DNA of 56,919 nt from an uncultured beta proteobacterium (GTDB taxonomy: Bacteria; Pseudomonadota; Gammaproteobacteria; Burkholderiales; Burkholderiaceae_C). Shown here piece after piece: positions 1 to 56,919 of the stretch. Made by a program: the position numbers and the translations under genes. The DNA lies in assembly GCA_903864505.1 (NCBI GenBank), contig CAIPGC010000322.1, positions 1 through 56,919 of the forward strand, given 5' to 3'. The notes below the pieces were generated by a model. It ran no database searches. It was given only the letters and a program-made list of their open reading frames with translations, and had not been told where the DNA came from. The number at the start of each line of letters is the position of its first letter. Position 1 is the first letter of the stretch.

Positions 1-1
1 C

Positions 2-808
2 TCGGTGGGAATCGCGGGCAAGGATGCCTCGCAGCCCCAGATCCGCATCATCGAGCACGCCGACGTCAAACGCATGCTGCTGGCACAAAAGTCGTATTGC
101 GAAGGCGCGTTGGCGCTGGAGCTGTACTGCGCCCGGCTGGTCGACGAACACCATACGGCCGGTGGCCAAACCGCAGACGAAGCGCGCCTGCTGCTGGAGG
201 TGCTCACTCCCATTGCCAAGAGCTGGCCCAGCGAGTGGTGTCTGGAGGCCAACTCGCTCGCGATTCAGGTGCACGGCGGGTATGGCTACACGCGCGATTT
301 TCCGGTGGAGCAGTACTGGCGCGACAACCGCCTCAACATGATTCATGAAGGCACACACGGTATCCAGGCGATGGACCTGCTGGGGCGCAAGGTGCTGATG
401 GAAGACGGCAAAGGCCTGCAGTTGCTGGCTTCGCGCATCCAGGCCACCATCGAGCGCGCGCGCCCGGTGGCCGCGCTCGATGCCCCTGCCACGGCGTTGG
501 GCCACGCGTTGCAACAGGTGGGTGTAGCGACGGCCCAGGCCTGGTCTACCGGAAAACCATCCGATGCACTGGCCAATGCCGTACCCTACCTGCAGGCGTT
601 TGGGCACACCGTGCTGGCATGGATCTGGCTGGACGTGTGCAGCGCCGCACTCGCTGCCGATGCGCAGCAAGAGCAGTCAGTGACCCAGGGACGCATCGGC
701 GCGATGCAGTACTTCTTCCACTATGAGCTTCCAAAAATAGGGGCATGGCTTTCCGTGGTGCAATCGCGTGACCTGACCTGCGCCGCCTTCCCGGAAGAGG
801 CGTTTTGA
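2..808 (+). CDS. Acyl-CoA dehydrogenase, C-terminal part (5' end outside window)
   Basis: The open frame runs in from the left edge, so only the last 269 or so codons are visible. It carries the family's C-terminal signature, IQVHGGYGYTRDFPVEQYWRD, followed by an IHEGT-GIQ stretch that in this family contacts FAD and the acyl-CoA. About 130 more residues follow, which fits the larger roughly 600-residue acyl-CoA dehydrogenases with an extra C-terminal helical domain rather than the 380-residue type. The role would be FAD-dependent alpha,beta-desaturation of an acyl-CoA; the substrate cannot be told. It is followed 28 bp later by an SDR gene on the same strand and probably leads an acyl-CoA catabolic operon. 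Confidence 0.9.
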   Translation, partial: SVGIAGKDASQPQIRIIEHADVKRMLLAQKSYCEGALALELYCARLVDEHHTAGGQTADEARLLLEVLTPIAKSWPSEWCLEANSLAIQVHGGYGYTRDFPVEQYWRDNRLNMIHEGTHGIQAMDLLGRKVLMEDGKGLQLLASRIQATIERARPVAALDAPATALGHALQQVGVATAQAWSTGKPSDALANAVPYLQAFGHTVLAWIWLDVCSAALAADAQQEQSVTQGRIGAMQYFFHYELPKIGAWLSVVQSRDLTCAAFPEEAF

Positions 809-835
809 GAACTATCCCCAACCTGAGACACGCAC

Positions 836-1627
836 ATGACACGAACCATACAGCAGCTATTTGACCTCACCGGAAAGACCGCCCTGGTCACCGGCGGCTC
901 GCGTGGCCTGGGCCTGCAACTGGCCCACGCCCTGGGCGAAGCCGGTGCCCGCATCATGCTCAGTTCACGCAAGGCCAGCGAGCTCGAGCAAGCTGTGGCC
1001 GAACTGCAGGCGGCCGGTATTGACGCGCGCTGGATTGCCGCGGACTGCGCCCGGGAGGCCGACATCACGCGCCTGGCCGACGAAACGCTGCAGCGCATGG
1101 GCGACGTCGACATCCTGGTCAATAACGCGGGGGCGGCCTGGGGCGCGCCGGCCGAGGACCACCCGGTGGATGCCTGGGACAAGGTGATGAACCTGAACGT
1201 GCGCGGCTACTTCCTGCTCAGTCAGGCCATTGCCAAAAAGAGCATGATCGCCCGAAAAAGCGGGCGCATTATCAATGTGGCGTCCATTGCCGGCCTCAAC
1301 GGCAATCCCGACGGCATGAACACCATTGCGTACAACACATCCAAAGGTGCGGTTATCAACTTCACACGGGCACTCGGGGCTGAATGGGGCAAGCACAACA
1401 TCACCGTCAACGCCATCTGCCCGGGCTTTTTCCCCAGCAAGATGACCGCCGGCACGCTCAAGGCGCTGGGAGAGGAACGACTGGCGGCGGGGGCCCCGCT
1501 CAAGCGCCTGGGCGACGATGAAGACCTCAAAGGCCTGTGCGTGCTGTTTGCCTCCGCGGCCGGAAAGCACATCACCGGCCAGTGGCTGGCGGTGGACGGC
1601 GGCGTGAGCGTTGTCACAGGCGGCTGA
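836..1627 (+). CDS. SDR family NAD(P)-dependent oxidoreductase
   Basis: This 263-residue classical short-chain dehydrogenase has the dinucleotide-binding TGGSRGLG at residues 19-26, NNAG at 96-99, and the catalytic Ser150, Tyr166 and Lys170 in the YxxxK arrangement. The C-terminal AVDGGVSVVTGG is typical of family members that reduce or oxidise 3-oxoacyl or sugar-acid substrates. In an acyl-CoA cluster a 3-hydroxyacyl/3-oxoacyl role is plausible, but this is inference. The ATG at 836 is the first in frame. The next gene starts one base after the stop, so the two are probably translated together. Confidence 0.92.
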   Translation: MTRTIQQLFDLTGKTALVTGGSRGLGLQLAHALGEAGARIMLSSRKASELEQAVAELQAAGIDARWIAADCAREADITRLADETLQRMGDVDILVNNAGAAWGAPAEDHPVDAWDKVMNLNVRGYFLLSQAIAKKSMIARKSGRIINVASIAGLNGNPDGMNTIAYNTSKGAVINFTRALGAEWGKHNITVNAICPGFFPSKMTAGTLKALGEERLAAGAPLKRLGDDEDLKGLCVLFASAAGKHITGQWLAVDGGVSVVTGG

Positions 1628-1628
1628 C

Positions 1629-2093
1629 ATGGCCCCGATGTGGGAGAAGGCGGTTGGCTTCGGGGTAGAAATTCCCTTCGTCAAGCATTTGGGGTTCGAG
1701 TTGACGCGGTTTGAGGGCGGGTTTTCCGAGATCTTGTACACAGCGCTGCCGGAGCACCTGAATTCCTTTTCCGTCACCCATGGCGGGGCGTTGATGACTC
1801 TGCTCGACGTGTCCATGGCGACTGCGGCACGCAGTCAGGTGCCCGAGCTGGGCGTGGTCACCATCGAGATGAAAACCACCTTCATGCGCCCGGCAATGGG
1901 CCCACTGGCAGCCAGGGGCGAACTGATGCACCGCACCGCGACCATGGCCTTTACGCAGGCAACCGTGTTCGATGCACATGGGCACAAGTGCGCCCATGCC
2001 ACAGGCACCTTCAAGTTTGTGAAGCGCCTGCCGACCGGCCACAAAACGGCCAACCCGCTGAACCTGCCGCAGAACACTATTCGTACCGACTAG
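1629..2093 (+). CDS. PaaI-like hotdog-fold thioesterase
   Basis: A 154-residue single hotdog domain. The motif THGGALMTLLD contains the helix-start residues and the acidic residue used for thioester hydrolysis in the PaaI/YdiI type. It probably hydrolyses a CoA thioester made by the neighbouring dehydrogenases. I chose the ATG at 1629, one base after the upstream stop codon. A TTG at 1611 would extend it by six residues into the SDR gene and is less likely. After the stop at 2093 comes a dispersed repeat copy and then the MDR gene. Confidence 0.87.
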   Translation: MAPMWEKAVGFGVEIPFVKHLGFELTRFEGGFSEILYTALPEHLNSFSVTHGGALMTLLDVSMATAARSQVPELGVVTIEMKTTFMRPAMGPLAARGELMHRTATMAFTQATVFDAHGHKCAHATGTFKFVKRLPTGHKTANPLNLPQNTIRTD

Positions 2094-2101
2094 TTCCGCA
2101 T

Positions 2102-2147
2102 CCAGAGCCCGTAAAAGCTGCGTACGCAGCTAGTATTTCAATAGCAA
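2102..2147 (-). repeat. Dispersed ~46 bp repeat, copy 1 (intergenic)
   Basis: Read on the minus strand it begins TTGCTATTGAAATACT, then AGCTGC, then a TACGC core, and ends GGGCTCTGG. It aligns position for position with the other copies listed here. It contains GCTA...TAGC complementary ends in its first half and a 16-bp palindrome (AGCTGCGTACGCAGCT) at its centre. It lies between the thioesterase stop and the MDR start. Confidence 0.75.
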
Positions 2148-2169
2148 CTCAAACCGGATTCGACCTACC

Positions 2170-3183
2170 ATGCCAAGCAACCACCAAATCCACCTCGATA
2201 ACCGCCCAAGCGGCGCAGCCGTCGCCAGTAATTTCAAGTTTGTAACGGTGCAAACGCCTGACCTGCAGGACGGTCAGATTCTGGTGCGTCACCACTTCCT
2301 CAGTCTGGACCCCTACATGCGCGGCCGTATGAACGATGCCAAGAGCTACGCGGCACCGCAGGCTCTTGGCCAGGTGATGCAGGGCGGCACCGTGGGCGAG
2401 GTGGTGGAATCGCGCAACGTGCGTTTTGCGGTAGGTGACAAGGTCGTCGGCATGGGCGGCTGGCAGGAATACAGCATTGTTGACGCCAATCAGGTCGGTG
2501 CGGTGCGCAAGGTGGACACGACCCACGTACCCCTGAGCGCCTATCTCGGTGCAGTGGGCATGCCGGGGGTGACTGCCTGGTACGGTCTGGTGAAAATTTG
2601 CCAACCCCAACCGGAGCAGACCATGGTGGTCAGCGCCGCCACGGGTGCGGTGGGTAGTGCGTTTGCGGCCCTGTCCAAAGCGCGTGGATGCCGGACCGTG
2701 GGTATTGCCGGCGGCCCGGACAAGTGCCGCTACGCGGTGGACGAACTGGGCTTTGATGCCTGCATCGACTACAAGGTCCATACCAGCGCCGCCACGCTGT
2801 CCATGGCACTGGCGGATGTCTGTCCCAGGGGCATCGATGGTTATTTTGAAAACGTGGGTGGAATGGTGCTCGACGCCGTGATGCCGCGCATGAATGCATT
2901 CGGAAGAATCGCCGTGTGCGGCATGATTGCGGGATACGACGGGGCACCCCTGCCGATGAGCTACCCGGCCCTGATCTTGATGCAGCGGCTGACGCTGCAG
3001 GGTTTTATCGTCAGTGAACACATGGAAGTCTGGCCCGAGGCATTGGCCGAGTTGGGTACGCTGGTAGCCAGCGGCAAGCTGCGTGCCAGAGAGTCGATCG
3101 CGCAAGGTCTTGCCGCCGCCCCCGAAGCCTTCCTGGGTCTGCTGCAGGGCAAGAACTTTGGCAAGCAGCTGGTAAAACTATGA
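2170..3183 (+). CDS. NADP-dependent oxidoreductase, zinc-free MDR family (CurA/leukotriene B4 dehydrogenase type)
   Basis: The 337 residues contain the family's N-terminal MRGRMNDAKSYAAPQALGQVMQGG, the GWQEY segment and the nucleotide-binding ATGAVGSAFAALSKARG loop around residues 157-173. Zinc-ligand cysteines of true alcohol dehydrogenases are absent. Relatives reduce the double bond of enones or similar activated alkenes with NADPH. It starts at the ATG at 2170, and its stop overlaps the start of the GST-like gene by four bases (ATGA), so the two are coupled. Confidence 0.9.
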   Translation: MPSNHQIHLDNRPSGAAVASNFKFVTVQTPDLQDGQILVRHHFLSLDPYMRGRMNDAKSYAAPQALGQVMQGGTVGEVVESRNVRFAVGDKVVGMGGWQEYSIVDANQVGAVRKVDTTHVPLSAYLGAVGMPGVTAWYGLVKICQPQPEQTMVVSAATGAVGSAFAALSKARGCRTVGIAGGPDKCRYAVDELGFDACIDYKVHTSAATLSMALADVCPRGIDGYFENVGGMVLDAVMPRMNAFGRIAVCGMIAGYDGAPLPMSYPALILMQRLTLQGFIVSEHMEVWPEALAELGTLVASGKLRARESIAQGLAAAPEAFLGLLQGKNFGKQLVKL

Positions 3184-4112
3184 TCATTCTTCACCACTAC
3201 CCTACCTCGCCGTTCTCGGAGAAGATCCGCCTGATTCTGGGCTGCAAGGAGATGGCCTGGAAGTCGGTCATCATCCCGGCCATCCTGCCCAAACCCGATG
3301 TGGTCGCACTTACCGGTGGCTACCGCAAGACACCGTTTCTGCAGATCGGGTCCGACGTGTACTGCGATACGGCTCTGATTTGCGATGTGCTCGAGCACAT
3401 TCAACCCACACCCACGCTCTACCCCGACCGCCACAAAGGTCTGACGCGGGTGCTGGCCCAGTGGGCCGACAGCACGCTGTTCTGGGCCGCCATGGCCTAC
3501 AACCTGCAACCCAAGGGTGCAGCCGCCATGTTTGAGGGAGCGCCGCCCGAGGCCGCCCAGGCTTTTGGCGCCGACCGTGCTGCCATGGCTGCCGGCATGA
3601 CCCGATTGCGTCCGGCCGATGCCACGGCGGCCTACAAATCCTACCTGCGCCGGCTTGAAAATATGCTCGACGGTCAGCACTTTCTGGTTGGTGATTCGCC
3701 CTGCGTGGCCGATTTCGCGGCCTACCATCCGCTGTGGTTCACCCGCAAACGCGTGCCCGTGATGGCCCCGATTCTGGACGCAACGCCGGACGTGCTGGCC
3801 TGGATGGAGCGCATGAACGCCTTCGGTCACGGCACCATGGAAAAATACTCTTCTACAGAAGCGATAGCGGTTTGCGCAGCATCTGCGGGCGTTTCAGCCC
3901 CATTGGACGAGTATTTTCAGGATGAACACGGTATTTCACTGGGTGAGCAGGTTACGGTGGCGGCCGAAACTTTTGGCCAGGAAACCACCCAGGGTGAGCT
4001 AGTGGCGGCCAGTCGCACCCGCTACACGCTGCGTCGTGTCGATGCACGCGCAGGCGCGGTGCATGTGCACTTTCCCCGTGTTGGCTATGTTTTGAAGAAG
4101 GCGCAGACATGA
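3180..4112 (+). CDS. Glutathione S-transferase family protein with C-terminal extension
   Basis: Residues 1-80 form a thioredoxin-like GST N-domain (HHYPTSPFSEKIRLILGCKE, then RKTPFLQIGSDVYCDT). Residues 90-210 form the helical C-domain ending in VADFAAYHPLWF. At 310 residues it is longer than an ordinary GST of about 210. The extra tail includes a stretch encoded by a dispersed repeat copy (residues about 224-239) and then a small beta-rich segment. The gene overlaps both neighbours by 4 bp. The substrate is unknown; a detoxifying or thiol-transfer role in the surrounding catabolic cluster is inference. Confidence 0.85.
   Translation: MIILHHYPTSPFSEKIRLILGCKEMAWKSVIIPAILPKPDVVALTGGYRKTPFLQIGSDVYCDTALICDVLEHIQPTPTLYPDRHKGLTRVLAQWADSTLFWAAMAYNLQPKGAAAMFEGAPPEAAQAFGADRAAMAAGMTRLRPADATAAYKSYLRRLENMLDGQHFLVGDSPCVADFAAYHPLWFTRKRVPVMAPILDATPDVLAWMERMNAFGHGTMEKYSSTEAIAVCAASAGVSAPLDEYFQDEHGISLGEQVTVAAETFGQETTQGELVAASRTRYTLRRVDARAGAVHVHFPRVGYVLKKAQT
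3850..3897 (+). repeat. Dispersed ~46 bp repeat, copy 2 (inside GST-like CDS)
   Basis: It starts CTTCTACAGAAGCGAT, continues AGCGGT and TTGCGCAGC, and ends GCGGGCGTTTCAG. It is divergent in its last third but keeps the spacing of the other copies. It is read in frame and encodes an alanine- and serine-rich linker between the GST fold and the C-terminal tail. Confidence 0.6.
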
Positions 4113-5017
4113 TTTCCAATTTCAGGGGCAAGACCGCTGTTCTCACGGGTGCAGGTTCCGGGTTTGGTGTGGAATGCGCGCGCATTGGTGCCAGACTCGG
4201 CATGAACCTGGTGCTGGCCGATGTACAGCAGGACGCGCTGGACCGGGCCGTGGCCGAGATGCAGGGCGCAGGCGCACCCGTGCTCGGCCTGCGGGTGGAT
4301 GTGTCCAAATCAGAGCAGGTAGAAGCGCTCGGTGCGGCGACCCTGGCACGCTTTGGCGCTCCGCACTTTGTGTTCAACAACGCGGGCGTGGGGGCTGGGG
4401 GCTTGATCTGGGAAAACTCGGCTGCCGACTGGGAGTGGGTGATTGGCGTCAACCTCATGGGTGTGGCGCATGGCATTCGTGTGTTCACCCCCATGATGCT
4501 TGATGCCGCCGCCCAGGATCCGGCCTGGCGCGGCCACATCGTCAATACGGCCAGTATGGCCGGGTTGCTCAACGCTCCCAATATGGGCATTTACGGAGCC
4601 AGCAAGCATGCCGTGGTGAGTATGAGCGAAACCCTGTATCAGGATCTGGCGTTGGTCACGGACCAGATATCGGCCAGCGTGCTGTGCCCCTTCTTTGTAC
4701 CCACCGGCATCAGCCAGAGCCAGCGCAACCGTCCTGCGGACCTCACCGATGCCGCCGCAAAACCAACCCGCAGCCAGTTGATCGGTCAGGCCATGAGCGA
4801 CAAAGCGGTGGGCAGTGGAAAAGTAACGGCAGCCGAGGTGGCGCAGAAGGTGTTTGATGCCATTGCTTCCAACCAGTTTTACATCTACAGCCACCCCAAG
4901 GCGATCGGTTCGGTGCAAACGCGCATGGAAGATGTACTGCTGGCGCGCAACCCGACCGACCCCTTTGCACATAAGCCCGAACTCGGAGAAGAGCTCAAGA
5001 AGGCATTGCGGCAGTAG
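4109..5017 (+). CDS. SDR family oxidoreductase
   Basis: This 302-residue short-chain dehydrogenase has TGAGSGFG at residues 12-19, FNNAGVGAGG near 88-97, and the catalytic set NTASMAGLL...YGASKHAV with its YxxxK. The length and the cap-like C-terminal region resemble SDRs annotated for long-chain alcohols or steroids, but the substrate cannot be called. It overlaps the GST-like gene by 4 bp and ends the left-hand acyl-CoA cluster. Confidence 0.9.
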   Translation: MISNFRGKTAVLTGAGSGFGVECARIGARLGMNLVLADVQQDALDRAVAEMQGAGAPVLGLRVDVSKSEQVEALGAATLARFGAPHFVFNNAGVGAGGLIWENSAADWEWVIGVNLMGVAHGIRVFTPMMLDAAAQDPAWRGHIVNTASMAGLLNAPNMGIYGASKHAVVSMSETLYQDLALVTDQISASVLCPFFVPTGISQSQRNRPADLTDAAAKPTRSQLIGQAMSDKAVGSGKVTAAEVAQKVFDAIASNQFYIYSHPKAIGSVQTRMEDVLLARNPTDPFAHKPELGEELKKALRQ

Positions 5018-5082
5018 CGTAATCGGCTCGGTGGTTCTGATAGCATTCAGACCTTGGCAAGTTAAACGGCGAGGGGATAAAA

Positions 5083-6807
5083 ATGCGGCTTACTGCGCTG
5101 TTCGTGCTGGTTGTCACGGTACTGTCGGGGTGTGGCGGTGGAGATGGTAACCCGGGCACCTGCTCTGCCAGCGCGCAAACCTGTCTCGCCCTGACTCAGT
5201 CGGTGACCAAGCCCACGGGACAGGCATGGGTGGAGTCGTCCATCCCTTCTTCGTTCAGCGTCGCACAGCAGTGTGTTTCACCTCGCGCTTCCAGCGTGAT
5301 CGACCCTTACACCCGGCAACCGTATGGTGACCAGCAAGGTACGCTCTCGAGCGAGAAGTCGTGGATTCGCGCCTATGTGGACGAAACCTATCTGTGGTAC
5401 CACGATGTGGTGCCCCAAAACCCCGACCTGTTTGTGGTGGGTGGTTTGGTCAACTACGTCGAGCCGTCGAATAACGCCTCGACGCGCATTCAGCTGAGCT
5501 CCAATTTTGAAGTGGTGGACACCTACTTCAACAGCCTGCGCTCGACCCTGCTGACCAGTTCCGGCAAACCCCGAGACCAATTCCACTTCACTTATGGAAC
5601 CGACGAATGGCTTGCGCTTTCGACGTCAGGCAGCAGCATCGGATTTGGATTTGAAGTCGCCCTGCTGGCCAGTTCGCCGCCTCGAGAAGCGCTCATTTCC
5701 TACATCGAACCCGGCACCAGCGCCGCAGACAATGGCCTCAAGCGCGGCACCAAGTTTATTAGCGTCAATGGTGTTGACATTGCTACTGGAGCACCAGCCG
5801 TGCTCAATGAAGGCCTGTTTTCACCGATTCCGGGCACGCAATACACCTTTCAGGTCCTCGATCCGGGCAGCGCAACGCCACGCGCAGTCGTCATGACTGC
5901 AAGCGCGGTGACATCCACGCCAGTGCAAAACGTGAGGACCTTGCCCAGCCCTAACAGTAACGTTGGCTACTTGCTATTCAACTCCCACATTGCGACGGCC
6001 GAGAAAGAACTGGTCACTGCAGTGAACCAGTTAAAGGCCGCCAATGCGGGGGCAGGTATCAGCGATCTGGTGCTGGACCTGCGTTATAACGGCGGCGGAC
6101 TGCTGACCATCGCCAGCGAGCTGGCATACATGGTTGCCGGTCCCAGCGCAACGAACGGAAAAGCCTTTGAGAGGACGGTGTTCAACGACAAGAACCCATT
6201 CAGCGCGACCGAGGCCGACTTGATAGCACCTTTCCAGAAACTGGCAGTGGGCTTTTCAACCCCGGAAGGCGTGGCGCTACCGTATCTTGGTTTGTCGCGC
6301 GTCTACGTGATCACCGGCAAGGGAACCTGCTCGGCCAGCGAGTCCATCATTAACGGGCTGCTGGGCGTGGGCATCGAGGTCATACAGATCGGCGAGACTA
6401 CATGCGGAAAACCTTACGGCTTTTACCCACAGGACAACTGCAGCGTGACCTACTTTACGATCCAGTTCAAGGGAGTGAACGATGCGGGCTTTGGCGACTA
6501 CGCTGATGGTTTCAGCCCGGGTGGAAACCACATTCCACCAAACAACTTGCCGGGTTGCGTGGTTAAGGACGACTTCACCCAAGCGTTGGGCGATCCGGCA
6601 GAAGCACGCCTGGCGGCGGCCCTGCAATTTCGCAGCAACGGAAGTTGCCCCACGGCAAAAGCCAGCACGTTACGGCTCACAGCGCCGGTGCCCGGGGGCG
6701 TCGCACTCAATGGTCGTCGCACGCTGATGGACAACCGTTTCTACACCCCCCGCACTACATTGCGGCAATCACCTGACCAAAAGCGTCCACCTGATTCCAG
6801 TCGGTAA
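5083..6807 (+). CDS. S41 family peptidase, lipoprotein
   Basis: A 574-residue protein with a lipoprotein signal: hydrophobic residues 4-14, then the lipobox LSGC with the lipidated Cys at residue 17. A PDZ-like segment (IEPGTSAADNGLKRGTKFISVNG) lies about residues 205-230. The tail-specific protease core (LDLRYNGGG, then KGTCSASESIINGL and GETTCGKPYGF) supplies the Ser and Lys of the catalytic dyad. It would act at the membrane facing the periplasm. An AG-rich ribosome site precedes the ATG at 5083. Its last 53 bases overlap the convergent hemG gene. It resembles the single-copy lipoprotein S41 peptidases of Burkholderiales; the substrate is unknown. Confidence 0.88.
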   Translation: MRLTALFVLVVTVLSGCGGGDGNPGTCSASAQTCLALTQSVTKPTGQAWVESSIPSSFSVAQQCVSPRASSVIDPYTRQPYGDQQGTLSSEKSWIRAYVDETYLWYHDVVPQNPDLFVVGGLVNYVEPSNNASTRIQLSSNFEVVDTYFNSLRSTLLTSSGKPRDQFHFTYGTDEWLALSTSGSSIGFGFEVALLASSPPREALISYIEPGTSAADNGLKRGTKFISVNGVDIATGAPAVLNEGLFSPIPGTQYTFQVLDPGSATPRAVVMTASAVTSTPVQNVRTLPSPNSNVGYLLFNSHIATAEKELVTAVNQLKAANAGAGISDLVLDLRYNGGGLLTIASELAYMVAGPSATNGKAFERTVFNDKNPFSATEADLIAPFQKLAVGFSTPEGVALPYLGLSRVYVITGKGTCSASESIINGLLGVGIEVIQIGETTCGKPYGFYPQDNCSVTYFTIQFKGVNDAGFGDYADGFSPGGNHIPPNNLPGCVVKDDFTQALGDPAEARLAAALQFRSNGSCPTAKASTLRLTAPVPGGVALNGRRTLMDNRFYTPRTTLRQSPDQKRPPDSSR

Positions 6808-7282
6808 ATTCGAACACGCCGGTCGGATCGGTGGGGCCCTTGGTCATCCACATGATGAAGCGGATGATGTTGCGGTCGCCCCAGCCCAGCGCAGGGTAGT
6901 TGATCTTTCCGGCAAAGACACCCAGCCGTGCTGGCTTCCAGCCGACCTTTTTCAGGAACTTCAGCATGTAGGGGTTGGTGTCGGGTCGGTTCTTCTCGGG
7001 CTTGCGCGCCACCACATTGACGGTGAAAAAGGCGGTCGCCTTGCTGTTGAGCAGGACTTCGTGCCGACGCACGAAATCGAACACTAACGGCGAATGCTTG
7101 CCGTAGCGGATGCTGGCACCGACGACGATCTTGTCAAACCCGGCAAGATCAGTCAGATCCGCGTCCTGAATGGGCACAACCGTGACCTGGTGCGTGTGCT
7201 GCTGCACCACGTACTGCAATTGCTGGCAGATGCGCTCCGTTTGACCGTCGGTGGTGGAATAAATGATGAGAATCTTGGACAT
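6755..7282 (-). CDS. hemG: Flavodoxin-type protoporphyrinogen oxidase HemG
   Basis: A 175-residue flavodoxin-fold protein. The FMN phosphate loop is IIYSTTDGQTERI (residues 5-17). The insertion FFTVNVVARKPEKNRPDTNPYMLKFL (about 88-113) is the long loop that separates HemG from ordinary flavodoxins. HemG passes electrons from protoporphyrinogen IX to quinones at the membrane, late in haem synthesis. It is transcribed opposite to, and overlaps by 53 bp, the S41 peptidase gene. No other haem gene lies nearby. An ordinary flavodoxin is the alternative, but the loop argues against it. Confidence 0.85.
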   Translation of the reverse strand: MSKILIIYSTTDGQTERICQQLQYVVQQHTHQVTVVPIQDADLTDLAGFDKIVVGASIRYGKHSPLVFDFVRRHEVLLNSKATAFFTVNVVARKPEKNRPDTNPYMLKFLKKVGWKPARLGVFAGKINYPALGWGDRNIIRFIMWMTKGPTDPTGVFEFTDWNQVDAFGQVIAAM

Positions 7283-7331
7283 GGTGAATACTACTTCACC
7301 CCGCGCAGCTTGGCACCCCTAGAATGGACTG

Positions 7332-7883
7332 ATGAACCAGGCAACCAATGTGAGCGGTACTGACGAGCACTGCGTCGAAAATTACCCCCCAGTAAATCGA
7401 TCAGTCAACCCCTGGTGGCGTGCCGCCGCGATTTTTTTCGCCGTGCTGCTGGCTCTGGCCGGCACGGCAAGCTGGAGCATGTTTGAGGTGTTGAAAGCGC
7501 AAATTGCGCACCTGCAAACACGCATCCAAGCGGTTCCCCAGATCCGCTATCTGGCGGTGCTGACCGACGAACAGCATGCGCCCGCGATGCTGGTTACCCT
7601 GGACCCGCAGGACGGCGCGTTGCAACTGCAGCGACTCAATGCAGTGACCGAGGGTCGCGAAGACAGCATGCAACTGTGGTCGGTGCCAGCCACTGGACAG
7701 CCGCATTCACTGGGTGTGCTGCAGAGCAGGGCCAGTACGCTGCGTCTGCCCGGTGACGAAAAGTCACTGGCAGATAAGGCGCAGCTGGCCATCAGTGTGG
7801 AAGACAAAGGGGGCGTGACCGAGGCCAAAGGTCCGCGCCTGCCCTACCTGTTCAAGGGCATGGTGATTCAAAAAGCCCTGTAG
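7332..7883 (+). CDS. Orphan anti-sigma-K-type (RskA C-terminal) protein
   Basis: 183 residues: a cytoplasmic tail of about 28, one membrane segment (AAAIFFAVLLALAGTASW, about residues 31-48), a short coiled stretch, and a periplasmic domain containing YLAVLTDEQHAPAMLVTLDPQDGALQLQRL and LWSVPATGQPHSLGVL, which match the RskA-like anti-sigma C-terminal fold. The usual N-terminal zinc-binding anti-sigma domain is missing and no ECF sigma gene is adjacent. It may have lost its sigma partner or may sense something else. Its start is 49 bp from the divergent hemG start. Confidence 0.75.
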   Translation: MNQATNVSGTDEHCVENYPPVNRSVNPWWRAAAIFFAVLLALAGTASWSMFEVLKAQIAHLQTRIQAVPQIRYLAVLTDEQHAPAMLVTLDPQDGALQLQRLNAVTEGREDSMQLWSVPATGQPHSLGVLQSRASTLRLPGDEKSLADKAQLAISVEDKGGVTEAKGPRLPYLFKGMVIQKAL

Positions 7884-7984
7884 CTCCGGACCTGTTTCAG
7901 TGTGGCAAACTCCCGCCCTTGTTTCCATGTCGCAGCAGCCCGCCAGGGTACTGCCTATCTCCCGTAAGTGCCCATTTTCCCGCC

Positions 7985-10021
7985 ATGCAGAAAATCATCG
8001 CGCAACTCGCGCAAGAAATCCGTGTCCGTCCCCAGCAGATCGAAGCCGCCGTGCAATTGCTCGACGGCGGTGCCACCGTTCCCTTTATCGCACGCTACCG
8101 CAAGGAGGTGACCGACGGTCTGGATGACGTCCAGCTGCGTGAGCTCGAGGCCCGGCTCGCCTATCTGCGCGAACTGCGCGACCGCAAGGAAGCCGTGACC
8201 AAGGCCATCGGCGAACAGGGCAAGCTCACGCCGGCGCTGGTTGCCGCCATCAACGCAGCAGCGAGCAAGCAGGAAGTAGAAGACCTCTACCTGCCGTTCA
8301 AGCTCAAGCGCCGCACCAAGGGCCAGTTGGCCCGCGAGGCCGGACTGGAGCCGCTGGCCGATGCACTGTTTGAAAACCCCACGCTGGTACCCGCGGAGGC
8401 GGCATTGCCCTACGTCATTGCGCCCAGGCCGATGGTTGACGGCGAGGACCGGCCGCCGGACTTTTCCACAGTGCAGGCGGTGCTCGACGGTGTGCGCGAC
8501 CTGTTGAGCGAACGCTGGGCGGAACAGCCCGCACTGGTGCAGAACCTGCGCCACTGGTTGTGGCAGGAAGGACTGTTGCAGAGCAAGCTTGCCTCGGGCA
8601 AGGACGAAACCCATGCCGACGTGGCGAAATTTCGCGACTATTTTGATTACGACGAGCCGATCGGTCGCGCTCCCTCGCACCGCGCGTTGGCCGTATTTCG
8701 CGGACGGGCCTTGGACATTCTCGAAGTCAAGCTTGTGGTCCAAGAGGAAAAAACACTTGCAGCCCCCGCTGGTATTGCGCCAGCAGCTATCAATTCAGGA
8801 GTAATCGGAAGTGGGAATACAAGGCAGCCAGCCGCGGTTTCACTGGCCGAAGCGCGCATCGCCCTGGCGCTGGGCTGGAGCCACCAGGGCAGGGCAGCCG
8901 ACGACCTGATACGCAAGTGCGTGGCCTGGACCTGGAAAGTCAAGCTCAGCCTGTCGGTCGAGCGCGACCTGTTCGCCCGTTTGCGCGAAGCGGCCGAAAA
9001 AGTGGCGATCAAGGTGTTCGCAGACAACCTGCGCGACCTGCTGCTGGCCGCACCTGCGGGCCCGCGGGTCGTGATGGGCCTGGACCCCGGCATCCGCACC
9101 GGGGTCAAGGTGGCCGTGGTCGACCGCACCGGAAAACTGGTCGAGACCGACACCGTCTACCCGCACGAACCCAAGCGCGACTGGGACGGATCGCTGCATA
9201 CGCTGGGCAAGCTGTGCGCAAAGCACGGTGTGAATCTGATTGCGATCGGCAACGGCACCGCCAGCCGGGAGACCGACAAGCTCGCAGCCGACCTGATCAA
9301 GCTCTTGGCCAAGCTCGCTGCACAGGCAGGAGCGCCGGAGATCAAGGTGGACAAGGTTGTCGTCAGCGAAGCCGGTGCCTCGGTCTATTCCGCCAGCGAA
9401 TTCGCTTCGCAGGAGATGCCCGATGTCGATGTCAGCCTGCGCGGTGCCGCCAGCATTGCCCGGCGCTTGCAGGACCCGCTGGCAGAACTGGTCAAGATCG
9501 ACCCAAAATCCATTGGCGTGGGCCAGTACCAGCACGACGTGAACCAGAGCGAACTGGCGCGCACGCTCGAGACGGTGGTGGAAGACTGCGTCAACGCCGT
9601 GGGCGTGGACCTCAACACCGCCAGTGTGCCGCTGCTCTCGAGAGTGTCGGGCTTGTCGGGAACCGTCGCCAAGTCGGTGGTGCGCTGGCGTGAGGCGAAC
9701 GGCGCGTTTGCCAACCGCCAGCAGTTGCTCAAGGTGACCGGTCTGGGCACCAAGACGTTTGAGCAAAGTGCCGGATTTCTGCGCATCCGCGGCGGAGACA
9801 ATCCACTGGACATGACCGGTGTACACCCCGAGACTTACCCGGTGGTCGAGTCCATCCTTGCCCGAACCGGCAAACCGGTCGCCGAGATCATGGGCCGTGC
9901 CGACATGCTCAAGACCCTGCGTCCAGAACTGTTTTCCAATGAACAGTTTGGTGTCATCACCGTCAGGGACATCCTCACCGAGCTGGAAAAACCCGGCCGC
10001 GACCCGCGTCCGGACTTCTAG
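7985..10021 (+). CDS. tex: Transcription accessory protein Tex, ended by an amber codon before its S1 domain
   Basis: From ATG 7985 the frame encodes 678 residues: the Tex N-terminal helical region (MQKIIAQLAQEI, then FIARYRKEVTDGLDD), a YqgF-like nuclease fold (VVMGLDPGIRTGVKVAVVD), helix-hairpin-helix repeats (VDLNTASVPLLSRVSGLS; LLKVTGLGTKTFEQSAGFLRI) and the linker ending GRDPRPDF. A TAG at 10019-10021 then interrupts the frame. The same frame continues directly into an S1 RNA-binding domain, so family members of about 780 residues are here split in two. A dispersed repeat copy lies inside the gene at 8756-8804. Tex is a nucleic-acid-binding factor affecting transcription. Whether the truncated product works is unknown. 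Confidence 0.88.
   Translation: MQKIIAQLAQEIRVRPQQIEAAVQLLDGGATVPFIARYRKEVTDGLDDVQLRELEARLAYLRELRDRKEAVTKAIGEQGKLTPALVAAINAAASKQEVEDLYLPFKLKRRTKGQLAREAGLEPLADALFENPTLVPAEAALPYVIAPRPMVDGEDRPPDFSTVQAVLDGVRDLLSERWAEQPALVQNLRHWLWQEGLLQSKLASGKDETHADVAKFRDYFDYDEPIGRAPSHRALAVFRGRALDILEVKLVVQEEKTLAAPAGIAPAAINSGVIGSGNTRQPAAVSLAEARIALALGWSHQGRAADDLIRKCVAWTWKVKLSLSVERDLFARLREAAEKVAIKVFADNLRDLLLAAPAGPRVVMGLDPGIRTGVKVAVVDRTGKLVETDTVYPHEPKRDWDGSLHTLGKLCAKHGVNLIAIGNGTASRETDKLAADLIKLLAKLAAQAGAPEIKVDKVVVSEAGASVYSASEFASQEMPDVDVSLRGAASIARRLQDPLAELVKIDPKSIGVGQYQHDVNQSELARTLETVVEDCVNAVGVDLNTASVPLLSRVSGLSGTVAKSVVRWREANGAFANRQQLLKVTGLGTKTFEQSAGFLRIRGGDNPLDMTGVHPETYPVVESILARTGKPVAEIMGRADMLKTLRPELFSNEQFGVITVRDILTELEKPGRDPRPDF
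8756..8804 (-). repeat. Dispersed ~46 bp repeat, copy 3 (inside tex)
   Basis: On the minus strand it reads TTACTCCTGAATTGAT, AGCTGC, TGGCGCAATACC, then AGCGGGGGCTGCAAG. The second half forms a GCTGG...CCAGC stem. Read through in the tex frame it gives an Ala/Gly/Ile/Ser-rich insert between LVVQEE and SLAEARI, a place where Tex proteins vary in length. Confidence 0.75.
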
Positions 10022-10420
10022 GTGGCACGCTTCCACGAAGGCGTGGGGGACATCGCCGACCTGCACGAAGGCATGGTGCTCGAAGGCACCGTCAGCAATG
10101 TGGCCGCTTTTGGTGCTTTCATCGATCTGGGGGTTCACCAGGACGGGCTGGTTCACGTGAGTCAACTGGCGCACAAGTTTGTGAACGACGCGCGTGACGT
10201 GGTCAAGACCGGCGACATTGTCACGGTCCAGGTGGTGGAGGTGGATGTGGCGCGCAAACGCATTGCGCTGACCATGAAGATTGGTGCCGCCCCGGCACGC
10301 CAGGCGGGAGACAACCGCTACCAGTCTGCCGGACGGGGGGAACGCCAGCGCAGTGGCCAGGAGGCAGCAGTTGGCGCCAACACGGCCATGGCCTCAGCAT
10401 TTGCCAAACTCACGCGCTAA
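10022..10420 (+). CDS. Detached S1 RNA-binding domain of Tex
   Basis: This frame is continuous with tex apart from the TAG at 10019-10021, and begins with a GTG right after that stop. The 132 residues start [49 protein letters not shown], the canonical Tex S1 domain, followed by a basic Gln/Arg-rich tail. In Tex proteins the residue at the stop position is usually Lys, so AAG to TAG is the simplest explanation. The domain may be made by reinitiation at the abutting GTG, by readthrough, or not at all; no clear ribosome site is seen. A sequencing error is the remaining alternative. Confidence 0.7.
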
Positions 10421-10432
10421 ACTCAAGCGTTG

Positions 10433-10464
10433 GCCGGGCTCGGCTCACTCAGTTTGAGCCCGGC
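10433..10464. other. 9-bp hairpin downstream of tex
   Basis: GCCGGGCTC at 10433-10441 pairs perfectly with GAGCCCGGC at 10456-10464 across a 14-base loop. No run of T follows on either strand, so it is not a standard intrinsic terminator. It may help end or protect the tex transcript before the HDOD gene. Confidence 0.5.
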
Positions 10465-10508
10465 AACATAATGGTGCTGTACCAGATGTGTGAGCAATCG
10501 GAGTCTGC

Positions 10509-11315
10509 ATGAAACTGAACGAGCTGCTCGAGCTGCAATTCAATTTGCCCAGCATTCCCAAGGTGGTCGCCTTGCTGCTGACTGAACTCGAGCGCAAGGA
10601 GCTCGATCTGCGCAAGATCACACAGCTCATCAGTACCGACCCCGCGCTCACCACACGGCTGTTGCGGCTGGCCAATTCCATCCCCTTCAAAATGCCGGGC
10701 AAGATCAGCAGCGTCTCCGAAGCGCTGGCTTTGCTGGACCTGTCGCACGTGCGCTCCATGGCGCAGGCAGCTGCCAGCGGGGCCTCGCTCAAGGCGGTGC
10801 CCGGCATCAACCTGCAGCGGTTCTGGGACTACAGCCTGAACGTGGCCAAGGTCTCGCGGTCCTTGGCGGGCGTGGTGCGGCAAAACCAGCAGGCTGCCTT
10901 TACCTGTGGTTTGATCCACGCCATTGGTGAACTCGCGATGCACCTGGGCATGCCGCAGGAGATGGCCAAACTCAGCGCCGAGGTCGCCCCACTGGATCTG
11001 CGTCGCGCCGGACTGGAGCGGCGCGACTTTGGCTACTGCTATGCCTCGGTCGGGGCAGGTTACGCACGGATGTGGCATCTGCCGCAAAGCATGGTCGATG
11101 CGCTGGAGCACCAGTACGCGCCGTTCGAGAACAATGTGTACGAACCGCTGGCCGGTGTCGTTCATCTTGCCGCCTGGCGCTCGCGTGGAAAAGAGGCCAA
11201 CCTGAGCGAGCGCGGTCTGGCCGTCACCTTTCCCGGCTCGGTCGGCGTCGCGCTGGGTCTGGACATCGATATGGTGCTGCAGCAGGACCCGTTCGACTGG
11301 GCCGCACATAATTGA
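10509..11315 (+). CDS. HDOD domain-containing protein
   Basis: A 268-residue protein that is almost all HDOD domain: LPSIPKVVALLLTELERKELDLRKITQLISTDPALTTRLLRLANS at residues 14-58, then ALALLDLSHVRSMAQ and the helical core with LIHAIGELAMHLG. HDOD domains resemble HD phosphohydrolases but usually lack the metal ligands, and they act in signalling and regulation. No receiver, GGDEF or kinase domain is attached. Its stop overlaps a possible TTG start of the patatin gene, so the two may be co-transcribed. Confidence 0.85.
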   Translation: MKLNELLELQFNLPSIPKVVALLLTELERKELDLRKITQLISTDPALTTRLLRLANSIPFKMPGKISSVSEALALLDLSHVRSMAQAAASGASLKAVPGINLQRFWDYSLNVAKVSRSLAGVVRQNQQAAFTCGLIHAIGELAMHLGMPQEMAKLSAEVAPLDLRRAGLERRDFGYCYASVGAGYARMWHLPQSMVDALEHQYAPFENNVYEPLAGVVHLAAWRSRGKEANLSERGLAVTFPGSVGVALGLDIDMVLQQDPFDWAAHN

Positions 11316-11332
11316 ACCGCCCCTGGCCCCAG

Positions 11333-12487
11333 ATGCAGGCACTTCAGATTTTCGCCGGCCCCGTGGCCATGCAGGCCATTGCCAAAGACGGTTTGCAGCC
11401 CGCAGATATCTGCACCATCCCGGCAGCAGCAGGTGGCCCCAAAGGGCTCATGCTGGGAGCAATGGACCGCTTCCTGTTTGGTCAATGGTTGCCGCAGTCC
11501 GCGCAGCGCATTGATCTTGTGGGCGCGTCCATTGGGGCCTGGCGTTTGGCCACGGCGTGCCTGAATGATCCGGTGGCCGCTTTCGAGCGGCTGGAGCACG
11601 ATTACATCCACCAGCATTACGCGCTGGCGCCAGGGCAGAAACGCCCCAGCGCCGCGATCGTAAGCGAACTGTTTGGCCAGAACCTGCAGGCGTTTTACGG
11701 TGGCCGGGTGAACGAGGTGCTGGCGCATCCTCGCTACCACTTGCATATCCTCACCTCCCGTGGTCGCCATCTGCTGGCTACCGAGCATCCGTTGCGCACC
11801 CCGCTGGGCTATCTGGGCGCGTTCCTCACGAACAGCGTTCATCGCAAGGCCATGGGTGCATGGCTGGAGCGTGTGGTGTTTTCAACCCGGATTGCACCTG
11901 CGCCCGATGCCGCCTGTGCTCCCCTGCCTTTTGGCACGCACGACTACCGAACCCGTCAACTGCCGCTGAGTGCGGCCAACTTCACCCTGGCGCTGCAAGC
12001 GAGCTGTTCGATCCCGTTTGTGCTGCAGGCAGTTCACAACATTCCCGGCGCCCCCAAAGGAGCGTATTGGGACGGTGGCATTACCGACTACCACCTGCAT
12101 CTGAACTACCCGGCAATGCGTCAACGTGCTATCACTTCAGTAGCTGACCACGCAGTATCGGCAAGCGCTGAGGGCACAAAGCGCTTAGTTTTATACCCAC
12201 ATTTTCAGAAGGCAGTGGTTCCCGGCTGGCTCGACAAGCGTCTGCAATGGAGGCACCGCGCCACCCACCATCTCGACACCATGGTGCTATTGACGCCACA
12301 TCCGCAGTGGATCAAAACGCTGCCCAACGGTAAACTGCCGGATCGAAGCGACTTCACCTATTACGGCAACGATCTGGAGGCTCGAGTCAAAGCCTGGAGT
12401 ACCGCTACGGCGGCAAGTACCCAGTTGGTGGAGGAGTTTGCGGCGTGGCTGGAGCGACCGGATCTCGGTCGGGTTCAGCCGATCTAG
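11333..12487 (+). CDS. Patatin-like phospholipase family protein
   Basis: About 384 residues from the ATG at 11333; a TTG at 11312 would add seven and overlap the HDOD stop by 4 bp. The patatin features are present: the oxyanion-type PAAAGGPKGLMLGAMD near the N-terminus, the nucleophile elbow GASIGAWR with its GxSxG, and the aspartate in DGGITDYHL. The enzyme would be an acyl hydrolase with a Ser-Asp dyad. A dispersed repeat copy lies inside the gene (12126-12173) and encodes a Ser/Ala-rich loop before RLVLYPHF. No signal peptide is seen, so it is probably cytoplasmic. Confidence 0.85.
   Translation: MQALQIFAGPVAMQAIAKDGLQPADICTIPAAAGGPKGLMLGAMDRFLFGQWLPQSAQRIDLVGASIGAWRLATACLNDPVAAFERLEHDYIHQHYALAPGQKRPSAAIVSELFGQNLQAFYGGRVNEVLAHPRYHLHILTSRGRHLLATEHPLRTPLGYLGAFLTNSVHRKAMGAWLERVVFSTRIAPAPDAACAPLPFGTHDYRTRQLPLSAANFTLALQASCSIPFVLQAVHNIPGAPKGAYWDGGITDYHLHLNYPAMRQRAITSVADHAVSASAEGTKRLVLYPHFQKAVVPGWLDKRLQWRHRATHHLDTMVLLTPHPQWIKTLPNGKLPDRSDFTYYGNDLEARVKAWSTATAASTQLVEEFAAWLERPDLGRVQPI
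12126..12173 (+). repeat. Dispersed ~46 bp repeat, copy 4 (inside patatin gene)
   Basis: GTGCTATCACTTCAGT, then AGCTGA, CCACGCAGTATCGG, and AAGCGCTGAGG. The GCTA...TAGC complementary ends of the first half are intact. It is read in frame. Confidence 0.72.
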
Positions 12488-12520
12488 TTTTTTTACAACA
12501 ACACTGTCAAGGGGATCACC

Positions 12521-13564
12521 ATGCGTCTGTTTTTGAAATCTGCCGCCATTTGGGTCATCGCTGTTCTGTCACCCTGGGCGGTCGCCGCTCCAGGGGAGTA
12601 CTGGGAGGTCACCGTGAAGATGGAGATGCCGGGCATGCCGTTTGCCATGCCAGCGACCAGCACCAAGATCTGCATTGCCAAAGGTGCCGAGCGCGACCCC
12701 AAACACATGAATTCAGACAAAGATTGCGTCATGACGGACATGAAGCAGTCCGGCAACAAATCGTCCTGGAAAGTGCGCTGCGTGCGCAAGGGTGAGGTCA
12801 TGGAGGGCTCCGGCGAGATGACCGGAACCCCCGACAATTCCGAGGGAACAATACGGTTGAACGGCATGTCCGACGGTCACAAGATCGACATGACGCAAAC
12901 CTACAAGAACAAGCGCATTGGTGGTAATTGCGATACCGAAGAAATGGTCAACAAAGCAAAAGCACAGATCGCCCAGTCGTGCGACGCACAAACCAAGGAC
13001 ACGGTGCAGTCAATCTACATGAGCCGCATGTTGCTCGATGAAAAAACCTGCCCTGGGAAAAAGCAACCGTTCTGTGACGCCGTGCGCCGCGATTCGGTGC
13101 GCGATGCCAATGTCTACGCCGCTCTGGTCAACGTGGAAAAGAGTGCCGACAGCCAGGTGACCAGTGCCTGTGGCATCAACATTGATGCCACAACGAAAGC
13201 CATCTGCAAAACCGTCAATGGAAGCAATGTCGCTGCGCTGTCGGCCTACTGCCCAGCTGAAGCCAAAGTCTATCGGGACAACGCGCGCCGCAAAGCCTGC
13301 GAGGGACGCAGCTACACCGCCAAGGAAGACCTGAGCAAGTGCCTGGCCGGGATCGACACAAGCAACAACGACGAGGACAGCGGAGCTGCTGACACGCAGC
13401 CACAACGCAAGGGCAAGGCCAGGGCCAACAATGCCGCTGCCAACAGCAATACCACCAACCCTGGCGACAACACTCGCGTGGCTCCGTCACAACCGGCCGC
13501 ACCGAACCCGACCCAGGACCTGATCGACGGTGCCAAGAAACTCAAGGGTCTGTTTGGTTTGTAA
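12521..13564 (+). CDS. DUF3617 family periplasmic protein with Cys-rich extension
   Basis: The 347 residues start with a signal peptide cleaved after about residue 23 (...WAVAA/PGEYW). A DUF3617 domain follows to about residue 130 (PGEYWEVTVKMEMPGMPFAMP, TKICIAKGAE, then SGEMTGTPDNSEGTIRLNG). A second region of about 130 residues has regularly spaced cysteines (TCPGKKQPFC, ACGIN, YCPAEA, CEGRS, KCLAG). The last 60 residues are Asn/Pro/Gln-rich and end with LIDGAKKLKGLFGL. An AGGGGA ribosome site precedes the ATG. The function is unknown. Confidence 0.8.
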   Translation: MRLFLKSAAIWVIAVLSPWAVAAPGEYWEVTVKMEMPGMPFAMPATSTKICIAKGAERDPKHMNSDKDCVMTDMKQSGNKSSWKVRCVRKGEVMEGSGEMTGTPDNSEGTIRLNGMSDGHKIDMTQTYKNKRIGGNCDTEEMVNKAKAQIAQSCDAQTKDTVQSIYMSRMLLDEKTCPGKKQPFCDAVRRDSVRDANVYAALVNVEKSADSQVTSACGINIDATTKAICKTVNGSNVAALSAYCPAEAKVYRDNARRKACEGRSYTAKEDLSKCLAGIDTSNNDEDSGAADTQPQRKGKARANNAAANSNTTNPGDNTRVAPSQPAAPNPTQDLIDGAKKLKGLFGL

Positions 13565-13573
13565 CGGCGCACC

Positions 13574-14383
13574 ATGCGCTGGCTGATGGGATGGTGGCTG
13601 CTGTGCCTGGCGGTGCTGGCACAGGCGCAGTCCGATCCCTTCCCCAAGATTGGTGCGGCCTACTGGCTGGAGATTGACGGTGCCCCGGTGTGGCGGCGGC
13701 AGGCGGACCACCACCTGGCACCCGCCAGCCTGACCAAAATGATGACCGCCATGCTGGCGCTGGAGCACGGCTCCACACCCTCGGCGCTGCAGACTCTGGT
13801 GCGGATCAGCGCATCGGCGGCGCGCGAAACGGGTACCCGGATCGGTCTCCAGAAGGACGAGCAATTGACGGTGACCGACTTGCTGGCCGCCACCATGATT
13901 GCATCTGCCAACGACGCCTGCCACGCCCTGGCCGACCATGTGGCCGGTGACCAGACGAGGTTTGTGCAACGCATGAACCAGCGCGCCGTCCAGTTGGGCA
14001 TGCTGCACACCCGGTTTGCCAATGCCTGCGGCCACGATGCACCGCAGCACTATTCTTCGGCACGCGATCTGGCCACGCTGGCCCATGCACTGATGCAGCA
14101 TCCGAAGGCGCTGGAATTCGCGGGCCAAAGCGAATTGCGTATTGGCACCACGAATCTGTCGCGCAGCTTTCTGCTCAAGAGCACCAACGCCCTGATCGGC
14201 CGCTACCCGGGCGCGCGGGGGCTGAAAACCGGGCGTACGCCGCTGGCCGGAAACTGCCTGGTGGCGGTAGCCCAGCGCGGTGGTATCCAGGTGCTGCTGG
14301 TGTTGCTCAAAGGTCATGACCGCTGGTGGGATGCGGCGGATGTGCTGGATTTGGCGTTCCAACGTGCAAGCCTCCACCCCTGA
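13574..14383 (+). CDS. D-alanyl-D-alanine carboxypeptidase/endopeptidase family (PBP7-sized)
   Basis: A 269-residue exported serine peptidase. The signal peptide is residues 1-19. The active-site motifs are SLTK (about 52-55), SAN (about 112-114) and KTG (about 216-218), the standard set for penicillin-binding proteins of the S11 family. It is short and lacks the C-terminal beta domain and membrane-anchoring helix of PBP5/6, so it resembles PBP7-type endopeptidases more. It would trim peptidoglycan cross-links in the periplasm. It starts 9 bp after the DUF3617 stop and overlaps the next gene by 20 bp. Confidence 0.87.
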   Translation: MRWLMGWWLLCLAVLAQAQSDPFPKIGAAYWLEIDGAPVWRRQADHHLAPASLTKMMTAMLALEHGSTPSALQTLVRISASAARETGTRIGLQKDEQLTVTDLLAATMIASANDACHALADHVAGDQTRFVQRMNQRAVQLGMLHTRFANACGHDAPQHYSSARDLATLAHALMQHPKALEFAGQSELRIGTTNLSRSFLLKSTNALIGRYPGARGLKTGRTPLAGNCLVAVAQRGGIQVLLVLLKGHDRWWDAADVLDLAFQRASLHP

Positions 14384-15716
14384 ATTGCACCTGCGAATCC
14401 TTGCAGGGCTGATACTAGCCTTGCTGCTGTGCTACGCCAATGCGCTGGGCGGCGACTTTCAGTTTGACGACTACAAGGTGATCGTGGACAACCCTGCGGT
14501 GCAATCCTGGGAGGCATGGCGCACCACCGATGGGCAGGGCGCGCTGGGCCTGCGGCCCTTGCTCAAACTGTCGTACCTCTTGAACTGGACATCGGGCACG
14601 GGTGTGCTGGGGTTTCATCTGGTCAACGTGGCGATTCACCTTGCGAACACCATGCTGGTGTACGGTTTGGCTATGGCCTGGATGGATGCACAGCGTGTTG
14701 AAGCGCGCGTCGCGTCTTCCACACTGTCAGGTTGGACCGCGCTGCTGTTTGCTTTGCACCCGATTCACACCGAAGCGGTAACCTACGTGTGCGGACGCTC
14801 TACTTCCCTCATGACCATGTTCTATATGGCGGGACTTCTGGTTTACGTGCGCTCCACCATTGAGCGCCGGCCACAACTCTATGCAACGGTACCGGTGTTG
14901 TTCGCCCTAGCGCTTGCAGTGAAGGAAACTGCGGTCACCTTTCCCTTGGCTCTGCTGGCCTGGGAGCTTGCACGAGGTACCCGGGTCAGGACGATCGTGC
15001 AGCGGCAGTGGCCCGCGTGGTTGATGCTGGTGGTCGGTGCCAGCTATTTCCTGCTTAACGATCGGTATCTGGCGCAGATGCAGCGCAGCGTCGAGCTCAA
15101 CTCACTGCTGGGCAATCTGGCGACCCAGTCACTGGCCTTTGCCTACCTGTTGCGGCAGTGGACATTGCCACTGTGGCTCAACATCGATCCGGACCTCCCG
15201 CTACTCCATGGCTTAACTGATGCAGCACTCTTCATGCTTGGTTTGCTTGCCAGTTTGTTGGTTCTGGTGGGTTGCTGGCGCAATCGACCATGGGTCAGCT
15301 TTGCATTGCTGTGGGCGCTAATCCATCTGGTCCCGCTCTACCTGTTCCTGCCCCGACTCGACATTGCAAATGACCGACAACTGGTGCTGGTGGCCTGGCC
15401 ACTGGCAATGGCGCTGGTGCTTGAGGCGCAGCGGTGGTTGCAGGGCAGGTTACTGCCGTGGGTGCTGGGTGCCCTGGCATTGGTCCTGGGTGGCCTGACG
15501 GTGCTGCGCAATCAGGATTACGCCAGCGAAATCGCGCTGTGGGAGAGCACGGTACAGCTATCACCGAACAAAGCGCGTGTGCACAACAACCTGGGCTACG
15601 CCTACAAACTGGCGGGCCGCGTTGGCGAAGCGCGGCGCGAATACACCGCTGCGCTTCGCCTGGACCCGGGTCACATCAAGGCTCGCTACAACTTGCAACG
15701 GCTGGACCAGCCCTGA
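14364..15716 (+). CDS. TMTC-like multi-pass membrane protein with C-terminal TPR
   Basis: From GTG 14364 the frame gives 450 residues, overlapping the DD-peptidase gene by 20 bp. An early GDFQFDDYKVIVDNPAV segment carries the acidic pair seen in GT-C type mannosyltransferase and TMTC proteins. It is followed by about ten hydrophobic helices, with HPIHTEAVTYVCGRSTSLM in a loop. The final 60 residues form a TPR (ARVHNNLGYAYKLAGRVGEARREYTAALRLDP). Eukaryotic TMTC proteins are O-mannosyltransferases. A lipid-linked-sugar transferase acting outside the membrane is plausible but unproven. Confidence 0.75.
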   Translation: MQASTPELHLRILAGLILALLLCYANALGGDFQFDDYKVIVDNPAVQSWEAWRTTDGQGALGLRPLLKLSYLLNWTSGTGVLGFHLVNVAIHLANTMLVYGLAMAWMDAQRVEARVASSTLSGWTALLFALHPIHTEAVTYVCGRSTSLMTMFYMAGLLVYVRSTIERRPQLYATVPVLFALALAVKETAVTFPLALLAWELARGTRVRTIVQRQWPAWLMLVVGASYFLLNDRYLAQMQRSVELNSLLGNLATQSLAFAYLLRQWTLPLWLNIDPDLPLLHGLTDAALFMLGLLASLLVLVGCWRNRPWVSFALLWALIHLVPLYLFLPRLDIANDRQLVLVAWPLAMALVLEAQRWLQGRLLPWVLGALALVLGGLTVLRNQDYASEIALWESTVQLSPNKARVHNNLGYAYKLAGRVGEARREYTAALRLDPGHIKARYNLQRLDQP

Positions 15717-15728
15717 ACCGGCAATGTT

Positions 15729-16868
15729 TCACATCGATTGCTGCAGTATGCTGCGGTAATCATCCGCGGTGGCAATGCGCGGATTGGTCTTATGGCAGTG
15801 GTCTGCCATGGCTCCCTTGATGACACGTTCAAACACGTCCGATGTCACGCCCATTTCGGACAACCCTTTGGGCAACCCCAGACGAGCGTTCATCTCCCTG
15901 ACGGCCACACCGATATCACTGCCCGAGGACAGACCCATGGCGTGCGCCATGCGTTGCAGCCGATGCTCCTTCTGTAGCGACTCCGCCTGGGCGTTGAACG
16001 CGATCACGGCAGGTAAAAATAGCGCATTCAGGGTGCCGTGGTGCAGGCGCGGGTCGACTCCACCCAGGCTGTGGCTGAGCGAATGCACGCAACCCAGGCC
16101 TTTTTGGAATGCCAACGCTCCCTGCATGCTGGAGCTCATCATGTTCATGCGTGCATCACGGTCCGCTCCGTCCTGAGTGGCACGCGCAATATTCGCCCAA
16201 CCGCGCTGCAATCCGTCCAAACCCATACCGTCCGCTGGTGGGTTGAAAGCTGGAGCCATAAAGGTTTCCATGCAGTGTGCGATTGCGTCCATGCCGGTGG
16301 CGGCGGTGAGTTTCGGTGGTAAGCCCAGTGTGAGCTCAGGGTCGCAAATGGCGGTTTTGGGAACCAAGTGCCAAGAGTGAAAGCCCAGTTTGCGGTGGTC
16401 ATCGACGATGATGATGGCACCGCGCGCAACTTCACTGCCGGTTCCGCTGGTCGTTGGCACTGCAATGAGAGGGGCAACCATATCGGTGATGCGCGGTGAA
16501 CCGCCTTCGATGGTTGCATAGTGGGTCAGCGGTCCTTCGTGGGTGGCGGCGATGGCGACCCCCTTCGCACAGTCAATGGCAGAGCCGCCGCCCACGGCAA
16601 TCAACCCATCGCAGTGATTGATCTTGTACATTGCCACAGCTGCGCGCACCGCCGCTTCTGTGGGGTTCGAAGGTGTCTGGTCGAACACGGTGACCGGCAG
16701 TGCGGTCCCCAGAGCGTCCAGTGCTTTTTGCAGCACCCCCGCCGCCTTGACGCCCTGATCGGTCACGACCATGGGCCGCGCTATCCCCACCCGTTCACAC
16801 TCCTGTTTGAGCAGCTTGACCGCCCCGAACTCGAACTGAATCTGTGTCACGTAGTAGATCAACGCCAT
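15729..16868 (-). CDS. Iron-containing alcohol dehydrogenase
   Basis: A 379-residue group III alcohol dehydrogenase. It has the NAD-binding GGGSAIDCAKG and PTTSGTGSEV, and metal-ligand regions DAIAHCMETFMAP and CVHSLSHSLGGVDPRLHHGTLNALFLP containing the conserved Asp and His residues. It would oxidise a primary alcohol or reduce an aldehyde with NAD(H); the substrate cannot be told. It is alone on its strand and divergent from the hydrolase gene with a gap of about 55 bp, so the promoters must be close together. Confidence 0.92.
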   Translation of the reverse strand: MALIYYVTQIQFEFGAVKLLKQECERVGIARPMVVTDQGVKAAGVLQKALDALGTALPVTVFDQTPSNPTEAAVRAAVAMYKINHCDGLIAVGGGSAIDCAKGVAIAATHEGPLTHYATIEGGSPRITDMVAPLIAVPTTSGTGSEVARGAIIIVDDHRKLGFHSWHLVPKTAICDPELTLGLPPKLTAATGMDAIAHCMETFMAPAFNPPADGMGLDGLQRGWANIARATQDGADRDARMNMMSSSMQGALAFQKGLGCVHSLSHSLGGVDPRLHHGTLNALFLPAVIAFNAQAESLQKEHRLQRMAHAMGLSSGSDIGVAVREMNARLGLPKGLSEMGVTSDVFERVIKGAMADHCHKTNPRIATADDYRSILQQSM

Positions 16869-16923
16869 AGCGGGCTCCGGTGTAGGATGGAAAAGTCAAA
16901 CTGTAACAAGAACTTTGCGCTTC

Positions 16924-17913
16924 ATGAGTCACCACCGCAACCCGAAGGCTTTGCTCACCCCAGCCATGCACCATGTGGTGGAGCGTATGGCACGCGCCGG
17001 CCATTTGCCGTTGCATGCGCTCACGCCGGTGCAGGCGCGCGAGACCTATGCCGCCGGTGCCGGGATCCTGGAGCTGCCGTTGCACGCCATGGCGTGCATC
17101 GAGGCATTCACGGTTCCGGCTCGGGATGGATTCGCGATTCCGGTACGGCTGTATGGACCATCACAGGACGCATTGCCGGTGCTGGTGTACTTCCACGGTG
17201 GAGGCTTTACCATTGGCGGCATCGCGACCCACGACGGACTGTGCCGGCAGTTGAGTCACCTTGGAAGATGCGCGGTATTGTCGGTGGACTACCGCCTGGC
17301 ACCAGAGCACAAGTTTCCCGTGGCGGTGAACGATGCGTGGGACGCAGTGCAATGGGTGGTTCGTGAGGGATCTGGACACCGTTTGAATGTAGCCCACCTG
17401 GCGGTAGGAGGCGACAGCGCCGGAGGCACTCTGGCTGCAGTTTGTGCCATTCTTGCGCGCGATGCCGGTCTGGCGCTGCGCTTGCAACTGCTGTTTTACC
17501 CGGGTTGTGCCGGCCACCAGCGGAGTGATTCACACCACAGATTTGCGCAGGGCTTTGTGCTCGAAGAGCCTCACATCAGTTACTTTTTCAACCACTACCT
17601 GCGTACCCCGGCGGATCGCGACGACTGGCGTTTTGCCCCGCTGGACGGAACCAACGAAACGGGCGATTTGGCGGAACTGGCGGATGTCGCGCCGGTCTGG
17701 ATGGGCCTGGCTGAATGCGACCCCTTGGTGGACGAAGGCGTTCAATACGCCGACCGTCTGCGTATGGCAGGTGTTCCCGTCGATCTGGAAATCTACCGTG
17801 GCATGGTGCATGAGTTCATCAAGATGGGGCGCGCCGTGCCTGAAGCTGCGCGTGCCCATGGCGATGCAGCGCGTGCTCTGAGAACAGCTTTCAAGGAAGG
17901 ATTTTGCGCATGA
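16924..17913 (+). CDS. Alpha/beta hydrolase, hormone-sensitive lipase (bHSL) family
   Basis: About 329 residues from ATG 16924; a TTG at 16915 is a weaker alternative. The HSL oxyanion motif is HGGGFTIGG, the nucleophile elbow GDSAGG, the acid residue lies in AECDPLVDEG, and the histidine in MVHEFIKM. These enzymes hydrolyse esters of short to medium acyl chains. Its stop overlaps the start of the thioesterase-GNAT gene by 4 bp, so the two are coupled. Confidence 0.9.
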   Translation: MSHHRNPKALLTPAMHHVVERMARAGHLPLHALTPVQARETYAAGAGILELPLHAMACIEAFTVPARDGFAIPVRLYGPSQDALPVLVYFHGGGFTIGGIATHDGLCRQLSHLGRCAVLSVDYRLAPEHKFPVAVNDAWDAVQWVVREGSGHRLNVAHLAVGGDSAGGTLAAVCAILARDAGLALRLQLLFYPGCAGHQRSDSHHRFAQGFVLEEPHISYFFNHYLRTPADRDDWRFAPLDGTNETGDLAELADVAPVWMGLAECDPLVDEGVQYADRLRMAGVPVDLEIYRGMVHEFIKMGRAVPEAARAHGDAARALRTAFKEGFCA

Positions 17914-18788
17914 GTACAGAACGTTCAAGATTCCGCCTCTTTCATCGCCTTCGGGTGCGCTGGGTCGAAATCGACATGCAACGCATCGTGTTCAACGCCC
18001 ACTACCTGATGTATTTCGACACCGCCATGGCCGGCTATTGGCGCGCTCTGGCATTGCCCTACGAAGCGGCGATGCAGCAATTGGAGGGCGATCTGTTTGT
18101 CAAGAAGGCAACGCTGGAGTACCACGATTCGGCACGTTTGGATGACGTGCTCGATGTCTGCCTGCGCTGTGAGCGTGTCGGCAATTCATCGGTCGTGTTC
18201 GAAGGCGCAATTTTCCGTGCCGAGCGCCTTCTGGTTACGGGTGAAATGGTTTATGTGTTCGCCGACCCGCAGACGCAATTGTCGAAACCCGTTCCTGCAG
18301 CGCTGCGCGAGCTCATTGAAGCATTTGAAGCCGGTCAAAAGTTGGTGGCACTGGAACTGGGTACCTGGCATGTCCTGGGAGAACGAATTTCAAGCGTGCG
18401 CGAAGCCGTGTTTGTGCAGGAGCAAAGCATCGGCTCCCGCATGGTATGGGACGATGCCGATGCTGCGGCGCAGCACGCGCTGGTGTGCAACCGCCTGGGC
18501 CAACCAGTGGCCTGTGGGCGGCTGGTGCAGATGGCACCGGGCGTCGGACGCATTGGTCGCCTGGCGGTGAGTCGGGTGCTGCGTGGCTCCAATCTGGGGC
18601 GTGAAGTATTGACCGCCCTGGTGGAAACAAGCCGAAACCGGGGCGACAAAACCGTGGTTCTGCACGCGCAATGCAGCGCCGAAGGTTTCTATCGGCGCCT
18701 TGGTTTCAAGGCTCAGGGAGAAGTTTTCGAAGAGGCAGGCATCGGCCACATTGAAATGGCAATGGCGATCGAATCAAAAGCCCATTGA
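17910..18788 (+). CDS. YbgC/FadM-type thioesterase fused to GNAT acetyltransferase
   Basis: 292 residues with two domains. Residues 8-140 are a hotdog thioesterase of the YbgC/FadM type (RVRWVEIDMQRIVFNAHYLMYFD, with the catalytic Asp). Residues about 155-290 are a GNAT acetyltransferase (VREAVFVQEQSIGSRMVWDDAD, then the acetyl-CoA loop IGRLAVSRVLRGSNLGREVL and FYRRLGFKAQGEVFEEAGI), closest in style to ElaA. One domain hydrolyses and the other transfers acyl groups from CoA; how they cooperate is unknown. It overlaps the hydrolase by 4 bp and cheZ, convergently, by 15 bp. Confidence 0.88.
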   Translation: MSTERSRFRLFHRLRVRWVEIDMQRIVFNAHYLMYFDTAMAGYWRALALPYEAAMQQLEGDLFVKKATLEYHDSARLDDVLDVCLRCERVGNSSVVFEGAIFRAERLLVTGEMVYVFADPQTQLSKPVPAALRELIEAFEAGQKLVALELGTWHVLGERISSVREAVFVQEQSIGSRMVWDDADAAAQHALVCNRLGQPVACGRLVQMAPGVGRIGRLAVSRVLRGSNLGREVLTALVETSRNRGDKTVVLHAQCSAEGFYRRLGFKAQGEVFEEAGIGHIEMAMAIESKAH

Positions 18789-19394
18789 CGCCAGCAAGTC
18801 GTCCACATCGTCCTGTTTGAGTGCAGTGTCGGCGGTCTGGGGGCCGTGCAACTGGTGGGTTTCGCCGGTAAATTCGACCTCGACCGCCTTGGACTGTTCG
18901 GGAGAGCTGTCCAGCAGCAACTGCACCAGTTGCATCTCGGTGCGGGTAATAATGTCGATTACTTTCTTGATCACTTGCCCCGACAGATCCTGAAAATCCT
19001 GCGACATCATGATGTCGCTCAGGACCTCACTTTGCGTGCTTGCGAATTGCGCTGTGCGTTCCGCAAATTTGCTGCAGACAACCATCAGACCGCGCGCCCG
19101 CTCGACCGACATGTCTTCCGCTGCCGCCATACGTACCAGTGATTTTCCGAGTTCCTCTCCGCGAGTGGACAAGTCGTCACACTGCGGCTTGGCTGTTTCC
19201 ACCAGGGTCAGAACTTTGTTGGCTGCATCTTCGGTCATCTTGCCCACATGCGCGAGCCGATCGCGGGCATTGGGGATCTCCTGAACAATGCTGTGCAACT
19301 GGTTGCCGCCCAGTACCGTCAATGCCTCGTGCATCTCCCGAGTGATGGAGCCTAAGCGCGCAAATGCTTCTTCTTTGGTTAACGGTGGAGCCAT
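18774..19394 (-). CDS. cheZ: Chemotaxis protein phosphatase CheZ
   Basis: About 206 residues from ATG 19394; a GTG at 19424 would add ten. The long helical hairpin carries MMSQDFQDLSGQVIKKVIDII, which contains the catalytic Gln and metal-binding Asp known from E. coli CheZ. The last residues, QDDVDDLLASMGF, are the CheY-binding tail. CheZ dephosphorylates CheY-P at the motor switch or receptor array. No cheY or other chemotaxis gene is in the window, so this copy stands apart from its usual partner. Confidence 0.9.
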   Translation of the reverse strand: MAPPLTKEEAFARLGSITREMHEALTVLGGNQLHSIVQEIPNARDRLAHVGKMTEDAANKVLTLVETAKPQCDDLSTRGEELGKSLVRMAAAEDMSVERARGLMVVCSKFAERTAQFASTQSEVLSDIMMSQDFQDLSGQVIKKVIDIITRTEMQLVQLLLDSSPEQSKAVEVEFTGETHQLHGPQTADTALKQDDVDDLLASMGF

Positions 19395-19494
19395 GTACGA
19401 AACCAGTCCCTTCTTGTTACACACAACTTCCGGCGATTATGGGGTCGCGGCAGTTTGATGGTTTGATCTGCGTCGTAGTTTACAGGGGGCACCG

Positions 19495-20427
19495 TTAAAT
19501 ATCGTCGAGCAGGGGGTAGGGAAGAGGCAAAAGCTGCAAACTGGAACCGTCCGTTGACCCGGCGCACAACCTGTCCTCCTGTTGGGCGCTGACTTGGACG
19601 GAAATGATTGCGTCAAAACCACCTTGGGGCGCAGCGGCCGCCTGGACCACCATGCCAGCGGGTTGTTCCGGGTCACTCGCCGCGAACACTGCAACGCCAG
19701 GCGCCAGGGGGACCTCGGAGTGGACCAGAAATGCGCGGCGTTTGATGGTGCCCCGAAACTGACTGCGTGCCACCACCTCTTGCCCGGGATAGCAGCCCTT
19801 TTTGAAACTCACGCCGCCAACCGACTCGTAGTTGAGCATTTGGGGCACGAAAGATTCGAATACGAGGGGCGTGATGGTTGCAATGCCGCTGCGAACTTCG
19901 CTCCACGCCCACAATGCTTCGGAAATTGATTCTCCTGCGGGAGGGGTAGCCTCATTGGGTTGCACCCAGAGTTGGCGTGCCACCCCGTCCGCCGGGTACA
20001 GATTGATGACAGACGCAGCACCAATATCCGCCTTAGCCCAGGCAGAACCTGCGCGAACAGCTCCGGAATCAATAGCAGATCCAGCCGCACCGTACACCGA
20101 AAATTGTTCACTGGCATCGGTCAGATGGACCTTTGCGCGCATCACAAACGTGGACAAACGTTTGAGGGTAGAGACCAATACGTCCCGATCGCACACCAGC
20201 AGAATTGCACCATCGGGGCGTTTAAAGCCAATAAAACTTGCCTGCATCCGGCCTTTGGCGTTGCAGAAAGCCGCGAGCCGCGCCCAATCCTGCCCCAACA
20301 AGGCAAAGTCATGGGTCAACTGGCCATGGATGAATTTGGCAGCATCCTCCCCCTCGACCTGGATCAGGCCCAGATGCGAGAGTTTGGTGACGCCGTTCAG
20401 GATGGAGAGGGTTGCGTTATCGGACAC
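19495..20427 (-). CDS. ygfZ: Folate-binding protein YgfZ (iron-sulfur cluster repair)
   Basis: A 310-residue GcvT-like protein with the family signature KKGCYPGQEVVARSQFRG (about residues 229-246), whose Cys is essential in E. coli YgfZ. The N-terminus LGLIQVEGEDAAKFIHGQLTHD is also typical. It binds folate and helps maintain Fe-S enzymes. The start is GTG at 20427. A dispersed repeat copy (20031-20080) encodes the Ala/Gly/Ser stretch around residues 117-132. It is divergent from mltG with a gap of about 70 bp, an arrangement often seen in Burkholderiales. Confidence 0.9.
   Translation of the reverse strand: MSDNATLSILNGVTKLSHLGLIQVEGEDAAKFIHGQLTHDFALLGQDWARLAAFCNAKGRMQASFIGFKRPDGAILLVCDRDVLVSTLKRLSTFVMRAKVHLTDASEQFSVYGAAGSAIDSGAVRAGSAWAKADIGAASVINLYPADGVARQLWVQPNEATPPAGESISEALWAWSEVRSGIATITPLVFESFVPQMLNYESVGGVSFKKGCYPGQEVVARSQFRGTIKRRAFLVHSEVPLAPGVAVFAASDPEQPAGMVVQAAAAPQGGFDAIISVQVSAQQEDRLCAGSTDGSSLQLLPLPYPLLDDI
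20031..20080 (-). repeat. Dispersed ~46 bp repeat, copy 5 (inside ygfZ)
   Basis: On the minus strand: CTGCTATTGATTCCGG, then AGCTGT, TCGCGCAGG, and CTGGGCTAAGG. It is read in frame in the same direction as ygfZ and adds a run of small residues. Confidence 0.7.
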
Positions 20428-20498
20428 GGGAGACTTTCTTCACGGGTGAATTGGCTCAATTATGATTCGTCCCTTGATTTCATAAGGTAGGTAAGGCT

Positions 20499-21482
20499 GT
20501 GCGTTTCTTCTTCGCCGCGGTACTGGCCAGCGCAGCCGCCTTTGGCGGCGCGGGATATGCCTGGGTTCACCATCCCCTGGAGTTGACTGCCTCTAGCGTT
20601 GATCTGTCGATTGAGCCGGGTACCGTCGCACGTGAAGTGGCCATCGGCGTGGCCGATGCCGGCGTCGCAGTCAACACCACCTTGTTGTACTGGTGGTTTC
20701 GTGTGTCCGGCCAGGCACGTCAGATTCGTGCCGGCAGCTACGAGCTGGCCCCGGGAACCACACCGGCCAGCCTGCTGCAAAAGTTGGTGCGTGGCGAAGA
20801 GACCTTGCGTGCCGTGACGCTGGTGGAAGGCTGGACGTTCCGACAGGTGCAGGAGGCTCTGCGTAGGGCCGAGCAACTCCGTCCGGACTCAGCGCCCTAC
20901 TCGGCGCAGGGACTGATGGAAAAGCTCGGCAAACCCGGCTTGGCACCCGAAGGACGCTTCTTTCCTGATACCTATACCTACGCCAAGGGTTCCAGCGATA
21001 TTGCGGTGCTCCAGCGTGCCATGCGCGCCATGGACAGGAAATTGCTGGCCGCCTGGGAGCAACGCAACCCGCTCACGCCTTTGCAAAACCCGGACCAGGC
21101 CTTGACACTGGCCAGCATCATTGAAAAGGAAACCGGGGTGCCCGCGGACCGGGCCATGATCGCCTCGGTATTCAACAACCGGTTACGTATTGGCATGCGT
21201 TTGCAAACTGACCCCTGCGTCATCTATGGCCTGGGCGAGACGTTTGACGGGAACTTGCGCAAGGCCGACTTGTTGCGTGACACCCCTTGGAATACATACA
21301 CTCGCAACGGTTTGCCCCCGACTCCGATCGCGATGCCTGGCAAGGCAGCACTGTGGGCGGCAGTGCAGCCGGCGCAATCGAAGGCACTGTACTTTGTCGC
21401 TCGTGGAGACGGCAGCAGCCAGTTCAGCTCTACACTGGAAGAGCACAATAAGGCAGTCAACAAATACCAGCGTGGACTCTAG
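20499..21482 (+). CDS. mltG: Endolytic murein transglycosylase MltG
   Basis: 327 residues starting at GTG 20499. One N-terminal membrane anchor ([20 protein letters not shown]), a LysM-like region around residues 30-95, and the YceG catalytic core. SIIEKETG (Glu211 likely catalytic) is followed by [21 protein letters not shown]. It cuts nascent glycan strands at the inner membrane and limits their length. It leads an apparent operon with tmk and holB; tmk starts 4 bp downstream. Confidence 0.93.
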
Positions 21483-21486
21483 CAAC

Positions 21487-22140
21487 ATGGGCGGACTATT
21501 TATCAGCTTTGAAGGCATTGACGGTGCTGGAAAATCGACGCACATTCACGCGATGGCGCAGACCTTTGAAGGCCAGGGCCGCGTGGTCACGCTAACACGC
21601 GAGCCCGGCGGTACGCCATTGGCGGAGCAGTTGCGAACCCTGGTGCTCAACGACGCTATGGATGCCATGACCGAAGCCCTATTGGTGTTCGCCGCACGAC
21701 GTGACCACCTTAACCGCGTCATCCTTCCCGCCCTTGAGCGCGGGGAGGTAGTGCTGTGCGATCGCTTTACTGATGCCACCTTTGCATACCAGGGAGGAGG
21801 GCGTGGCTTTGACTGGCAGACGTTGTCCCAACTGGAGCGGTGGGTTCAAGGACGACCGGGCGCGGCGGAACCGGATGGAACCGACCACCTGCTACAGCCT
21901 GACCTGACGATATGGTTTGACCTGCCGGCCCAGGTGGCGGCCCGCCGTCTGGCCGGAGCCCGCGTACCAGACAAGTTTGAGTCGCAGCCCCAGGCGTTTT
22001 TCGAAAAGGTTGCGCAGGGCTACGCGCAGCGCCTTGCGGCTGACCCACGGCGCTTTGCCCGCATCGATGCCAACCAGACGCCCGAGGCGGTGTGGCTGGC
22101 GGTAGAGCAATCTTTGCGTGCGAGGGAAATGATTCCATGA
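21487..22140 (+). CDS. tmk: Thymidylate kinase
   Basis: 217 residues from ATG 21487, just after the mltG stop. The P-loop is [11 protein letters not shown], the DR motif is [19 protein letters not shown], and [13 protein letters not shown] is the family's N-terminal signature. It phosphorylates dTMP to dTDP for DNA synthesis. The stop overlaps the holB start by 4 bp (ATGA). The tmk-holB pairing is common in bacteria. Confidence 0.95.
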
Positions 22141-23150
22141 CAGATCGGTCCACCTCACCTGTCCGCCCGGTCTGGATCGCCGAGCAAACACGGCAAGTGC
22201 TGTCGCAACGCGGACATGCCTGGCTGTTGCATGGCCCCTCCGGCCTGGGGCAATATGCGCTGGCTCTGGAATTGGCGCGGGCCTGGCTGTGCGAAATCCC
22301 TGGCGAGTCGGGTGCCTGCGGCCAGTGCGGAAGTTGCCACGCCATCAACGTTCGGACCCACGCCGACTTGTGCGTCCTGATGCCAGAAACCACCCTGATC
22401 GATCGTAACTGGCCGCTAGGCGAAAAGGCGCAATCGGACATTGACGACAAGAAGCGCAAAGCAAGCCGCGAGATTCGGGTCGATGCCATGCGTGATGCCA
22501 TCGAGTTTTCTCAACGCACCAGCGCACGGGGCCGCGGCAAGGTGGTCCTGGTGTATCCAGCGGAGCAGATGAATGCCATCACCGCCAATGCGCTCCTCAA
22601 AACGCTGGAAGAGCCGCCCGGCGATGCCAAATTTGTTCTGGCCAGTGAATCTGCACACCAGTTACTTCCCACCATACGCAGTCGCTGCCTCGGGCATGCG
22701 ATGCACTGGCCCGCCGCGCCGGCGAGCCTGCAGTGGATGCATTCGCACGGGGTGGCACAGGGGCAGGCTGAGGTACTTCTCAAGGCCTCCGGTGGACGCC
22801 CCGAAGATGCCTTGGCCCAGTTTGGCTCGGTTCGTGAAGTCGCCGCGTGGGCAGATTTGCCACAGGCCATGGTACGCGGGGATAGCACGTACTTCAAGCA
22901 GTGGACTGTGCCCGAGACAGTGGACGCGCTTCAAAAGCTGTGCCACGACGTTATGGCACACCAGTTCGGAGCCACCCCAAGATTTTTTGACGCAACCGCC
23001 CTGGCTTTTCCGGTCCCGGTGGGTGCGTTGAGTGGATGGAGTCAGTCGTTGGCCAAGACACGCAAGACGATGGATCACCCATTCAATGTTGGTTTGATGC
23101 AAGAAGCGCTTGTTGCGCAGGCCAAATTCGCTCTAAACTGTAGGGACTGA
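22137..23150 (+). CDS. holB: DNA polymerase III subunit delta'
   Basis: 337 residues from ATG 22137. The AAA+ clamp-loader fold is indicated by [24 protein letters not shown], a zinc-binding CGQCGSCH cluster with a further upstream Cys, the [19 protein letters not shown] segment and the sensor-1-like [15 protein letters not shown] with its SRC motif. The P-loop is degenerate (GPSGLGQYA), as expected for delta', which does not hydrolyse ATP. It is part of the clamp loader. Confidence 0.94.
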
Positions 23151-23159
23151 GCACAATCC

Positions 23160-23522
23160 ATGAGTACTGCACCTGCATCCACCCCTCGGCCAAGCGTCAT
23201 TCAGCTTTCCATCAAGGAAAAGGCAGCGTTATATGCGGCCTACATTCCCCTGTTTGCAGAGGGCGGCGTATTTATTCCGACCTCACGGGAGTACGTGCTG
23301 GGCGACGATGTCTATGTGTTGCTGTCGCTGCCAGAAGACACACAGCGCTATCCGGTGGCAGGCAAAGTGGCCTGGGTGACTCCGCCAAAAGCGGCAGGTG
23401 GTCGCACTCAGGGCGTGGGTATCGTCTTTCCCAAAGACGAGAAGTCGCGAACGCTCAAGCTGAAAATTGAAGAGATTCTGGGTGCGCTGACGGCGTCCGA
23501 CCGCCCTACCCAAACCATTTGA
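23160..23522 (+). CDS. pilZ: PilZ domain protein, type IV pilus biogenesis type
   Basis: 120 residues, 9 bp after holB. The sequence (VIQLSIKEKAALYAAYIPLFAEGGVFIPT, then YVLLSLPEDTQRYPVAGKVAWVTP and GVGIVFPKDE) matches the small PilZ that gives the domain its name. The RxxxR and (D/N)xSxxG motifs for binding c-di-GMP are absent, as in that subtype. It is required for type IV pilus assembly in relatives, where it is also found between holB and tatD. Confidence 0.88.
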   Translation: MSTAPASTPRPSVIQLSIKEKAALYAAYIPLFAEGGVFIPTSREYVLGDDVYVLLSLPEDTQRYPVAGKVAWVTPPKAAGGRTQGVGIVFPKDEKSRTLKLKIEEILGALTASDRPTQTI

Positions 23523-23592
23523 GCCTATTGGCCACCAAGCCCATCCCACCGGGACGGCGCTGCGCGTTGCCGCTCAAGCAGATACGGCAAGC

Positions 23593-24393
23593 ATGTACAC
23601 CGACTCCCATTGCCACCTAACATTTCCAGCGTTAGTCGGCCAGATCGATCACATCCAGCGTGCCATGTTGCAAGCCCAGGTAACACGCGCCCTTTGTATT
23701 TGCACCACACTGGAAGAATTTCCGCAGGTCCACCACTTGGCCACGCACCACAACAACCTGTGGGCCACGGTGGGAGTGCATCCGGACAACGAAGATGTTG
23801 CCGTGCGTGAACCTACACTGTCCGAATTGCTGCGTCTTGGTGCGCTGCCGAGGGTGGTCGGAATTGGGGAAACCGGGTTGGACTACTACCGCCTGGCGGG
23901 CAGATCGGTGGCGGACATGGCCTGGCAGCGTGACCGATTTCGGGTCCATATTCGGGCCGCCCGAAGCTTGCGCAAGCCTCTTGTCATTCATACCCGTAGT
24001 TCCTCAGCCGACACTTTGGCGATTTTGAGGGAGGAGGGTGAAGACGGCGGGAGCACATCGGCCGGCGGGGTCTTTCACTGTTTCACCGAGAGCACCGAGG
24101 TGGCCAGGACTGCAATAGAACTGGGTTTCTATATTTCTTTTTCCGGTATTCTGACGTTCAAGACAGCCCAGGAACTGCGTAACGTTGCCGCATGGGTGCC
24201 AGAAGACAGGCTTCTTATCGAGACCGACAGTCCCTACCTTGCGCCTGTTCCGCATCGGGGTAAAACCAACAGTCCCGCCTACGTACCCCATGTTGCAGCA
24301 CAACTTGCGAGCGTGCGCGGTACCACTCCGGAGCACATGGCAGAGATTACCAGTGCCAACTTTTCCCGCTTGTTTAGCGGCATTTTGATATGA
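23593..24393 (+). CDS. TatD family metal-dependent hydrolase
   Basis: 266 residues with the complete TatD metal set: DSHCHL at the N-terminus, GETGLDYYR, VIHTRSS, FHCFTES and IETDSPYLAP. TatD proteins are 3'-5' nucleases using two metal ions. It follows pilZ by 70 bp and overlaps the ankyrin gene start by 4 bp, so the ankyrin protein is probably translated from the same mRNA. Confidence 0.92.
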   Translation: MYTDSHCHLTFPALVGQIDHIQRAMLQAQVTRALCICTTLEEFPQVHHLATHHNNLWATVGVHPDNEDVAVREPTLSELLRLGALPRVVGIGETGLDYYRLAGRSVADMAWQRDRFRVHIRAARSLRKPLVIHTRSSSADTLAILREEGEDGGSTSAGGVFHCFTESTEVARTAIELGFYISFSGILTFKTAQELRNVAAWVPEDRLLIETDSPYLAPVPHRGKTNSPAYVPHVAAQLASVRGTTPEHMAEITSANFSRLFSGILI

Positions 24394-25040
24394 AGTATTA
24401 CATTAAGTTAATTTTGTATCTATTTGTATTAATTCAATATTCTGTTTCTTTTTCTGGTTCGTATGATGATTTTTTTCGGGCATTGATCCGGGATGATGCT
24501 GTGCTGGTTTCCAACCTACTAAAACGCGGTTTTGACCCCAACACGCCGGGCCCGGATGGACAGGCAGGCCTCCTGCACGCCTTGCGACAGCCTTCATTCA
24601 AGGTCATTGACGAACTCCTGGCCTGGCCAAATCTCAAGGTTGAAGTTCGTACGGCAGCCGATGAGAGCGCACTGATGTTGGCTGCCATGAAAGGATATGG
24701 GTCCGTTTGCAAAAAGTTGATCGACCGGGACGCCGATGTAAACAAACCCGGCTGGACTCCTTTGCATTACGCCGCAACCGGCGGACACGCCGATATTGTT
24801 CTGATGCTGCTCGAGCACCATGCCTACATTGATGCCGCGTCTCCCAATGGCACTACGCCGCTGATGATGGCCGCGATGTACGGATCTGCTCGGATAGTGA
24901 AGATTCTGTTAGAGGCTGGTGCAGATCCAGTCTTGAAGAACGATGCTAATCTCACCGCTTTGCACTTTGCGACCCTGGCGGAAAGGAGCGATTCTGCGGA
25001 AATTATTGGTACTTTTGTCCGGGCTCTGAGCCCAAAGTAG
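24390..25040 (+). CDS. Exported ankyrin repeat protein
   Basis: 216 residues. An N-terminal signal segment (YYIKLILYLFVLIQYSVSF) is encoded by strikingly AT-rich DNA. About four ankyrin repeats follow, clearest at GWTPLHYAATGGHADIVLMLLEHHAYIDAASPNGTTPLMMAAMYGSARIVKILLEAGADP. It probably mediates protein contacts in the periplasm. The start overlaps the tatD stop by 4 bp. Similar small ankyrin proteins follow tatD in related genomes as far as I recall; the function is not known. Confidence 0.85.
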   Translation: MKYYIKLILYLFVLIQYSVSFSGSYDDFFRALIRDDAVLVSNLLKRGFDPNTPGPDGQAGLLHALRQPSFKVIDELLAWPNLKVEVRTAADESALMLAAMKGYGSVCKKLIDRDADVNKPGWTPLHYAATGGHADIVLMLLEHHAYIDAASPNGTTPLMMAAMYGSARIVKILLEAGADPVLKNDANLTALHFATLAERSDSAEIIGTFVRALSPK

Positions 25041-25124
25041 TCGCGCAGGCTGTATTTATACTTTATACGATGTATATTATGTTAAGTAACTGCTCCAGCA
25101 TCGGAAACCGAGGTTCAGCAGATA

Positions 25125-26048
25125 TCAAGTGACCGAGAAAGTAACAGTTGGCACTGTGGCATCGGCAAACGACGCTCCCAATGCCAGTTCACCCCTACCG
25201 TGCAACACGCATTCTTCACGACGCAACAAAATATCTGAACCGGGCGAAGCTCCAAAGCGCACCCAACTACCGTAACTGCTTACATCCACCAACACCAGGC
25301 TGCCATTGCGCCACTCTATGCGTGCATGGGTGCGAGACACCCGCGGATCGTTGACTACAAATTCAACATTGCGCACGCGCCCAATGTGAACTGGCAAATC
25401 AAACGATTTAAAACACTTGGTGTACCCAAGGTAGGAAAGTTCGATCTCGCGGCCCAGCGCGTCGACCTCGCCGGATGCATAGGTAGGATCAAGATCCCCC
25501 TGCATCGTAAGAAAATCGGTGGACTCTTCCTCGCGCCATTCAATCTGGTACACGGTACAGGGCTCGGCACGCCCGCGGATGTTAATCGGGCCCAAAATCC
25601 GAAACGTAACGCCTTTGGCCTCATCCACCTTCGCTAGCGCAGCGGCGTTGGCCCATATCTGATTCGGCCCGCTGAGATCACACAACCGGGATGCCACATT
25701 GACAGCATCACCATAGCAGTCCCCTGCCACAATTTCAACCTCACCGCTGGCCACACCAATGCGAATCGGCATGCGCAGATCACCTGGTGTTCTCAGCAAG
25801 CGCTTGAAATGCACACGCTGAATTTCGACTACGGCTGCAACAGCACTCTGCTCCTCTGAAAACATGGCAAGAACACCGTCCCCCAACGTCTTGACTACCG
25901 TACCGCCGTGCGAAACACACTGCTTGCCAATCCAGGTTGTAATCTGGGTCACTGTCTCGGTTGCCCGCGCATTGCCCAACGCCTCAAACACCGCCGTGCT
26001 GCCATGCAGATCCGTGAATACAACCGTTGTTTGAACACCCATTCCCAA
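25125..26048 (-). CDS. Class III adenylate/guanylate cyclase with FHA domain
   Basis: 307 residues. Residues 5-180 are a class III cyclase domain: metal-binding Asp in FTDLHGST, second Asp in TLGDGVLAMF, and the transition-state Asn and Arg in VNVASRL, so it looks catalytically complete. Residues about 215-290 are an FHA domain (HIGRVRNVEFVVNDPRVSRTHARIEWRNGSLVLVD), which recognises phosphothreonine. The pairing suggests cyclic-nucleotide output tied to Ser/Thr phosphorylation. No membrane segment or sensor domain is visible and no kinase or phosphatase gene is adjacent. Confidence 0.88.
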   Translation of the reverse strand: MGMGVQTTVVFTDLHGSTAVFEALGNARATETVTQITTWIGKQCVSHGGTVVKTLGDGVLAMFSEEQSAVAAVVEIQRVHFKRLLRTPGDLRMPIRIGVASGEVEIVAGDCYGDAVNVASRLCDLSGPNQIWANAAALAKVDEAKGVTFRILGPINIRGRAEPCTVYQIEWREEESTDFLTMQGDLDPTYASGEVDALGREIELSYLGYTKCFKSFDLPVHIGRVRNVEFVVNDPRVSRTHARIEWRNGSLVLVDVSSYGSWVRFGASPGSDILLRREECVLHGRGELALGASFADATVPTVTFSVT

Positions 26049-26356
26049 TAGTTCCGATTCTTGTGTAGGTTTAGAGTTTAGGGCATAGCGCAGCTTATGA
26101 AAACCAGTCGCAACAAAAACCCCAACCCGGTTTCACGCCTGCACAGGTACCGCCGCACATTCCTGCGCAAATGGTGACCCAACGCCGCGAACGAAGGCAA
26201 TGTCAGTTTGTTCAAGACGAGCGCACTGCCGCCGATGCTCGCGCGCCCCTATTCGGTCAACTAATGGGAAGATATCCCGCACTTATGCAGTTAAGCAGTC
26301 ACTGTCTTGCCGGATACTGTCTTTCACAGTTTTATCGTCGAAATTTATTGTGAGAG
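26049..26356. other. Divergent intergenic region between the cyclase and a hypothetical gene
   Basis: 308 bases without a convincing gene. The visible structure is a direct repeat ACTGTCTT at 26301-26308 and 26316-26323. A possible plus-strand promoter has TTGCCG at 26307-26312 and TTTTAT at 26330-26335 with a 17-base spacer, just upstream of the gene at 26357. Nothing else stands out. Confidence 0.45.
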
Positions 26357-26707
26357 ATGACGATGCGAATGGCTTCATCCAACTGGATATCCGGTGTGCA
26401 AACTCTGATGGGGAATATGCAGGCGCATGTGAATACGCGCGAGCAGACCGCGTTGGAAGACATACGTCAAGCCTTGCTTGATTGCATGGGCGAAGTTTCG
26501 GCAGAGAAGCACCCGGTGGTGCAGCTTCGGGTAACCCACGCCCATGACCTGCAGGACCTGTGGTACCTGCGTGCGGACGTGATGGTTGCCATTGCGTCGC
26601 AGGATGGAGAATCAATCGCGCGCGGCAAAATGCTGCCAATCACCGATATGTTCAATGGGTATTTGCCAAAAGGACTCGCATCGCGACCCAGCCCGTTGGG
26701 CGGCTAA
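26357..26707 (+). CDS. Hypothetical protein
   Basis: 116 residues, starting MTMRMASSNWISGVQTLMG. I do not recognise a family. There is no signal peptide or membrane segment. The centre, VVQLRVTHAHDLQDLWYLRADVMVAIASQDGESIARGKM, is strongly predicted coding sequence and looks like a small alpha/beta domain. Codon use resembles its neighbours, and a plausible promoter lies just upstream. An internal ATG at 26363 is an alternative start. It is convergent with the LD-carboxypeptidase gene. Confidence 0.7.
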   Translation: MTMRMASSNWISGVQTLMGNMQAHVNTREQTALEDIRQALLDCMGEVSAEKHPVVQLRVTHAHDLQDLWYLRADVMVAIASQDGESIARGKMLPITDMFNGYLPKGLASRPSPLGG

Positions 26708-26723
26708 ACCACGGCGCTTGGAA

Positions 26724-27671
26724 CTAGCCCCAATACAGCAGGACCTCACGTCCATCCACTAGCAATTCCGCGTGCATGCCAACCGGAAGCAAAACCTTTG
26801 TGGCAACGTGCCCGTACGGCAAATGGGTCAGCACAGGGGACTTGAGCTGACTTCGTAACCAGGCAACCACCGTCTTGAGCGAAAATCCCCGGTCGTGGGG
26901 CGTCAGCTTGAATTCGGTAAATTGCCCCAACACAATCGCCTTTTGGCGCGCAAGAACCCCTGCGTGCAGCAATTGCGTCAGCATGCGCTCCAGGCGATAG
27001 GGATGCTCGGCCACATCCTCCAGGAACAGAATTCCGCCCTTGATTTCTGGAAAATAAGGGGTCCCAAGCAAAGAGGTCAAAATCGTCAGGTTTCCGCCCC
27101 AAACCACGCCAGGTTTGGCACCAACTTTCACGCTGGGGTGTTGCACTGGCAGGCGCCACCCCGTTCCCTCGCACCGTCCCAGCAACATATCGTTAAAGCA
27201 GTCTTCCATGATGTCGTCCGGAACGCATCGCTCACCGTGGCCATGCCCGTCCACCTGTTCTGCGCTACCACCCACTCCAAACCCCTCACACAGGGCGGGA
27301 CCTGCCCATGTGACGCTGCCGGTTTTTGCCAAGACTGCCAACTGGAACGCCGTGAAGTCGCTGATGCCGACGAACTGCGTGCCGCGCTCGATAGCCCTGG
27401 CAACTGCCGGATAGCGAATCTTGCCCAGCAGGCGTGTGATGCCGTAGCCACCGCGCGAAATCAGGGCTACATCGGCCGCACTGGCGGCAGCACGGTGGAT
27501 GGCAGCCAGGCGCGTTGCATCGTCGCCGGCAAATCGCTGGCTACTGCTGAGTGCATCCGCGTCCACTTCCACCTCGTGCCCAAGCGCCTGGAGGCGCTTG
27601 ATGCCACGCCTGAAGGCTGCCCTGTCTCGCACCGCGCCTGATGGCGAGTAAATATAGAAATGCTTCTTCAC
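26724..27671 (-). CDS. LD-carboxypeptidase (S66 family, muramoyltetrapeptide carboxypeptidase)
   Basis: 315 residues with the S66 signatures: YSPSGAVRD at the N-terminus, RGGYGITRLLGKI, the nucleophile Ser in VGISDFTAFQLAV, GVVWGGNLTILTSLLGTPY, the catalytic Glu in LFLEDVAEHPYRLERML, and the His in PYGHVATKVLLPVG. The enzyme removes the terminal D-Ala from murein tetrapeptides during cell-wall recycling in the cytoplasm. It lies 4 bp downstream of the REC-GGDEF-EAL gene on the same strand, so the two probably share a transcript. Confidence 0.92.
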   Translation of the reverse strand: MKKHFYIYSPSGAVRDRAAFRRGIKRLQALGHEVEVDADALSSSQRFAGDDATRLAAIHRAAASAADVALISRGGYGITRLLGKIRYPAVARAIERGTQFVGISDFTAFQLAVLAKTGSVTWAGPALCEGFGVGGSAEQVDGHGHGERCVPDDIMEDCFNDMLLGRCEGTGWRLPVQHPSVKVGAKPGVVWGGNLTILTSLLGTPYFPEIKGGILFLEDVAEHPYRLERMLTQLLHAGVLARQKAIVLGQFTEFKLTPHDRGFSLKTVVAWLRSQLKSPVLTHLPYGHVATKVLLPVGMHAELLVDGREVLLYWG

Positions 27672-27675
27672 AGTG

Positions 27676-29430
27676 TCAATGCTGCAAGTGGGCTCTCAGC
27701 CAGTCTTTGAGTTGAACTGCCGGCAACGGACGCGCGTATAAATAGCCCTGCCCTTCGTGGCATCCCATCTCGCGCAGCGTTCTTGCCTGCGCTTCGTCTT
27801 CAATGCCTTCGGCAATGACCGTCAGATTGAGGTTGCGTCCCAGTTCGATCACCATCGATGCAATATGTCCACCCGAAACCTTATCGCTCAGTTCAGAAAC
27901 AAAGGCGCGATCAATCTTGAGACGGTCGATGGGCAACTGGCGCAGGTGACTCAGAGACGAGTAGCCGGTGCCGAAATCGTCAATGGCGATGGATATTCCC
28001 AGTTGGCGAATCAGATGCATTGTCTCCAGAATGAAGTCCGGATCGTCCATGGCTACGGATTCTGTTATTTCGAGTTCCAGACACTTGGGATTGATCTGGG
28101 TGTCAACCAACGCAGCCTTGAGCTTTTCGATGAACTCGGGATGACGAAACTGTATTTGCGAAACGTTGACCGACATACGCAGATCCGATAAACCCATCGC
28201 CTGCAAGCGCACCAGTTCGTGACAGGCCATGCGCAGTACCCAGTCTCCAATGGCGATAATCATTCCCGACGCCTCAGCCAGGGGAATGAAACGGTCCGGT
28301 GGAACGAAGGAACCGTCTTCATTTCTCCAGCGAATCAAGGCCTCAACCCCCACTACGCGGCCAGTGCTCAACAGCACCTGTGGCTGGTAAACAATGAAAA
28401 GACGCTCGCTCTCCACTGCATGGCGCAGGGCTTGCAACAAACGCACTCGCTCACGTATGTCAGACCCCATCTCTGCAGAAAACATGACAAAACCGCCGCG
28501 GCGGCTCTTCTTGGCCCGCTTCAGGGCAATATTGGCATCCTTGAGGGCGTCGCGTCCAGACACGCCCTCCCCCAGAATATTGGTCAACCCCATGGTGGCC
28601 GTGACGACCATGGAGTCGTCCCCCATAAGGAACGGTTCTCGAAACAGGGACAAAACCGCAACTGGTGCAAGCGACTTTTCTGACCCCATCAACCCGAACG
28701 TATCGCCGCCAATACGCGCGAGCACCACTTCGTTTCCAAGTTCCGTCTTAAGGCGTTCTGCCACTGCCTGCAGCAATCGATCGCCCTGCTGGTGACCCAG
28801 CGCATCGTTGATTTCGGAGAAGTCGTCGATGTCCAGAATGGCAATAACGTCAGTGCCTTGGCGCTGCGCCACAAGCCGGTCGTCACTCAAATCAATGAAC
28901 TTGTTGCGGTTGGGCAAGCTCGACAAGCGGTCATAGAACGCCAGTTCGTCGAGCTTTCGAATCTGCTCATAGGCACGCAATGCCGCAGTGATTGTGGCAA
29001 ACAGCTTGGTGCGGGTCAGCTCGGACTTTGTCTTGTAGTCGTTGATGTCGAAATCATGGATCGTTTCGATCTCGGGTGCATATCCGGGTTGCCCGGTGCG
29101 CAAAATGATGCGCAGATCCGAAAGTTTGAGTGTTTGGCGAATGGTCTTAACCAACGCCAATCCGGCATTTTCGTTTTCCATCACGACATCCAGCAGTACC
29201 ACCGCGACATCGATTTCGTTCTGCAACATTTGGGTTGCTTCGGCACCGGAATAGGCATGCAGGAACTGCAGCGGGCGCCCTAAAATCTTGACACCCGCCA
29301 ATGCAAAGGTCGTGGCCCGATGAACATCGGGCTCATCGTCAACCACCATCAACCGCCACACCAACTGCTTCGTGGCACTGTCGACGCTTTCATCTTCCAG
29401 AAAATGCAAGGTGTCTGAGTCTGTGTGCAT
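27676..29430 (-). CDS. Response regulator with GGDEF and EAL domains
   Basis: About 584 residues from ATG 29430; a GTG at 29439 is also possible. A receiver domain comes first (LMVVDDEPDVHRATTFAL, phospho-acceptor Asp in VAVVLLDVVMENENAG, about residues 25-145). A GGDEF domain follows (about 170-320), whose active-site loop reads RIGGDTFGLM, not GGDEF or GGEEF, so cyclase activity is doubtful. The EAL domain (about 330-580) retains VEALIRW, NVSQIQF, LEITES and IDDFGTGYSSL, so c-di-GMP hydrolysis is likely. No partner kinase gene is nearby. Confidence 0.9.
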   Translation of the reverse strand: MHTDSDTLHFLEDESVDSATKQLVWRLMVVDDEPDVHRATTFALAGVKILGRPLQFLHAYSGAEATQMLQNEIDVAVVLLDVVMENENAGLALVKTIRQTLKLSDLRIILRTGQPGYAPEIETIHDFDINDYKTKSELTRTKLFATITAALRAYEQIRKLDELAFYDRLSSLPNRNKFIDLSDDRLVAQRQGTDVIAILDIDDFSEINDALGHQQGDRLLQAVAERLKTELGNEVVLARIGGDTFGLMGSEKSLAPVAVLSLFREPFLMGDDSMVVTATMGLTNILGEGVSGRDALKDANIALKRAKKSRRGGFVMFSAEMGSDIRERVRLLQALRHAVESERLFIVYQPQVLLSTGRVVGVEALIRWRNEDGSFVPPDRFIPLAEASGMIIAIGDWVLRMACHELVRLQAMGLSDLRMSVNVSQIQFRHPEFIEKLKAALVDTQINPKCLELEITESVAMDDPDFILETMHLIRQLGISIAIDDFGTGYSSLSHLRQLPIDRLKIDRAFVSELSDKVSGGHIASMVIELGRNLNLTVIAEGIEDEAQARTLREMGCHEGQGYLYARPLPAVQLKDWLRAHLQH

Positions 29431-29566
29431 GCCAACCACTATTCCTTACGTGTTGCGTTCATTGTGCACCAACAGCCAGAGAAATGTGACTTGACCTCTC
29501 TTACCCCCAAAAACTTTTGTCAAGTGTCCGACGGAGCCGACTCGTCACACGGGATAACCCTAGCGC

Positions 29567-30961
29567 TCAAGCCGCGAAGTGGACCACCGCCTGCCGTGCT
29601 ATCGCTGCGCCATGTTCCTGCACAAAGTGACCTGCGTGCGCAAGATACAGAGGTGGCGGACAACCGCGCAAGTTCTGGCGCAGCGACTCCATCACACCGG
29701 TTCCCAGGACTGGGTCCTGCATGCCGATCGCCATCAGAGTGCGACCCTTCCAACTGGTTTGCCAGAATTCGCGCGCCTGGCGCGAAACCGCAGCGCCTGG
29801 CGCATCGGGATGCTGCGCAACCATGGAAGGAAAAGCGCGGGTAGCAGCGCGGTGGCCGCCGTCGGGAAAGGGGGCCATGTAGGCGGCACACTCGGCAGCG
29901 CTCAGATGGGGGTTGCCACGCGCCATCAGCCGCGCAATGTCGAACTCGGGATTCTTCGCACACATTTGAGACCAGGCTACAAAACCTGGAGACAAGGGTG
30001 CGTCGCCGGTGGACAACGTGGTGTTCATGACCAGCAGACCAGCATAACGGTCTGGACGTTCCATCGGGAGCGTCAACCCGAGCAGACCACCCCAATCCTG
30101 CACGACCAGCACGATGGACCGCAAGTCCAGCGCCTCGACAAATTCAAGCAGAACCTGACGGTGCCAGAGAAAACCGTGGGTACTGTCCTTTTTGGGCTTG
30201 TCGCTCCTGCCGAACCCGATCAGATCTGGCGCAACCACGCGATGCCCGTCAGCAACAAACACCGGGATCATGGATCGGTACAGGTAGCTCCAAGCCGGGT
30301 TGCCATGCAGACACAGGTAAGTGGTCGACGCACTTGACGGGCCAACGTCCAGATAGTGCATACGCAAACCCGCCAGTGCCGGCAGGTTGCTCACATAGTG
30401 CGGCTCCCAAGGATATCCGGGCAAGTCCACAAAGCAACTGTCGGGCGTGCGCAGGGCATCGTCCCGAAGCAGGTGTTGCGCCCTCTTCTCCTGCTGTTGC
30501 CTGAGGCGCTTGGCCTGGAAAAATTCCTGCAACGTCGCCGAGCATTCCTGTGCCAGCACCCCGCCCGTGACCTGCGTCTGATGGTTGAGTTGTGGCTGGT
30601 CAAACAAATTAACGACCGAGCCCGCCGCACCGGTTTTGGGGTCCGTGGCACCAAACACCACACGCGCCAGCCGCGCATGGAGCATGGCTCCGCTGCACAT
30701 TGCGCAAGGCTCCAGGGTAACGTACAGCACACATCCGTCGAGCCGGTAATTGCCAAGCACTTGCGCCGCAGCCCGCAGTACCACGATCTCGGCGTGGGCA
30801 GTGGGGTCGTGCGCAGCAACTGGCGCATTGCGGCCACTGGCAATCACTTTCCCATCCCTGACGACGACGGCCCCCACTGGAACTTCACCCGCCGACCCTG
30901 CCTCCCGGGCCTGGGCCAAAGCCCATTGCATGAACGCTTCATCCTCCGAGCTGCTATGCAT
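29567..30961 (-). CDS. tadA: TadA tRNA adenosine deaminase fused to haloalkane dehalogenase-like domain
   Basis: 464 residues from ATG 30961; a GTG at 30976 would add five. Residues 1-160 are TadA: HAE at 56-58 and PCAMC at 85-89 hold the zinc ligands and catalytic Glu for A-to-I editing at tRNA wobble position 34. Residues about 165-464 resemble Xanthobacter DhlA throughout: LCLHGNPAWSYLYRSMIPVF, nucleophile Asp289 and halide-binding Trp290 in VVQDWGG, Trp330, Asp416 in MAIGMQDPVLG, and His445 in HAGHFVQEHG. All catalytic positions of both enzymes appear present. The start lies inside a dispersed repeat copy. Confidence 0.88.
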   Translation of the reverse strand: MHSSSEDEAFMQWALAQAREAGSAGEVPVGAVVVRDGKVIASGRNAPVAAHDPTAHAEIVVLRAAAQVLGNYRLDGCVLYVTLEPCAMCSGAMLHARLARVVFGATDPKTGAAGSVVNLFDQPQLNHQTQVTGGVLAQECSATLQEFFQAKRLRQQQEKRAQHLLRDDALRTPDSCFVDLPGYPWEPHYVSNLPALAGLRMHYLDVGPSSASTTYLCLHGNPAWSYLYRSMIPVFVADGHRVVAPDLIGFGRSDKPKKDSTHGFLWHRQVLLEFVEALDLRSIVLVVQDWGGLLGLTLPMERPDRYAGLLVMNTTLSTGDAPLSPGFVAWSQMCAKNPEFDIARLMARGNPHLSAAECAAYMAPFPDGGHRAATRAFPSMVAQHPDAPGAAVSRQAREFWQTSWKGRTLMAIGMQDPVLGTGVMESLRQNLRGCPPPLYLAHAGHFVQEHGAAIARQAVVHFAA

Positions 30962-30998
30962 TTCGGAGCTGCTCACGCTTTATGAACGGGGGCTACAG
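30951..30998 (+). repeat. Dispersed ~46 bp repeat, copy 6 (over the tadA start)
   Basis: CTGCTATGCATTTCGG, AGCTGC, TCACGCTTTATGAAC, GGGGGCTACAG. It covers the first codons of the tadA fusion and its upstream region, so the choice of start (GTG 30976 or ATG 30961) falls inside repeat-derived DNA. Confidence 0.78.
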
Positions 30999-31012
30999 CA
31001 CTATTTCTGTTG

Positions 31013-31261
31013 TCACTTTTCATCTGGTAGGGGCCGGGGCTGTTGTGCCGCTGCTTCAGCGGCGGCCTTGAACTGCTGTTGAATTTGTTGGGACTGCTGC
31101 TGCACATTCGCCTGCGGATCGACTTGGACACTTACCGCCGGCGCGGTGCCCGGTGCGACTGGCAACTGGATGCCATTGACCGCGCCAAGCTGCTTCTTGG
31201 CCAGCAAGGCCACAATGGCCAACACCAGCAGCAAGCCGAGCAGACCGAAAAGTGATTTCAT
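31013..31261 (-). CDS. Small single-pass membrane protein, hypothetical
   Basis: 82 residues: MKSLFGLLGLLLVLAIVALLAKKQ is a membrane segment or signal anchor, followed by a Gln/Ala-rich tail (NVQQQSQQIQQQFKAAAEAAAQQ) likely to form a helix and ending in PRPLPDEK. No family is recognised. It sits between the VOC gene and tadA on the same strand, 25 bp downstream of the VOC stop, so the three may be one operon. Confidence 0.72.
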   Translation of the reverse strand: MKSLFGLLGLLLVLAIVALLAKKQLGAVNGIQLPVAPGTAPAVSVQVDPQANVQQQSQQIQQQFKAAAEAAAQQPRPLPDEK

Positions 31262-31286
31262 GGCTGTACCATCACGCTGAACTGAC

Positions 31287-31655
31287 TCAGGTCATGCAGA
31301 ACGCAGCAAGTTTGTTGCCATCCAGATCGCGAAAATACGCACCGTAAAAATTATCGCCGCGCAAGCCCGGCACGCCCTCGTCCTTACCGCCCAATGCGAG
31401 AGCCTTGGCGTACAGTGCTTCGACCTGCTCCCTGTTAGCGGCAGCAAGCGCCACCATCGTTCCGTTGCCCACGGTTGCAGCGCCACCGTCAAACGGTTTC
31501 ATGACGCTGAACATGGGTTTGTCACCCGCCGTTGCCCAACCGACTCCCCGGTCTGACTCGAAGAAACGCTTTGCACCCATCAGGCCAAGCAGCGTGTCGT
31601 AAAACACGACGGCGCGGGGAAAATCATTTGTGCCAACACAGGTATATCCAATCAT
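31287..31655 (-). CDS. VOC family protein (glyoxalase/bleomycin resistance fold)
   Basis: 122 residues in the paired beta-alpha-beta-beta-beta arrangement: IGYTCVGTNDFPRAVVFYDTLLGLMGAK in the first half, and FYGAYFRDLDGNKLAAFCM in the second, with metal-ligand style His/Glu positions only partly kept. Members include isomerases, dioxygenases and resistance proteins, so the substrate cannot be assigned. An AGGAG ribosome site precedes the ATG at 31655. Confidence 0.85.
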   Translation of the reverse strand: MIGYTCVGTNDFPRAVVFYDTLLGLMGAKRFFESDRGVGWATAGDKPMFSVMKPFDGGAATVGNGTMVALAAANREQVEALYAKALALGGKDEGVPGLRGDNFYGAYFRDLDGNKLAAFCMT

Positions 31656-31683
31656 GAAGGTCTCCTGGGGTTAAGACGGTGGT

Positions 31684-34176
31684 TCAGGGTCTGAGGGTCA
31701 GTGTATGGGCCATGGTTGCCGTGGACAACTGCAACGGCCGGTACTGTACTTCGCTCCAGGCACTAGCCATATCACGGTAGCGGCTGGAAAACACCAATCC
31801 ACTCTGGCCGGTCTGGTAAACGAAGAGCGAGTTCTCCAGGTTGCTCAGGTCAAACACCGTGCGCATGGACGCAGCATGGCGGCTGGCGAAAGGCATTTTT
31901 CCTTCCACCGGCCAGTACTGCCCTACATTAACGGTAAATGCATCGCCGCCCGTGGGCGTCCGCACTTCAAAATACTTGGCCAGCGAAGCAACGCTGCTCA
32001 ATGGACGGTGGGCACTCAAGGCCAAATGCGCCTTGCCCCACTTCCACTGCGCCACGTCAGTGCCGTAGGCGGTTTGCAAACGGTCGAGCGCTCGATCGAA
32101 TGCACCATTCACATGCTCAGAACAGCTTTTGGGAGCGCACCACCAGGGGTCAGAACCCAGCAGCGCTTCCTCTACCGTAAAACGGAAATGCCGCTTGCCA
32201 TACAGACCCTGGAACGCTGCGTCTCCGAGCTTGGGCTGAATCAGGCTGCGGGCTACTTCGTCGGCCCAAGCCGCGAAGATGAGCGGAGCCGCCGCATCTG
32301 CGCGCATCACAGCGTCAAAACCTGTGAGCTGGGCCATGGCCTGAGCAGCCAGCGCATGGCTGCTTTGAGCCTTCAGCAATACCGGCAGCAACACTTCAGC
32401 GCCTTTGGAGTGCTGGTCAGACTGGATCTTTTGCATGCTGTCCATACCGTGCTTGGGTGTCGCCGCAAGCAACTCCTCAATCCGGTCGAATCGATGCGGC
32501 AAAGTGAAATCCTGTCCCAGGAAATACTTGTAACCTGGCGGCGAAATTCTCTGGTTGGCGGTGGCAATCCAGCCCTTCTTGCCGGAGTCTTCAGGCGTTT
32601 CAGCCGCGGGAACCCAACCGCTCCAGTCGTAGCGCGCATCCCAACCCGGTGACGGTGCCAGACCCTGGATGTCATTGTCGGCGCGGCGCAAAGGCACCGT
32701 GCCCGCAGCCTTGTAAGCGATATTGCCTTCCACATCAGCCAGCACAAAGTTCTGCATCGGAGAATGCCATGATTCCAGGGCAGTCTGTGCCTGCGCCACG
32801 GAGTTGGCACGGTTGTACAGCACACCTGACATCACGGTATGGTTGTCTGAATCGAGCGCCGACCAGCGCAGCGCAAGAACATAGCTGCCGGTGTTCAGCA
32901 GTTCCTGGTGTGAATTCTGGGCATCGCTGATCACCGGGCCATGGCGCGTGGTGCGCACGTTATGGACGACATCGGGCTGCCCTTTGACCCTGATGATGTG
33001 TTTACGGTTCTTGAAATTCGCCCAGGCGGGCTTGCCATCCACATCGGGGATACGGTACTGGGTAGGGTCTTCCGGGTTGATCTGCTCAAGGTACAGGTCC
33101 TGCACATCGGGCCCGGTGTTGGTGACACCCCAGGCCAGTTTGTCCGTGCGCCCCAGCACCACAAACGGCAAACCCGGAAAGGTGGCTCCCACCGCGCTGA
33201 TGCCTGGTGCCTTTAGTGCGGCAAAGTACCAGACCGCCGGGGCGCTCAGCCCCAGATGCGGGTCATTGGCAAGGAGCGGTTTACCGCTGTTGGTGTGGCT
33301 TCCCGCCACCACCCAGTTGTTGCTTCCCTTTCCTTCGACGTTGCCAATACTGCCCATAAAATCGGCTGACCATTGCCGCATGTTGGCCAACATGGCTACA
33401 TCAAAACTGTTATCAGAAACCGTGGATGTTGCGTCTGCAGCTCCTGTTTTTGTAGCGGCTTTGGCATCGCCGCCAGGCGCGGTGCGGTACACGTGCAGGT
33501 CCGCATAGAGCTTGGACAGGTCAGCCTTGGCCACCGGTGTCTCCTTGCCATACGGGGCCATCAGTTGCCAAAGGCGCTCGGTGGGCAAGTGTTGCGCAGC
33601 GGTGAGCCGTGCGAACTCTGCGCCCCAGTTTCCGCCCAGATCCAGCGCCATCATGATCGCCCACCCCACGCTATCCTGTGCGGTCCACTTGCCCGGTTTG
33701 ATGCCCAAGAGATGGAATTCTGGTGGAAGGGCCTGCCCCGACGTGGCATGAAACGCGTTGATGCCGTCGGCATAACGCTGCAGGGCTTCCTTGCATTCAG
33801 GCGAAAAACCGTCCCACTGAAACTGGGCTGAACGGGCAATACCCAGCGTGCGCATCAGCTTATCTGTCTCCAGCGTGGCAGAACCCAACGCTTCGGAAAG
33901 TTCGCCGTGCATGAGACGTCGGTTGAACTCCAATTGCCAGCTGCGCTCCTGCGCGTGGACATAGCCCAGGCCGAACCAGACATCCTTGTCAGCAGTCGCC
34001 TGGATATGCGTGACATCCGATGCGTCTCGCTGGATGCGAATTGGGGCTGACAAGCCTTGCACCGAAATCACCCCGTCCATCACCGGGAACGTGCGTCGCA
34101 CATACCAAAGCGCCAGTGCGGCAACCAGAACCACCAGGGCCAACAGCCCCCACCCCATTCGCCTTAACCACAGCAT
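31684..34176 (-). CDS. Penicillin acylase family protein (Ntn hydrolase)
   Basis: About 830 residues from ATG 34176; a TTG at 34221 would add fifteen. The N-terminus is a signal anchor (GWGLLALVVLVAALALWYV). The precursor is cut before Ser285 in GKGSNNWVVAGSHT, which becomes the N-terminal nucleophile of the beta chain. Further conserved segments are LLANDPHLGLSAPAVWYFA and GVTNTGPDVQDLYLEQ. Relatives hydrolyse amides such as penicillin side chains or acyl-homoserine lactones in the periplasm. A weak dispersed-repeat copy (33438-33483) lies in the alpha-chain/linker region. Confidence 0.9.
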   Translation of the reverse strand: MLWLRRMGWGLLALVVLVAALALWYVRRTFPVMDGVISVQGLSAPIRIQRDASDVTHIQATADKDVWFGLGYVHAQERSWQLEFNRRLMHGELSEALGSATLETDKLMRTLGIARSAQFQWDGFSPECKEALQRYADGINAFHATSGQALPPEFHLLGIKPGKWTAQDSVGWAIMMALDLGGNWGAEFARLTAAQHLPTERLWQLMAPYGKETPVAKADLSKLYADLHVYRTAPGGDAKAATKTGAADATSTVSDNSFDVAMLANMRQWSADFMGSIGNVEGKGSNNWVVAGSHTNSGKPLLANDPHLGLSAPAVWYFAALKAPGISAVGATFPGLPFVVLGRTDKLAWGVTNTGPDVQDLYLEQINPEDPTQYRIPDVDGKPAWANFKNRKHIIRVKGQPDVVHNVRTTRHGPVISDAQNSHQELLNTGSYVLALRWSALDSDNHTVMSGVLYNRANSVAQAQTALESWHSPMQNFVLADVEGNIAYKAAGTVPLRRADNDIQGLAPSPGWDARYDWSGWVPAAETPEDSGKKGWIATANQRISPPGYKYFLGQDFTLPHRFDRIEELLAATPKHGMDSMQKIQSDQHSKGAEVLLPVLLKAQSSHALAAQAMAQLTGFDAVMRADAAAPLIFAAWADEVARSLIQPKLGDAAFQGLYGKRHFRFTVEEALLGSDPWWCAPKSCSEHVNGAFDRALDRLQTAYGTDVAQWKWGKAHLALSAHRPLSSVASLAKYFEVRTPTGGDAFTVNVGQYWPVEGKMPFASRHAASMRTVFDLSNLENSLFVYQTGQSGLVFSSRYRDMASAWSEVQYRPLQLSTATMAHTLTLRP
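33438..33483 (+). repeat. Possible dispersed repeat, copy 7 (inside penicillin acylase gene)
   Basis: The first half, CAGCTCCTGTTTTTGT then AGCGGC, matches copy 8 in guaA closely. The second half is too divergent to be sure. It is antisense to the gene and gives an Ala/Thr-rich stretch just before the autocleavage region. Confidence 0.4.
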
Positions 34177-34268
34177 GAAAAACTTTCTGAAAATTGAAAC
34201 AACTACACCCTCGATGGTCAACAGGTCATCGTCAATGCCACATTATTATGTCGCCTTGCCCCACTCAG

Positions 34269-35885
34269 TCATTCCCACTCAATGGTGGCCGGTGGCTTGC
34301 TCGATACGTCGTAGGTAACCCGGTTGATTCCACGCACCTCATTGATGATGCGGCCAGACACTTTCTTCAGCAACGCATAGGGTAGTTCAGCCCAGTCGGC
34401 GGTCATGAAATCGCTGGTCTGAACTGCGCGCAGGGCCACCACGTAGTCGTAGGTGCGGCCATCGCCCATCACGCCGACGCTTTTTACCGGCAGGAATACC
34501 GTGAACGCCTGGCTGGTCAGGTCGTACCAGCTCTTGCCGGTGGCTGTGTCCTTGAAGTTGTGCAACTCTTCGATGAAGATCGCATCGGCGCGGCGCAGCA
34601 GGTCGGCGTACTCCGCCTTGACCTCGCCCAGGATGCGCACTCCCAGGCCGGGGCCAGGGAAAGGATGGCGATACACCATGTCGTGCGGCAGGCCCAGCGC
34701 TACGCCAAGTTCGCGCACCTCGTCCTTGAACAGTTCGCGCAGCGGTTCCAGCAATTTCAGGCCCAACTGCTCTGGCAATCCACCCACGTTGTGATGGCTC
34801 TTGATGGTGACGGCTTTCTTGTTCTTGGCACCACCTGATTCGATCACATCCGGATAAATAGTGCCTTGGGCAAGAAAACTTGCTCCTGCTTTAGTAGCAT
34901 CCTGCGCAGTCAGTTTGAGGGCTGCAGCCTTGAAAACCTCAACAAACTCACGGCCGATGATCTTGCGCTTTGCCTCCGGGTCGGCGACTCCGACCAGGTG
35001 CCTCAGGAACTGCTCGCTGGCATCCACCCGGACCACCTTGGCGTGCAGTTTTCCCACAAACATATCCATCACCATGTCACCCTCATTCAGGCGCAGCAGA
35101 CCATGGTCTACGAAGACACAGGTGAGCTGGTTACCAATGGCACGGTGGATCAACGCTGCCGCCACCGAAGAATCGACACCCCCGGATAGCCCCAGAATAA
35201 CCTCCTCGCGGCCGACCTGGGTGCGGATTTTCTCAACCGCTTCGGCGATGTAGTCACCCATGATCCAGTCGGGTCGGGTGCCGCAGATGTCGAGCACAAA
35301 GCGATTCAAAATGGCAGCACCCTGCTTGGTGTGTGTAACTTCCGGGTGAAACTGAACTGCATAGAAGTGCCGTGCCTCGTCGGCCATGCCGGCAATCGGG
35401 CAGGCCACGTTGGAGGCCATCAGCGTGAAGCCAGCAGGCATCTCAGTCACTTTGTCCCCGTGGCTCATCCACACATCCAGCATGCCGTACCCTTGCGGCG
35501 TGGCGCTGTCCTCAATGCCATCCAACAGCCTGGTGTGGCCGTGCGCGCGGATCTGGGCCGAGCCGAACTCGCGCGTCCTGCCCGCCACCACCTTGCCGCC
35601 GAGTTGCTGCGCCATGGTTTGCATGCCATAGCAAATGCCCAGCACTGGTATCCCCAATTCGAATACCGAATCAGGGGCCTTGTCGGTGCTGTCCTCATAC
35701 ACGCTGGCGTGGCTGCCAGAAAGGATCACTCCCTTAAGACCGCCGTCCAAGGCGTACGCGCGCACCCAGTCGTCCGACACATCGCACGGATGCACCTCGC
35801 AAAACACATGTGCCTCCCGCACCCTCCGTGCGATGAGTTGGGTAACCTGGGAGCCAAAGTCAAGAATCAGTATTTTTTGGTGCAT
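34269..35885 (-). CDS. guaA: GMP synthase (glutamine-hydrolysing)
   Basis: 538 residues from ATG 35885. The glutaminase triad is Cys85 (GICYGMQ), His180 and Glu182 (HPEVTHT). The ATP-pyrophosphatase loop is [10 protein letters not shown] (residues 232-241), and the C-terminal dimerisation domain ends in [18 protein letters not shown]. It converts XMP to GMP. It lies 10 bp downstream of guaB, so guaBA is an operon. Residues about 323-336 ([10 protein letters not shown]...) have no counterpart in E. coli GuaA and coincide with a dispersed repeat copy, an in-frame insertion in an essential enzyme. Confidence 0.97.
34880..34927 (+). repeat. Dispersed ~46 bp repeat, copy 8 (inside guaA)
   Basis: TTGCTCCTGCTTTAGT, AGCATC, CTGCGCAGTCAGTTTGA, GGGCTGCAG. 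It is antisense to guaA and lies between the codons for [10 protein letters not shown] and [11 protein letters not shown], the point at which this protein is several residues longer than E. coli GuaA. Confidence 0.75.
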
Positions 35886-35895
35886 AACAAACTGT

Positions 35896-37410
<1,515 letters not shown>

Positions 37411-37514
37411 TCATGGACATCGGTCGCCACACAGTGGTCACCGAAGGTCGGGGAAACCCCACCGATTAACTGTAAAACTCCGCAAGATTTTGCTTTGGAC
37501 GCTACACTTGCACC

Positions 37515-38030
37515 ATGAAATTGCTTAAATCACTTTTGGCACTTGCATTGGTGACTTCCGGCTTCGCGGCCTGGGCCCAATGGCAATGGATCGACCAGGA
37601 TGGCCATAAGGTCTACAGCGATCGGGCACCGCCTCCCGAAGTTCCGGAAAAAAGCATATTGAAGCGCCCCAATGCCCGCATCCCGGTCAAGCCGGTCGTG
37701 ACCGACGCACCAGAACCACCGGTGGACGGTGCGGCCGCCGCAGTTCCTGTACTTCCCACACCTAAGGTCACCGGCGTAGATAAAGACCTGGAAGCCAAGA
37801 AGAAACAGGCCACAGAGGCCGAAGCAGCCAAGAAGAAAGCCGATGAAGAGAGAGTGACCAAGGCCAAGATTGAAAACTGCGCCCGCGCCAAGCAGGCCAA
37901 GGCGACGTTGGATTCGGGGACCCGCATTGGGCGCACGAATGCCGCTGGTGAGCGCGAGATCATGGACGACGCTGCACGTGCCGCCGAAAGCAAGAGAATC
38001 GCCGCCATCGTTGCCTCCGACTGCAATTAG
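37515..38030 (+). CDS. DUF4124 domain-containing periplasmic protein
   Basis: 171 residues with a signal peptide (LLKSLLALALVTSGFAAWA) and a short DUF4124 segment directly after it (QWQWIDQDGHKVYSDRAPPPEVP). A Lys/Ala/Glu-rich helical stretch (EAKKKQATEAEAAKKKADEERVTKAK) and a C-terminal part with single Cys residues follow. The function is unknown; similar proteins are common in Burkholderiales. It is convergent with rnfH, 8 bp apart. Confidence 0.85.
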   Translation: MKLLKSLLALALVTSGFAAWAQWQWIDQDGHKVYSDRAPPPEVPEKSILKRPNARIPVKPVVTDAPEPPVDGAAAAVPVLPTPKVTGVDKDLEAKKKQATEAEAAKKKADEERVTKAKIENCARAKQAKATLDSGTRIGRTNAAGEREIMDDAARAAESKRIAAIVASDCN

Positions 38031-38038
38031 CGAGCCGT

Positions 38039-38374
38039 TCAATACCCGGCTTTGGCGCCCGAGCGGCGCTTGGCGAACAATCCTGCTGCCTTGGCCCCCT
38101 GGCGCGTGAACCGCTCGCGGCGTGCTGCCTTGGGATCAACTTTGAGTGGTCGGTACATCTCAACACGGTCTCCCTCGCGCAGAACATGCTCCAAAGGCAC
38201 TTTGCGACCCCAAACACCTACTTCCAGCGTCTTCACTTCCAGAGGCAACAAATCGGCCAACCAGCCAGTGGCCTGCAATGCCTGCGCCACTACGCTTCCC
38301 AACTCCAGCTCCAGCGCGATCTCGCGCACCGTGCGTGGCCCGGGCGAATACACCACCGTTACCGCAATCGGCAT
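38039..38374 (-). CDS. rnfH: RnfH family Ub-like protein
   Basis: 111 residues with a beta-grasp fold: VTVVYSPGPRTVREIALELELGSVVAQALQATG, then LEVGVWGRKVPLEHVLREGDRVEMYRPLKVDPKAARRERF, a clear RnfH (formerly RatB/YfjF) signature. The role is unsettled. It immediately follows ratA (stop and start abut at 38374/38375), the standard ratA-rnfH pair. Confidence 0.9.
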   Translation of the reverse strand: MPIAVTVVYSPGPRTVREIALELELGSVVAQALQATGWLADLLPLEVKTLEVGVWGRKVPLEHVLREGDRVEMYRPLKVDPKAARRERFTRQGAKAAGLFAKRRSGAKAGY

Positions 38375-38818
38375 TCAGTCTCCATAGACCTGCTGTGCAC
38401 GCTTGACAAAGGCATCAACCAGGGTGGACGCAATCTTGTCAAACACCGGGCCGACCAGTTTGGCCAGGGTGGCATTGTCAAAACCGTAGTTCAGCGTCAG
38501 TTCCACCTTGCAGGCGCGCTGTGAGCCGTCCCCCAAGGGGGTGAAAATCCACTTGCCGTCAAGCTGCGAAAACGGGCCGTTCAGAAGCTTCATGTCGACA
38601 CAGCGGTCGGCAGTGTGCACGTTGCGGGTTGAAAAGGTCTGCCGCACGCCGCTGAACGTGATGCCCATTTCTGCTGTCATCCCGTCCTCATGCTCCTGCA
38701 CCACCCTGGCGTGGTCGCACCAGGGCAGAAACTCTGCGTAACGGTTCACGTCAGTCACCAGAAAATACATTTCGTGCGGGCTGTACCAGATCAGAACGGA
38801 CTTGTGGACGGTTTTCAT
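38375..38818 (-). CDS. ratA: RatA family START-domain protein
   Basis: 147 residues of a START/polyketide-cyclase-like domain: [40 protein letters not shown] and the C-terminal [38 protein letters not shown]. coli RatA was reported to block 70S assembly; the mitochondrial homologue Coq10 binds ubiquinone, so the true role here is open. It is divergent from smpB with a 79-bp gap, the common bacterial layout. Confidence 0.92.
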
Positions 38819-38897
38819 AGAATGCAGGTCTGCGCGGGATTGTAGTCAAGCCCTGAGGCATGCTTCCAATCCCGACTGTCATCCCCATCTGAGTCAT

Positions 38898-39371
38898 ATG
38901 GCCAAGAAACCCGCTATCAATACCCGCATTGCCGACAACAAGAAGGCCACCTTCAACTATTTCTTTGAAGAGCGTTTTGAGGCGGGCCTTGTGCTCGAAG
39001 GCTGGGAGGTGAAATCCCTGCGTGAGGGCAAGGTACAGCTCACCGACGGCTATGTGGTGGTTCGCAACGGCGAGTTGTTCATCATTGGCCTGCAGATCAA
39101 TCCGCTGCATACCGCTTCCACCCACGTGAACCCCGACAACGTGCGCACCAAAAAGCTGCTGATGCACAGGGAGCAGATCCAGCGGCTCATCGGCAAAGTA
39201 GAACAAAAGGGCTACACGCTCGTACCCATCAACCTGCACTGGAAAGATGGCAAAGTGAAGTGCGAAATTGCCCTGGCCAAGGGCAAGGCCGAACACGACA
39301 AGCGCGACACCATCAAGGACCGCGAAGGCAAGCGCGAAGTGGAACGCGCGATGAAGTCGCGGCAGCGCTGA
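38898..39371 (+). CDS. smpB: SsrA-binding protein SmpB
   Basis: 157 residues from ATG 38898. It opens with [47 protein letters not shown] and contains [28 protein letters not shown]. The basic C-terminal tail ([30 protein letters not shown]) inserts into the mRNA channel during trans-translation. It binds tmRNA and rescues stalled ribosomes. The tmRNA gene itself is not seen in the window. It is convergent with the CoA-hydrolase gene 3 bp away. Confidence 0.96.
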
Positions 39372-39374
39372 CCG

Positions 39375-40505
39375 TTACGTCAGGTTCTTTAGAGGGTGAC
39401 TATCAGCCGTCCACGGACTGGCGAAAAATGGTTGCACCATGGCAGCGGTCACATCGTCAATGCGGGCCGGGTTCCATTGGGGTTTGAAGTCCTTGTCAAT
39501 GGCCAAGGCACGTATACCCTCTACGGTTTCTGTGGCTGCGCCGGTTCGGCTCAGGTGTTTCGTGTAGAAACAATGCTGCACCAGATCGCGCTCCATGCGC
39601 AGGTCCTCGGCAAGCGTCATCTTGCGGGCGCGGCGGATCTGCTCTAGCACGACGTGCAGCATGAGCGGACTGCGTTGGCGCAATGTGGCGGCAATGGCAC
39701 GGGCGGTCTTGGTGCCCTGCGCCTCAAGCGCAGATACCATGGTGGAAATCGACCCCAACCCAAAGGCAGTCAAAATCTTTGCATCAAATGATGCTGCAGC
39801 CCCCGTAGAATCGGCGTAGGCAGCTATGACATTGGTAGCAATCCAGTGTTGTACATCGTTCAAAGAAGCACAGTTTTGCAAAGCCGCCCAAAGCGCTGGA
39901 AGGTCCGCTGCGGGCACACACACATCGGCCAGTCCCCAGGCCACGGCCTGCTCTGCGCCAATGGTGTCTCCGCTGAGCGCCAGGTATTCGCCCACGTGTC
40001 CGGGACAACGGCCAAGGAAGTAGCCTCCACCCACATCCGGAAACAGACCAATGCCAGTCTCGGGCATAGCCATCTTCGTGTGCTCGGTCACAATGCGCAG
40101 ACTTGCACCCTGACTGATGCCCATGCCCCCGCCCATCACGATGCCGTCCATGAATGCAATATAGGGCTTGGGGAAGGTATGGATCAGGTGGTTGAGGGTG
40201 TATTCGACGGTAAAAAATTCGTCCAGAGCCGTATCGCCAGCCAGCGCTGCCTGGTGAAAAAAGCGGATATCGCCACCGGCACAGAAACCCCCAAACAGTG
40301 CCTCAGGCGTACCGGGGCGACCCACCTTGTTGCTGCCGCGAATGGCCACGGCAAACACTGCCGGGTTGTCGCGCCAGGCCTGCAGGATTGAAAGCAGCGA
40401 CTGCACCATGGGCAGCGACAGGGCATTGAGCGCCTTGGGGCGATTCAGGGTGATCAGACCGATGCCGCCCACCACACTGGTTTGAACTTCAGCAATTGTC
40501 ATCAT
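39375..40505 (-). CDS. 3-hydroxyisobutyryl-CoA hydrolase (enoyl-CoA hydratase superfamily)
   Basis: 376 residues. The crotonase-fold signatures are GGFCAGGDIRFFHQ (oxyanion hole), IVMGGGMGISQGASLRIVTEHTKMAMPETGIGLFPDVGGGYFL, the last being typical of 3-hydroxyisobutyryl-CoA hydrolase in valine breakdown. A 2-enoyl-CoA hydratase is the alternative. Two ATG codons lie at its start; the first overlaps the DMT transporter stop by 4 bp. A dispersed repeat copy at 39794-39841 falls inside. Confidence 0.88.
   Translation of the reverse strand: MMTIAEVQTSVVGGIGLITLNRPKALNALSLPMVQSLLSILQAWRDNPAVFAVAIRGSNKVGRPGTPEALFGGFCAGGDIRFFHQAALAGDTALDEFFTVEYTLNHLIHTFPKPYIAFMDGIVMGGGMGISQGASLRIVTEHTKMAMPETGIGLFPDVGGGYFLGRCPGHVGEYLALSGDTIGAEQAVAWGLADVCVPAADLPALWAALQNCASLNDVQHWIATNVIAAYADSTGAAASFDAKILTAFGLGSISTMVSALEAQGTKTARAIAATLRQRSPLMLHVVLEQIRRARKMTLAEDLRMERDLVQHCFYTKHLSRTGAATETVEGIRALAIDKDFKPQWNPARIDDVTAAMVQPFFASPWTADSHPLKNLT
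39794..39841 (-). repeat. Dispersed ~46 bp repeat, copy 9 (inside CoA-hydrolase gene)
   Basis: On the minus strand: TTGCTACCAATGTCAT, AGCTGC, CTACGCCGATTCTAC, GGGGGCTGCAG, with intact GCTA...TAGC ends. It is in frame with, and in the same direction as, the gene, giving the Ala/Ser/Asp-rich stretch ATNVIAAYADSTGAAAS. Confidence 0.78.
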
Positions 40506-41383
40506 GGCGCAATTCTCCTTTGATTCCAGCCCAGCAGTTCATTGACCAGCAAGGCACCTATGACCAGCGACCCGCCGGTCAGCACAGTCAAACCGGGGGC
40601 CTCCCCCGCACCCCACCAGGCAAGGGCGATTCCAAAGATCACTTCCAGCAAGGCGAGCAGCGACATCTCGGGCGCTTGCAGCACACGAGCGCACAGCACC
40701 GACAGCACACAGGGAATGGCGAGTTGACCCAGTCCCAGGTAGACCAGCAAACCCAGGTCATGGGTTGTGGCCTGGAACGGGTAGGCTAACGGCAAGGTGA
40801 CCACAGCGCTGATGACAGCTCCCACGAAAACAGCAGGAACTAGGTCCACGTCACGGCCCTTGGCATGCGAATGCTGGGTAACGGTCCAGTTCGTCGCTCC
40901 GGCCACGGGTACACACAAGGCTACCAGGGTTCCCAGCATTTGCTCACCCGAAACCTGTGCGCCGTACATGATGGCGATGCCCAGCCCCGCCGCTGCAATG
41001 GCGACCCAGGTCCGCAGCGCAATTCGATGCCCAATGAACACCCTGGCTACCAGCGCCGTGAACAGTGGCCCCAGCGACATGGTGACCAGCACATTGGCCA
41101 CACTGGTCAGCGTCAGCGCGAGCATGTAGGCTGTAAACATCACGCTCCAGCACACACCCGATGCCCACAGTGCCGCATTGGCATGCTTCAATTCGGCAAA
41201 TACCCTGCGACCCCGAAACAGGGGCAGGATTACCAGCAGCGACACTGTGGTGAAAAACGCCCGCCAGAACGTGACTTCAAACGAGCGCGCCGACTCCAGG
41301 TGGCGCGTCACCACCCCCGCGGTGGACCACATCAGAGCCACCACCACCATCAGTGCAACCGCGTGGTTGTGTGTGAGTTTCAT
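40502..41383 (-). CDS. DMT family (EamA) transporter
   Basis: 293 residues with about ten hydrophobic helices in two EamA-type halves, the first opening with HNHAVALMVVVALMWSTAGVVTRHL and the second around VFVGAVISAVVTLPLAYPF. Family members export amino acids, metabolites or nucleotide-related compounds across the inner membrane; the substrate cannot be told. It is translationally coupled to the CoA-hydrolase gene downstream. Confidence 0.9.
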   Translation of the reverse strand: MKLTHNHAVALMVVVALMWSTAGVVTRHLESARSFEVTFWRAFFTTVSLLVILPLFRGRRVFAELKHANAALWASGVCWSVMFTAYMLALTLTSVANVLVTMSLGPLFTALVARVFIGHRIALRTWVAIAAAGLGIAIMYGAQVSGEQMLGTLVALCVPVAGATNWTVTQHSHAKGRDVDLVPAVFVGAVISAVVTLPLAYPFQATTHDLGLLVYLGLGQLAIPCVLSVLCARVLQAPEMSLLALLEVIFGIALAWWGAGEAPGLTVLTGGSLVIGALLVNELLGWNQRRIAP

Positions 41384-41460
41384 ACAAAGAGCATATGGCG
41401 AGAGCGCAATTTTCCGCCGGTCCGCCCCCTGTCGCGGTAGCGCTGAGGCTCTCCCGCGAG

Positions 41461-41518
41461 AGAAAATTAGCCCCCCCGGGGGGGCAGCGACCCGCGCAGC
41501 GGCGGAGCGTGGGGGCTA
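41461..41518 (-). repeat. GC-rich palindromic repeat/terminator at typA end (type B, copy A)
   Basis: It begins in the typA stop codon. On the minus strand it reads TAGCCCCCACGCT, a variable GC-rich middle, CGCTGCC, then the perfect palindrome C7G7 (41471-41484) and CTAATTTTCT. The first TAGCCCCC can also pair with the GGGGGCTA at the end. A similar block follows infB. It probably ends the rimP-typA operon. Confidence 0.65.
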
Positions 41519-43342
41519 TGTCCTCCCAGCGCGTTTGCGTTCGGTTTCGGTCAGGTGGCGTTTGCGCAGGCGGATCGACTTGGGCGTGATTTCGACCAGT
41601 TCGTCGTCCTCGATGAACTCGACACCGTACTCGAGCGTGCATTCGATTGGCGGGGTGATCTTGATCGCATCTTCCTTGCCACTGACGCGGAAGTTGGTCA
41701 GCTGTTTGGTTCGGGTGGCATTCACCACCAGATCGTTGTCGCGGCTGTGAATGCCGACAATCATGCCTTCGTAGACCGGATCATTGGGGCGAACAAACAT
41801 GCGACCGCGCTCGTCAAGCTTGCCCAACGCATAGGTAAAAATTTCACCAGCATCCATGGAAATCAGCACACCGTTCTTGCGTCCGCCAATCTCACCCTTG
41901 TGTGGCTCATAACTATCAAAGATATTGGAGATCAGGCCCGTGCCCCGCGTCAGGTTCAGAAACTCGTTGGTAAAACCAATCAGCCCGCGCGCTGGAATGC
42001 GGTATTCCAGACGCACGCGACCACGTCCGTCGGGCTCCATGTTGACCAGATCGCCCCTGCGTTCACCCAGAGCCTGCATCACGCCGCCCTGGTGCTGCTC
42101 TTCGATGTCGGCGGTCACCATCTCAATGGGCTCGTGCTTTTCGCCATTGATCTCCTTGAACACAACGCGTGGCTTGCTCACCGCCAGTTCGTAGCCTTCG
42201 CGGCGCATGTTCTCCAGCAAAATGGTCAGGTGCAGTTCGCCACGACCCATGACTTCGAAGATGCCTTCTTCCCCGGTTTCCTTGACGCGCAGTGCCACGT
42301 TGTGTTGCAACTCCTTTTGCAGACGGTCCCAGATCTGGCGACTGGTGACGTACTTGCCGTCACGACCAGCCAATGGACTGGTATTAACGCAGAAATTCAT
42401 GGTCAACGTAGGTTCGTCTACCTTGAGCATGGGCAGCGGCATGGGACTCAGCGGATCGGTAATGGTCACACCAATGCCAATGTCGGCCAGGCCATTGATC
42501 AGCACAATTTCACCTGGCCCCGCCTCGTTGGTCTGCATACGCTCCAGCCCCTCGAAGGTCAGTACCTGGTTGATACGGCCCTTGATCGGTTTGCCATCCA
42601 GCCCTTCCATGACCACCACGTCCATCATGGGCCGGATCGTTCCCTGGCTAATGCGGCCCACGCCAATACGACCCACAAAGGTGGAAAAGTCGAGCGCAGA
42701 AATTTGCAACTGCAGCGGTGCGGAGGGATCGCCTTCTTGATGCGGTACATGCTGAAGAATGGTATTGAACAGGGCCGACATATCCGGACCCCACTGCTCT
42801 CCCTGCGCACCCTCTTCCATCGATGACCAGCCGTTGATACCCGAGGCATAGACCACGGGAAAATCCAGCTGCTCGTCGGTAGCTCCCAGCTTGTCAAACA
42901 AGTCGAATGCGGCGTTCACCACAAAATCGGGGCGGGCACCGGGCTTGTCAACCTTGTTCACCACCAAAATGGGCTTGAGTCCCAACGCCAGCGCTTTCTT
43001 GGTAACAAAGCGAGTTTGCGGCATGGGGCCTTCCTGTGCGTCGATCAACAGCACCACGCCGTCGACCATTGAGAGCGCACGCTCTACCTCACCGCCAAAG
43101 TCGGCGTGTCCGGGAGTATCGACGATATTGATATGCGTACCCCCCCAGGTCACGGCACAGTTCTTGGCCAGAATCGTAATGCCACGCTCTTTTTCAATCG
43201 CGTTGTTGTCCATCACGGTGTCGACCACTTTCTCGTGGCTGGCGAAAGTTCCGGATTGACGCAGCAACTGGTCGACCATGGTGGTCTTGCCATGGTCCAC
43301 GTGGGCAATGATGGCGATGTTTCGGATTTGTTTAATGCTCAT
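41516..43342 (-). CDS. typA: Translational GTPase TypA/BipA
   Basis: 608 residues: G1 IIAHVDHGKTTMVDQLL, G3 DTPGHADFGGEV, G4 NKVDKP, then EF-G-like domains III and V and the BipA C-terminal domain with EYRIPARGLIGFTNEFLNLTRGTGLISNIFD. It is a ribosome-associated GTPase used in 50S assembly and stress or low-temperature growth. The start overlaps the truB stop by 4 bp. It is the last gene of the rimP operon. Confidence 0.97.
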   Translation of the reverse strand: MSIKQIRNIAIIAHVDHGKTTMVDQLLRQSGTFASHEKVVDTVMDNNAIEKERGITILAKNCAVTWGGTHINIVDTPGHADFGGEVERALSMVDGVVLLIDAQEGPMPQTRFVTKKALALGLKPILVVNKVDKPGARPDFVVNAAFDLFDKLGATDEQLDFPVVYASGINGWSSMEEGAQGEQWGPDMSALFNTILQHVPHQEGDPSAPLQLQISALDFSTFVGRIGVGRISQGTIRPMMDVVVMEGLDGKPIKGRINQVLTFEGLERMQTNEAGPGEIVLINGLADIGIGVTITDPLSPMPLPMLKVDEPTLTMNFCVNTSPLAGRDGKYVTSRQIWDRLQKELQHNVALRVKETGEEGIFEVMGRGELHLTILLENMRREGYELAVSKPRVVFKEINGEKHEPIEMVTADIEEQHQGGVMQALGERRGDLVNMEPDGRGRVRLEYRIPARGLIGFTNEFLNLTRGTGLISNIFDSYEPHKGEIGGRKNGVLISMDAGEIFTYALGKLDERGRMFVRPNDPVYEGMIVGIHSRDNDLVVNATRTKQLTNFRVSGKEDAIKITPPIECTLEYGVEFIEDDELVEITPKSIRLRKRHLTETERKRAGRT

Positions 43343-44322
43343 GGTTCACTTTCTGCTAACGGTTCAATTCTTCGCTCTTGCGCTTGCATTTCACTAATTT
43401 CCACCGGACTTAACAGGCGGATCGGTATCAACTCACCGGCCCTGATATGGGCGGTTCCCAGCAGGGTACGTGGCTGTTCTGCGTACACCGCCACCTGCTC
43501 TGCATCCGGCCACGCACCCCGCCTGCGCAGGCCGCTCAAAAAGCGTCCCGCATTGTCACTGTCGAGCGTGACAACTTTATGGGTGGCGATCAGGCTGTCC
43601 ACCGGCAACAGGCATGCCATGCGTTCGTATTCACTCATCACCTGCAGCGCTTCGAGCGTAACGCACTGCGCTGCTTCAAAATCGCCAGTGCGAATCCTTC
43701 GCAGTGCCCCCAGGTGGGCACCGCACCCCAGGGCCTCGCCAATGTCTTCGCCCAGCGTCCGGATGTACGTACCCTTGCTGCACTTTACTTCCAAATTAAT
43801 AGCTGTCTGCGCAATATCTATGCGGGGCTCCAGCACTTTCAGCACATAAATCGTCACATCTCTGGGCGTCCGCTCCACCTCGATGCCCGCACGCGCATAT
43901 TCGTACAGCGCCTTGCCGTCCTTCTTCAAGGCGCTGTGCATCGGTGGGATTTGCCGGATCGGTCCGGTGAATTGACGCACCACCTCATCCAACTGAACGG
44001 ACGACACTTGGATCGACCGCTCAGTTAACACTTCACCCTCGGCATCTGCCGTACTCGTCTTTACTCCCAGGCGCAATACCGTTTGATAGGTCTTGTCCGC
44101 ATTCAGATGCATCTGGCTGAATTTGGTTGCCGCGCCAAAGCACAGAGGCAAAACGCCCGTCGCAAGAGGGTCCAGCGTTCCCGTATGCCCTGCTTTTTCG
44201 GCCCGCAGCAGCCACTTCGCCTTTTGCAATGCCTGGTTACTGGACAGCCCCAACGGTTTGTCCAACAACAGCACCCCATGCACGGGGCGCCGTGTGACCC
44301 GTGCACGCGGCGCATTCATCAA
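43339..44322 (-). CDS. truB: tRNA pseudouridine(55) synthase TruB
   Basis: 327 residues: GVLLLDKPLGLSSNQALQKAKWLL, catalytic Asp in GHTGTLDPLATGVLPLCFG, and KCSKGTYIRTLGEDIG. It makes the T-loop pseudouridine of elongator tRNAs. Adjacent in the operon are rbfA (1 bp upstream) and typA (4-bp overlap). A dispersed repeat copy at 43785-43833 covers the codons just before CSKGTYIR, so that part of the loop is repeat-derived. Confidence 0.96.
   Translation of the reverse strand: MMNAPRARVTRRPVHGVLLLDKPLGLSSNQALQKAKWLLRAEKAGHTGTLDPLATGVLPLCFGAATKFSQMHLNADKTYQTVLRLGVKTSTADAEGEVLTERSIQVSSVQLDEVVRQFTGPIRQIPPMHSALKKDGKALYEYARAGIEVERTPRDVTIYVLKVLEPRIDIAQTAINLEVKCSKGTYIRTLGEDIGEALGCGAHLGALRRIRTGDFEAAQCVTLEALQVMSEYERMACLLPVDSLIATHKVVTLDSDNAGRFLSGLRRRGAWPDAEQVAVYAEQPRTLLGTAHIRAGELIPIRLLSPVEISEMQAQERRIEPLAESEP
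43785..43833 (+). repeat. Dispersed ~46 bp repeat, copy 10 (inside truB)
   Basis: TTACTTCCAAATTAAT, AGCTGT, CTGCGCAATATCTATGC, GGGGCTCCAG. It is antisense to truB and read through in frame. The first half is closest to copy 3 in tex. Confidence 0.75.
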
Positions 44323-44323
44323 A

Positions 44324-44692
44324 CTAGTCTTCCTTGGCGCGCGAGGACACGGCCTTGGCGATCAGGGCATTCATGTCCGCCGCGCGCTCGGTCGTGCGGT
44401 CGAACTGGAAATGCAAGGTCGGCACAGTGTGGATGTGGAGCCGCTTGAACAATCCGGCGCGCAAAAAGCCCGCGGCCTGGTTTAAACCAGCTTCACACGC
44501 TACCGGGTCGCCAACCAGCAAACTGAAAAATACCTTCGCGTGGGCGTAATCCGGCGTTACTTCAACCGCCTGAATCGTCACCATGCCCACCCGTGGATCT
44601 TTGAGTTCGCGTGCAATCAACTCCGTCAGATCACGTTGAATCTGATCGGCCACGCGAAAACCGCGGTTGGGGGTGCTTGACTTCTTTTTCAT
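44324..44692 (-). CDS. rbfA: Ribosome-binding factor A
   Basis: 122 residues from ATG 44692. The KH-like fold is shown by [47 protein letters not shown] and the C-terminal [19 protein letters not shown]. It assists 30S maturation around helix 1 of 16S rRNA. It lies 1 bp upstream of truB. A 121-bp gap from infB holds a GC-rich repeat. Confidence 0.95.
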
Positions 44693-44756
44693 GCACAAGC
44701 AACGCACGCCGCCGGGCCGCCCCATGTCGCGCGTGCTCTGGAGAGCCCAAGCGATG

Positions 44757-44816
44757 GCGGGCGATGGCCCCCGTGGGCGGCAGCGTAGTGCACGAAGTGA
44801 CAAGCGTGGTGGCTCA
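44757..44816 (-). repeat. GC-rich repeat at infB end (type B, copy B)
   Basis: It begins in the infB stop codon region. On the minus strand it reads GAGCCACCACGCT, a variable middle with a TCACTTCGTG stem, CGCTGCC, then CCCACGGGGGC. It aligns with the block at the typA end. Two GCGATGGC units follow at its far edge. It may act as a hairpin between infB and rbfA, tuning read-through or mRNA stability. Confidence 0.55.
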
Positions 44817-47699
44817 TAGGGTACGCGCAACTTCGCGAATCTCGAAGAACTCCAGCGCATCACCTTCCTGGATGTCGTTGTAGTTCTTGATGGTCAGTCC
44901 GCACTCGAAGTTTTCCTTCACTTCCTTGGCATCGTCCTTGAAACGCTTGAGCGAATCGAGTTCGCCGGTGTAGACGACCACGTTGCCGCGCAACAAGCGC
45001 AACTTGGCCGTGCGTCGTACCAGACCCGAGGTAACCATGCAACCGGCGATGGAACCGATCTTCGATACCTTGAGCACCTGGCGAACCTCGGCCGTACCGA
45101 TGACTTCTTCCTTCTTGTCTGGCGTGAGCATGCCCGACATCGCAAGTTTCAGTTCGTCGACCGCGTCGTAAATGATGTCGTAATACCGAATGTCGACACC
45201 GTTGTTCTCCGCCAACTTGCGTGCACCAGCGTCGGCTCGGGTGTTAAACCCGATGATGACCGCCTTGGCGGCAATTGCCAGATTGACATCCGACTCGCTG
45301 ATGGCACCCACGGCGGTGTACACCATCTGCACCTTGACCTCGTCGGTGGAGAGTTTGAGCAGCGACTGCGCCAGGGCTTCCTGCGAACCCTGCACGTCGG
45401 CCTTGACAATGATGGGAACCATCTTGACCTCGCCGGCAGAAATATCCGTGAACATGTTTTCCAGCTTGGCCGCCTGTTGCTTGGCCAGCTTGGTGTTGCG
45501 GAATTTTCCGGCCCGGTAGGTGGCAATTTCGCGGGCACGGCGTTCATCAGCCAGCACCATGAATTCGTCGCCGGCTTGAGGTACTTCGGTAAGACCCTGG
45601 ATTTCAACCGGAATCGACGGGCCAGCCGTCTTGATCGGCTTGCCGTTCTCATCGAGCATGGCGCGAACACGGCCAAAAGTCTGACCCGCCAGCACCACAT
45701 CGCCAGTTTTGAGCGTGCCAGACTGCACCAGAATCGTGGCCACCGGACCCCGGCCTTTGTCCAGACGGGCTTCGATCACCAGGCCCTTGGCCATTGCGTC
45801 TACCGGTGCCTTGAGTTCGAGCACTTCCGCTTGCAGCAGTACCTGCTCGAGCAACTCGTCGATACCCTGTCCGGTCTTGGCCGACACAGTGACAAACGGG
45901 GAACTACCGCCAAATTCTTCCGGAATCACTTCTTCAACGACAAGCTCGTTTTTTACACGCTCAGGGTTTGCATCGGGCTTGTCGATCTTGTTGATGGCCA
46001 CCACGATAGGCACACCGGCGGCCTTGGCGTGCTTGATGGCTTCCTTGGTCTGCGGCATTACACCGTCGTCGGCTGCGACCACCAGGATCACAATGTCGGT
46101 TGCCTGGGCACCACGGGCACGCATGGCAGTGAAGGCCTCGTGCCCCGGAGTGTCCAGGAACGACACCATGCCGCGCGGGGTTTCCACATGGTAGGCCCCA
46201 ATATGCTGGGTAATGCCACCGGCCTCGCCCGATGCCACTTTGGCGCGGCGAATGTAGTCCAGCAACGATGTCTTGCCGTGGTCCACGTGGCCCATCACAG
46301 TTACTACCGGTGCACGCGGCAGCGCTTCGGCGTCCTGCTGCTGCACCTCGTCATCGGTAAAGGCCTCCGCATCGTCCAGCGCGGCAACAACCGCCTTGTG
46401 GCCCATTTCCTCCACCACAATCATGGCAGTGTCCTGATCCAGCGGCTGATTGATAGTGACCATCTGGCCCAGCTTCATCAAGTGCTTGATGACCTCGGAC
46501 GCCTTGACCGCCATCTTGTGTGCCAACTCGGCCACCGTGATGGTCTCGGGCACGTGCACTTCCAGCACGCGCGCTTCCACCGGTGCCGACACTGTTTCGT
46601 GATCATCGCGTCCGCGATCGCCTCCGCGCTTTCCACGGGGTCCGCTACGCCAATTGGTAGATCGTCCGGCGCCTGCCCCCGTGTCGCCGCGGGTTTTCAA
46701 TTCTTTCTTCTTCGCAGGGTCACCCGCCCAACTCGAAGACAGCTTGGCAGATTTCACTTCCTTGCCGGTACCGGCGGTGGCTGCGCCTGCAGTTCCAGCT
46801 GCCTGCGCCGTCTTTGCCGGCTTGACCACGGTCGAACCCGCTGCCGGCTTGTGCAAGGTCCCCTTCATGCCAGCCTTTGCCTCGGCCGCCGAAGGCGCTG
46901 CCTCGGGCCGCTTTGCAACCAGCACCTTCTTGGGAGTGGACATCATGGACCGAATGGCGGCAGCTTCGGCCTCGGCTTTGCGTCGGCGATTTCCCAAGTC
47001 TGCAGCCCGCGCTACTTCTTCGTCAGCGATCACCTTCGATGCTGCGGCCGCTTTTTCACGCACTGCGGTGGCCACCCTGGCCACCTCCACCGGATCGGGT
47101 TGGGCAGGCACGCTCTTCAGCGGTGCGGAACCCGATGTCTCCTGCACTGGAGTCGAGTCCAACGCTTGCGGTTCCTGCAAGGTTTGCTCGGCGGCTTTCT
47201 CGGCAGCCGCGTGCGCACGGGCTTCCTGCTCTTCACGCTCGCGACGACGCTGCGCCAGTTCTTCCTCCTGGCGACGGATGAACTCTGCCTGGCGGCGCGC
47301 TTCTTCCTCACGGCGCGCCAATTCTGCTTCGTCAATAACCGAGGCGGATGCAGTGGCAGCTTCTGCTTCTACCGTTTCCTGGGGTTGATCCGAACCATCT
47401 TCCCGACGCACAAACGTCCGCTTCTTTCGCACTTCTACCTGGATCGTGCGCGCTTTACCCGTTGCATCGGCCTGTTTGATCTCGGTGGTCTGCTTTTTGA
47501 CCAGCGTGATCTTCTTGCGGTCCGCATTCGCAGTACCGTGACTGCTCTGCAAGAAATTCAACAGGCTGTGCTTATCCGCATCGGTGAGGACGTCAGTGGC
47601 AGCAGACTTGGCTACCCCAGCCGACTTCAACTGTTCAAGCAGCGTATCGGTAGATTTTTTGAGTTCATTTGCAAACTCGGCGACGGTCGTACTGGACAT
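44814..47699 (-). CDS. infB: Translation initiation factor IF-2
   Basis: 961 residues from ATG 47699. Two IF2N-type modules are visible: at the start ([26 protein letters not shown]) and around residue 390 ([26 protein letters not shown]). A long charged Ala/Glu/Lys-rich linker separates them. The GTPase domain has [23 protein letters not shown] and NKIDKP, and the C-terminal domains bind fMet-tRNA. It positions initiator tRNA on the 30S subunit. Overlapping ORFs on the other strand are shadows of this repetitive composition. Confidence 0.97.
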
Positions 47700-47781
47700 T
47701 TGTTGTGTAACCTTTAGCGTCGGCTTGGCAGACCTTTTGGGCAACTGCTAGCCTTATTCTGAAACTTTTCTTACATGACTA

Positions 47782-49278
47782 TTACTCTTGAGAAGCAGCG
47801 TCATTGACAAACCAATGAGCACGCGCTTTCATGATCAGCGCCTTGGCCTCGTCCACAGACTGGCCGGTAATTTCGGTGAGTTCGTCGACTGCGAGATCGG
47901 CGAGGTCATCGCGCGTATGTACCGCCGCGTCTGCCAACTTTCCGATCTGCTCGGAAGTCAGCGCACCCAGATCGCGCAAGTCCTGCGAAACCTCGTCCAC
48001 GCTTTCCTCATGTGCAATTTCCATGGTCAACAGCGCGTCTTTGGCACGGGTGCGCAATTCGTTCACCGTGTCTTCATCGAAGGACTCGATCTCCAGCATT
48101 TCCTGCAGCGGCACATAAGCCACTTCTTCGAGGCTGGTAAAACCTTCGGCGATCAGGATATCTGCAATCTCTTCGTCGACGTCAAGCTTTTCCATGAACA
48201 ACTTGCGACCGGAGTCGGTTTCGTCGGCCTGCTTCTGCGCAGACTCCGCCGCGTCCATGATGTTGATCTTCCAACCTGTCAATTCAGAGGCCAGACGCAC
48301 GTTTTGTCCGCCGCGACCGATGGCAATGGCCAGGTTCTCTTCGTCAACCACCACATCCATGGCGTGGCGCTCTTCATCGACCACAATGGACGACACGTTG
48401 GCAGGAGCCAAGGCACCGATGACGAACTGCGCTGGATCTTCACTCCACAACACGATATCGACCCGCTCACCAGCGAGTTCGTTGGTTACGCCGTTGACGC
48501 GGGTTCCCCGTACGCCGACACAGGTGCCAATCGGGTCAACCCGCTTGTCGTGCGACAACACGGCAATCTTGGCGCGCGAACCCGGATCGCGGGCGCACGA
48601 CTTGATCTCCAGCAAGCCCTGTTCGATCTCGGGGACTTCCTGACGGAACAACTCGATCATGAATTCCGGTGCCGAGCGCGACAGCACGATGGGTGCCCCA
48701 CGCAGGGTTAAATCGACTTCCATGATCATGGCCCGCACACGGTCACCGGTACGCAAGTTTTCTTTGGGGATCATTTCGGAGCGACGCAGTCGCCCCTCAA
48801 CCCGACCGCTTTCGACGATCAGGTCACCCTTGTCCATGCGCTTGACGGTACCAACGAAGATGTTGTCGCCACGGGACATGAAGTCATTGAGCAGCATCTC
48901 ACGCTCTGCATCACGAATCTTCTGCAAGATGACCTGTTTGGCAGCCATGGCACCGATGCGGCCAATCGGCACCGACTCGACCGACTCCTCGATGTACTCG
49001 TCGACTTCAATGTCCGGAATTTGGTCTTTTGCCTCAAACAGCAATATTTCCTGATCGGGCAGTTGCAGGCCGGCCTCGTCGGGCACCACATGCCAGCGGC
49101 GGAAGGTCTCATAATTGCCGCTGTCGCGGTCCAGCGCCACACGAATGTCGACGTCGCCGGGATACAGTTTCTTGGTTGCCTGCGCCAGGGCCGCCTCAAC
49201 GGCACCCAGCACCACATCACGCTCCACGTTCTTTTCACGTGAAATTGCTTCAACCAGCATTAACAGTTCGCGATTCAT
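47782..49278 (-). CDS. nusA: Transcription termination/antitermination protein NusA
   Basis: 498 residues from ATG 49278. The N-terminal RNA-polymerase-binding domain begins [41 protein letters not shown]. An S1 domain ([31 protein letters not shown]) and two KH domains ([70 protein letters not shown]) follow, then two acidic C-terminal repeats. NusA affects pausing and termination and, in E. coli, the expression of its own operon. It lies between rimP and infB. Confidence 0.97.
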
Positions 49279-49319
49279 GCCATGACTCTCCTGAACACTC
49301 ATTTCAACCAAAAATAAAG

Positions 49320-49919
49320 TTACAAAGGCTCGGTGCCCGTCGCTGCACCCCGCCCCTTGAAGCTGACCAAAGGCGCCAGACGCGCCTCCCGCAACTCTTC
49401 CAAACAAAATCCCAAGGCCTGCACCGGGGGAGGTGTACGCTTTTTGCTCACCCGCTGGCCCGGCTTGACTGCAGGCGCATCGCTCCAGACGATTTGCCAC
49501 CCGACACCGCCATCCGTCAGCGTCAGACGCTCCAGCACGCCCCGAAACTTCTTCCTGTTGGCGCTGACTTGACCGCCTGCGGCTGCACCCATCGCCTGCT
49601 TTAAGGTGATGTCAATCGTGTGCCCGACAAAACGTTCGAAATCAGCCACATGGCGCAGGGGACGGTCAATGCCTGGCGAAGACACTTCCAGTCGCCTGTA
49701 CTCCACGCCATCGACTTCCAGCGAAAACTGCAGTTGGCGGTTGACCTTTTCACAGTCCTCCACGTTCACAAACTGCTCAACCCGCACCCCACCCTCAACC
49801 GGCGCAACCCACGGCAGATCAATCGTGATGCGCAACAAACCACCCGCGGAGCGTTCAATCTCCACCAGGTCGTAACCCAGACCGCCCACCGTTTGTTGAA
49901 CAATTTCCTGAAGCGCCAC
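49320..49919 (-). CDS. rimP: Ribosome maturation factor RimP
   Basis: 199 residues, starting at a GTG ([37 protein letters not shown]). The core [57 protein letters not shown] is canonical. The C-terminal part (about residues 115-199) is longer than in E. coli RimP. It acts in 30S subunit maturation and is the first gene of the rimP-nusA-infB-rbfA-truB-typA operon, preceded by a terminator-like hairpin. Confidence 0.94.
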
Positions 49920-49950
49920 TTAAGCTCAGCCTACTCAAAAACAATCGACC

Positions 49951-49984
49951 AAAAAAAACGGGCGGTAGTTACCCGCCCGTTTGG
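49951..49984 (-). terminator. Terminator-like hairpin in the rimP operon leader (possible attenuator)
   Basis: In the minus direction ACGGGCGG...(loop)...CCGCCCGT is followed by a run of eight T. The stem is about 8 bp of GC-rich pairs plus flanking A-T pairs, at 49957-49982. It lies between a TACAAT-like -10 element (49997-50002, minus) and the rimP start at 49919, so transcription of the operon would meet it within about 10-40 bases. Confidence 0.65.
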
Positions 49985-50108
49985 TCGTGAGGATGCATTG
50001 TAGCTCAAAAAACTGCGCTAAACCCCTTGATTCTTAAGGAAATCATCGCCTGCAACGTGCCATGAATCACATGCGACAATCGCGCATCTTTTTCGAGGAG
50101 TCAGCCCC

Positions 50109-50903
50109 ATGGGTTTTTTGGATGGCAAAAAGCTATTGATCACTGGCGTTCTGAGCAACCGCTCTATCGCCTACGGTATTGCCAGGGCCTGCCACGCCCA
50201 GGGCGCAGAGTTGGCGTTCAGCTACGTTGGCGAACGTTTCAAGGACCGCACTACAGAGTTTGCAGCCGACTTCAATTCCAAGCTGATTTTTGATTGTGAT
50301 GTGGGCGATGATGCCCAAATCGATGCACTGTTCAAGGGCCTGTCTTCTGCATGGCCGAAGTTTGATGGTCTGGTGCATAGCATCGGCTTTGCGCCCCGCG
50401 AGGCCATTGCGGGCAACTTCCTCGATGGATTGACCCGCGAAAACTACCGCATTGCGCACGACATCAGCGCCTACAGTTTCCCGGCACTGGCCAAGGCAGC
50501 CCTTCCCTACCTGAACGACAAGGCGGCACTGCTGACCCTGTCCTACCTGGGTGCTGAGCGCATCATTCCGCACTACAACACCATGGGGTTGGCCAAGGCT
50601 TCGCTGGAGGCATCGGTCCGCTACCTGGCAGAGGCCGTCGGCCGGTTGCCCGATGGCCGCTCCATCCGTGTCAACGGCATCAGCGCCGGTCCCATCAAGA
50701 CACTGGCAGCCAGCGGCATCAAGGACTTTGGCAAATTGCTGGGTTACGTCGCCGCTTCGGCACCGAATCGGCGCAACGTCACCATCGATGAAGTAGGCAA
50801 CGTAGCTGCGTTCATGCTGAGTGACCTCGCAAGCGGGGTCACCGCGGAAATCACCTACGTCGACGGCGGCCACAGCAAGAGCATGGGCGTAGCTGCCGAT
50901 TGA
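50109..50903 (+). CDS. fabI: Enoyl-ACP reductase FabI
   Basis: 264 residues of the FabI SDR subclass: [36 protein letters not shown], the VHSIGFAP loop, and the catalytic Tyr and Lys in [19 protein letters not shown]. The C-terminal part reads [39 protein letters not shown]. It reduces trans-2-enoyl-ACP with NADH in fatty acid elongation and is the target of triclosan in relatives. A GAGGAG ribosome site lies at 50095-50100. It is alone on its strand. Confidence 0.96.
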
Positions 50904-50926
50904 TGTTCATTGATCAAAAGGGCATC

Positions 50927-50972
50927 TGAACCGCGCATCATAAGCGCAGACAGCTATACTATTTAAAGCAAT
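50927..50972 (-). repeat. Dispersed ~46 bp repeat, copy 11 (between fabI and the decarboxylase gene)
   Basis: On the minus strand: TTGCTTTAAATAGTAT, AGCTGT, CTGCGCTTATGATG, CGCGGTTCAG. It sits in the 77-bp convergent gap and so lies at the 3' ends of both genes, where it could act as a transcript end structure. Confidence 0.7.
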
Positions 50973-50980
50973 TTCGGCCG

Positions 50981-53254
50981 CTATTTTTGTTGCACACAGT
51001 CGGCGAAGTAATGCACCTTGCCGTCAGGCCCTTCTTCTTCCACCAATCCATGAATGTCCGTTTCAAAGCCGGGGCACTGGGCATTGAATTCCCGTGAGAA
51101 CTTGAGGTAGTCGACGATCTTCCTGTTGAATACCTCGCCAGGAATCAACAACGGAATGCCGGGGGGGTACGGCGTGACCAGACCGACCGTGATGCGCCCT
51201 TCAAGTTTGTCAATTTCGACGCGCTCGGTCTTGCGCAATGCGATGTGCGCGTAGGCATCGCTTGGCTTCATGGCGGGCGTGAGGTCACTGAGGTACATCT
51301 CAGTCGTCAGTCGGGCAATGTCGTACTTCGCGTACAGCGTATGCAAATGCTGACAGAGGTCGGCCAGCCCCATTTTTTCGTAGCGTGGACGAACCTTGCA
51401 AAACTCGGGGAGGATGCGCCACATCGGCTGGTTCTTGTCGTAGTCGTCCTTGAACTGCTGCAGCGCGGTCAACATGCTATTCCAGCGGCCTTTGGTAATG
51501 CCGATAGTGAACATGATGAAGAAGCTGTAGAGCCCGGTCTTCTCTACGACCACGCCATGCTCAGCCAGAAACTTGGTCACGATACTGGCCGGGATGCCAG
51601 TCTTGGCAAATTTTCCGTTCAGATCCATGCCCGGTGTGACGATGGTTGCCTTGATCGGGTCCAGCATGTTGAATCCCGCGGCCATCTTGCCAAAGCCATG
51701 CCAGTTGGCCTTGGCGCTTCTGCTCTCACCCTTGATGACCCAGTCGGTCGCCCGACCAATCCCTTCATCGGCCAGTTTGTCCGGCCCCCAGACCTTGAAC
51801 CACCAGTCGTCGCCATACTCTTCGTCCACCTTGCGCATGGCACGACGGAAGTCGAGCGCTTCGGCGATGCTTTCCTCCACCAATGCGGTGCCGCCAGGCG
51901 GCTCCATCATGGCTGCTGCCACATCGCAGCTGGCGATGATGCTGTACTGCGGGCTGGTACTGGTGTGCATCAGATAGGCCTCGTTGAACAGAGGACGGTC
52001 CAGTTTTACCGTCTGTGAGTCTTGCACCAGTACGTGGCTGGCCTGGCTGATGCCGGCCAGCAATTTGTGGATCGATTGGGTCGAGTACACCATCGCGTGT
52101 CGGGGTCGCGCGCGCTTCTTGCCCATGGCATGGTAGGTGCCGTAAAACGGGTGGAACGCTGCGTGCGGCAGCCATGCTTCGTCGAAATGCAGGTTCTCGA
52201 TGTAGCCGTCGAGCATGTGCTTGATCGTCTCGGTGTTGTAGAGCACCCCGTCGTAGGTGGACTGCGTGATGGTCAGTACGCGCGGCTTGACCTTTTTCGC
52301 ATCCACACCCATGAGCAGTGGATTGGCCTTGATCTTGGCCTGGATGGAGGTGATCTCAAACTCTTCCTTGGGAATCGGACCGATGATGCCAAAGTGATTG
52401 CGCGTGGGCTTGAGAAACACCGGGATGGCACCGGTCATAATGATCGAGTGAAGAATGGACTTGTGGCAATTGCGGTCCACCACCACCACATCACCTGGCG
52501 CCACGGTGTGGTGCCACACCATTTTGTTGCTGGTGCTGGTGCCATTGGTCACAAAAAAACAATGGTCCGCATTGAAGATACGCGCCGCATTGCGCTCACT
52601 GGCTCCGATAGCGCCGTCGTGGTCCAGCAGCTGCCCAAGTTCTTCCACTGCATTGCACACGTCTGCACGCAGCATGTTTTCACCAAAAAACTGGTGGAAC
52701 ATCTGGCCCACCGGGCTTTTCAGAAATGCCACGCCACCCGAGTGACCGGGGCAATGCCAGCTGTAAGAGCCGTCCTCGGCGTAGTCGAGCAAGGCCTTGA
52801 AGAACGGCGGCTGCACACCTTCGAGGTAGCTTTTGGCTTCGCGGATGATGTGGCGCGCCACGAATTCCGGCGTGTCTTCAAACATGTGGATGAACCCGTG
52901 CAACTCGCGCAGGATATCGTTGGGGATGTGGCGACTGGTCTTGGTTTCTCCATACACGTAGATCGGCACATCCAGGTTCTTGCGGCGCACTTCCTCAATG
53001 AAGTGGCGCAGGTTGAGTACCGCCGGGTCGAGGTCCGGACCGGGTGTGAACTCCTCATCGTCGATCGACAAAATGAAGGCGCTGGCACGACTTTGCTGTT
53101 GCGCAAATTGGCTGAGGTCGCCATAACTGGTGACACCAAGCACTTCAAAGCCCTCTGATTCGATGGCCTGCGCCAACGCACGAATGCCCAGCCCTGAGGT
53201 GTTTTCGGAACGAAAATCTTCATCAATGATGATGATGGGAAAGCGAAACTTCAT
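50981..53254 (-). CDS. Orn/Lys/Arg decarboxylase (class III PLP enzyme)
   Basis: 757 residues from ATG 53254. An N-terminal receiver-like 'wing' domain (MKFRFPIIIIDEDFRSENTSGLGIRALAQAIESEGFEV) precedes the large PLP domain: SYSWHCPGHSGGVAFLKSPVG, NADHCFFVTNGTSTSNKMV, and the PLP Lys in STQSIHKLLAG. The C-terminal domain follows. The family makes cadaverine, putrescine or agmatine by decarboxylation; lysine or arginine decarboxylase cannot be separated by eye. No antiporter gene is adjacent. It faces the nfeD gene across 135 bp. Confidence 0.93.
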   Translation of the reverse strand: MKFRFPIIIIDEDFRSENTSGLGIRALAQAIESEGFEVLGVTSYGDLSQFAQQQSRASAFILSIDDEEFTPGPDLDPAVLNLRHFIEEVRRKNLDVPIYVYGETKTSRHIPNDILRELHGFIHMFEDTPEFVARHIIREAKSYLEGVQPPFFKALLDYAEDGSYSWHCPGHSGGVAFLKSPVGQMFHQFFGENMLRADVCNAVEELGQLLDHDGAIGASERNAARIFNADHCFFVTNGTSTSNKMVWHHTVAPGDVVVVDRNCHKSILHSIIMTGAIPVFLKPTRNHFGIIGPIPKEEFEITSIQAKIKANPLLMGVDAKKVKPRVLTITQSTYDGVLYNTETIKHMLDGYIENLHFDEAWLPHAAFHPFYGTYHAMGKKRARPRHAMVYSTQSIHKLLAGISQASHVLVQDSQTVKLDRPLFNEAYLMHTSTSPQYSIIASCDVAAAMMEPPGGTALVEESIAEALDFRRAMRKVDEEYGDDWWFKVWGPDKLADEGIGRATDWVIKGESRSAKANWHGFGKMAAGFNMLDPIKATIVTPGMDLNGKFAKTGIPASIVTKFLAEHGVVVEKTGLYSFFIMFTIGITKGRWNSMLTALQQFKDDYDKNQPMWRILPEFCKVRPRYEKMGLADLCQHLHTLYAKYDIARLTTEMYLSDLTPAMKPSDAYAHIALRKTERVEIDKLEGRITVGLVTPYPPGIPLLIPGEVFNRKIVDYLKFSREFNAQCPGFETDIHGLVEEEGPDGKVHYFADCVQQK

Positions 53255-53389
53255 GCGGGGCTCCAACAACAGGCCAATAAACAGCAAAGCTGGCGCGAAG
53301 TGTAAGTACTAATCGGCAGCTCTCAGGATGTCCGGGCCCCATTTGGCACACAATGTGGTGTTGTCAATACATTTGGAAGGTGGCGACAC

Positions 53390-53815
53390 ATGGCTGACAC
53401 GACGATTTGGTGGCTTCTTGCCGGGGGTGCGGTGGTGGTTGAGTTGATCACCGGAACGTTTTACCTGCTGATGCTGGGTATTGGACTGGCGGGCGCTGCG
53501 ATATCGTCGCATTTGGGGGCAAATCAGGTTGTGCAATTGTTGGTGGCCGCCGCAGTGGGCGGTGGCGCTGTTGTCGCTTGGCATATCAAGCAAACCACAA
53601 GCCCCAGCGAACCGACGGCGCAGGCCAACCCCAATGTCAATCTGGACATTGGTGAGACTGTGCACATCCACGCATGGAACCCGGACGGCACCGCAGATGT
53701 ACAGTACCGCGGCGCGCACTGGACTGCGATACACAAGCCAGGCATAGCGCCCAGCACTGGTGCTCATCGAGTTGCCGAAATGGTCGGCAACCGTCTATTG
53801 GTCGACAAAGTTTAG
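53390..53815 (+). CDS. NfeD family membrane protein
   Basis: 141 residues: two or three membrane helices (TIWWLLAGGAVVVELITGTFYLLMLGIGLAGA and VVQLLVAAAVGGGAVVAW), then a soluble OB-fold NfeD domain (VNLDIGETVHIHAWNPDGTADVQYRGAHWTAIHKPG). NfeD proteins sit beside stomatin/SPFH proteins and are thought to help organise membrane domains. The paraslipin gene begins 10 bp later and is clearly its partner. Confidence 0.9.
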   Translation: MADTTIWWLLAGGAVVVELITGTFYLLMLGIGLAGAAISSHLGANQVVQLLVAAAVGGGAVVAWHIKQTTSPSEPTAQANPNVNLDIGETVHIHAWNPDGTADVQYRGAHWTAIHKPGIAPSTGAHRVAEMVGNRLLVDKV

Positions 53816-53825
53816 GGGAATCACG

Positions 53826-54734
53826 ATGGAAATTGCAATCGTTCTTTTTGTCATTGCGGTCATTTTTGTCTCGCGCTCCATCAAGGTCGTGCCGCAACAG
53901 CATGCATGGGTCATCGAGCGGCTGGGCAAGTACCACGGAACCCTGACACCGGGGCTCAACATACTGGTCCCCTTCATTGACAAAGTTGCCTACAAACACG
54001 TGCTAAAAGAAATTCCGCTGGACATTGCCAGCCAGGTCTGCATTACGCGGGACAACACGCAGTTGCAGGTCGATGGTATCTTGTATTTTCAGGTGACCGA
54101 TGCCATGCGCGCAAGCTACGGCTCGAGCAATTACATCATCGCAATCTCGCAACTCGCTCAGACCTCTTTGCGTTCGGTCATCGGCAAACTGGAGTTGGAC
54201 AAGACTTTCGAGGAGCGCGACATCATTAACGCCCAGGTGGTGGCGGCGATTGATGAAGCGGCATTGAACTGGGGCGTAAAGGTCTTGCGCTACGAGATCA
54301 AGGACCTCACTCCCCCGAAGGAAATACTGCATGCCATGCAAGCACAAATCACCGCAGAGCGCGAAAAGCGTGCACTGATTGCCGCGTCTGAAGGACGGCG
54401 TCAGGAGCAGATCAACATCGCCACCGGTGAACGCGAAGCATTCATTGCACGATCTGAAGGTGAAAAGCAGGCCGTGATCAACAAGGCGCAGGGCGAAGCT
54501 GCGTCCATCACTGCGGTAGCCGATGCAACTGCCAATGCCATTGAGCGCATTGCTGCAGCCATTCGCCAACCCGGCGGCGAGCAGGCAGTGCAGCTCAAGG
54601 TGGCCGAGAAAGCAGTAGAAGCGTACGGCAAGGTCGCAGCAGATGCCACCACGACCCTGATCATTCCTGGCAATATGAGCGAGGTTTCCACCTTAATCGC
54701 GACGGCGATGAAGATGGTTCAAAACAACAAGTAA
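53826..54734 (+). CDS. SPFH/Band 7 paraslipin (QmcA-type)
   Basis: 302 residues from ATG 53826. One N-terminal membrane segment (IAIVLFVIAVIFVSRSI), then the SPFH domain (VPQQHAWVIERLGKYHGTLTPGLNILVPFIDKVAYKHVLKE, TRDNTQLQVDGILYFQVTD) and a coiled coil with the Ala/Glu/Gln-rich IAASEGRRQEQINIATGEREAFIARSEGEKQAVINKAQGEA typical of stomatin-like proteins. It forms oligomeric membrane microdomains. It pairs with the nfeD gene 10 bp upstream. Confidence 0.94.
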   Translation: MEIAIVLFVIAVIFVSRSIKVVPQQHAWVIERLGKYHGTLTPGLNILVPFIDKVAYKHVLKEIPLDIASQVCITRDNTQLQVDGILYFQVTDAMRASYGSSNYIIAISQLAQTSLRSVIGKLELDKTFEERDIINAQVVAAIDEAALNWGVKVLRYEIKDLTPPKEILHAMQAQITAEREKRALIAASEGRRQEQINIATGEREAFIARSEGEKQAVINKAQGEAASITAVADATANAIERIAAAIRQPGGEQAVQLKVAEKAVEAYGKVAADATTTLIIPGNMSEVSTLIATAMKMVQNNK

Positions 54735-55278
54735 CACCAAGCGCAGAAAGACCCAATTGCAAAGGGAAACTAGGGGTTCTAGGGGATCTGCTTTGACGGT
54801 TGGAGACCATTGAAACCTTATCTCTGGCGGCCCCCAGGCGGGATTCGGTATTTGCCACTTTTTCATTGGGGAGCACTTTTGCGAATAGGGCGAATGGCAT
54901 GGGAGGTTCACACCAACGGACGTTGGGTTATTTTGTTTTTTGACGCGGAATTTTCGCCTAAGTAGGTTTCGAATTTTCGTAGATTTTTTGGTTGCTTGAT
55001 GCGCCGTTAGTTCAGTCAACTTTGGTTCGTTTCGGCGGTGCGTTCTGGATTTGATGTTCGTCGGCCCGAGATGGTGTGGCACTGTCTGATGGGTGGTTGG
55101 CCCTGCATATCGTGTGCTGAAAACCGAAGACAACCCGTACATGCGCGAACGTGGGTGTACCAACAAACTGACTTTCCGGGTCGCCAAACACTTTAGTGAC
55201 GAGGCCCTGCTTGGGCGGCTATAGGCTAGGCTAGTCCTTGATGTCAACAAAACATTTTGTTAGACTGCGTTCATGGTT
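54735..55278. other. 544-bp region with no recognised gene, upstream of tRNA-Ala
   Basis: It looks less GC-rich than its neighbours. No reading frame is convincing: the 27-codon frame at 55141-55224 (MRERGCTNKLTFRVAKHFSD...) has no ribosome site and the minus-strand frame that fills it extends into the paraslipin gene. The last 45 bases hold the tRNA promoter. The rest may be decayed DNA next to an integration site. Confidence 0.5.
55238..55266 (+). promoter_or_regulatory. Promoter of tRNA-Ala
   Basis: TTGATG at 55238-55243 and TAGACT at 55261-55266 with a 17-base spacer resemble sigma-70 elements. A GC-rich discriminator (GCGTTC) follows, as usual for stable RNA genes, and the tRNA begins 12 bases later. 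Confidence 0.6.
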
Positions 55279-55354
55279 GGGGGGGTAGCTCAGCTGGGAG
55301 AGCGCTGCGTTCGCAATGCAGAGGTCGGGAGTTCGATCCTCCTCCTCTCCACCA
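55279..55354 (+). tRNA. tRNA-Ala (anticodon CGC)
   Basis: A 76-base tRNA folds fully: 7-bp acceptor stem of seven Gs against CCTCTCC, D-arm GCTC/GAGC, anticodon stem CTGCG/TGCAG with loop TTCGCAA (anticodon CGC at 55312-55314), T-arm GGGAG/CTCCT with loop TTCGATC, and an encoded ACCA end. The G3-U70 wobble pair, the alanine identity element, is present. It reads GCG codons. A strong terminator follows. Confidence 0.95.
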
Positions 55355-55372
55355 AAAATCTTCTTTTAAATC

Positions 55373-55404
55373 AAGCACTTAGCGGAAACGCTAAGTGCTT
55401 TTTT
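55373..55404 (+). terminator. Rho-independent terminator of tRNA-Ala
   Basis: A perfect 12-bp stem AAGCACTTAGCG/CGCTAAGTGCTT with a GAAA tetraloop is followed by a T run to 55404. It lies 19 bp after the tRNA. Confidence 0.9.
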
Positions 55405-55515
55405 GCTGGAGGTATGAAAATAGTATGAAAAAGCGTGCCACAACTGCGGCGCCGTTGGCACTATCCGTTCGTCACCCTGACAGCAGTGATGCAACCACAG
55501 AGCGTCGGGATTGGT

Positions 55516-55668
55516 GGCTTCGCGCAGTCGAAACGGCAGCAGCACCTGCCGATAGTCGCCGCGCTCAGGCGCATCCCCGTCTGGCGCGATGTCCGGCCCT
55601 AACAGGGTCGCGTATCCAGCCTCGGCCAGCCAGCCCAGTGCTTCCTGTTAAAGTTGGTCTTCGGTCAT
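55516..55668 (-). pseudogene. Remnant of hsdR (type I restriction subunit), with early nonsense codon
   Basis: Read on the minus strand from ATG 55668 (overlapping the fic stop by 4 bp, ATGA) the frame gives MTEDQL, a TAA, then QEALGWLAEAGYATLLGPDIAPDG and ERGDYRQVLLPFRLREA. This matches the N-terminus of HsdR proteins, in which an acidic residue stands where the TAA is. Homology stops after about 50 codons at 55516; the remaining sequence up to the tRNA terminator is unrelated to HsdR. The rest of the roughly 3-kb gene is missing. A deletion joining the island to the tRNA is the simplest reading. Confidence 0.75.
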
Positions 55669-56747
55669 GGGGTTACTGGCGCTTGGCCCTGCAACACTGC
55701 GTTCGAGGCCAGATTCACATAGTAATTGCCGCGACCTATTCTGTGCTTTTGCACAAATCCGCCCTCGGTCAAGGCGTCGAGGTATTTGGTGGCCGTAATG
55801 CGCGACACACCCAGGTCGCGCTGCACAAATTCGATCTTGGTGTAGGGGTGCATGAACAGGTTGTTGATCAAATCCTGGCTGTAAAACTTGTAGCCTGCGC
55901 GAATGCGCTGCTTGTAGTCAAACAGCGCGGTCTTGATCGCCTGCACCGTATGAATAGTCTGCCCGGCGGTTTGCTCCACCGCTTCCAGCAGGTACAGCAC
56001 CCAGTCTTCCCAGGTGTCTTCGTCGCGCACGGTTTGCAGCAGGCGGTAGTAGTCGGCCTTGTGGCGCACGATGTGCTGGCTCAGGTACAGCACCGGGATG
56101 TCGAGCAAGCCCTCTTTCACCAGATACAGCACATTCACAATGCGCCCGGTGCGGCCATTGCCGTCGTAGAAAGGGTGGATGCTCTCAAACTGGTGGTGAA
56201 TCAGCGCCATCTTGATCAGTGGGTCAGCATCAAACAGATCGGCCTCGTTGATGAACCTCTCCAGCCCGCTCATCAGCACCACGATTTCAGCCGGGTCTTG
56301 CGGTGGGGTGTAGATGGTCTGGCCCGCGCCGTCTTTGAGCGCCGTGCCCGACAACTTGCGACAACCTGCGTTGTTGCGCTCCAACTCACCCTGAATTTCG
56401 ATGATGTGGTTGCAGGTCAGCAGGCCACTTCCGCGCACCCGCTCAAACCCGACCCGCAACGCCTGGCGGTAGCGCAACACCTCTTTGGCGGCGGGGTTGG
56501 CAAACGACTCGGGCAGCACATCGTCTTTGAACAACTCATCGTGCGTGGTGACGATGTTCTCGATCTCGGAGCTGTCCTTGGCCTCTTGCAGCGCCAGCGT
56601 GTTGATCAGAATGCCCTGGTTGGGGATGGAGGCCGCAATGCCCTTCAGTTCCGCCAGCTTGCGGCTGCTGCTGGCCAGCTTTTTCAGGATGGCAGGTGCC
56701 TCAAACCGGGCGGGGTTGAGTTGTTCAAGCGGCGTGAGTGCGGGCAT
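55665..56747 (-). CDS. Fic family protein (class II AMPylase-type)
   Basis: 360 residues. The catalytic loop is HPFYDGNGRTGR (His191 to Arg202). An N-terminal inhibitory helix carries SSEIEN (Glu63), matching (S/T)xxxE(G/N), so this is a class II, self-inhibited Fic. The C-terminal 80 residues form a winged-helix-like domain (VQRDLGVSRITATKYLDALTEGGFVQKHRIGRGNYY). Fic enzymes usually transfer AMP to hydroxyl side chains. Its stop overlaps the start of the hsdR remnant; Fic genes are frequent passengers in type I restriction operons. Confidence 0.92.
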   Translation of the reverse strand: MPALTPLEQLNPARFEAPAILKKLASSSRKLAELKGIAASIPNQGILINTLALQEAKDSSEIENIVTTHDELFKDDVLPESFANPAAKEVLRYRQALRVGFERVRGSGLLTCNHIIEIQGELERNNAGCRKLSGTALKDGAGQTIYTPPQDPAEIVVLMSGLERFINEADLFDADPLIKMALIHHQFESIHPFYDGNGRTGRIVNVLYLVKEGLLDIPVLYLSQHIVRHKADYYRLLQTVRDEDTWEDWVLYLLEAVEQTAGQTIHTVQAIKTALFDYKQRIRAGYKFYSQDLINNLFMHPYTKIEFVQRDLGVSRITATKYLDALTEGGFVQKHRIGRGNYYVNLASNAVLQGQAPVTP

Positions 56748-56768
56748 GGGTGGCCTGGAAAGGGTCGA

Positions 56769-56840
56769 TGTGTATAGCGATTTAGGAATTCTTTACATGA
56801 TAGGCCGGATGTGTATAGAAAATCCAGTTATTTATACACA
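56769..56840 (-). promoter_or_regulatory. Candidate operator region of fic: three TGTGTATA boxes
   Basis: TGTGTATA occurs directly at 56769-56776 and 56810-56817 and inverted (TATACACA) at 56833-56840. The last two form an inverted repeat with a 15-base spacer. They lie 20-95 bp upstream of the fic start, where a repressor or autoregulator (perhaps the Fic C-terminal winged-helix domain) could bind. Confidence 0.45.
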
Positions 56841-56919
56841 TAGCCACAAGCTGCTGGTAAAGGGCACCGGCTGTCCCCGATGCTGAGGGTTTCGGCACGC
56901 ATCTGGGCATCAAATTGGC

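Follow-up and report, generated by a model that had tools for sequence, protein, structure and literature searches.

A single motif of about 50 bases is present in hundreds of copies per genome in a Rhodoferax-like bacterium and in many of its relatives, and it is apparently kept for its DNA sequence. It was detected in a window of 56,919 nt, the whole stretch of DNA that was analysed. The best reading is that of a maintained, directional, double-stranded recognition motif for a protein that reads dsDNA. With a probability of roughly one in three, we propose that it is a putative uptake-sequence-like self tag spread via biased natural transformation, a function that we infer.

The original prediction listed eleven copies of a dispersed, degenerate repeat family, one of them weak. 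Using a profile trained on 18 copies (10 from the window and 8 from other contigs), ten of the eleven scored 27–43 bits in the window, with E values of 1.6e-12 to 1.5e-7 and coordinates that agree with those listed to within a few bases. These ten form a single family. The weak copy at 33438-33483 gave just 9.6 bits, on the opposite strand, and lies outside the family. As the ten window copies belong to the profile's own training set, the independent evidence comes from the remaining genome. Matches of at least 12 bits numbered 60 in 450 kb of the window's own genome, 54 in 400 kb of a same-genus genome and 72 in 400 kb of a same-family genome, compared to 0 in the reversed sequence each time. 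A PWM, trained on copies from the same sequences that were later scanned, gave 218 matches of at least 14 bits in 1.25 Mb from three genomes and 0 in reversed sequence; its counts contain a few overlapping opposite-strand pairs (in genome G107, 86 matches represent 81 places). Reversed sequences served as the chance controls, and overall they yielded 0–1 matches at 12 bits. When up to two mismatches were allowed, ATAGCTGCTTGCGC occurred 164 times in the 4.04-Mb genome, compared to 24 times for the reversed pattern. The density is about one copy per 5–7 kb (three genomes, 1.25 Mb), and one per 6.2 kb extrapolates to about 650 copies in the Rhodoferax-like genome. The scans of the own genome and of relatives thus far exceed the reversed-sequence control, confirming a dispersed, degenerate family.

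The consensus, which is directional and about 50 bp long, is roughly TYRCTAYnRWWTYnRTAGCTGCYTRCGCWnnnTnnRCRRGSGCTRSAGSC. Its near-invariant core is CT-N11-AGC-N6-CGC at fixed spacing, and the core columns (9-10, 22-24 and 31-33) are at least 94% conserved even when they are excluded from the score. Spacing is rigid, 175 of 177 copies being ungapped, without an indel. We found no continuum of decay: 202 of the 223 matches at 12 bits or more reach at least 20 bits.

Within the window, seven copies lie in genes, one over the start of an ORF and two in intergenic DNA (those originally placed at 2102 and 50927). On the plus strand, copies are found at 3850..3900 in a GST-like gene (3180-4112, +; residues 224-241; 33.5 bits, Pfam), at 12123..12176 in a patatin-like gene (11312-12487, +; residues 271-289; 31.6 bits), at 30948..31001 over the start of a TadA-containing ORF (29567-30976, -; 34.5 bits, Pfam), at 34877..34929 in guaA (34269-36215, -; residues about 430-446; 30.1 bits) and at 43782..43832 in truB (43339-44322, -; residues 164-181; 33.4 bits). 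On the minus strand, copies are found at 8755..8805 in tex (7919-10021, +; residues 279-296; 39.4 bits), at 20030..20080 in a ygfZ-like gene (19495-20427, -; residues 116-133; 29.9 bits) and at 39792..39843 in an ECH_2-family gene (39375-40505, -; residues 221-238; 42.7 bits), the product of which is 3-hydroxyisobutyryl-CoA hydrolase-like. The two intergenic copies are also on the minus strand, at 2098..2149 between plus-strand ORFs 1611-2093 and 2170-3183 (34.0 bits) and at 50921..50975 between the convergent genes 50109-50903 (+) and 50981-53287 (-) (27.0 bits). Placement inside genes, in both orientations and with no broken frame, had been claimed from the outset, and all of this holds in the window ORF list. 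At gathering score, the sole Rfam match in the window is a tRNA at 55279-55351, with none at the motif.

The original prediction went no further than a cautious likeness to Rickettsia palindromic elements, which insert in frame; in-frame insertion was examined with the refuting condition that it had named, orthologues of equal length that lack the motif. Compared to motif-lacking orthologues, five of the seven testable window genes are of near-equal length. The difference is 0 for YgfZ (against the median of 24 orthologues), one additional residue for GST (median of 26) and a median of 0 for both TruB (16 orthologues) and ECH_2 (34). For GuaA, most relatives range from 3 residues fewer to 1 more, and two have 9-10 more, among the 45 of 56 aligned rows listed; the TruB rows are likewise the first 45 listed, and locus L106 was excluded from both alignments owing to its differing frame. 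E. coli TruB, a solved homologue, is 4 residues shorter than the window TruB, and 1gpm and the best PDB match 5tw7 are each 7 residues shorter than GuaA, rather than the approximately 17 that the motif spans. Tex and patatin differ: their own loops exceed the motif-lacking medians by 15 residues (27 orthologues, range 18-62) and 18 residues (25 orthologues, range 23-53), respectively, and both motif sites are loops of highly variable length. These two sites look like insertions or loop growth. At convergent intergenic sites, motif-lacking relatives are mostly shorter, clearly so in five of six regions. Insertion may therefore explain the Tex, patatin and convergent intergenic sites, but not most genic sites (GST, YgfZ, GuaA, ECH_2 and TruB). 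A pair test of 96 strong matches (69 in ORFs with homologues, 27 not) and 1776 pairs, dominated by TruB and ECH_2 and with the window GuaA copy assigned to an antisense ORF, found exactly equal length in 62% of pairs at motif regions compared to 84% at control windows. Protein identity in this test was 35% beneath the motif and 73% in control windows. Copies in genes mostly overlie existing low-constraint codons and not extra length.

Conservation at the codon level was followed in TruB and ECH_2. A copy of at least 12 bits is present in the same gene at 36 of 54 TruB loci and at 51 of 80 ECH_2 loci. At codon 174 of TruB all 37 bearers have GCT, which accounts for 199 of the 1906 Ala codons in the rest of the gene; codon 223 of ECH_2 is GCT in 51 of 52 bearers, compared to 417 of 3492 elsewhere. 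Bearing loci were picked by a motif score of at least 12, making this codon conservation partly circular. Among the codons listed for loci outside the bearing set, TruB 174 was GCT at 8 and GCC at 2, and ECH_2 223 was GCT at 11, GCC at 4 and GCG at 3. In both genes the motif has been preserved between genera at synonymous positions.

Intergenic copies are unevenly placed. Convergent regions make up 15% of intergenic bases and hold 18 of the 57 copies, an excess, and divergent regions make up 25% and hold 6, a deficit; the gene calls behind these counts come from a simple codon-usage caller. Both strands are used (27 plus and 25 minus in genome G112, 37 plus and 29 minus in G107). Copy spacing is more even than random in G107 (P=0.0004) and not significantly so in G112 (P=0.16). 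A 40-kb stretch of phage genes, a single region noticed post hoc, holds 0 copies where about 5.8 are expected.

The claim that the halves of the motif fold was borne out in that the consensus holds two dyads, but their arms do not clearly covary. Across 172 pooled copies there was no covariation at pairs 12-20, 28-50 and 30-48. Nominal significance was reached at 27-51 (p 0.005), 34-44 (p 0.0008) and 35-43 (p 0.0006), and because the covariation excess is small within single genomes, we read this pooled signal as dialect. A conserved RNA or ssDNA hairpin was rejected: an alignment fold of 18 copies gave 2 invariant pairs. For the right dyad, a column-shuffle test gave z values down to -7 in G107 and of -2.0 to -3.3 in the others. 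Swapping arms between copies, which preserves neighbour correlations, gave z values of -1.1 to -1.7, with swaps at least as stable in 13/100 (own genome), 3/100 (G112) and 13/100 (G107). The same arm-swap test shows no stability signal for the left dyad. There may be a weak structural signal in the right dyad.

Motif matches (E 0.001) were found in 58 of 150 family genomes and were absent from the other 92; in this survey a per-genome count of 36 stands for at least 36, and searches spanning 40 genomes were run with stricter filters. An order-wide draw yielded just two matching genomes from other families. The motif occurs in dialects, per-genome consensuses diverging around columns 34-36 and 42-46. 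In BLAST searches, the own-dialect consensus matched no plasmid record, whereas an other-dialect consensus matched 1749. Among the 30 of these that were listed, 3 (from Diaphorobacter, Comamonas and Delftia) span 80% or more of the query, and 25 of the other 27 are annotated DUF1010. The one copy examined suggests that this DUF1010 cassette of class 1 integrons is of Comamonadaceae origin. One record in a phage collection was matched by the consensus.

We propose that a receptor on the cell surface, belonging to the natural-transformation machinery and perhaps a ComP-like minor pilin, would preferentially bind DNA carrying the motif. Better-matching fragments would then enter the cell and recombine with the chromosome more frequently, and the motif would accumulate through biased uptake and drive, as with the DUS of Neisseriaceae and the USS of Pasteurellaceae. 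The motif could, tentatively, represent a third independent DNA uptake sequence family, that of the Comamonadaceae: dyad-rich, about 50 bp long, with dialects and hundreds of sites per genome. In its favour we count the copy number against clean controls, the rigid spacing and well-preserved core, the near-equal orthologue lengths at five of seven window genes, the placement over weakly constrained codons, the conservation at the DNA level, the dialects, the convergent excess, the even spacing in G107, the motif-free phage-gene stretch and the common occurrence of parts of the uptake machinery in the family. Competence genes are near universal, and their profile is therefore uninformative: ComEC was found in 146 of 150 family genomes (57 of 58 motif-bearing, 89 of 92 others) and ComP_DUS-family pilins in 143 of 150 (56 of 58 and 87 of 92). 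The own genome gave no ComP_DUS match, and among the papers listed by a single literature search none reported competence for a motif-bearing species. At Tex, patatin and the majority of convergent intergenic sites the motif comes with extra length, which point mutation alone would not account for; the lower share of equal-length pairs at motif regions and the lack of significantly even spacing in G112 also count against uptake. The longer intergenic sites, together with the RAYT association described below, reduced our confidence in biased uptake and, slightly, in the chromosome-site and defence-mark rivals described below, and raised the rival of mobile elements.

According to that rival, which we consider unlikely, the motif is a mobile or once-mobile palindromic element, partly domesticated, either inserted in frame like Rickettsia palindromic elements or moved or bound by RAYT as REPs are. 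The 15 and 18 additional residues of Tex and patatin, and the longer motif-bearing convergent intergenic regions, do resemble added sequence. Of the 150 family genomes, 136 have a RAYT-like match (41 exceed the curated cut-off), and strong matches (E 1e-16 or better) occur in 35 of 38 motif-rich compared to 59 of 112 other genomes (hand count; Fisher p 5e-6, uncorrected for relatedness). When RAYT matches of any strength are counted, the motif-bearing genomes give 55 of 58 and the remaining ones 81 of 92. However, at 20 RAYT loci drawn from motif-rich genomes, a copy lies within 1 kb of the RAYT gene at just 4, when density predicts 28%, and RAYT matches are absent from G085, a motif-rich genome. 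The near-equal lengths at five of seven window genes, the lack of indels and of a decay continuum, and arms that do not clearly covary, with weak arm-swap scores, also argue against mobility. In REPs, a head of the form RTAG is followed by a dyad, and REPs show extragenic excess and a similar density. The motif shares that density, an RTAG-like head beside a dyad and the extragenic excess, but its arms do not clearly covary, RAYT genes are not flanked beyond expectation and many copies overlie codons. Rickettsia palindromic elements sit in frame inside genes; the likeness drawn to them in the original prediction stands insofar as the motif is dispersed and in frame within genes, and mostly fails for insertion, since the motif is mostly not inserted there.

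The motif might instead be a chromosome-organising, recombination or topoisomerase site read by a cytoplasmic DNA-binding protein, hundreds of sites serving to structure, segregate or repair the chromosome, with selection keeping core sites and foreign DNA lacking them. Two dyads at fixed spacing without clearly covarying arms and DNA-level conservation across genera favour such a site, and the high copy number and the motif-free phage-gene stretch agree with it just as well as with uptake. Chi- and KOPS-type sites show strand bias by arc, but the complete genome G107 gave no significant bias (150 listed matches, best division into two arcs, P=0.1); genus dialects and the lack of a match in 92 of 150 family genomes would also be odd for a housekeeping site, and we regard this explanation as doubtful. 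Improbable is a self/non-self mark for an intracellular defence or exclusion system that attacks unmarked DNA such as phage: the motif-free phage-gene stretch and confinement, with dialects, to part of one family agree with it, but we judge one copy per 5–7 kb sparse for an intracellular mark. Several copies lie in housekeeping genes, as expected if chance or protein-level constraint had produced the motif through conserved peptides sharing codons. That explanation has almost no chance of being correct, however, as copies span different genes, frames, strands and intergenic DNA, and it is refuted by the reversed controls and by conservation at synonymous positions.

If biased uptake is the true explanation, environmental Comamonadaceae would be selective consumers of kin DNA. 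A third uptake-sequence case, in environmental bacteria, would make the drive-versus-function debate testable on an independent origin, predict competent species and supply DNA bait for the receptor. Should the motif turn out to organise the chromosome, or to be a REP-like system that was domesticated, its rigid 50 bp would still lie unexplained over codons at hundreds of positions. In TruB and ECH_2, the two genes followed here, it is retained at synonymous positions from genus to genus, and it bears on protein evolution in an entire family.

A fragment of the motif is already published, as a motif pair of unknown function (BMC Genomics 2017; PMC5217627). The sections of that paper drawn on here give the spaced pair GCTTAT(N)5AAGCG, with 114 copies in Acidovorax ebreus and gene neighbours that are convergent in 44 cases, divergent in 4 and co-oriented in 59, and the pair ATAGCT(N)22CAAAAG, with 125 copies in Polaromonas naphthalenivorans. 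Both are called 'potential novel motifs', with no function; R. ferrireducens T118 has the most motif pairs, of whatever kind, of all genomes there (140) (PMC5217627). GCTTAT(N)5AAGCG falls exactly on motif columns 32-47 and is enriched in G107 (13 compared to 1 in the reversed control). ATAGCT(N)22CAAAAG was found 0 times in all four sequence sets, including 1.29 Mb of relatives. As presented in the same sections, the pairs are short single-species fragments, without the 50-bp motif, its family-wide distribution, codon overwriting or an uptake hypothesis (PMC5217627). In the part of its description used here, the betaproteobacterial repeat element BRE is likewise dispersed in Betaproteobacteria including Comamonadaceae, with some copies in genes, but it is tandem-variable and about 90 bp long, with 4 copies in R. 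ferrireducens, and the motif of about 50 bp may be distinct from it (PMC3110155). Mentions of repeats or palindromes in the corresponding portions of the R. ferrireducens genome paper concern CRISPR alone (PMC2755013).

The closest parallels to the putative self tag are the DUS and USS, as these are described in the sections of two papers covered here (PMC12616744, PMC7811141). DUS are about 13 nt and USS up to 32 nt long, and the motif differs from them in its sequence, its length of about 50 bp and its two dyads (PMC12616744). USS arise through point mutation, without insertion (PMC7811141), whereas some motif sites carry added length, and the motif's uptake bias is proposed by analogy. Like both, the motif is present in hundreds of copies on both strands, combines a fixed inner core with looser outer positions and dialects, and, in five of the seven window genes, appears to evolve over existing sequence (PMC12616744, PMC7811141).

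The window corresponds to contig C322 (56,919 bases, 59% GC) of a 4.04 Mb genome in 332 contigs, and the nearest named relatives of its 3-hydroxyisobutyryl-CoA hydrolase-like protein (ECH_2) come from Rhodoferax MAGs and beta-proteobacterial MAGs, at 79–80% identity. A profile of the dispersed motif was built from 18 copies, ten from the window and eight from other contigs. Ten of the eleven copies originally predicted in the window were recovered with this profile at 27–43 bits, these ten being part of its training set; the eleventh, at 33438, reached only 9.6 bits, on the opposite strand, and was dropped from the family. Across the whole genome, a 14-base core with up to two mismatches occurs at 164 places, compared to 24 for the reversed pattern, and a sequence-model search returned at least 150 copies, every one at E < 1e-4. 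Scans covered 450 kb of this genome, the window among them, together with 400 kb each of G112, from the same genus, and G107, a complete genome from the same family. At 12 bits or more they gave 60, 54 and 72 copies, respectively, and none in reversed sequences. A weight matrix derived from the scanned copies gave 73, 59 and 86 matches at 14 bits or more, that is, one per 6.2, 6.8 and 4.7 kb, or 218 in total against 0 in reversed sequence. Extrapolated, the window's genome would carry some 650 copies. The sequence model matched 58 of 150 genomes of the family at E 0.001 (the window's own counted), and an order-wide draw of 200 genomes yielded seven with matches, five from this family and two from other families with a single match each.

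We conclude that the motif family is real, large and maintained, and it was found in print only as fragments. One published study lists GCTTAT(N)5AAGCG for Acidovorax ebreus (114 copies; 44 with convergent, 4 with divergent and 59 with co-oriented gene neighbours) and ATAGCT(N)22CAAAAG for Polaromonas naphthalenivorans (125 copies), both as potential novel motifs with no function given, and names R. ferrireducens as the genome with the most motif pairs (PMC5217627). The first pair forms part of the right half of our motif in exact register and was found 13 times in the 400 kb scanned from G107, compared to once in the control; the second had no match in the sequences scanned here. Full-text searches of open-licence papers, for the core or parts of it and for repeats, palindromic elements, uptake sequences and competence in Comamonadaceae or their genera, listed no description of the whole motif.

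A copy scoring 27.2 bits is also present in E. coli plasmid pP11b (NZ_MZ513635.1; locus L216, positions 890–938), antisense in a DUF1010 cassette (gcuF/orfF) that is flanked by dfrA12 and aadA2 in a class 1 integron. DUF1010 is annotated at 25 of the best 30 of 1749 matching plasmid records. This suggests that a Comamonadaceae chromosome was the source of the cassette.

Of 177 aligned copies, 175 show no insertion or deletion across about 50 bp, and CT (columns 9–10), AGC (22–24) and CGC (31–33) retain 94–99% conservation even if the detection score ignores the position in question. Since 202 of 223 matches at 12 bits or more reach at least 20 bits, the copies do not grade into decayed ones. 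Two dyads are present in the consensus, GCTAYnRWWWYnRTAGC and YTRCGC-N11-GSGYTR. Most dyad pairs vary independently (columns 12–20, 28–50 and 30–48: p 0.76, 0.78 and 0.58); some inner pairs correlate over pooled genomes, hardly so inside single genomes. When arms were swapped between copies, folding was only slightly weaker (z -1.1 to -1.7). A protein reading double-stranded DNA fits these arm data better than a folded strand does, although they also allow a weak fold. Genomes differ in dialect, for example around columns 34–36 and 42–46. In the first 400 kb of G107 contig C1 (L196–L215), some copies overlap head to head and share the right dyad, giving a two-motif near-palindrome.

A simple gene caller placed 76 of the 177 copies in genes, 44 over a gene end and 57 between genes, compared to a non-coding share of only 9–12% of the scanned sequence. 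Convergent gaps hold 18 of the 57 intergenic copies in 15% of intergenic bases, and divergent gaps six in 25%. One codon phase is used by 32 of 36 genic copies in the window's genome; over the three genomes, by our own phase assignment, five of 76 lie in the phase that reads the motif's TAG as a codon. One G107 copy (C1:1996869–1996920) lies within that genome's own comEC match.

In two genes the motif appears to be conserved as DNA, a result that is partly circular because bearers were chosen by motif score. All 37 bearing TruB sequences have GCT as codon 174 (against 199 GCT among 1906 Ala codons in the rest of the gene), and 36 of 37 have ATA or GTA as codon 178, the window being the exception (ATA is 8% of Ile and GTA 5% of Val codons elsewhere). 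In ECH_2, 51 of 52 bearers have GCT as codon 223 and 45 of 52 have ATA or GTA as codon 227. The bearers come from genera that include Rhodoferax, Polaromonas, Curvibacter and Giesbergeria, and the remaining loci show a similar preference at both Ala codons.

The original prediction likened the motif to Rickettsia palindromic elements, which insert in frame. Motif-lacking orthologues of YgfZ, GST, TruB and ECH_2 are equal in length or differ by one residue at the median, and GuaA relatives, among those listed, run mostly from three residues shorter to one longer. E. coli TruB is four residues shorter than that of the window, and two GuaA homologues compared are seven shorter. At the motif, Tex is 15 and patatin 18 residues longer, in loops that range over 18–62 and 23–53 residues among motif-lacking orthologues; solved Tex (2oce/3bzc) is without the motif-bearing stretch. 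Four further patatin orthologues scoring at least 11 bits have 42, 42, 43 and 47 residues there, compared to a motif-lacking median of 25, which suggests one old insertion. We extended the comparison to 80 relatives' loci plus the window, with 69 strong matches in ORFs with homologues, giving 1776 bearer/non-bearer pairs (mostly TruB and ECH_2) and 4219 control windows. The non-bearer was at least 10 residues shorter in 0.45% of motif pairs and 0.85% of controls; length was exactly equal in 62% versus 84% and within three residues in 82% versus 91%, and protein identity was 35% under the motif versus 73%. These comparisons indicate that the genic motif mostly overlies tolerant, length-variable stretches and is not a 17-residue insert.

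Between genes, 17 sites were compared with motif-lacking relatives. At five of the six convergent ones, nearly all relatives are shorter: 38 of 44 at L084, 21 of 22 at L102, four of four at L111, and by a median of 40 bp (L130) and 72 bp (L138) over 63 relatives. Lengths are mixed at the sixth, L081, and likewise at tandem sites. As a 30-bp gap is too small for a 50-bp motif, added length is partly a precondition for the motif's presence. The inserted-element reading may hold for a minority of genic sites and for convergent intergenic ones, and mostly fails inside genes. At the tex locus of genome G005 (L175), the same Tex loop is about 35 residues longer through another insert, repeat-like and in frame (peptide ...RQAQGER...VRAEPVEA...), which possibly represents a further in-frame repeat family. 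By Pfam, one window ORF (29567–30976, minus strand) joins a TadA-like deaminase and an alpha/beta hydrolase domain in a single protein. The guaA ORF (34269–36215, minus strand) probably starts further downstream, since its first ~110 codons precede the GMP synthase homology.

A 40-kb stretch of the window's genome (C103:20001–60000; L059–L060) carries integrase, RecE-like, RecT-like, DnaB-like, terminase, portal and capsid genes, with PHROGs matches for nine of ten proteins submitted. It contains no copy at 14 bits where about 5.8 are expected from density elsewhere in the scanned sequence (Poisson probability 0.003, for one region noticed after the fact). Among its products is a protein of 3,384 residues, one stretch of which resembles a DNA methyltransferase.

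RTAG beside a dyad suggested REPs, and a mobile or REP-like origin would agree with strong RAYT matches (E 1e-16 or better) in 35 of 38 motif-rich genomes (at least 20 matches) versus 59 of 112 others, a hand-counted association uncorrected for relatedness (Fisher p 5e-6). RAYT-like matches as such occur in 136 of 150 family genomes, 41 above the curated cut-off. However, a copy lies within 1 kb at only four of 20 RAYT loci, as density alone predicts (30 matches in 219 kb), which speaks against a classical REP system. We consider a mobile or REP-like origin unlikely. That the motif is a chromosome or recombination site seems somewhat improbable. Copies are spaced more evenly than random in G107 (P=0.0004), evenness in G112 is not significant (P=0.16), and neither is strand bias by chromosome arc among the 150 best G107 matches (P=0.1).

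Biased DNA uptake is a phenomenon that produces such a pattern, and we tentatively favor it, at a probability of about 0.35: preferential uptake of motif-bearing DNA would spread the motif across the genome. This reading draws on hundreds of degenerate yet rigid sites, in both orientations and over codons, few of them between divergent genes, on their absence from the phage-gene stretch, and on dialects. ComEC (146 of 150 family genomes) and ComP_DUS-family pilins (143 of 150) give it no support because they are equally frequent with and without the motif. Such uptake motifs are reported as known from no families other than Neisseriaceae and Pasteurellaceae (PMC12616744), and USS are reported to arise through point mutation, not insertion (PMC7811141). 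DUS and USS genomes carry hundreds or thousands of motifs, with conserved inner cores and dialects, USS reaching 32 nt (PMC12616744); our motif resembles them in its hundreds of copies, conserved core and dialects.
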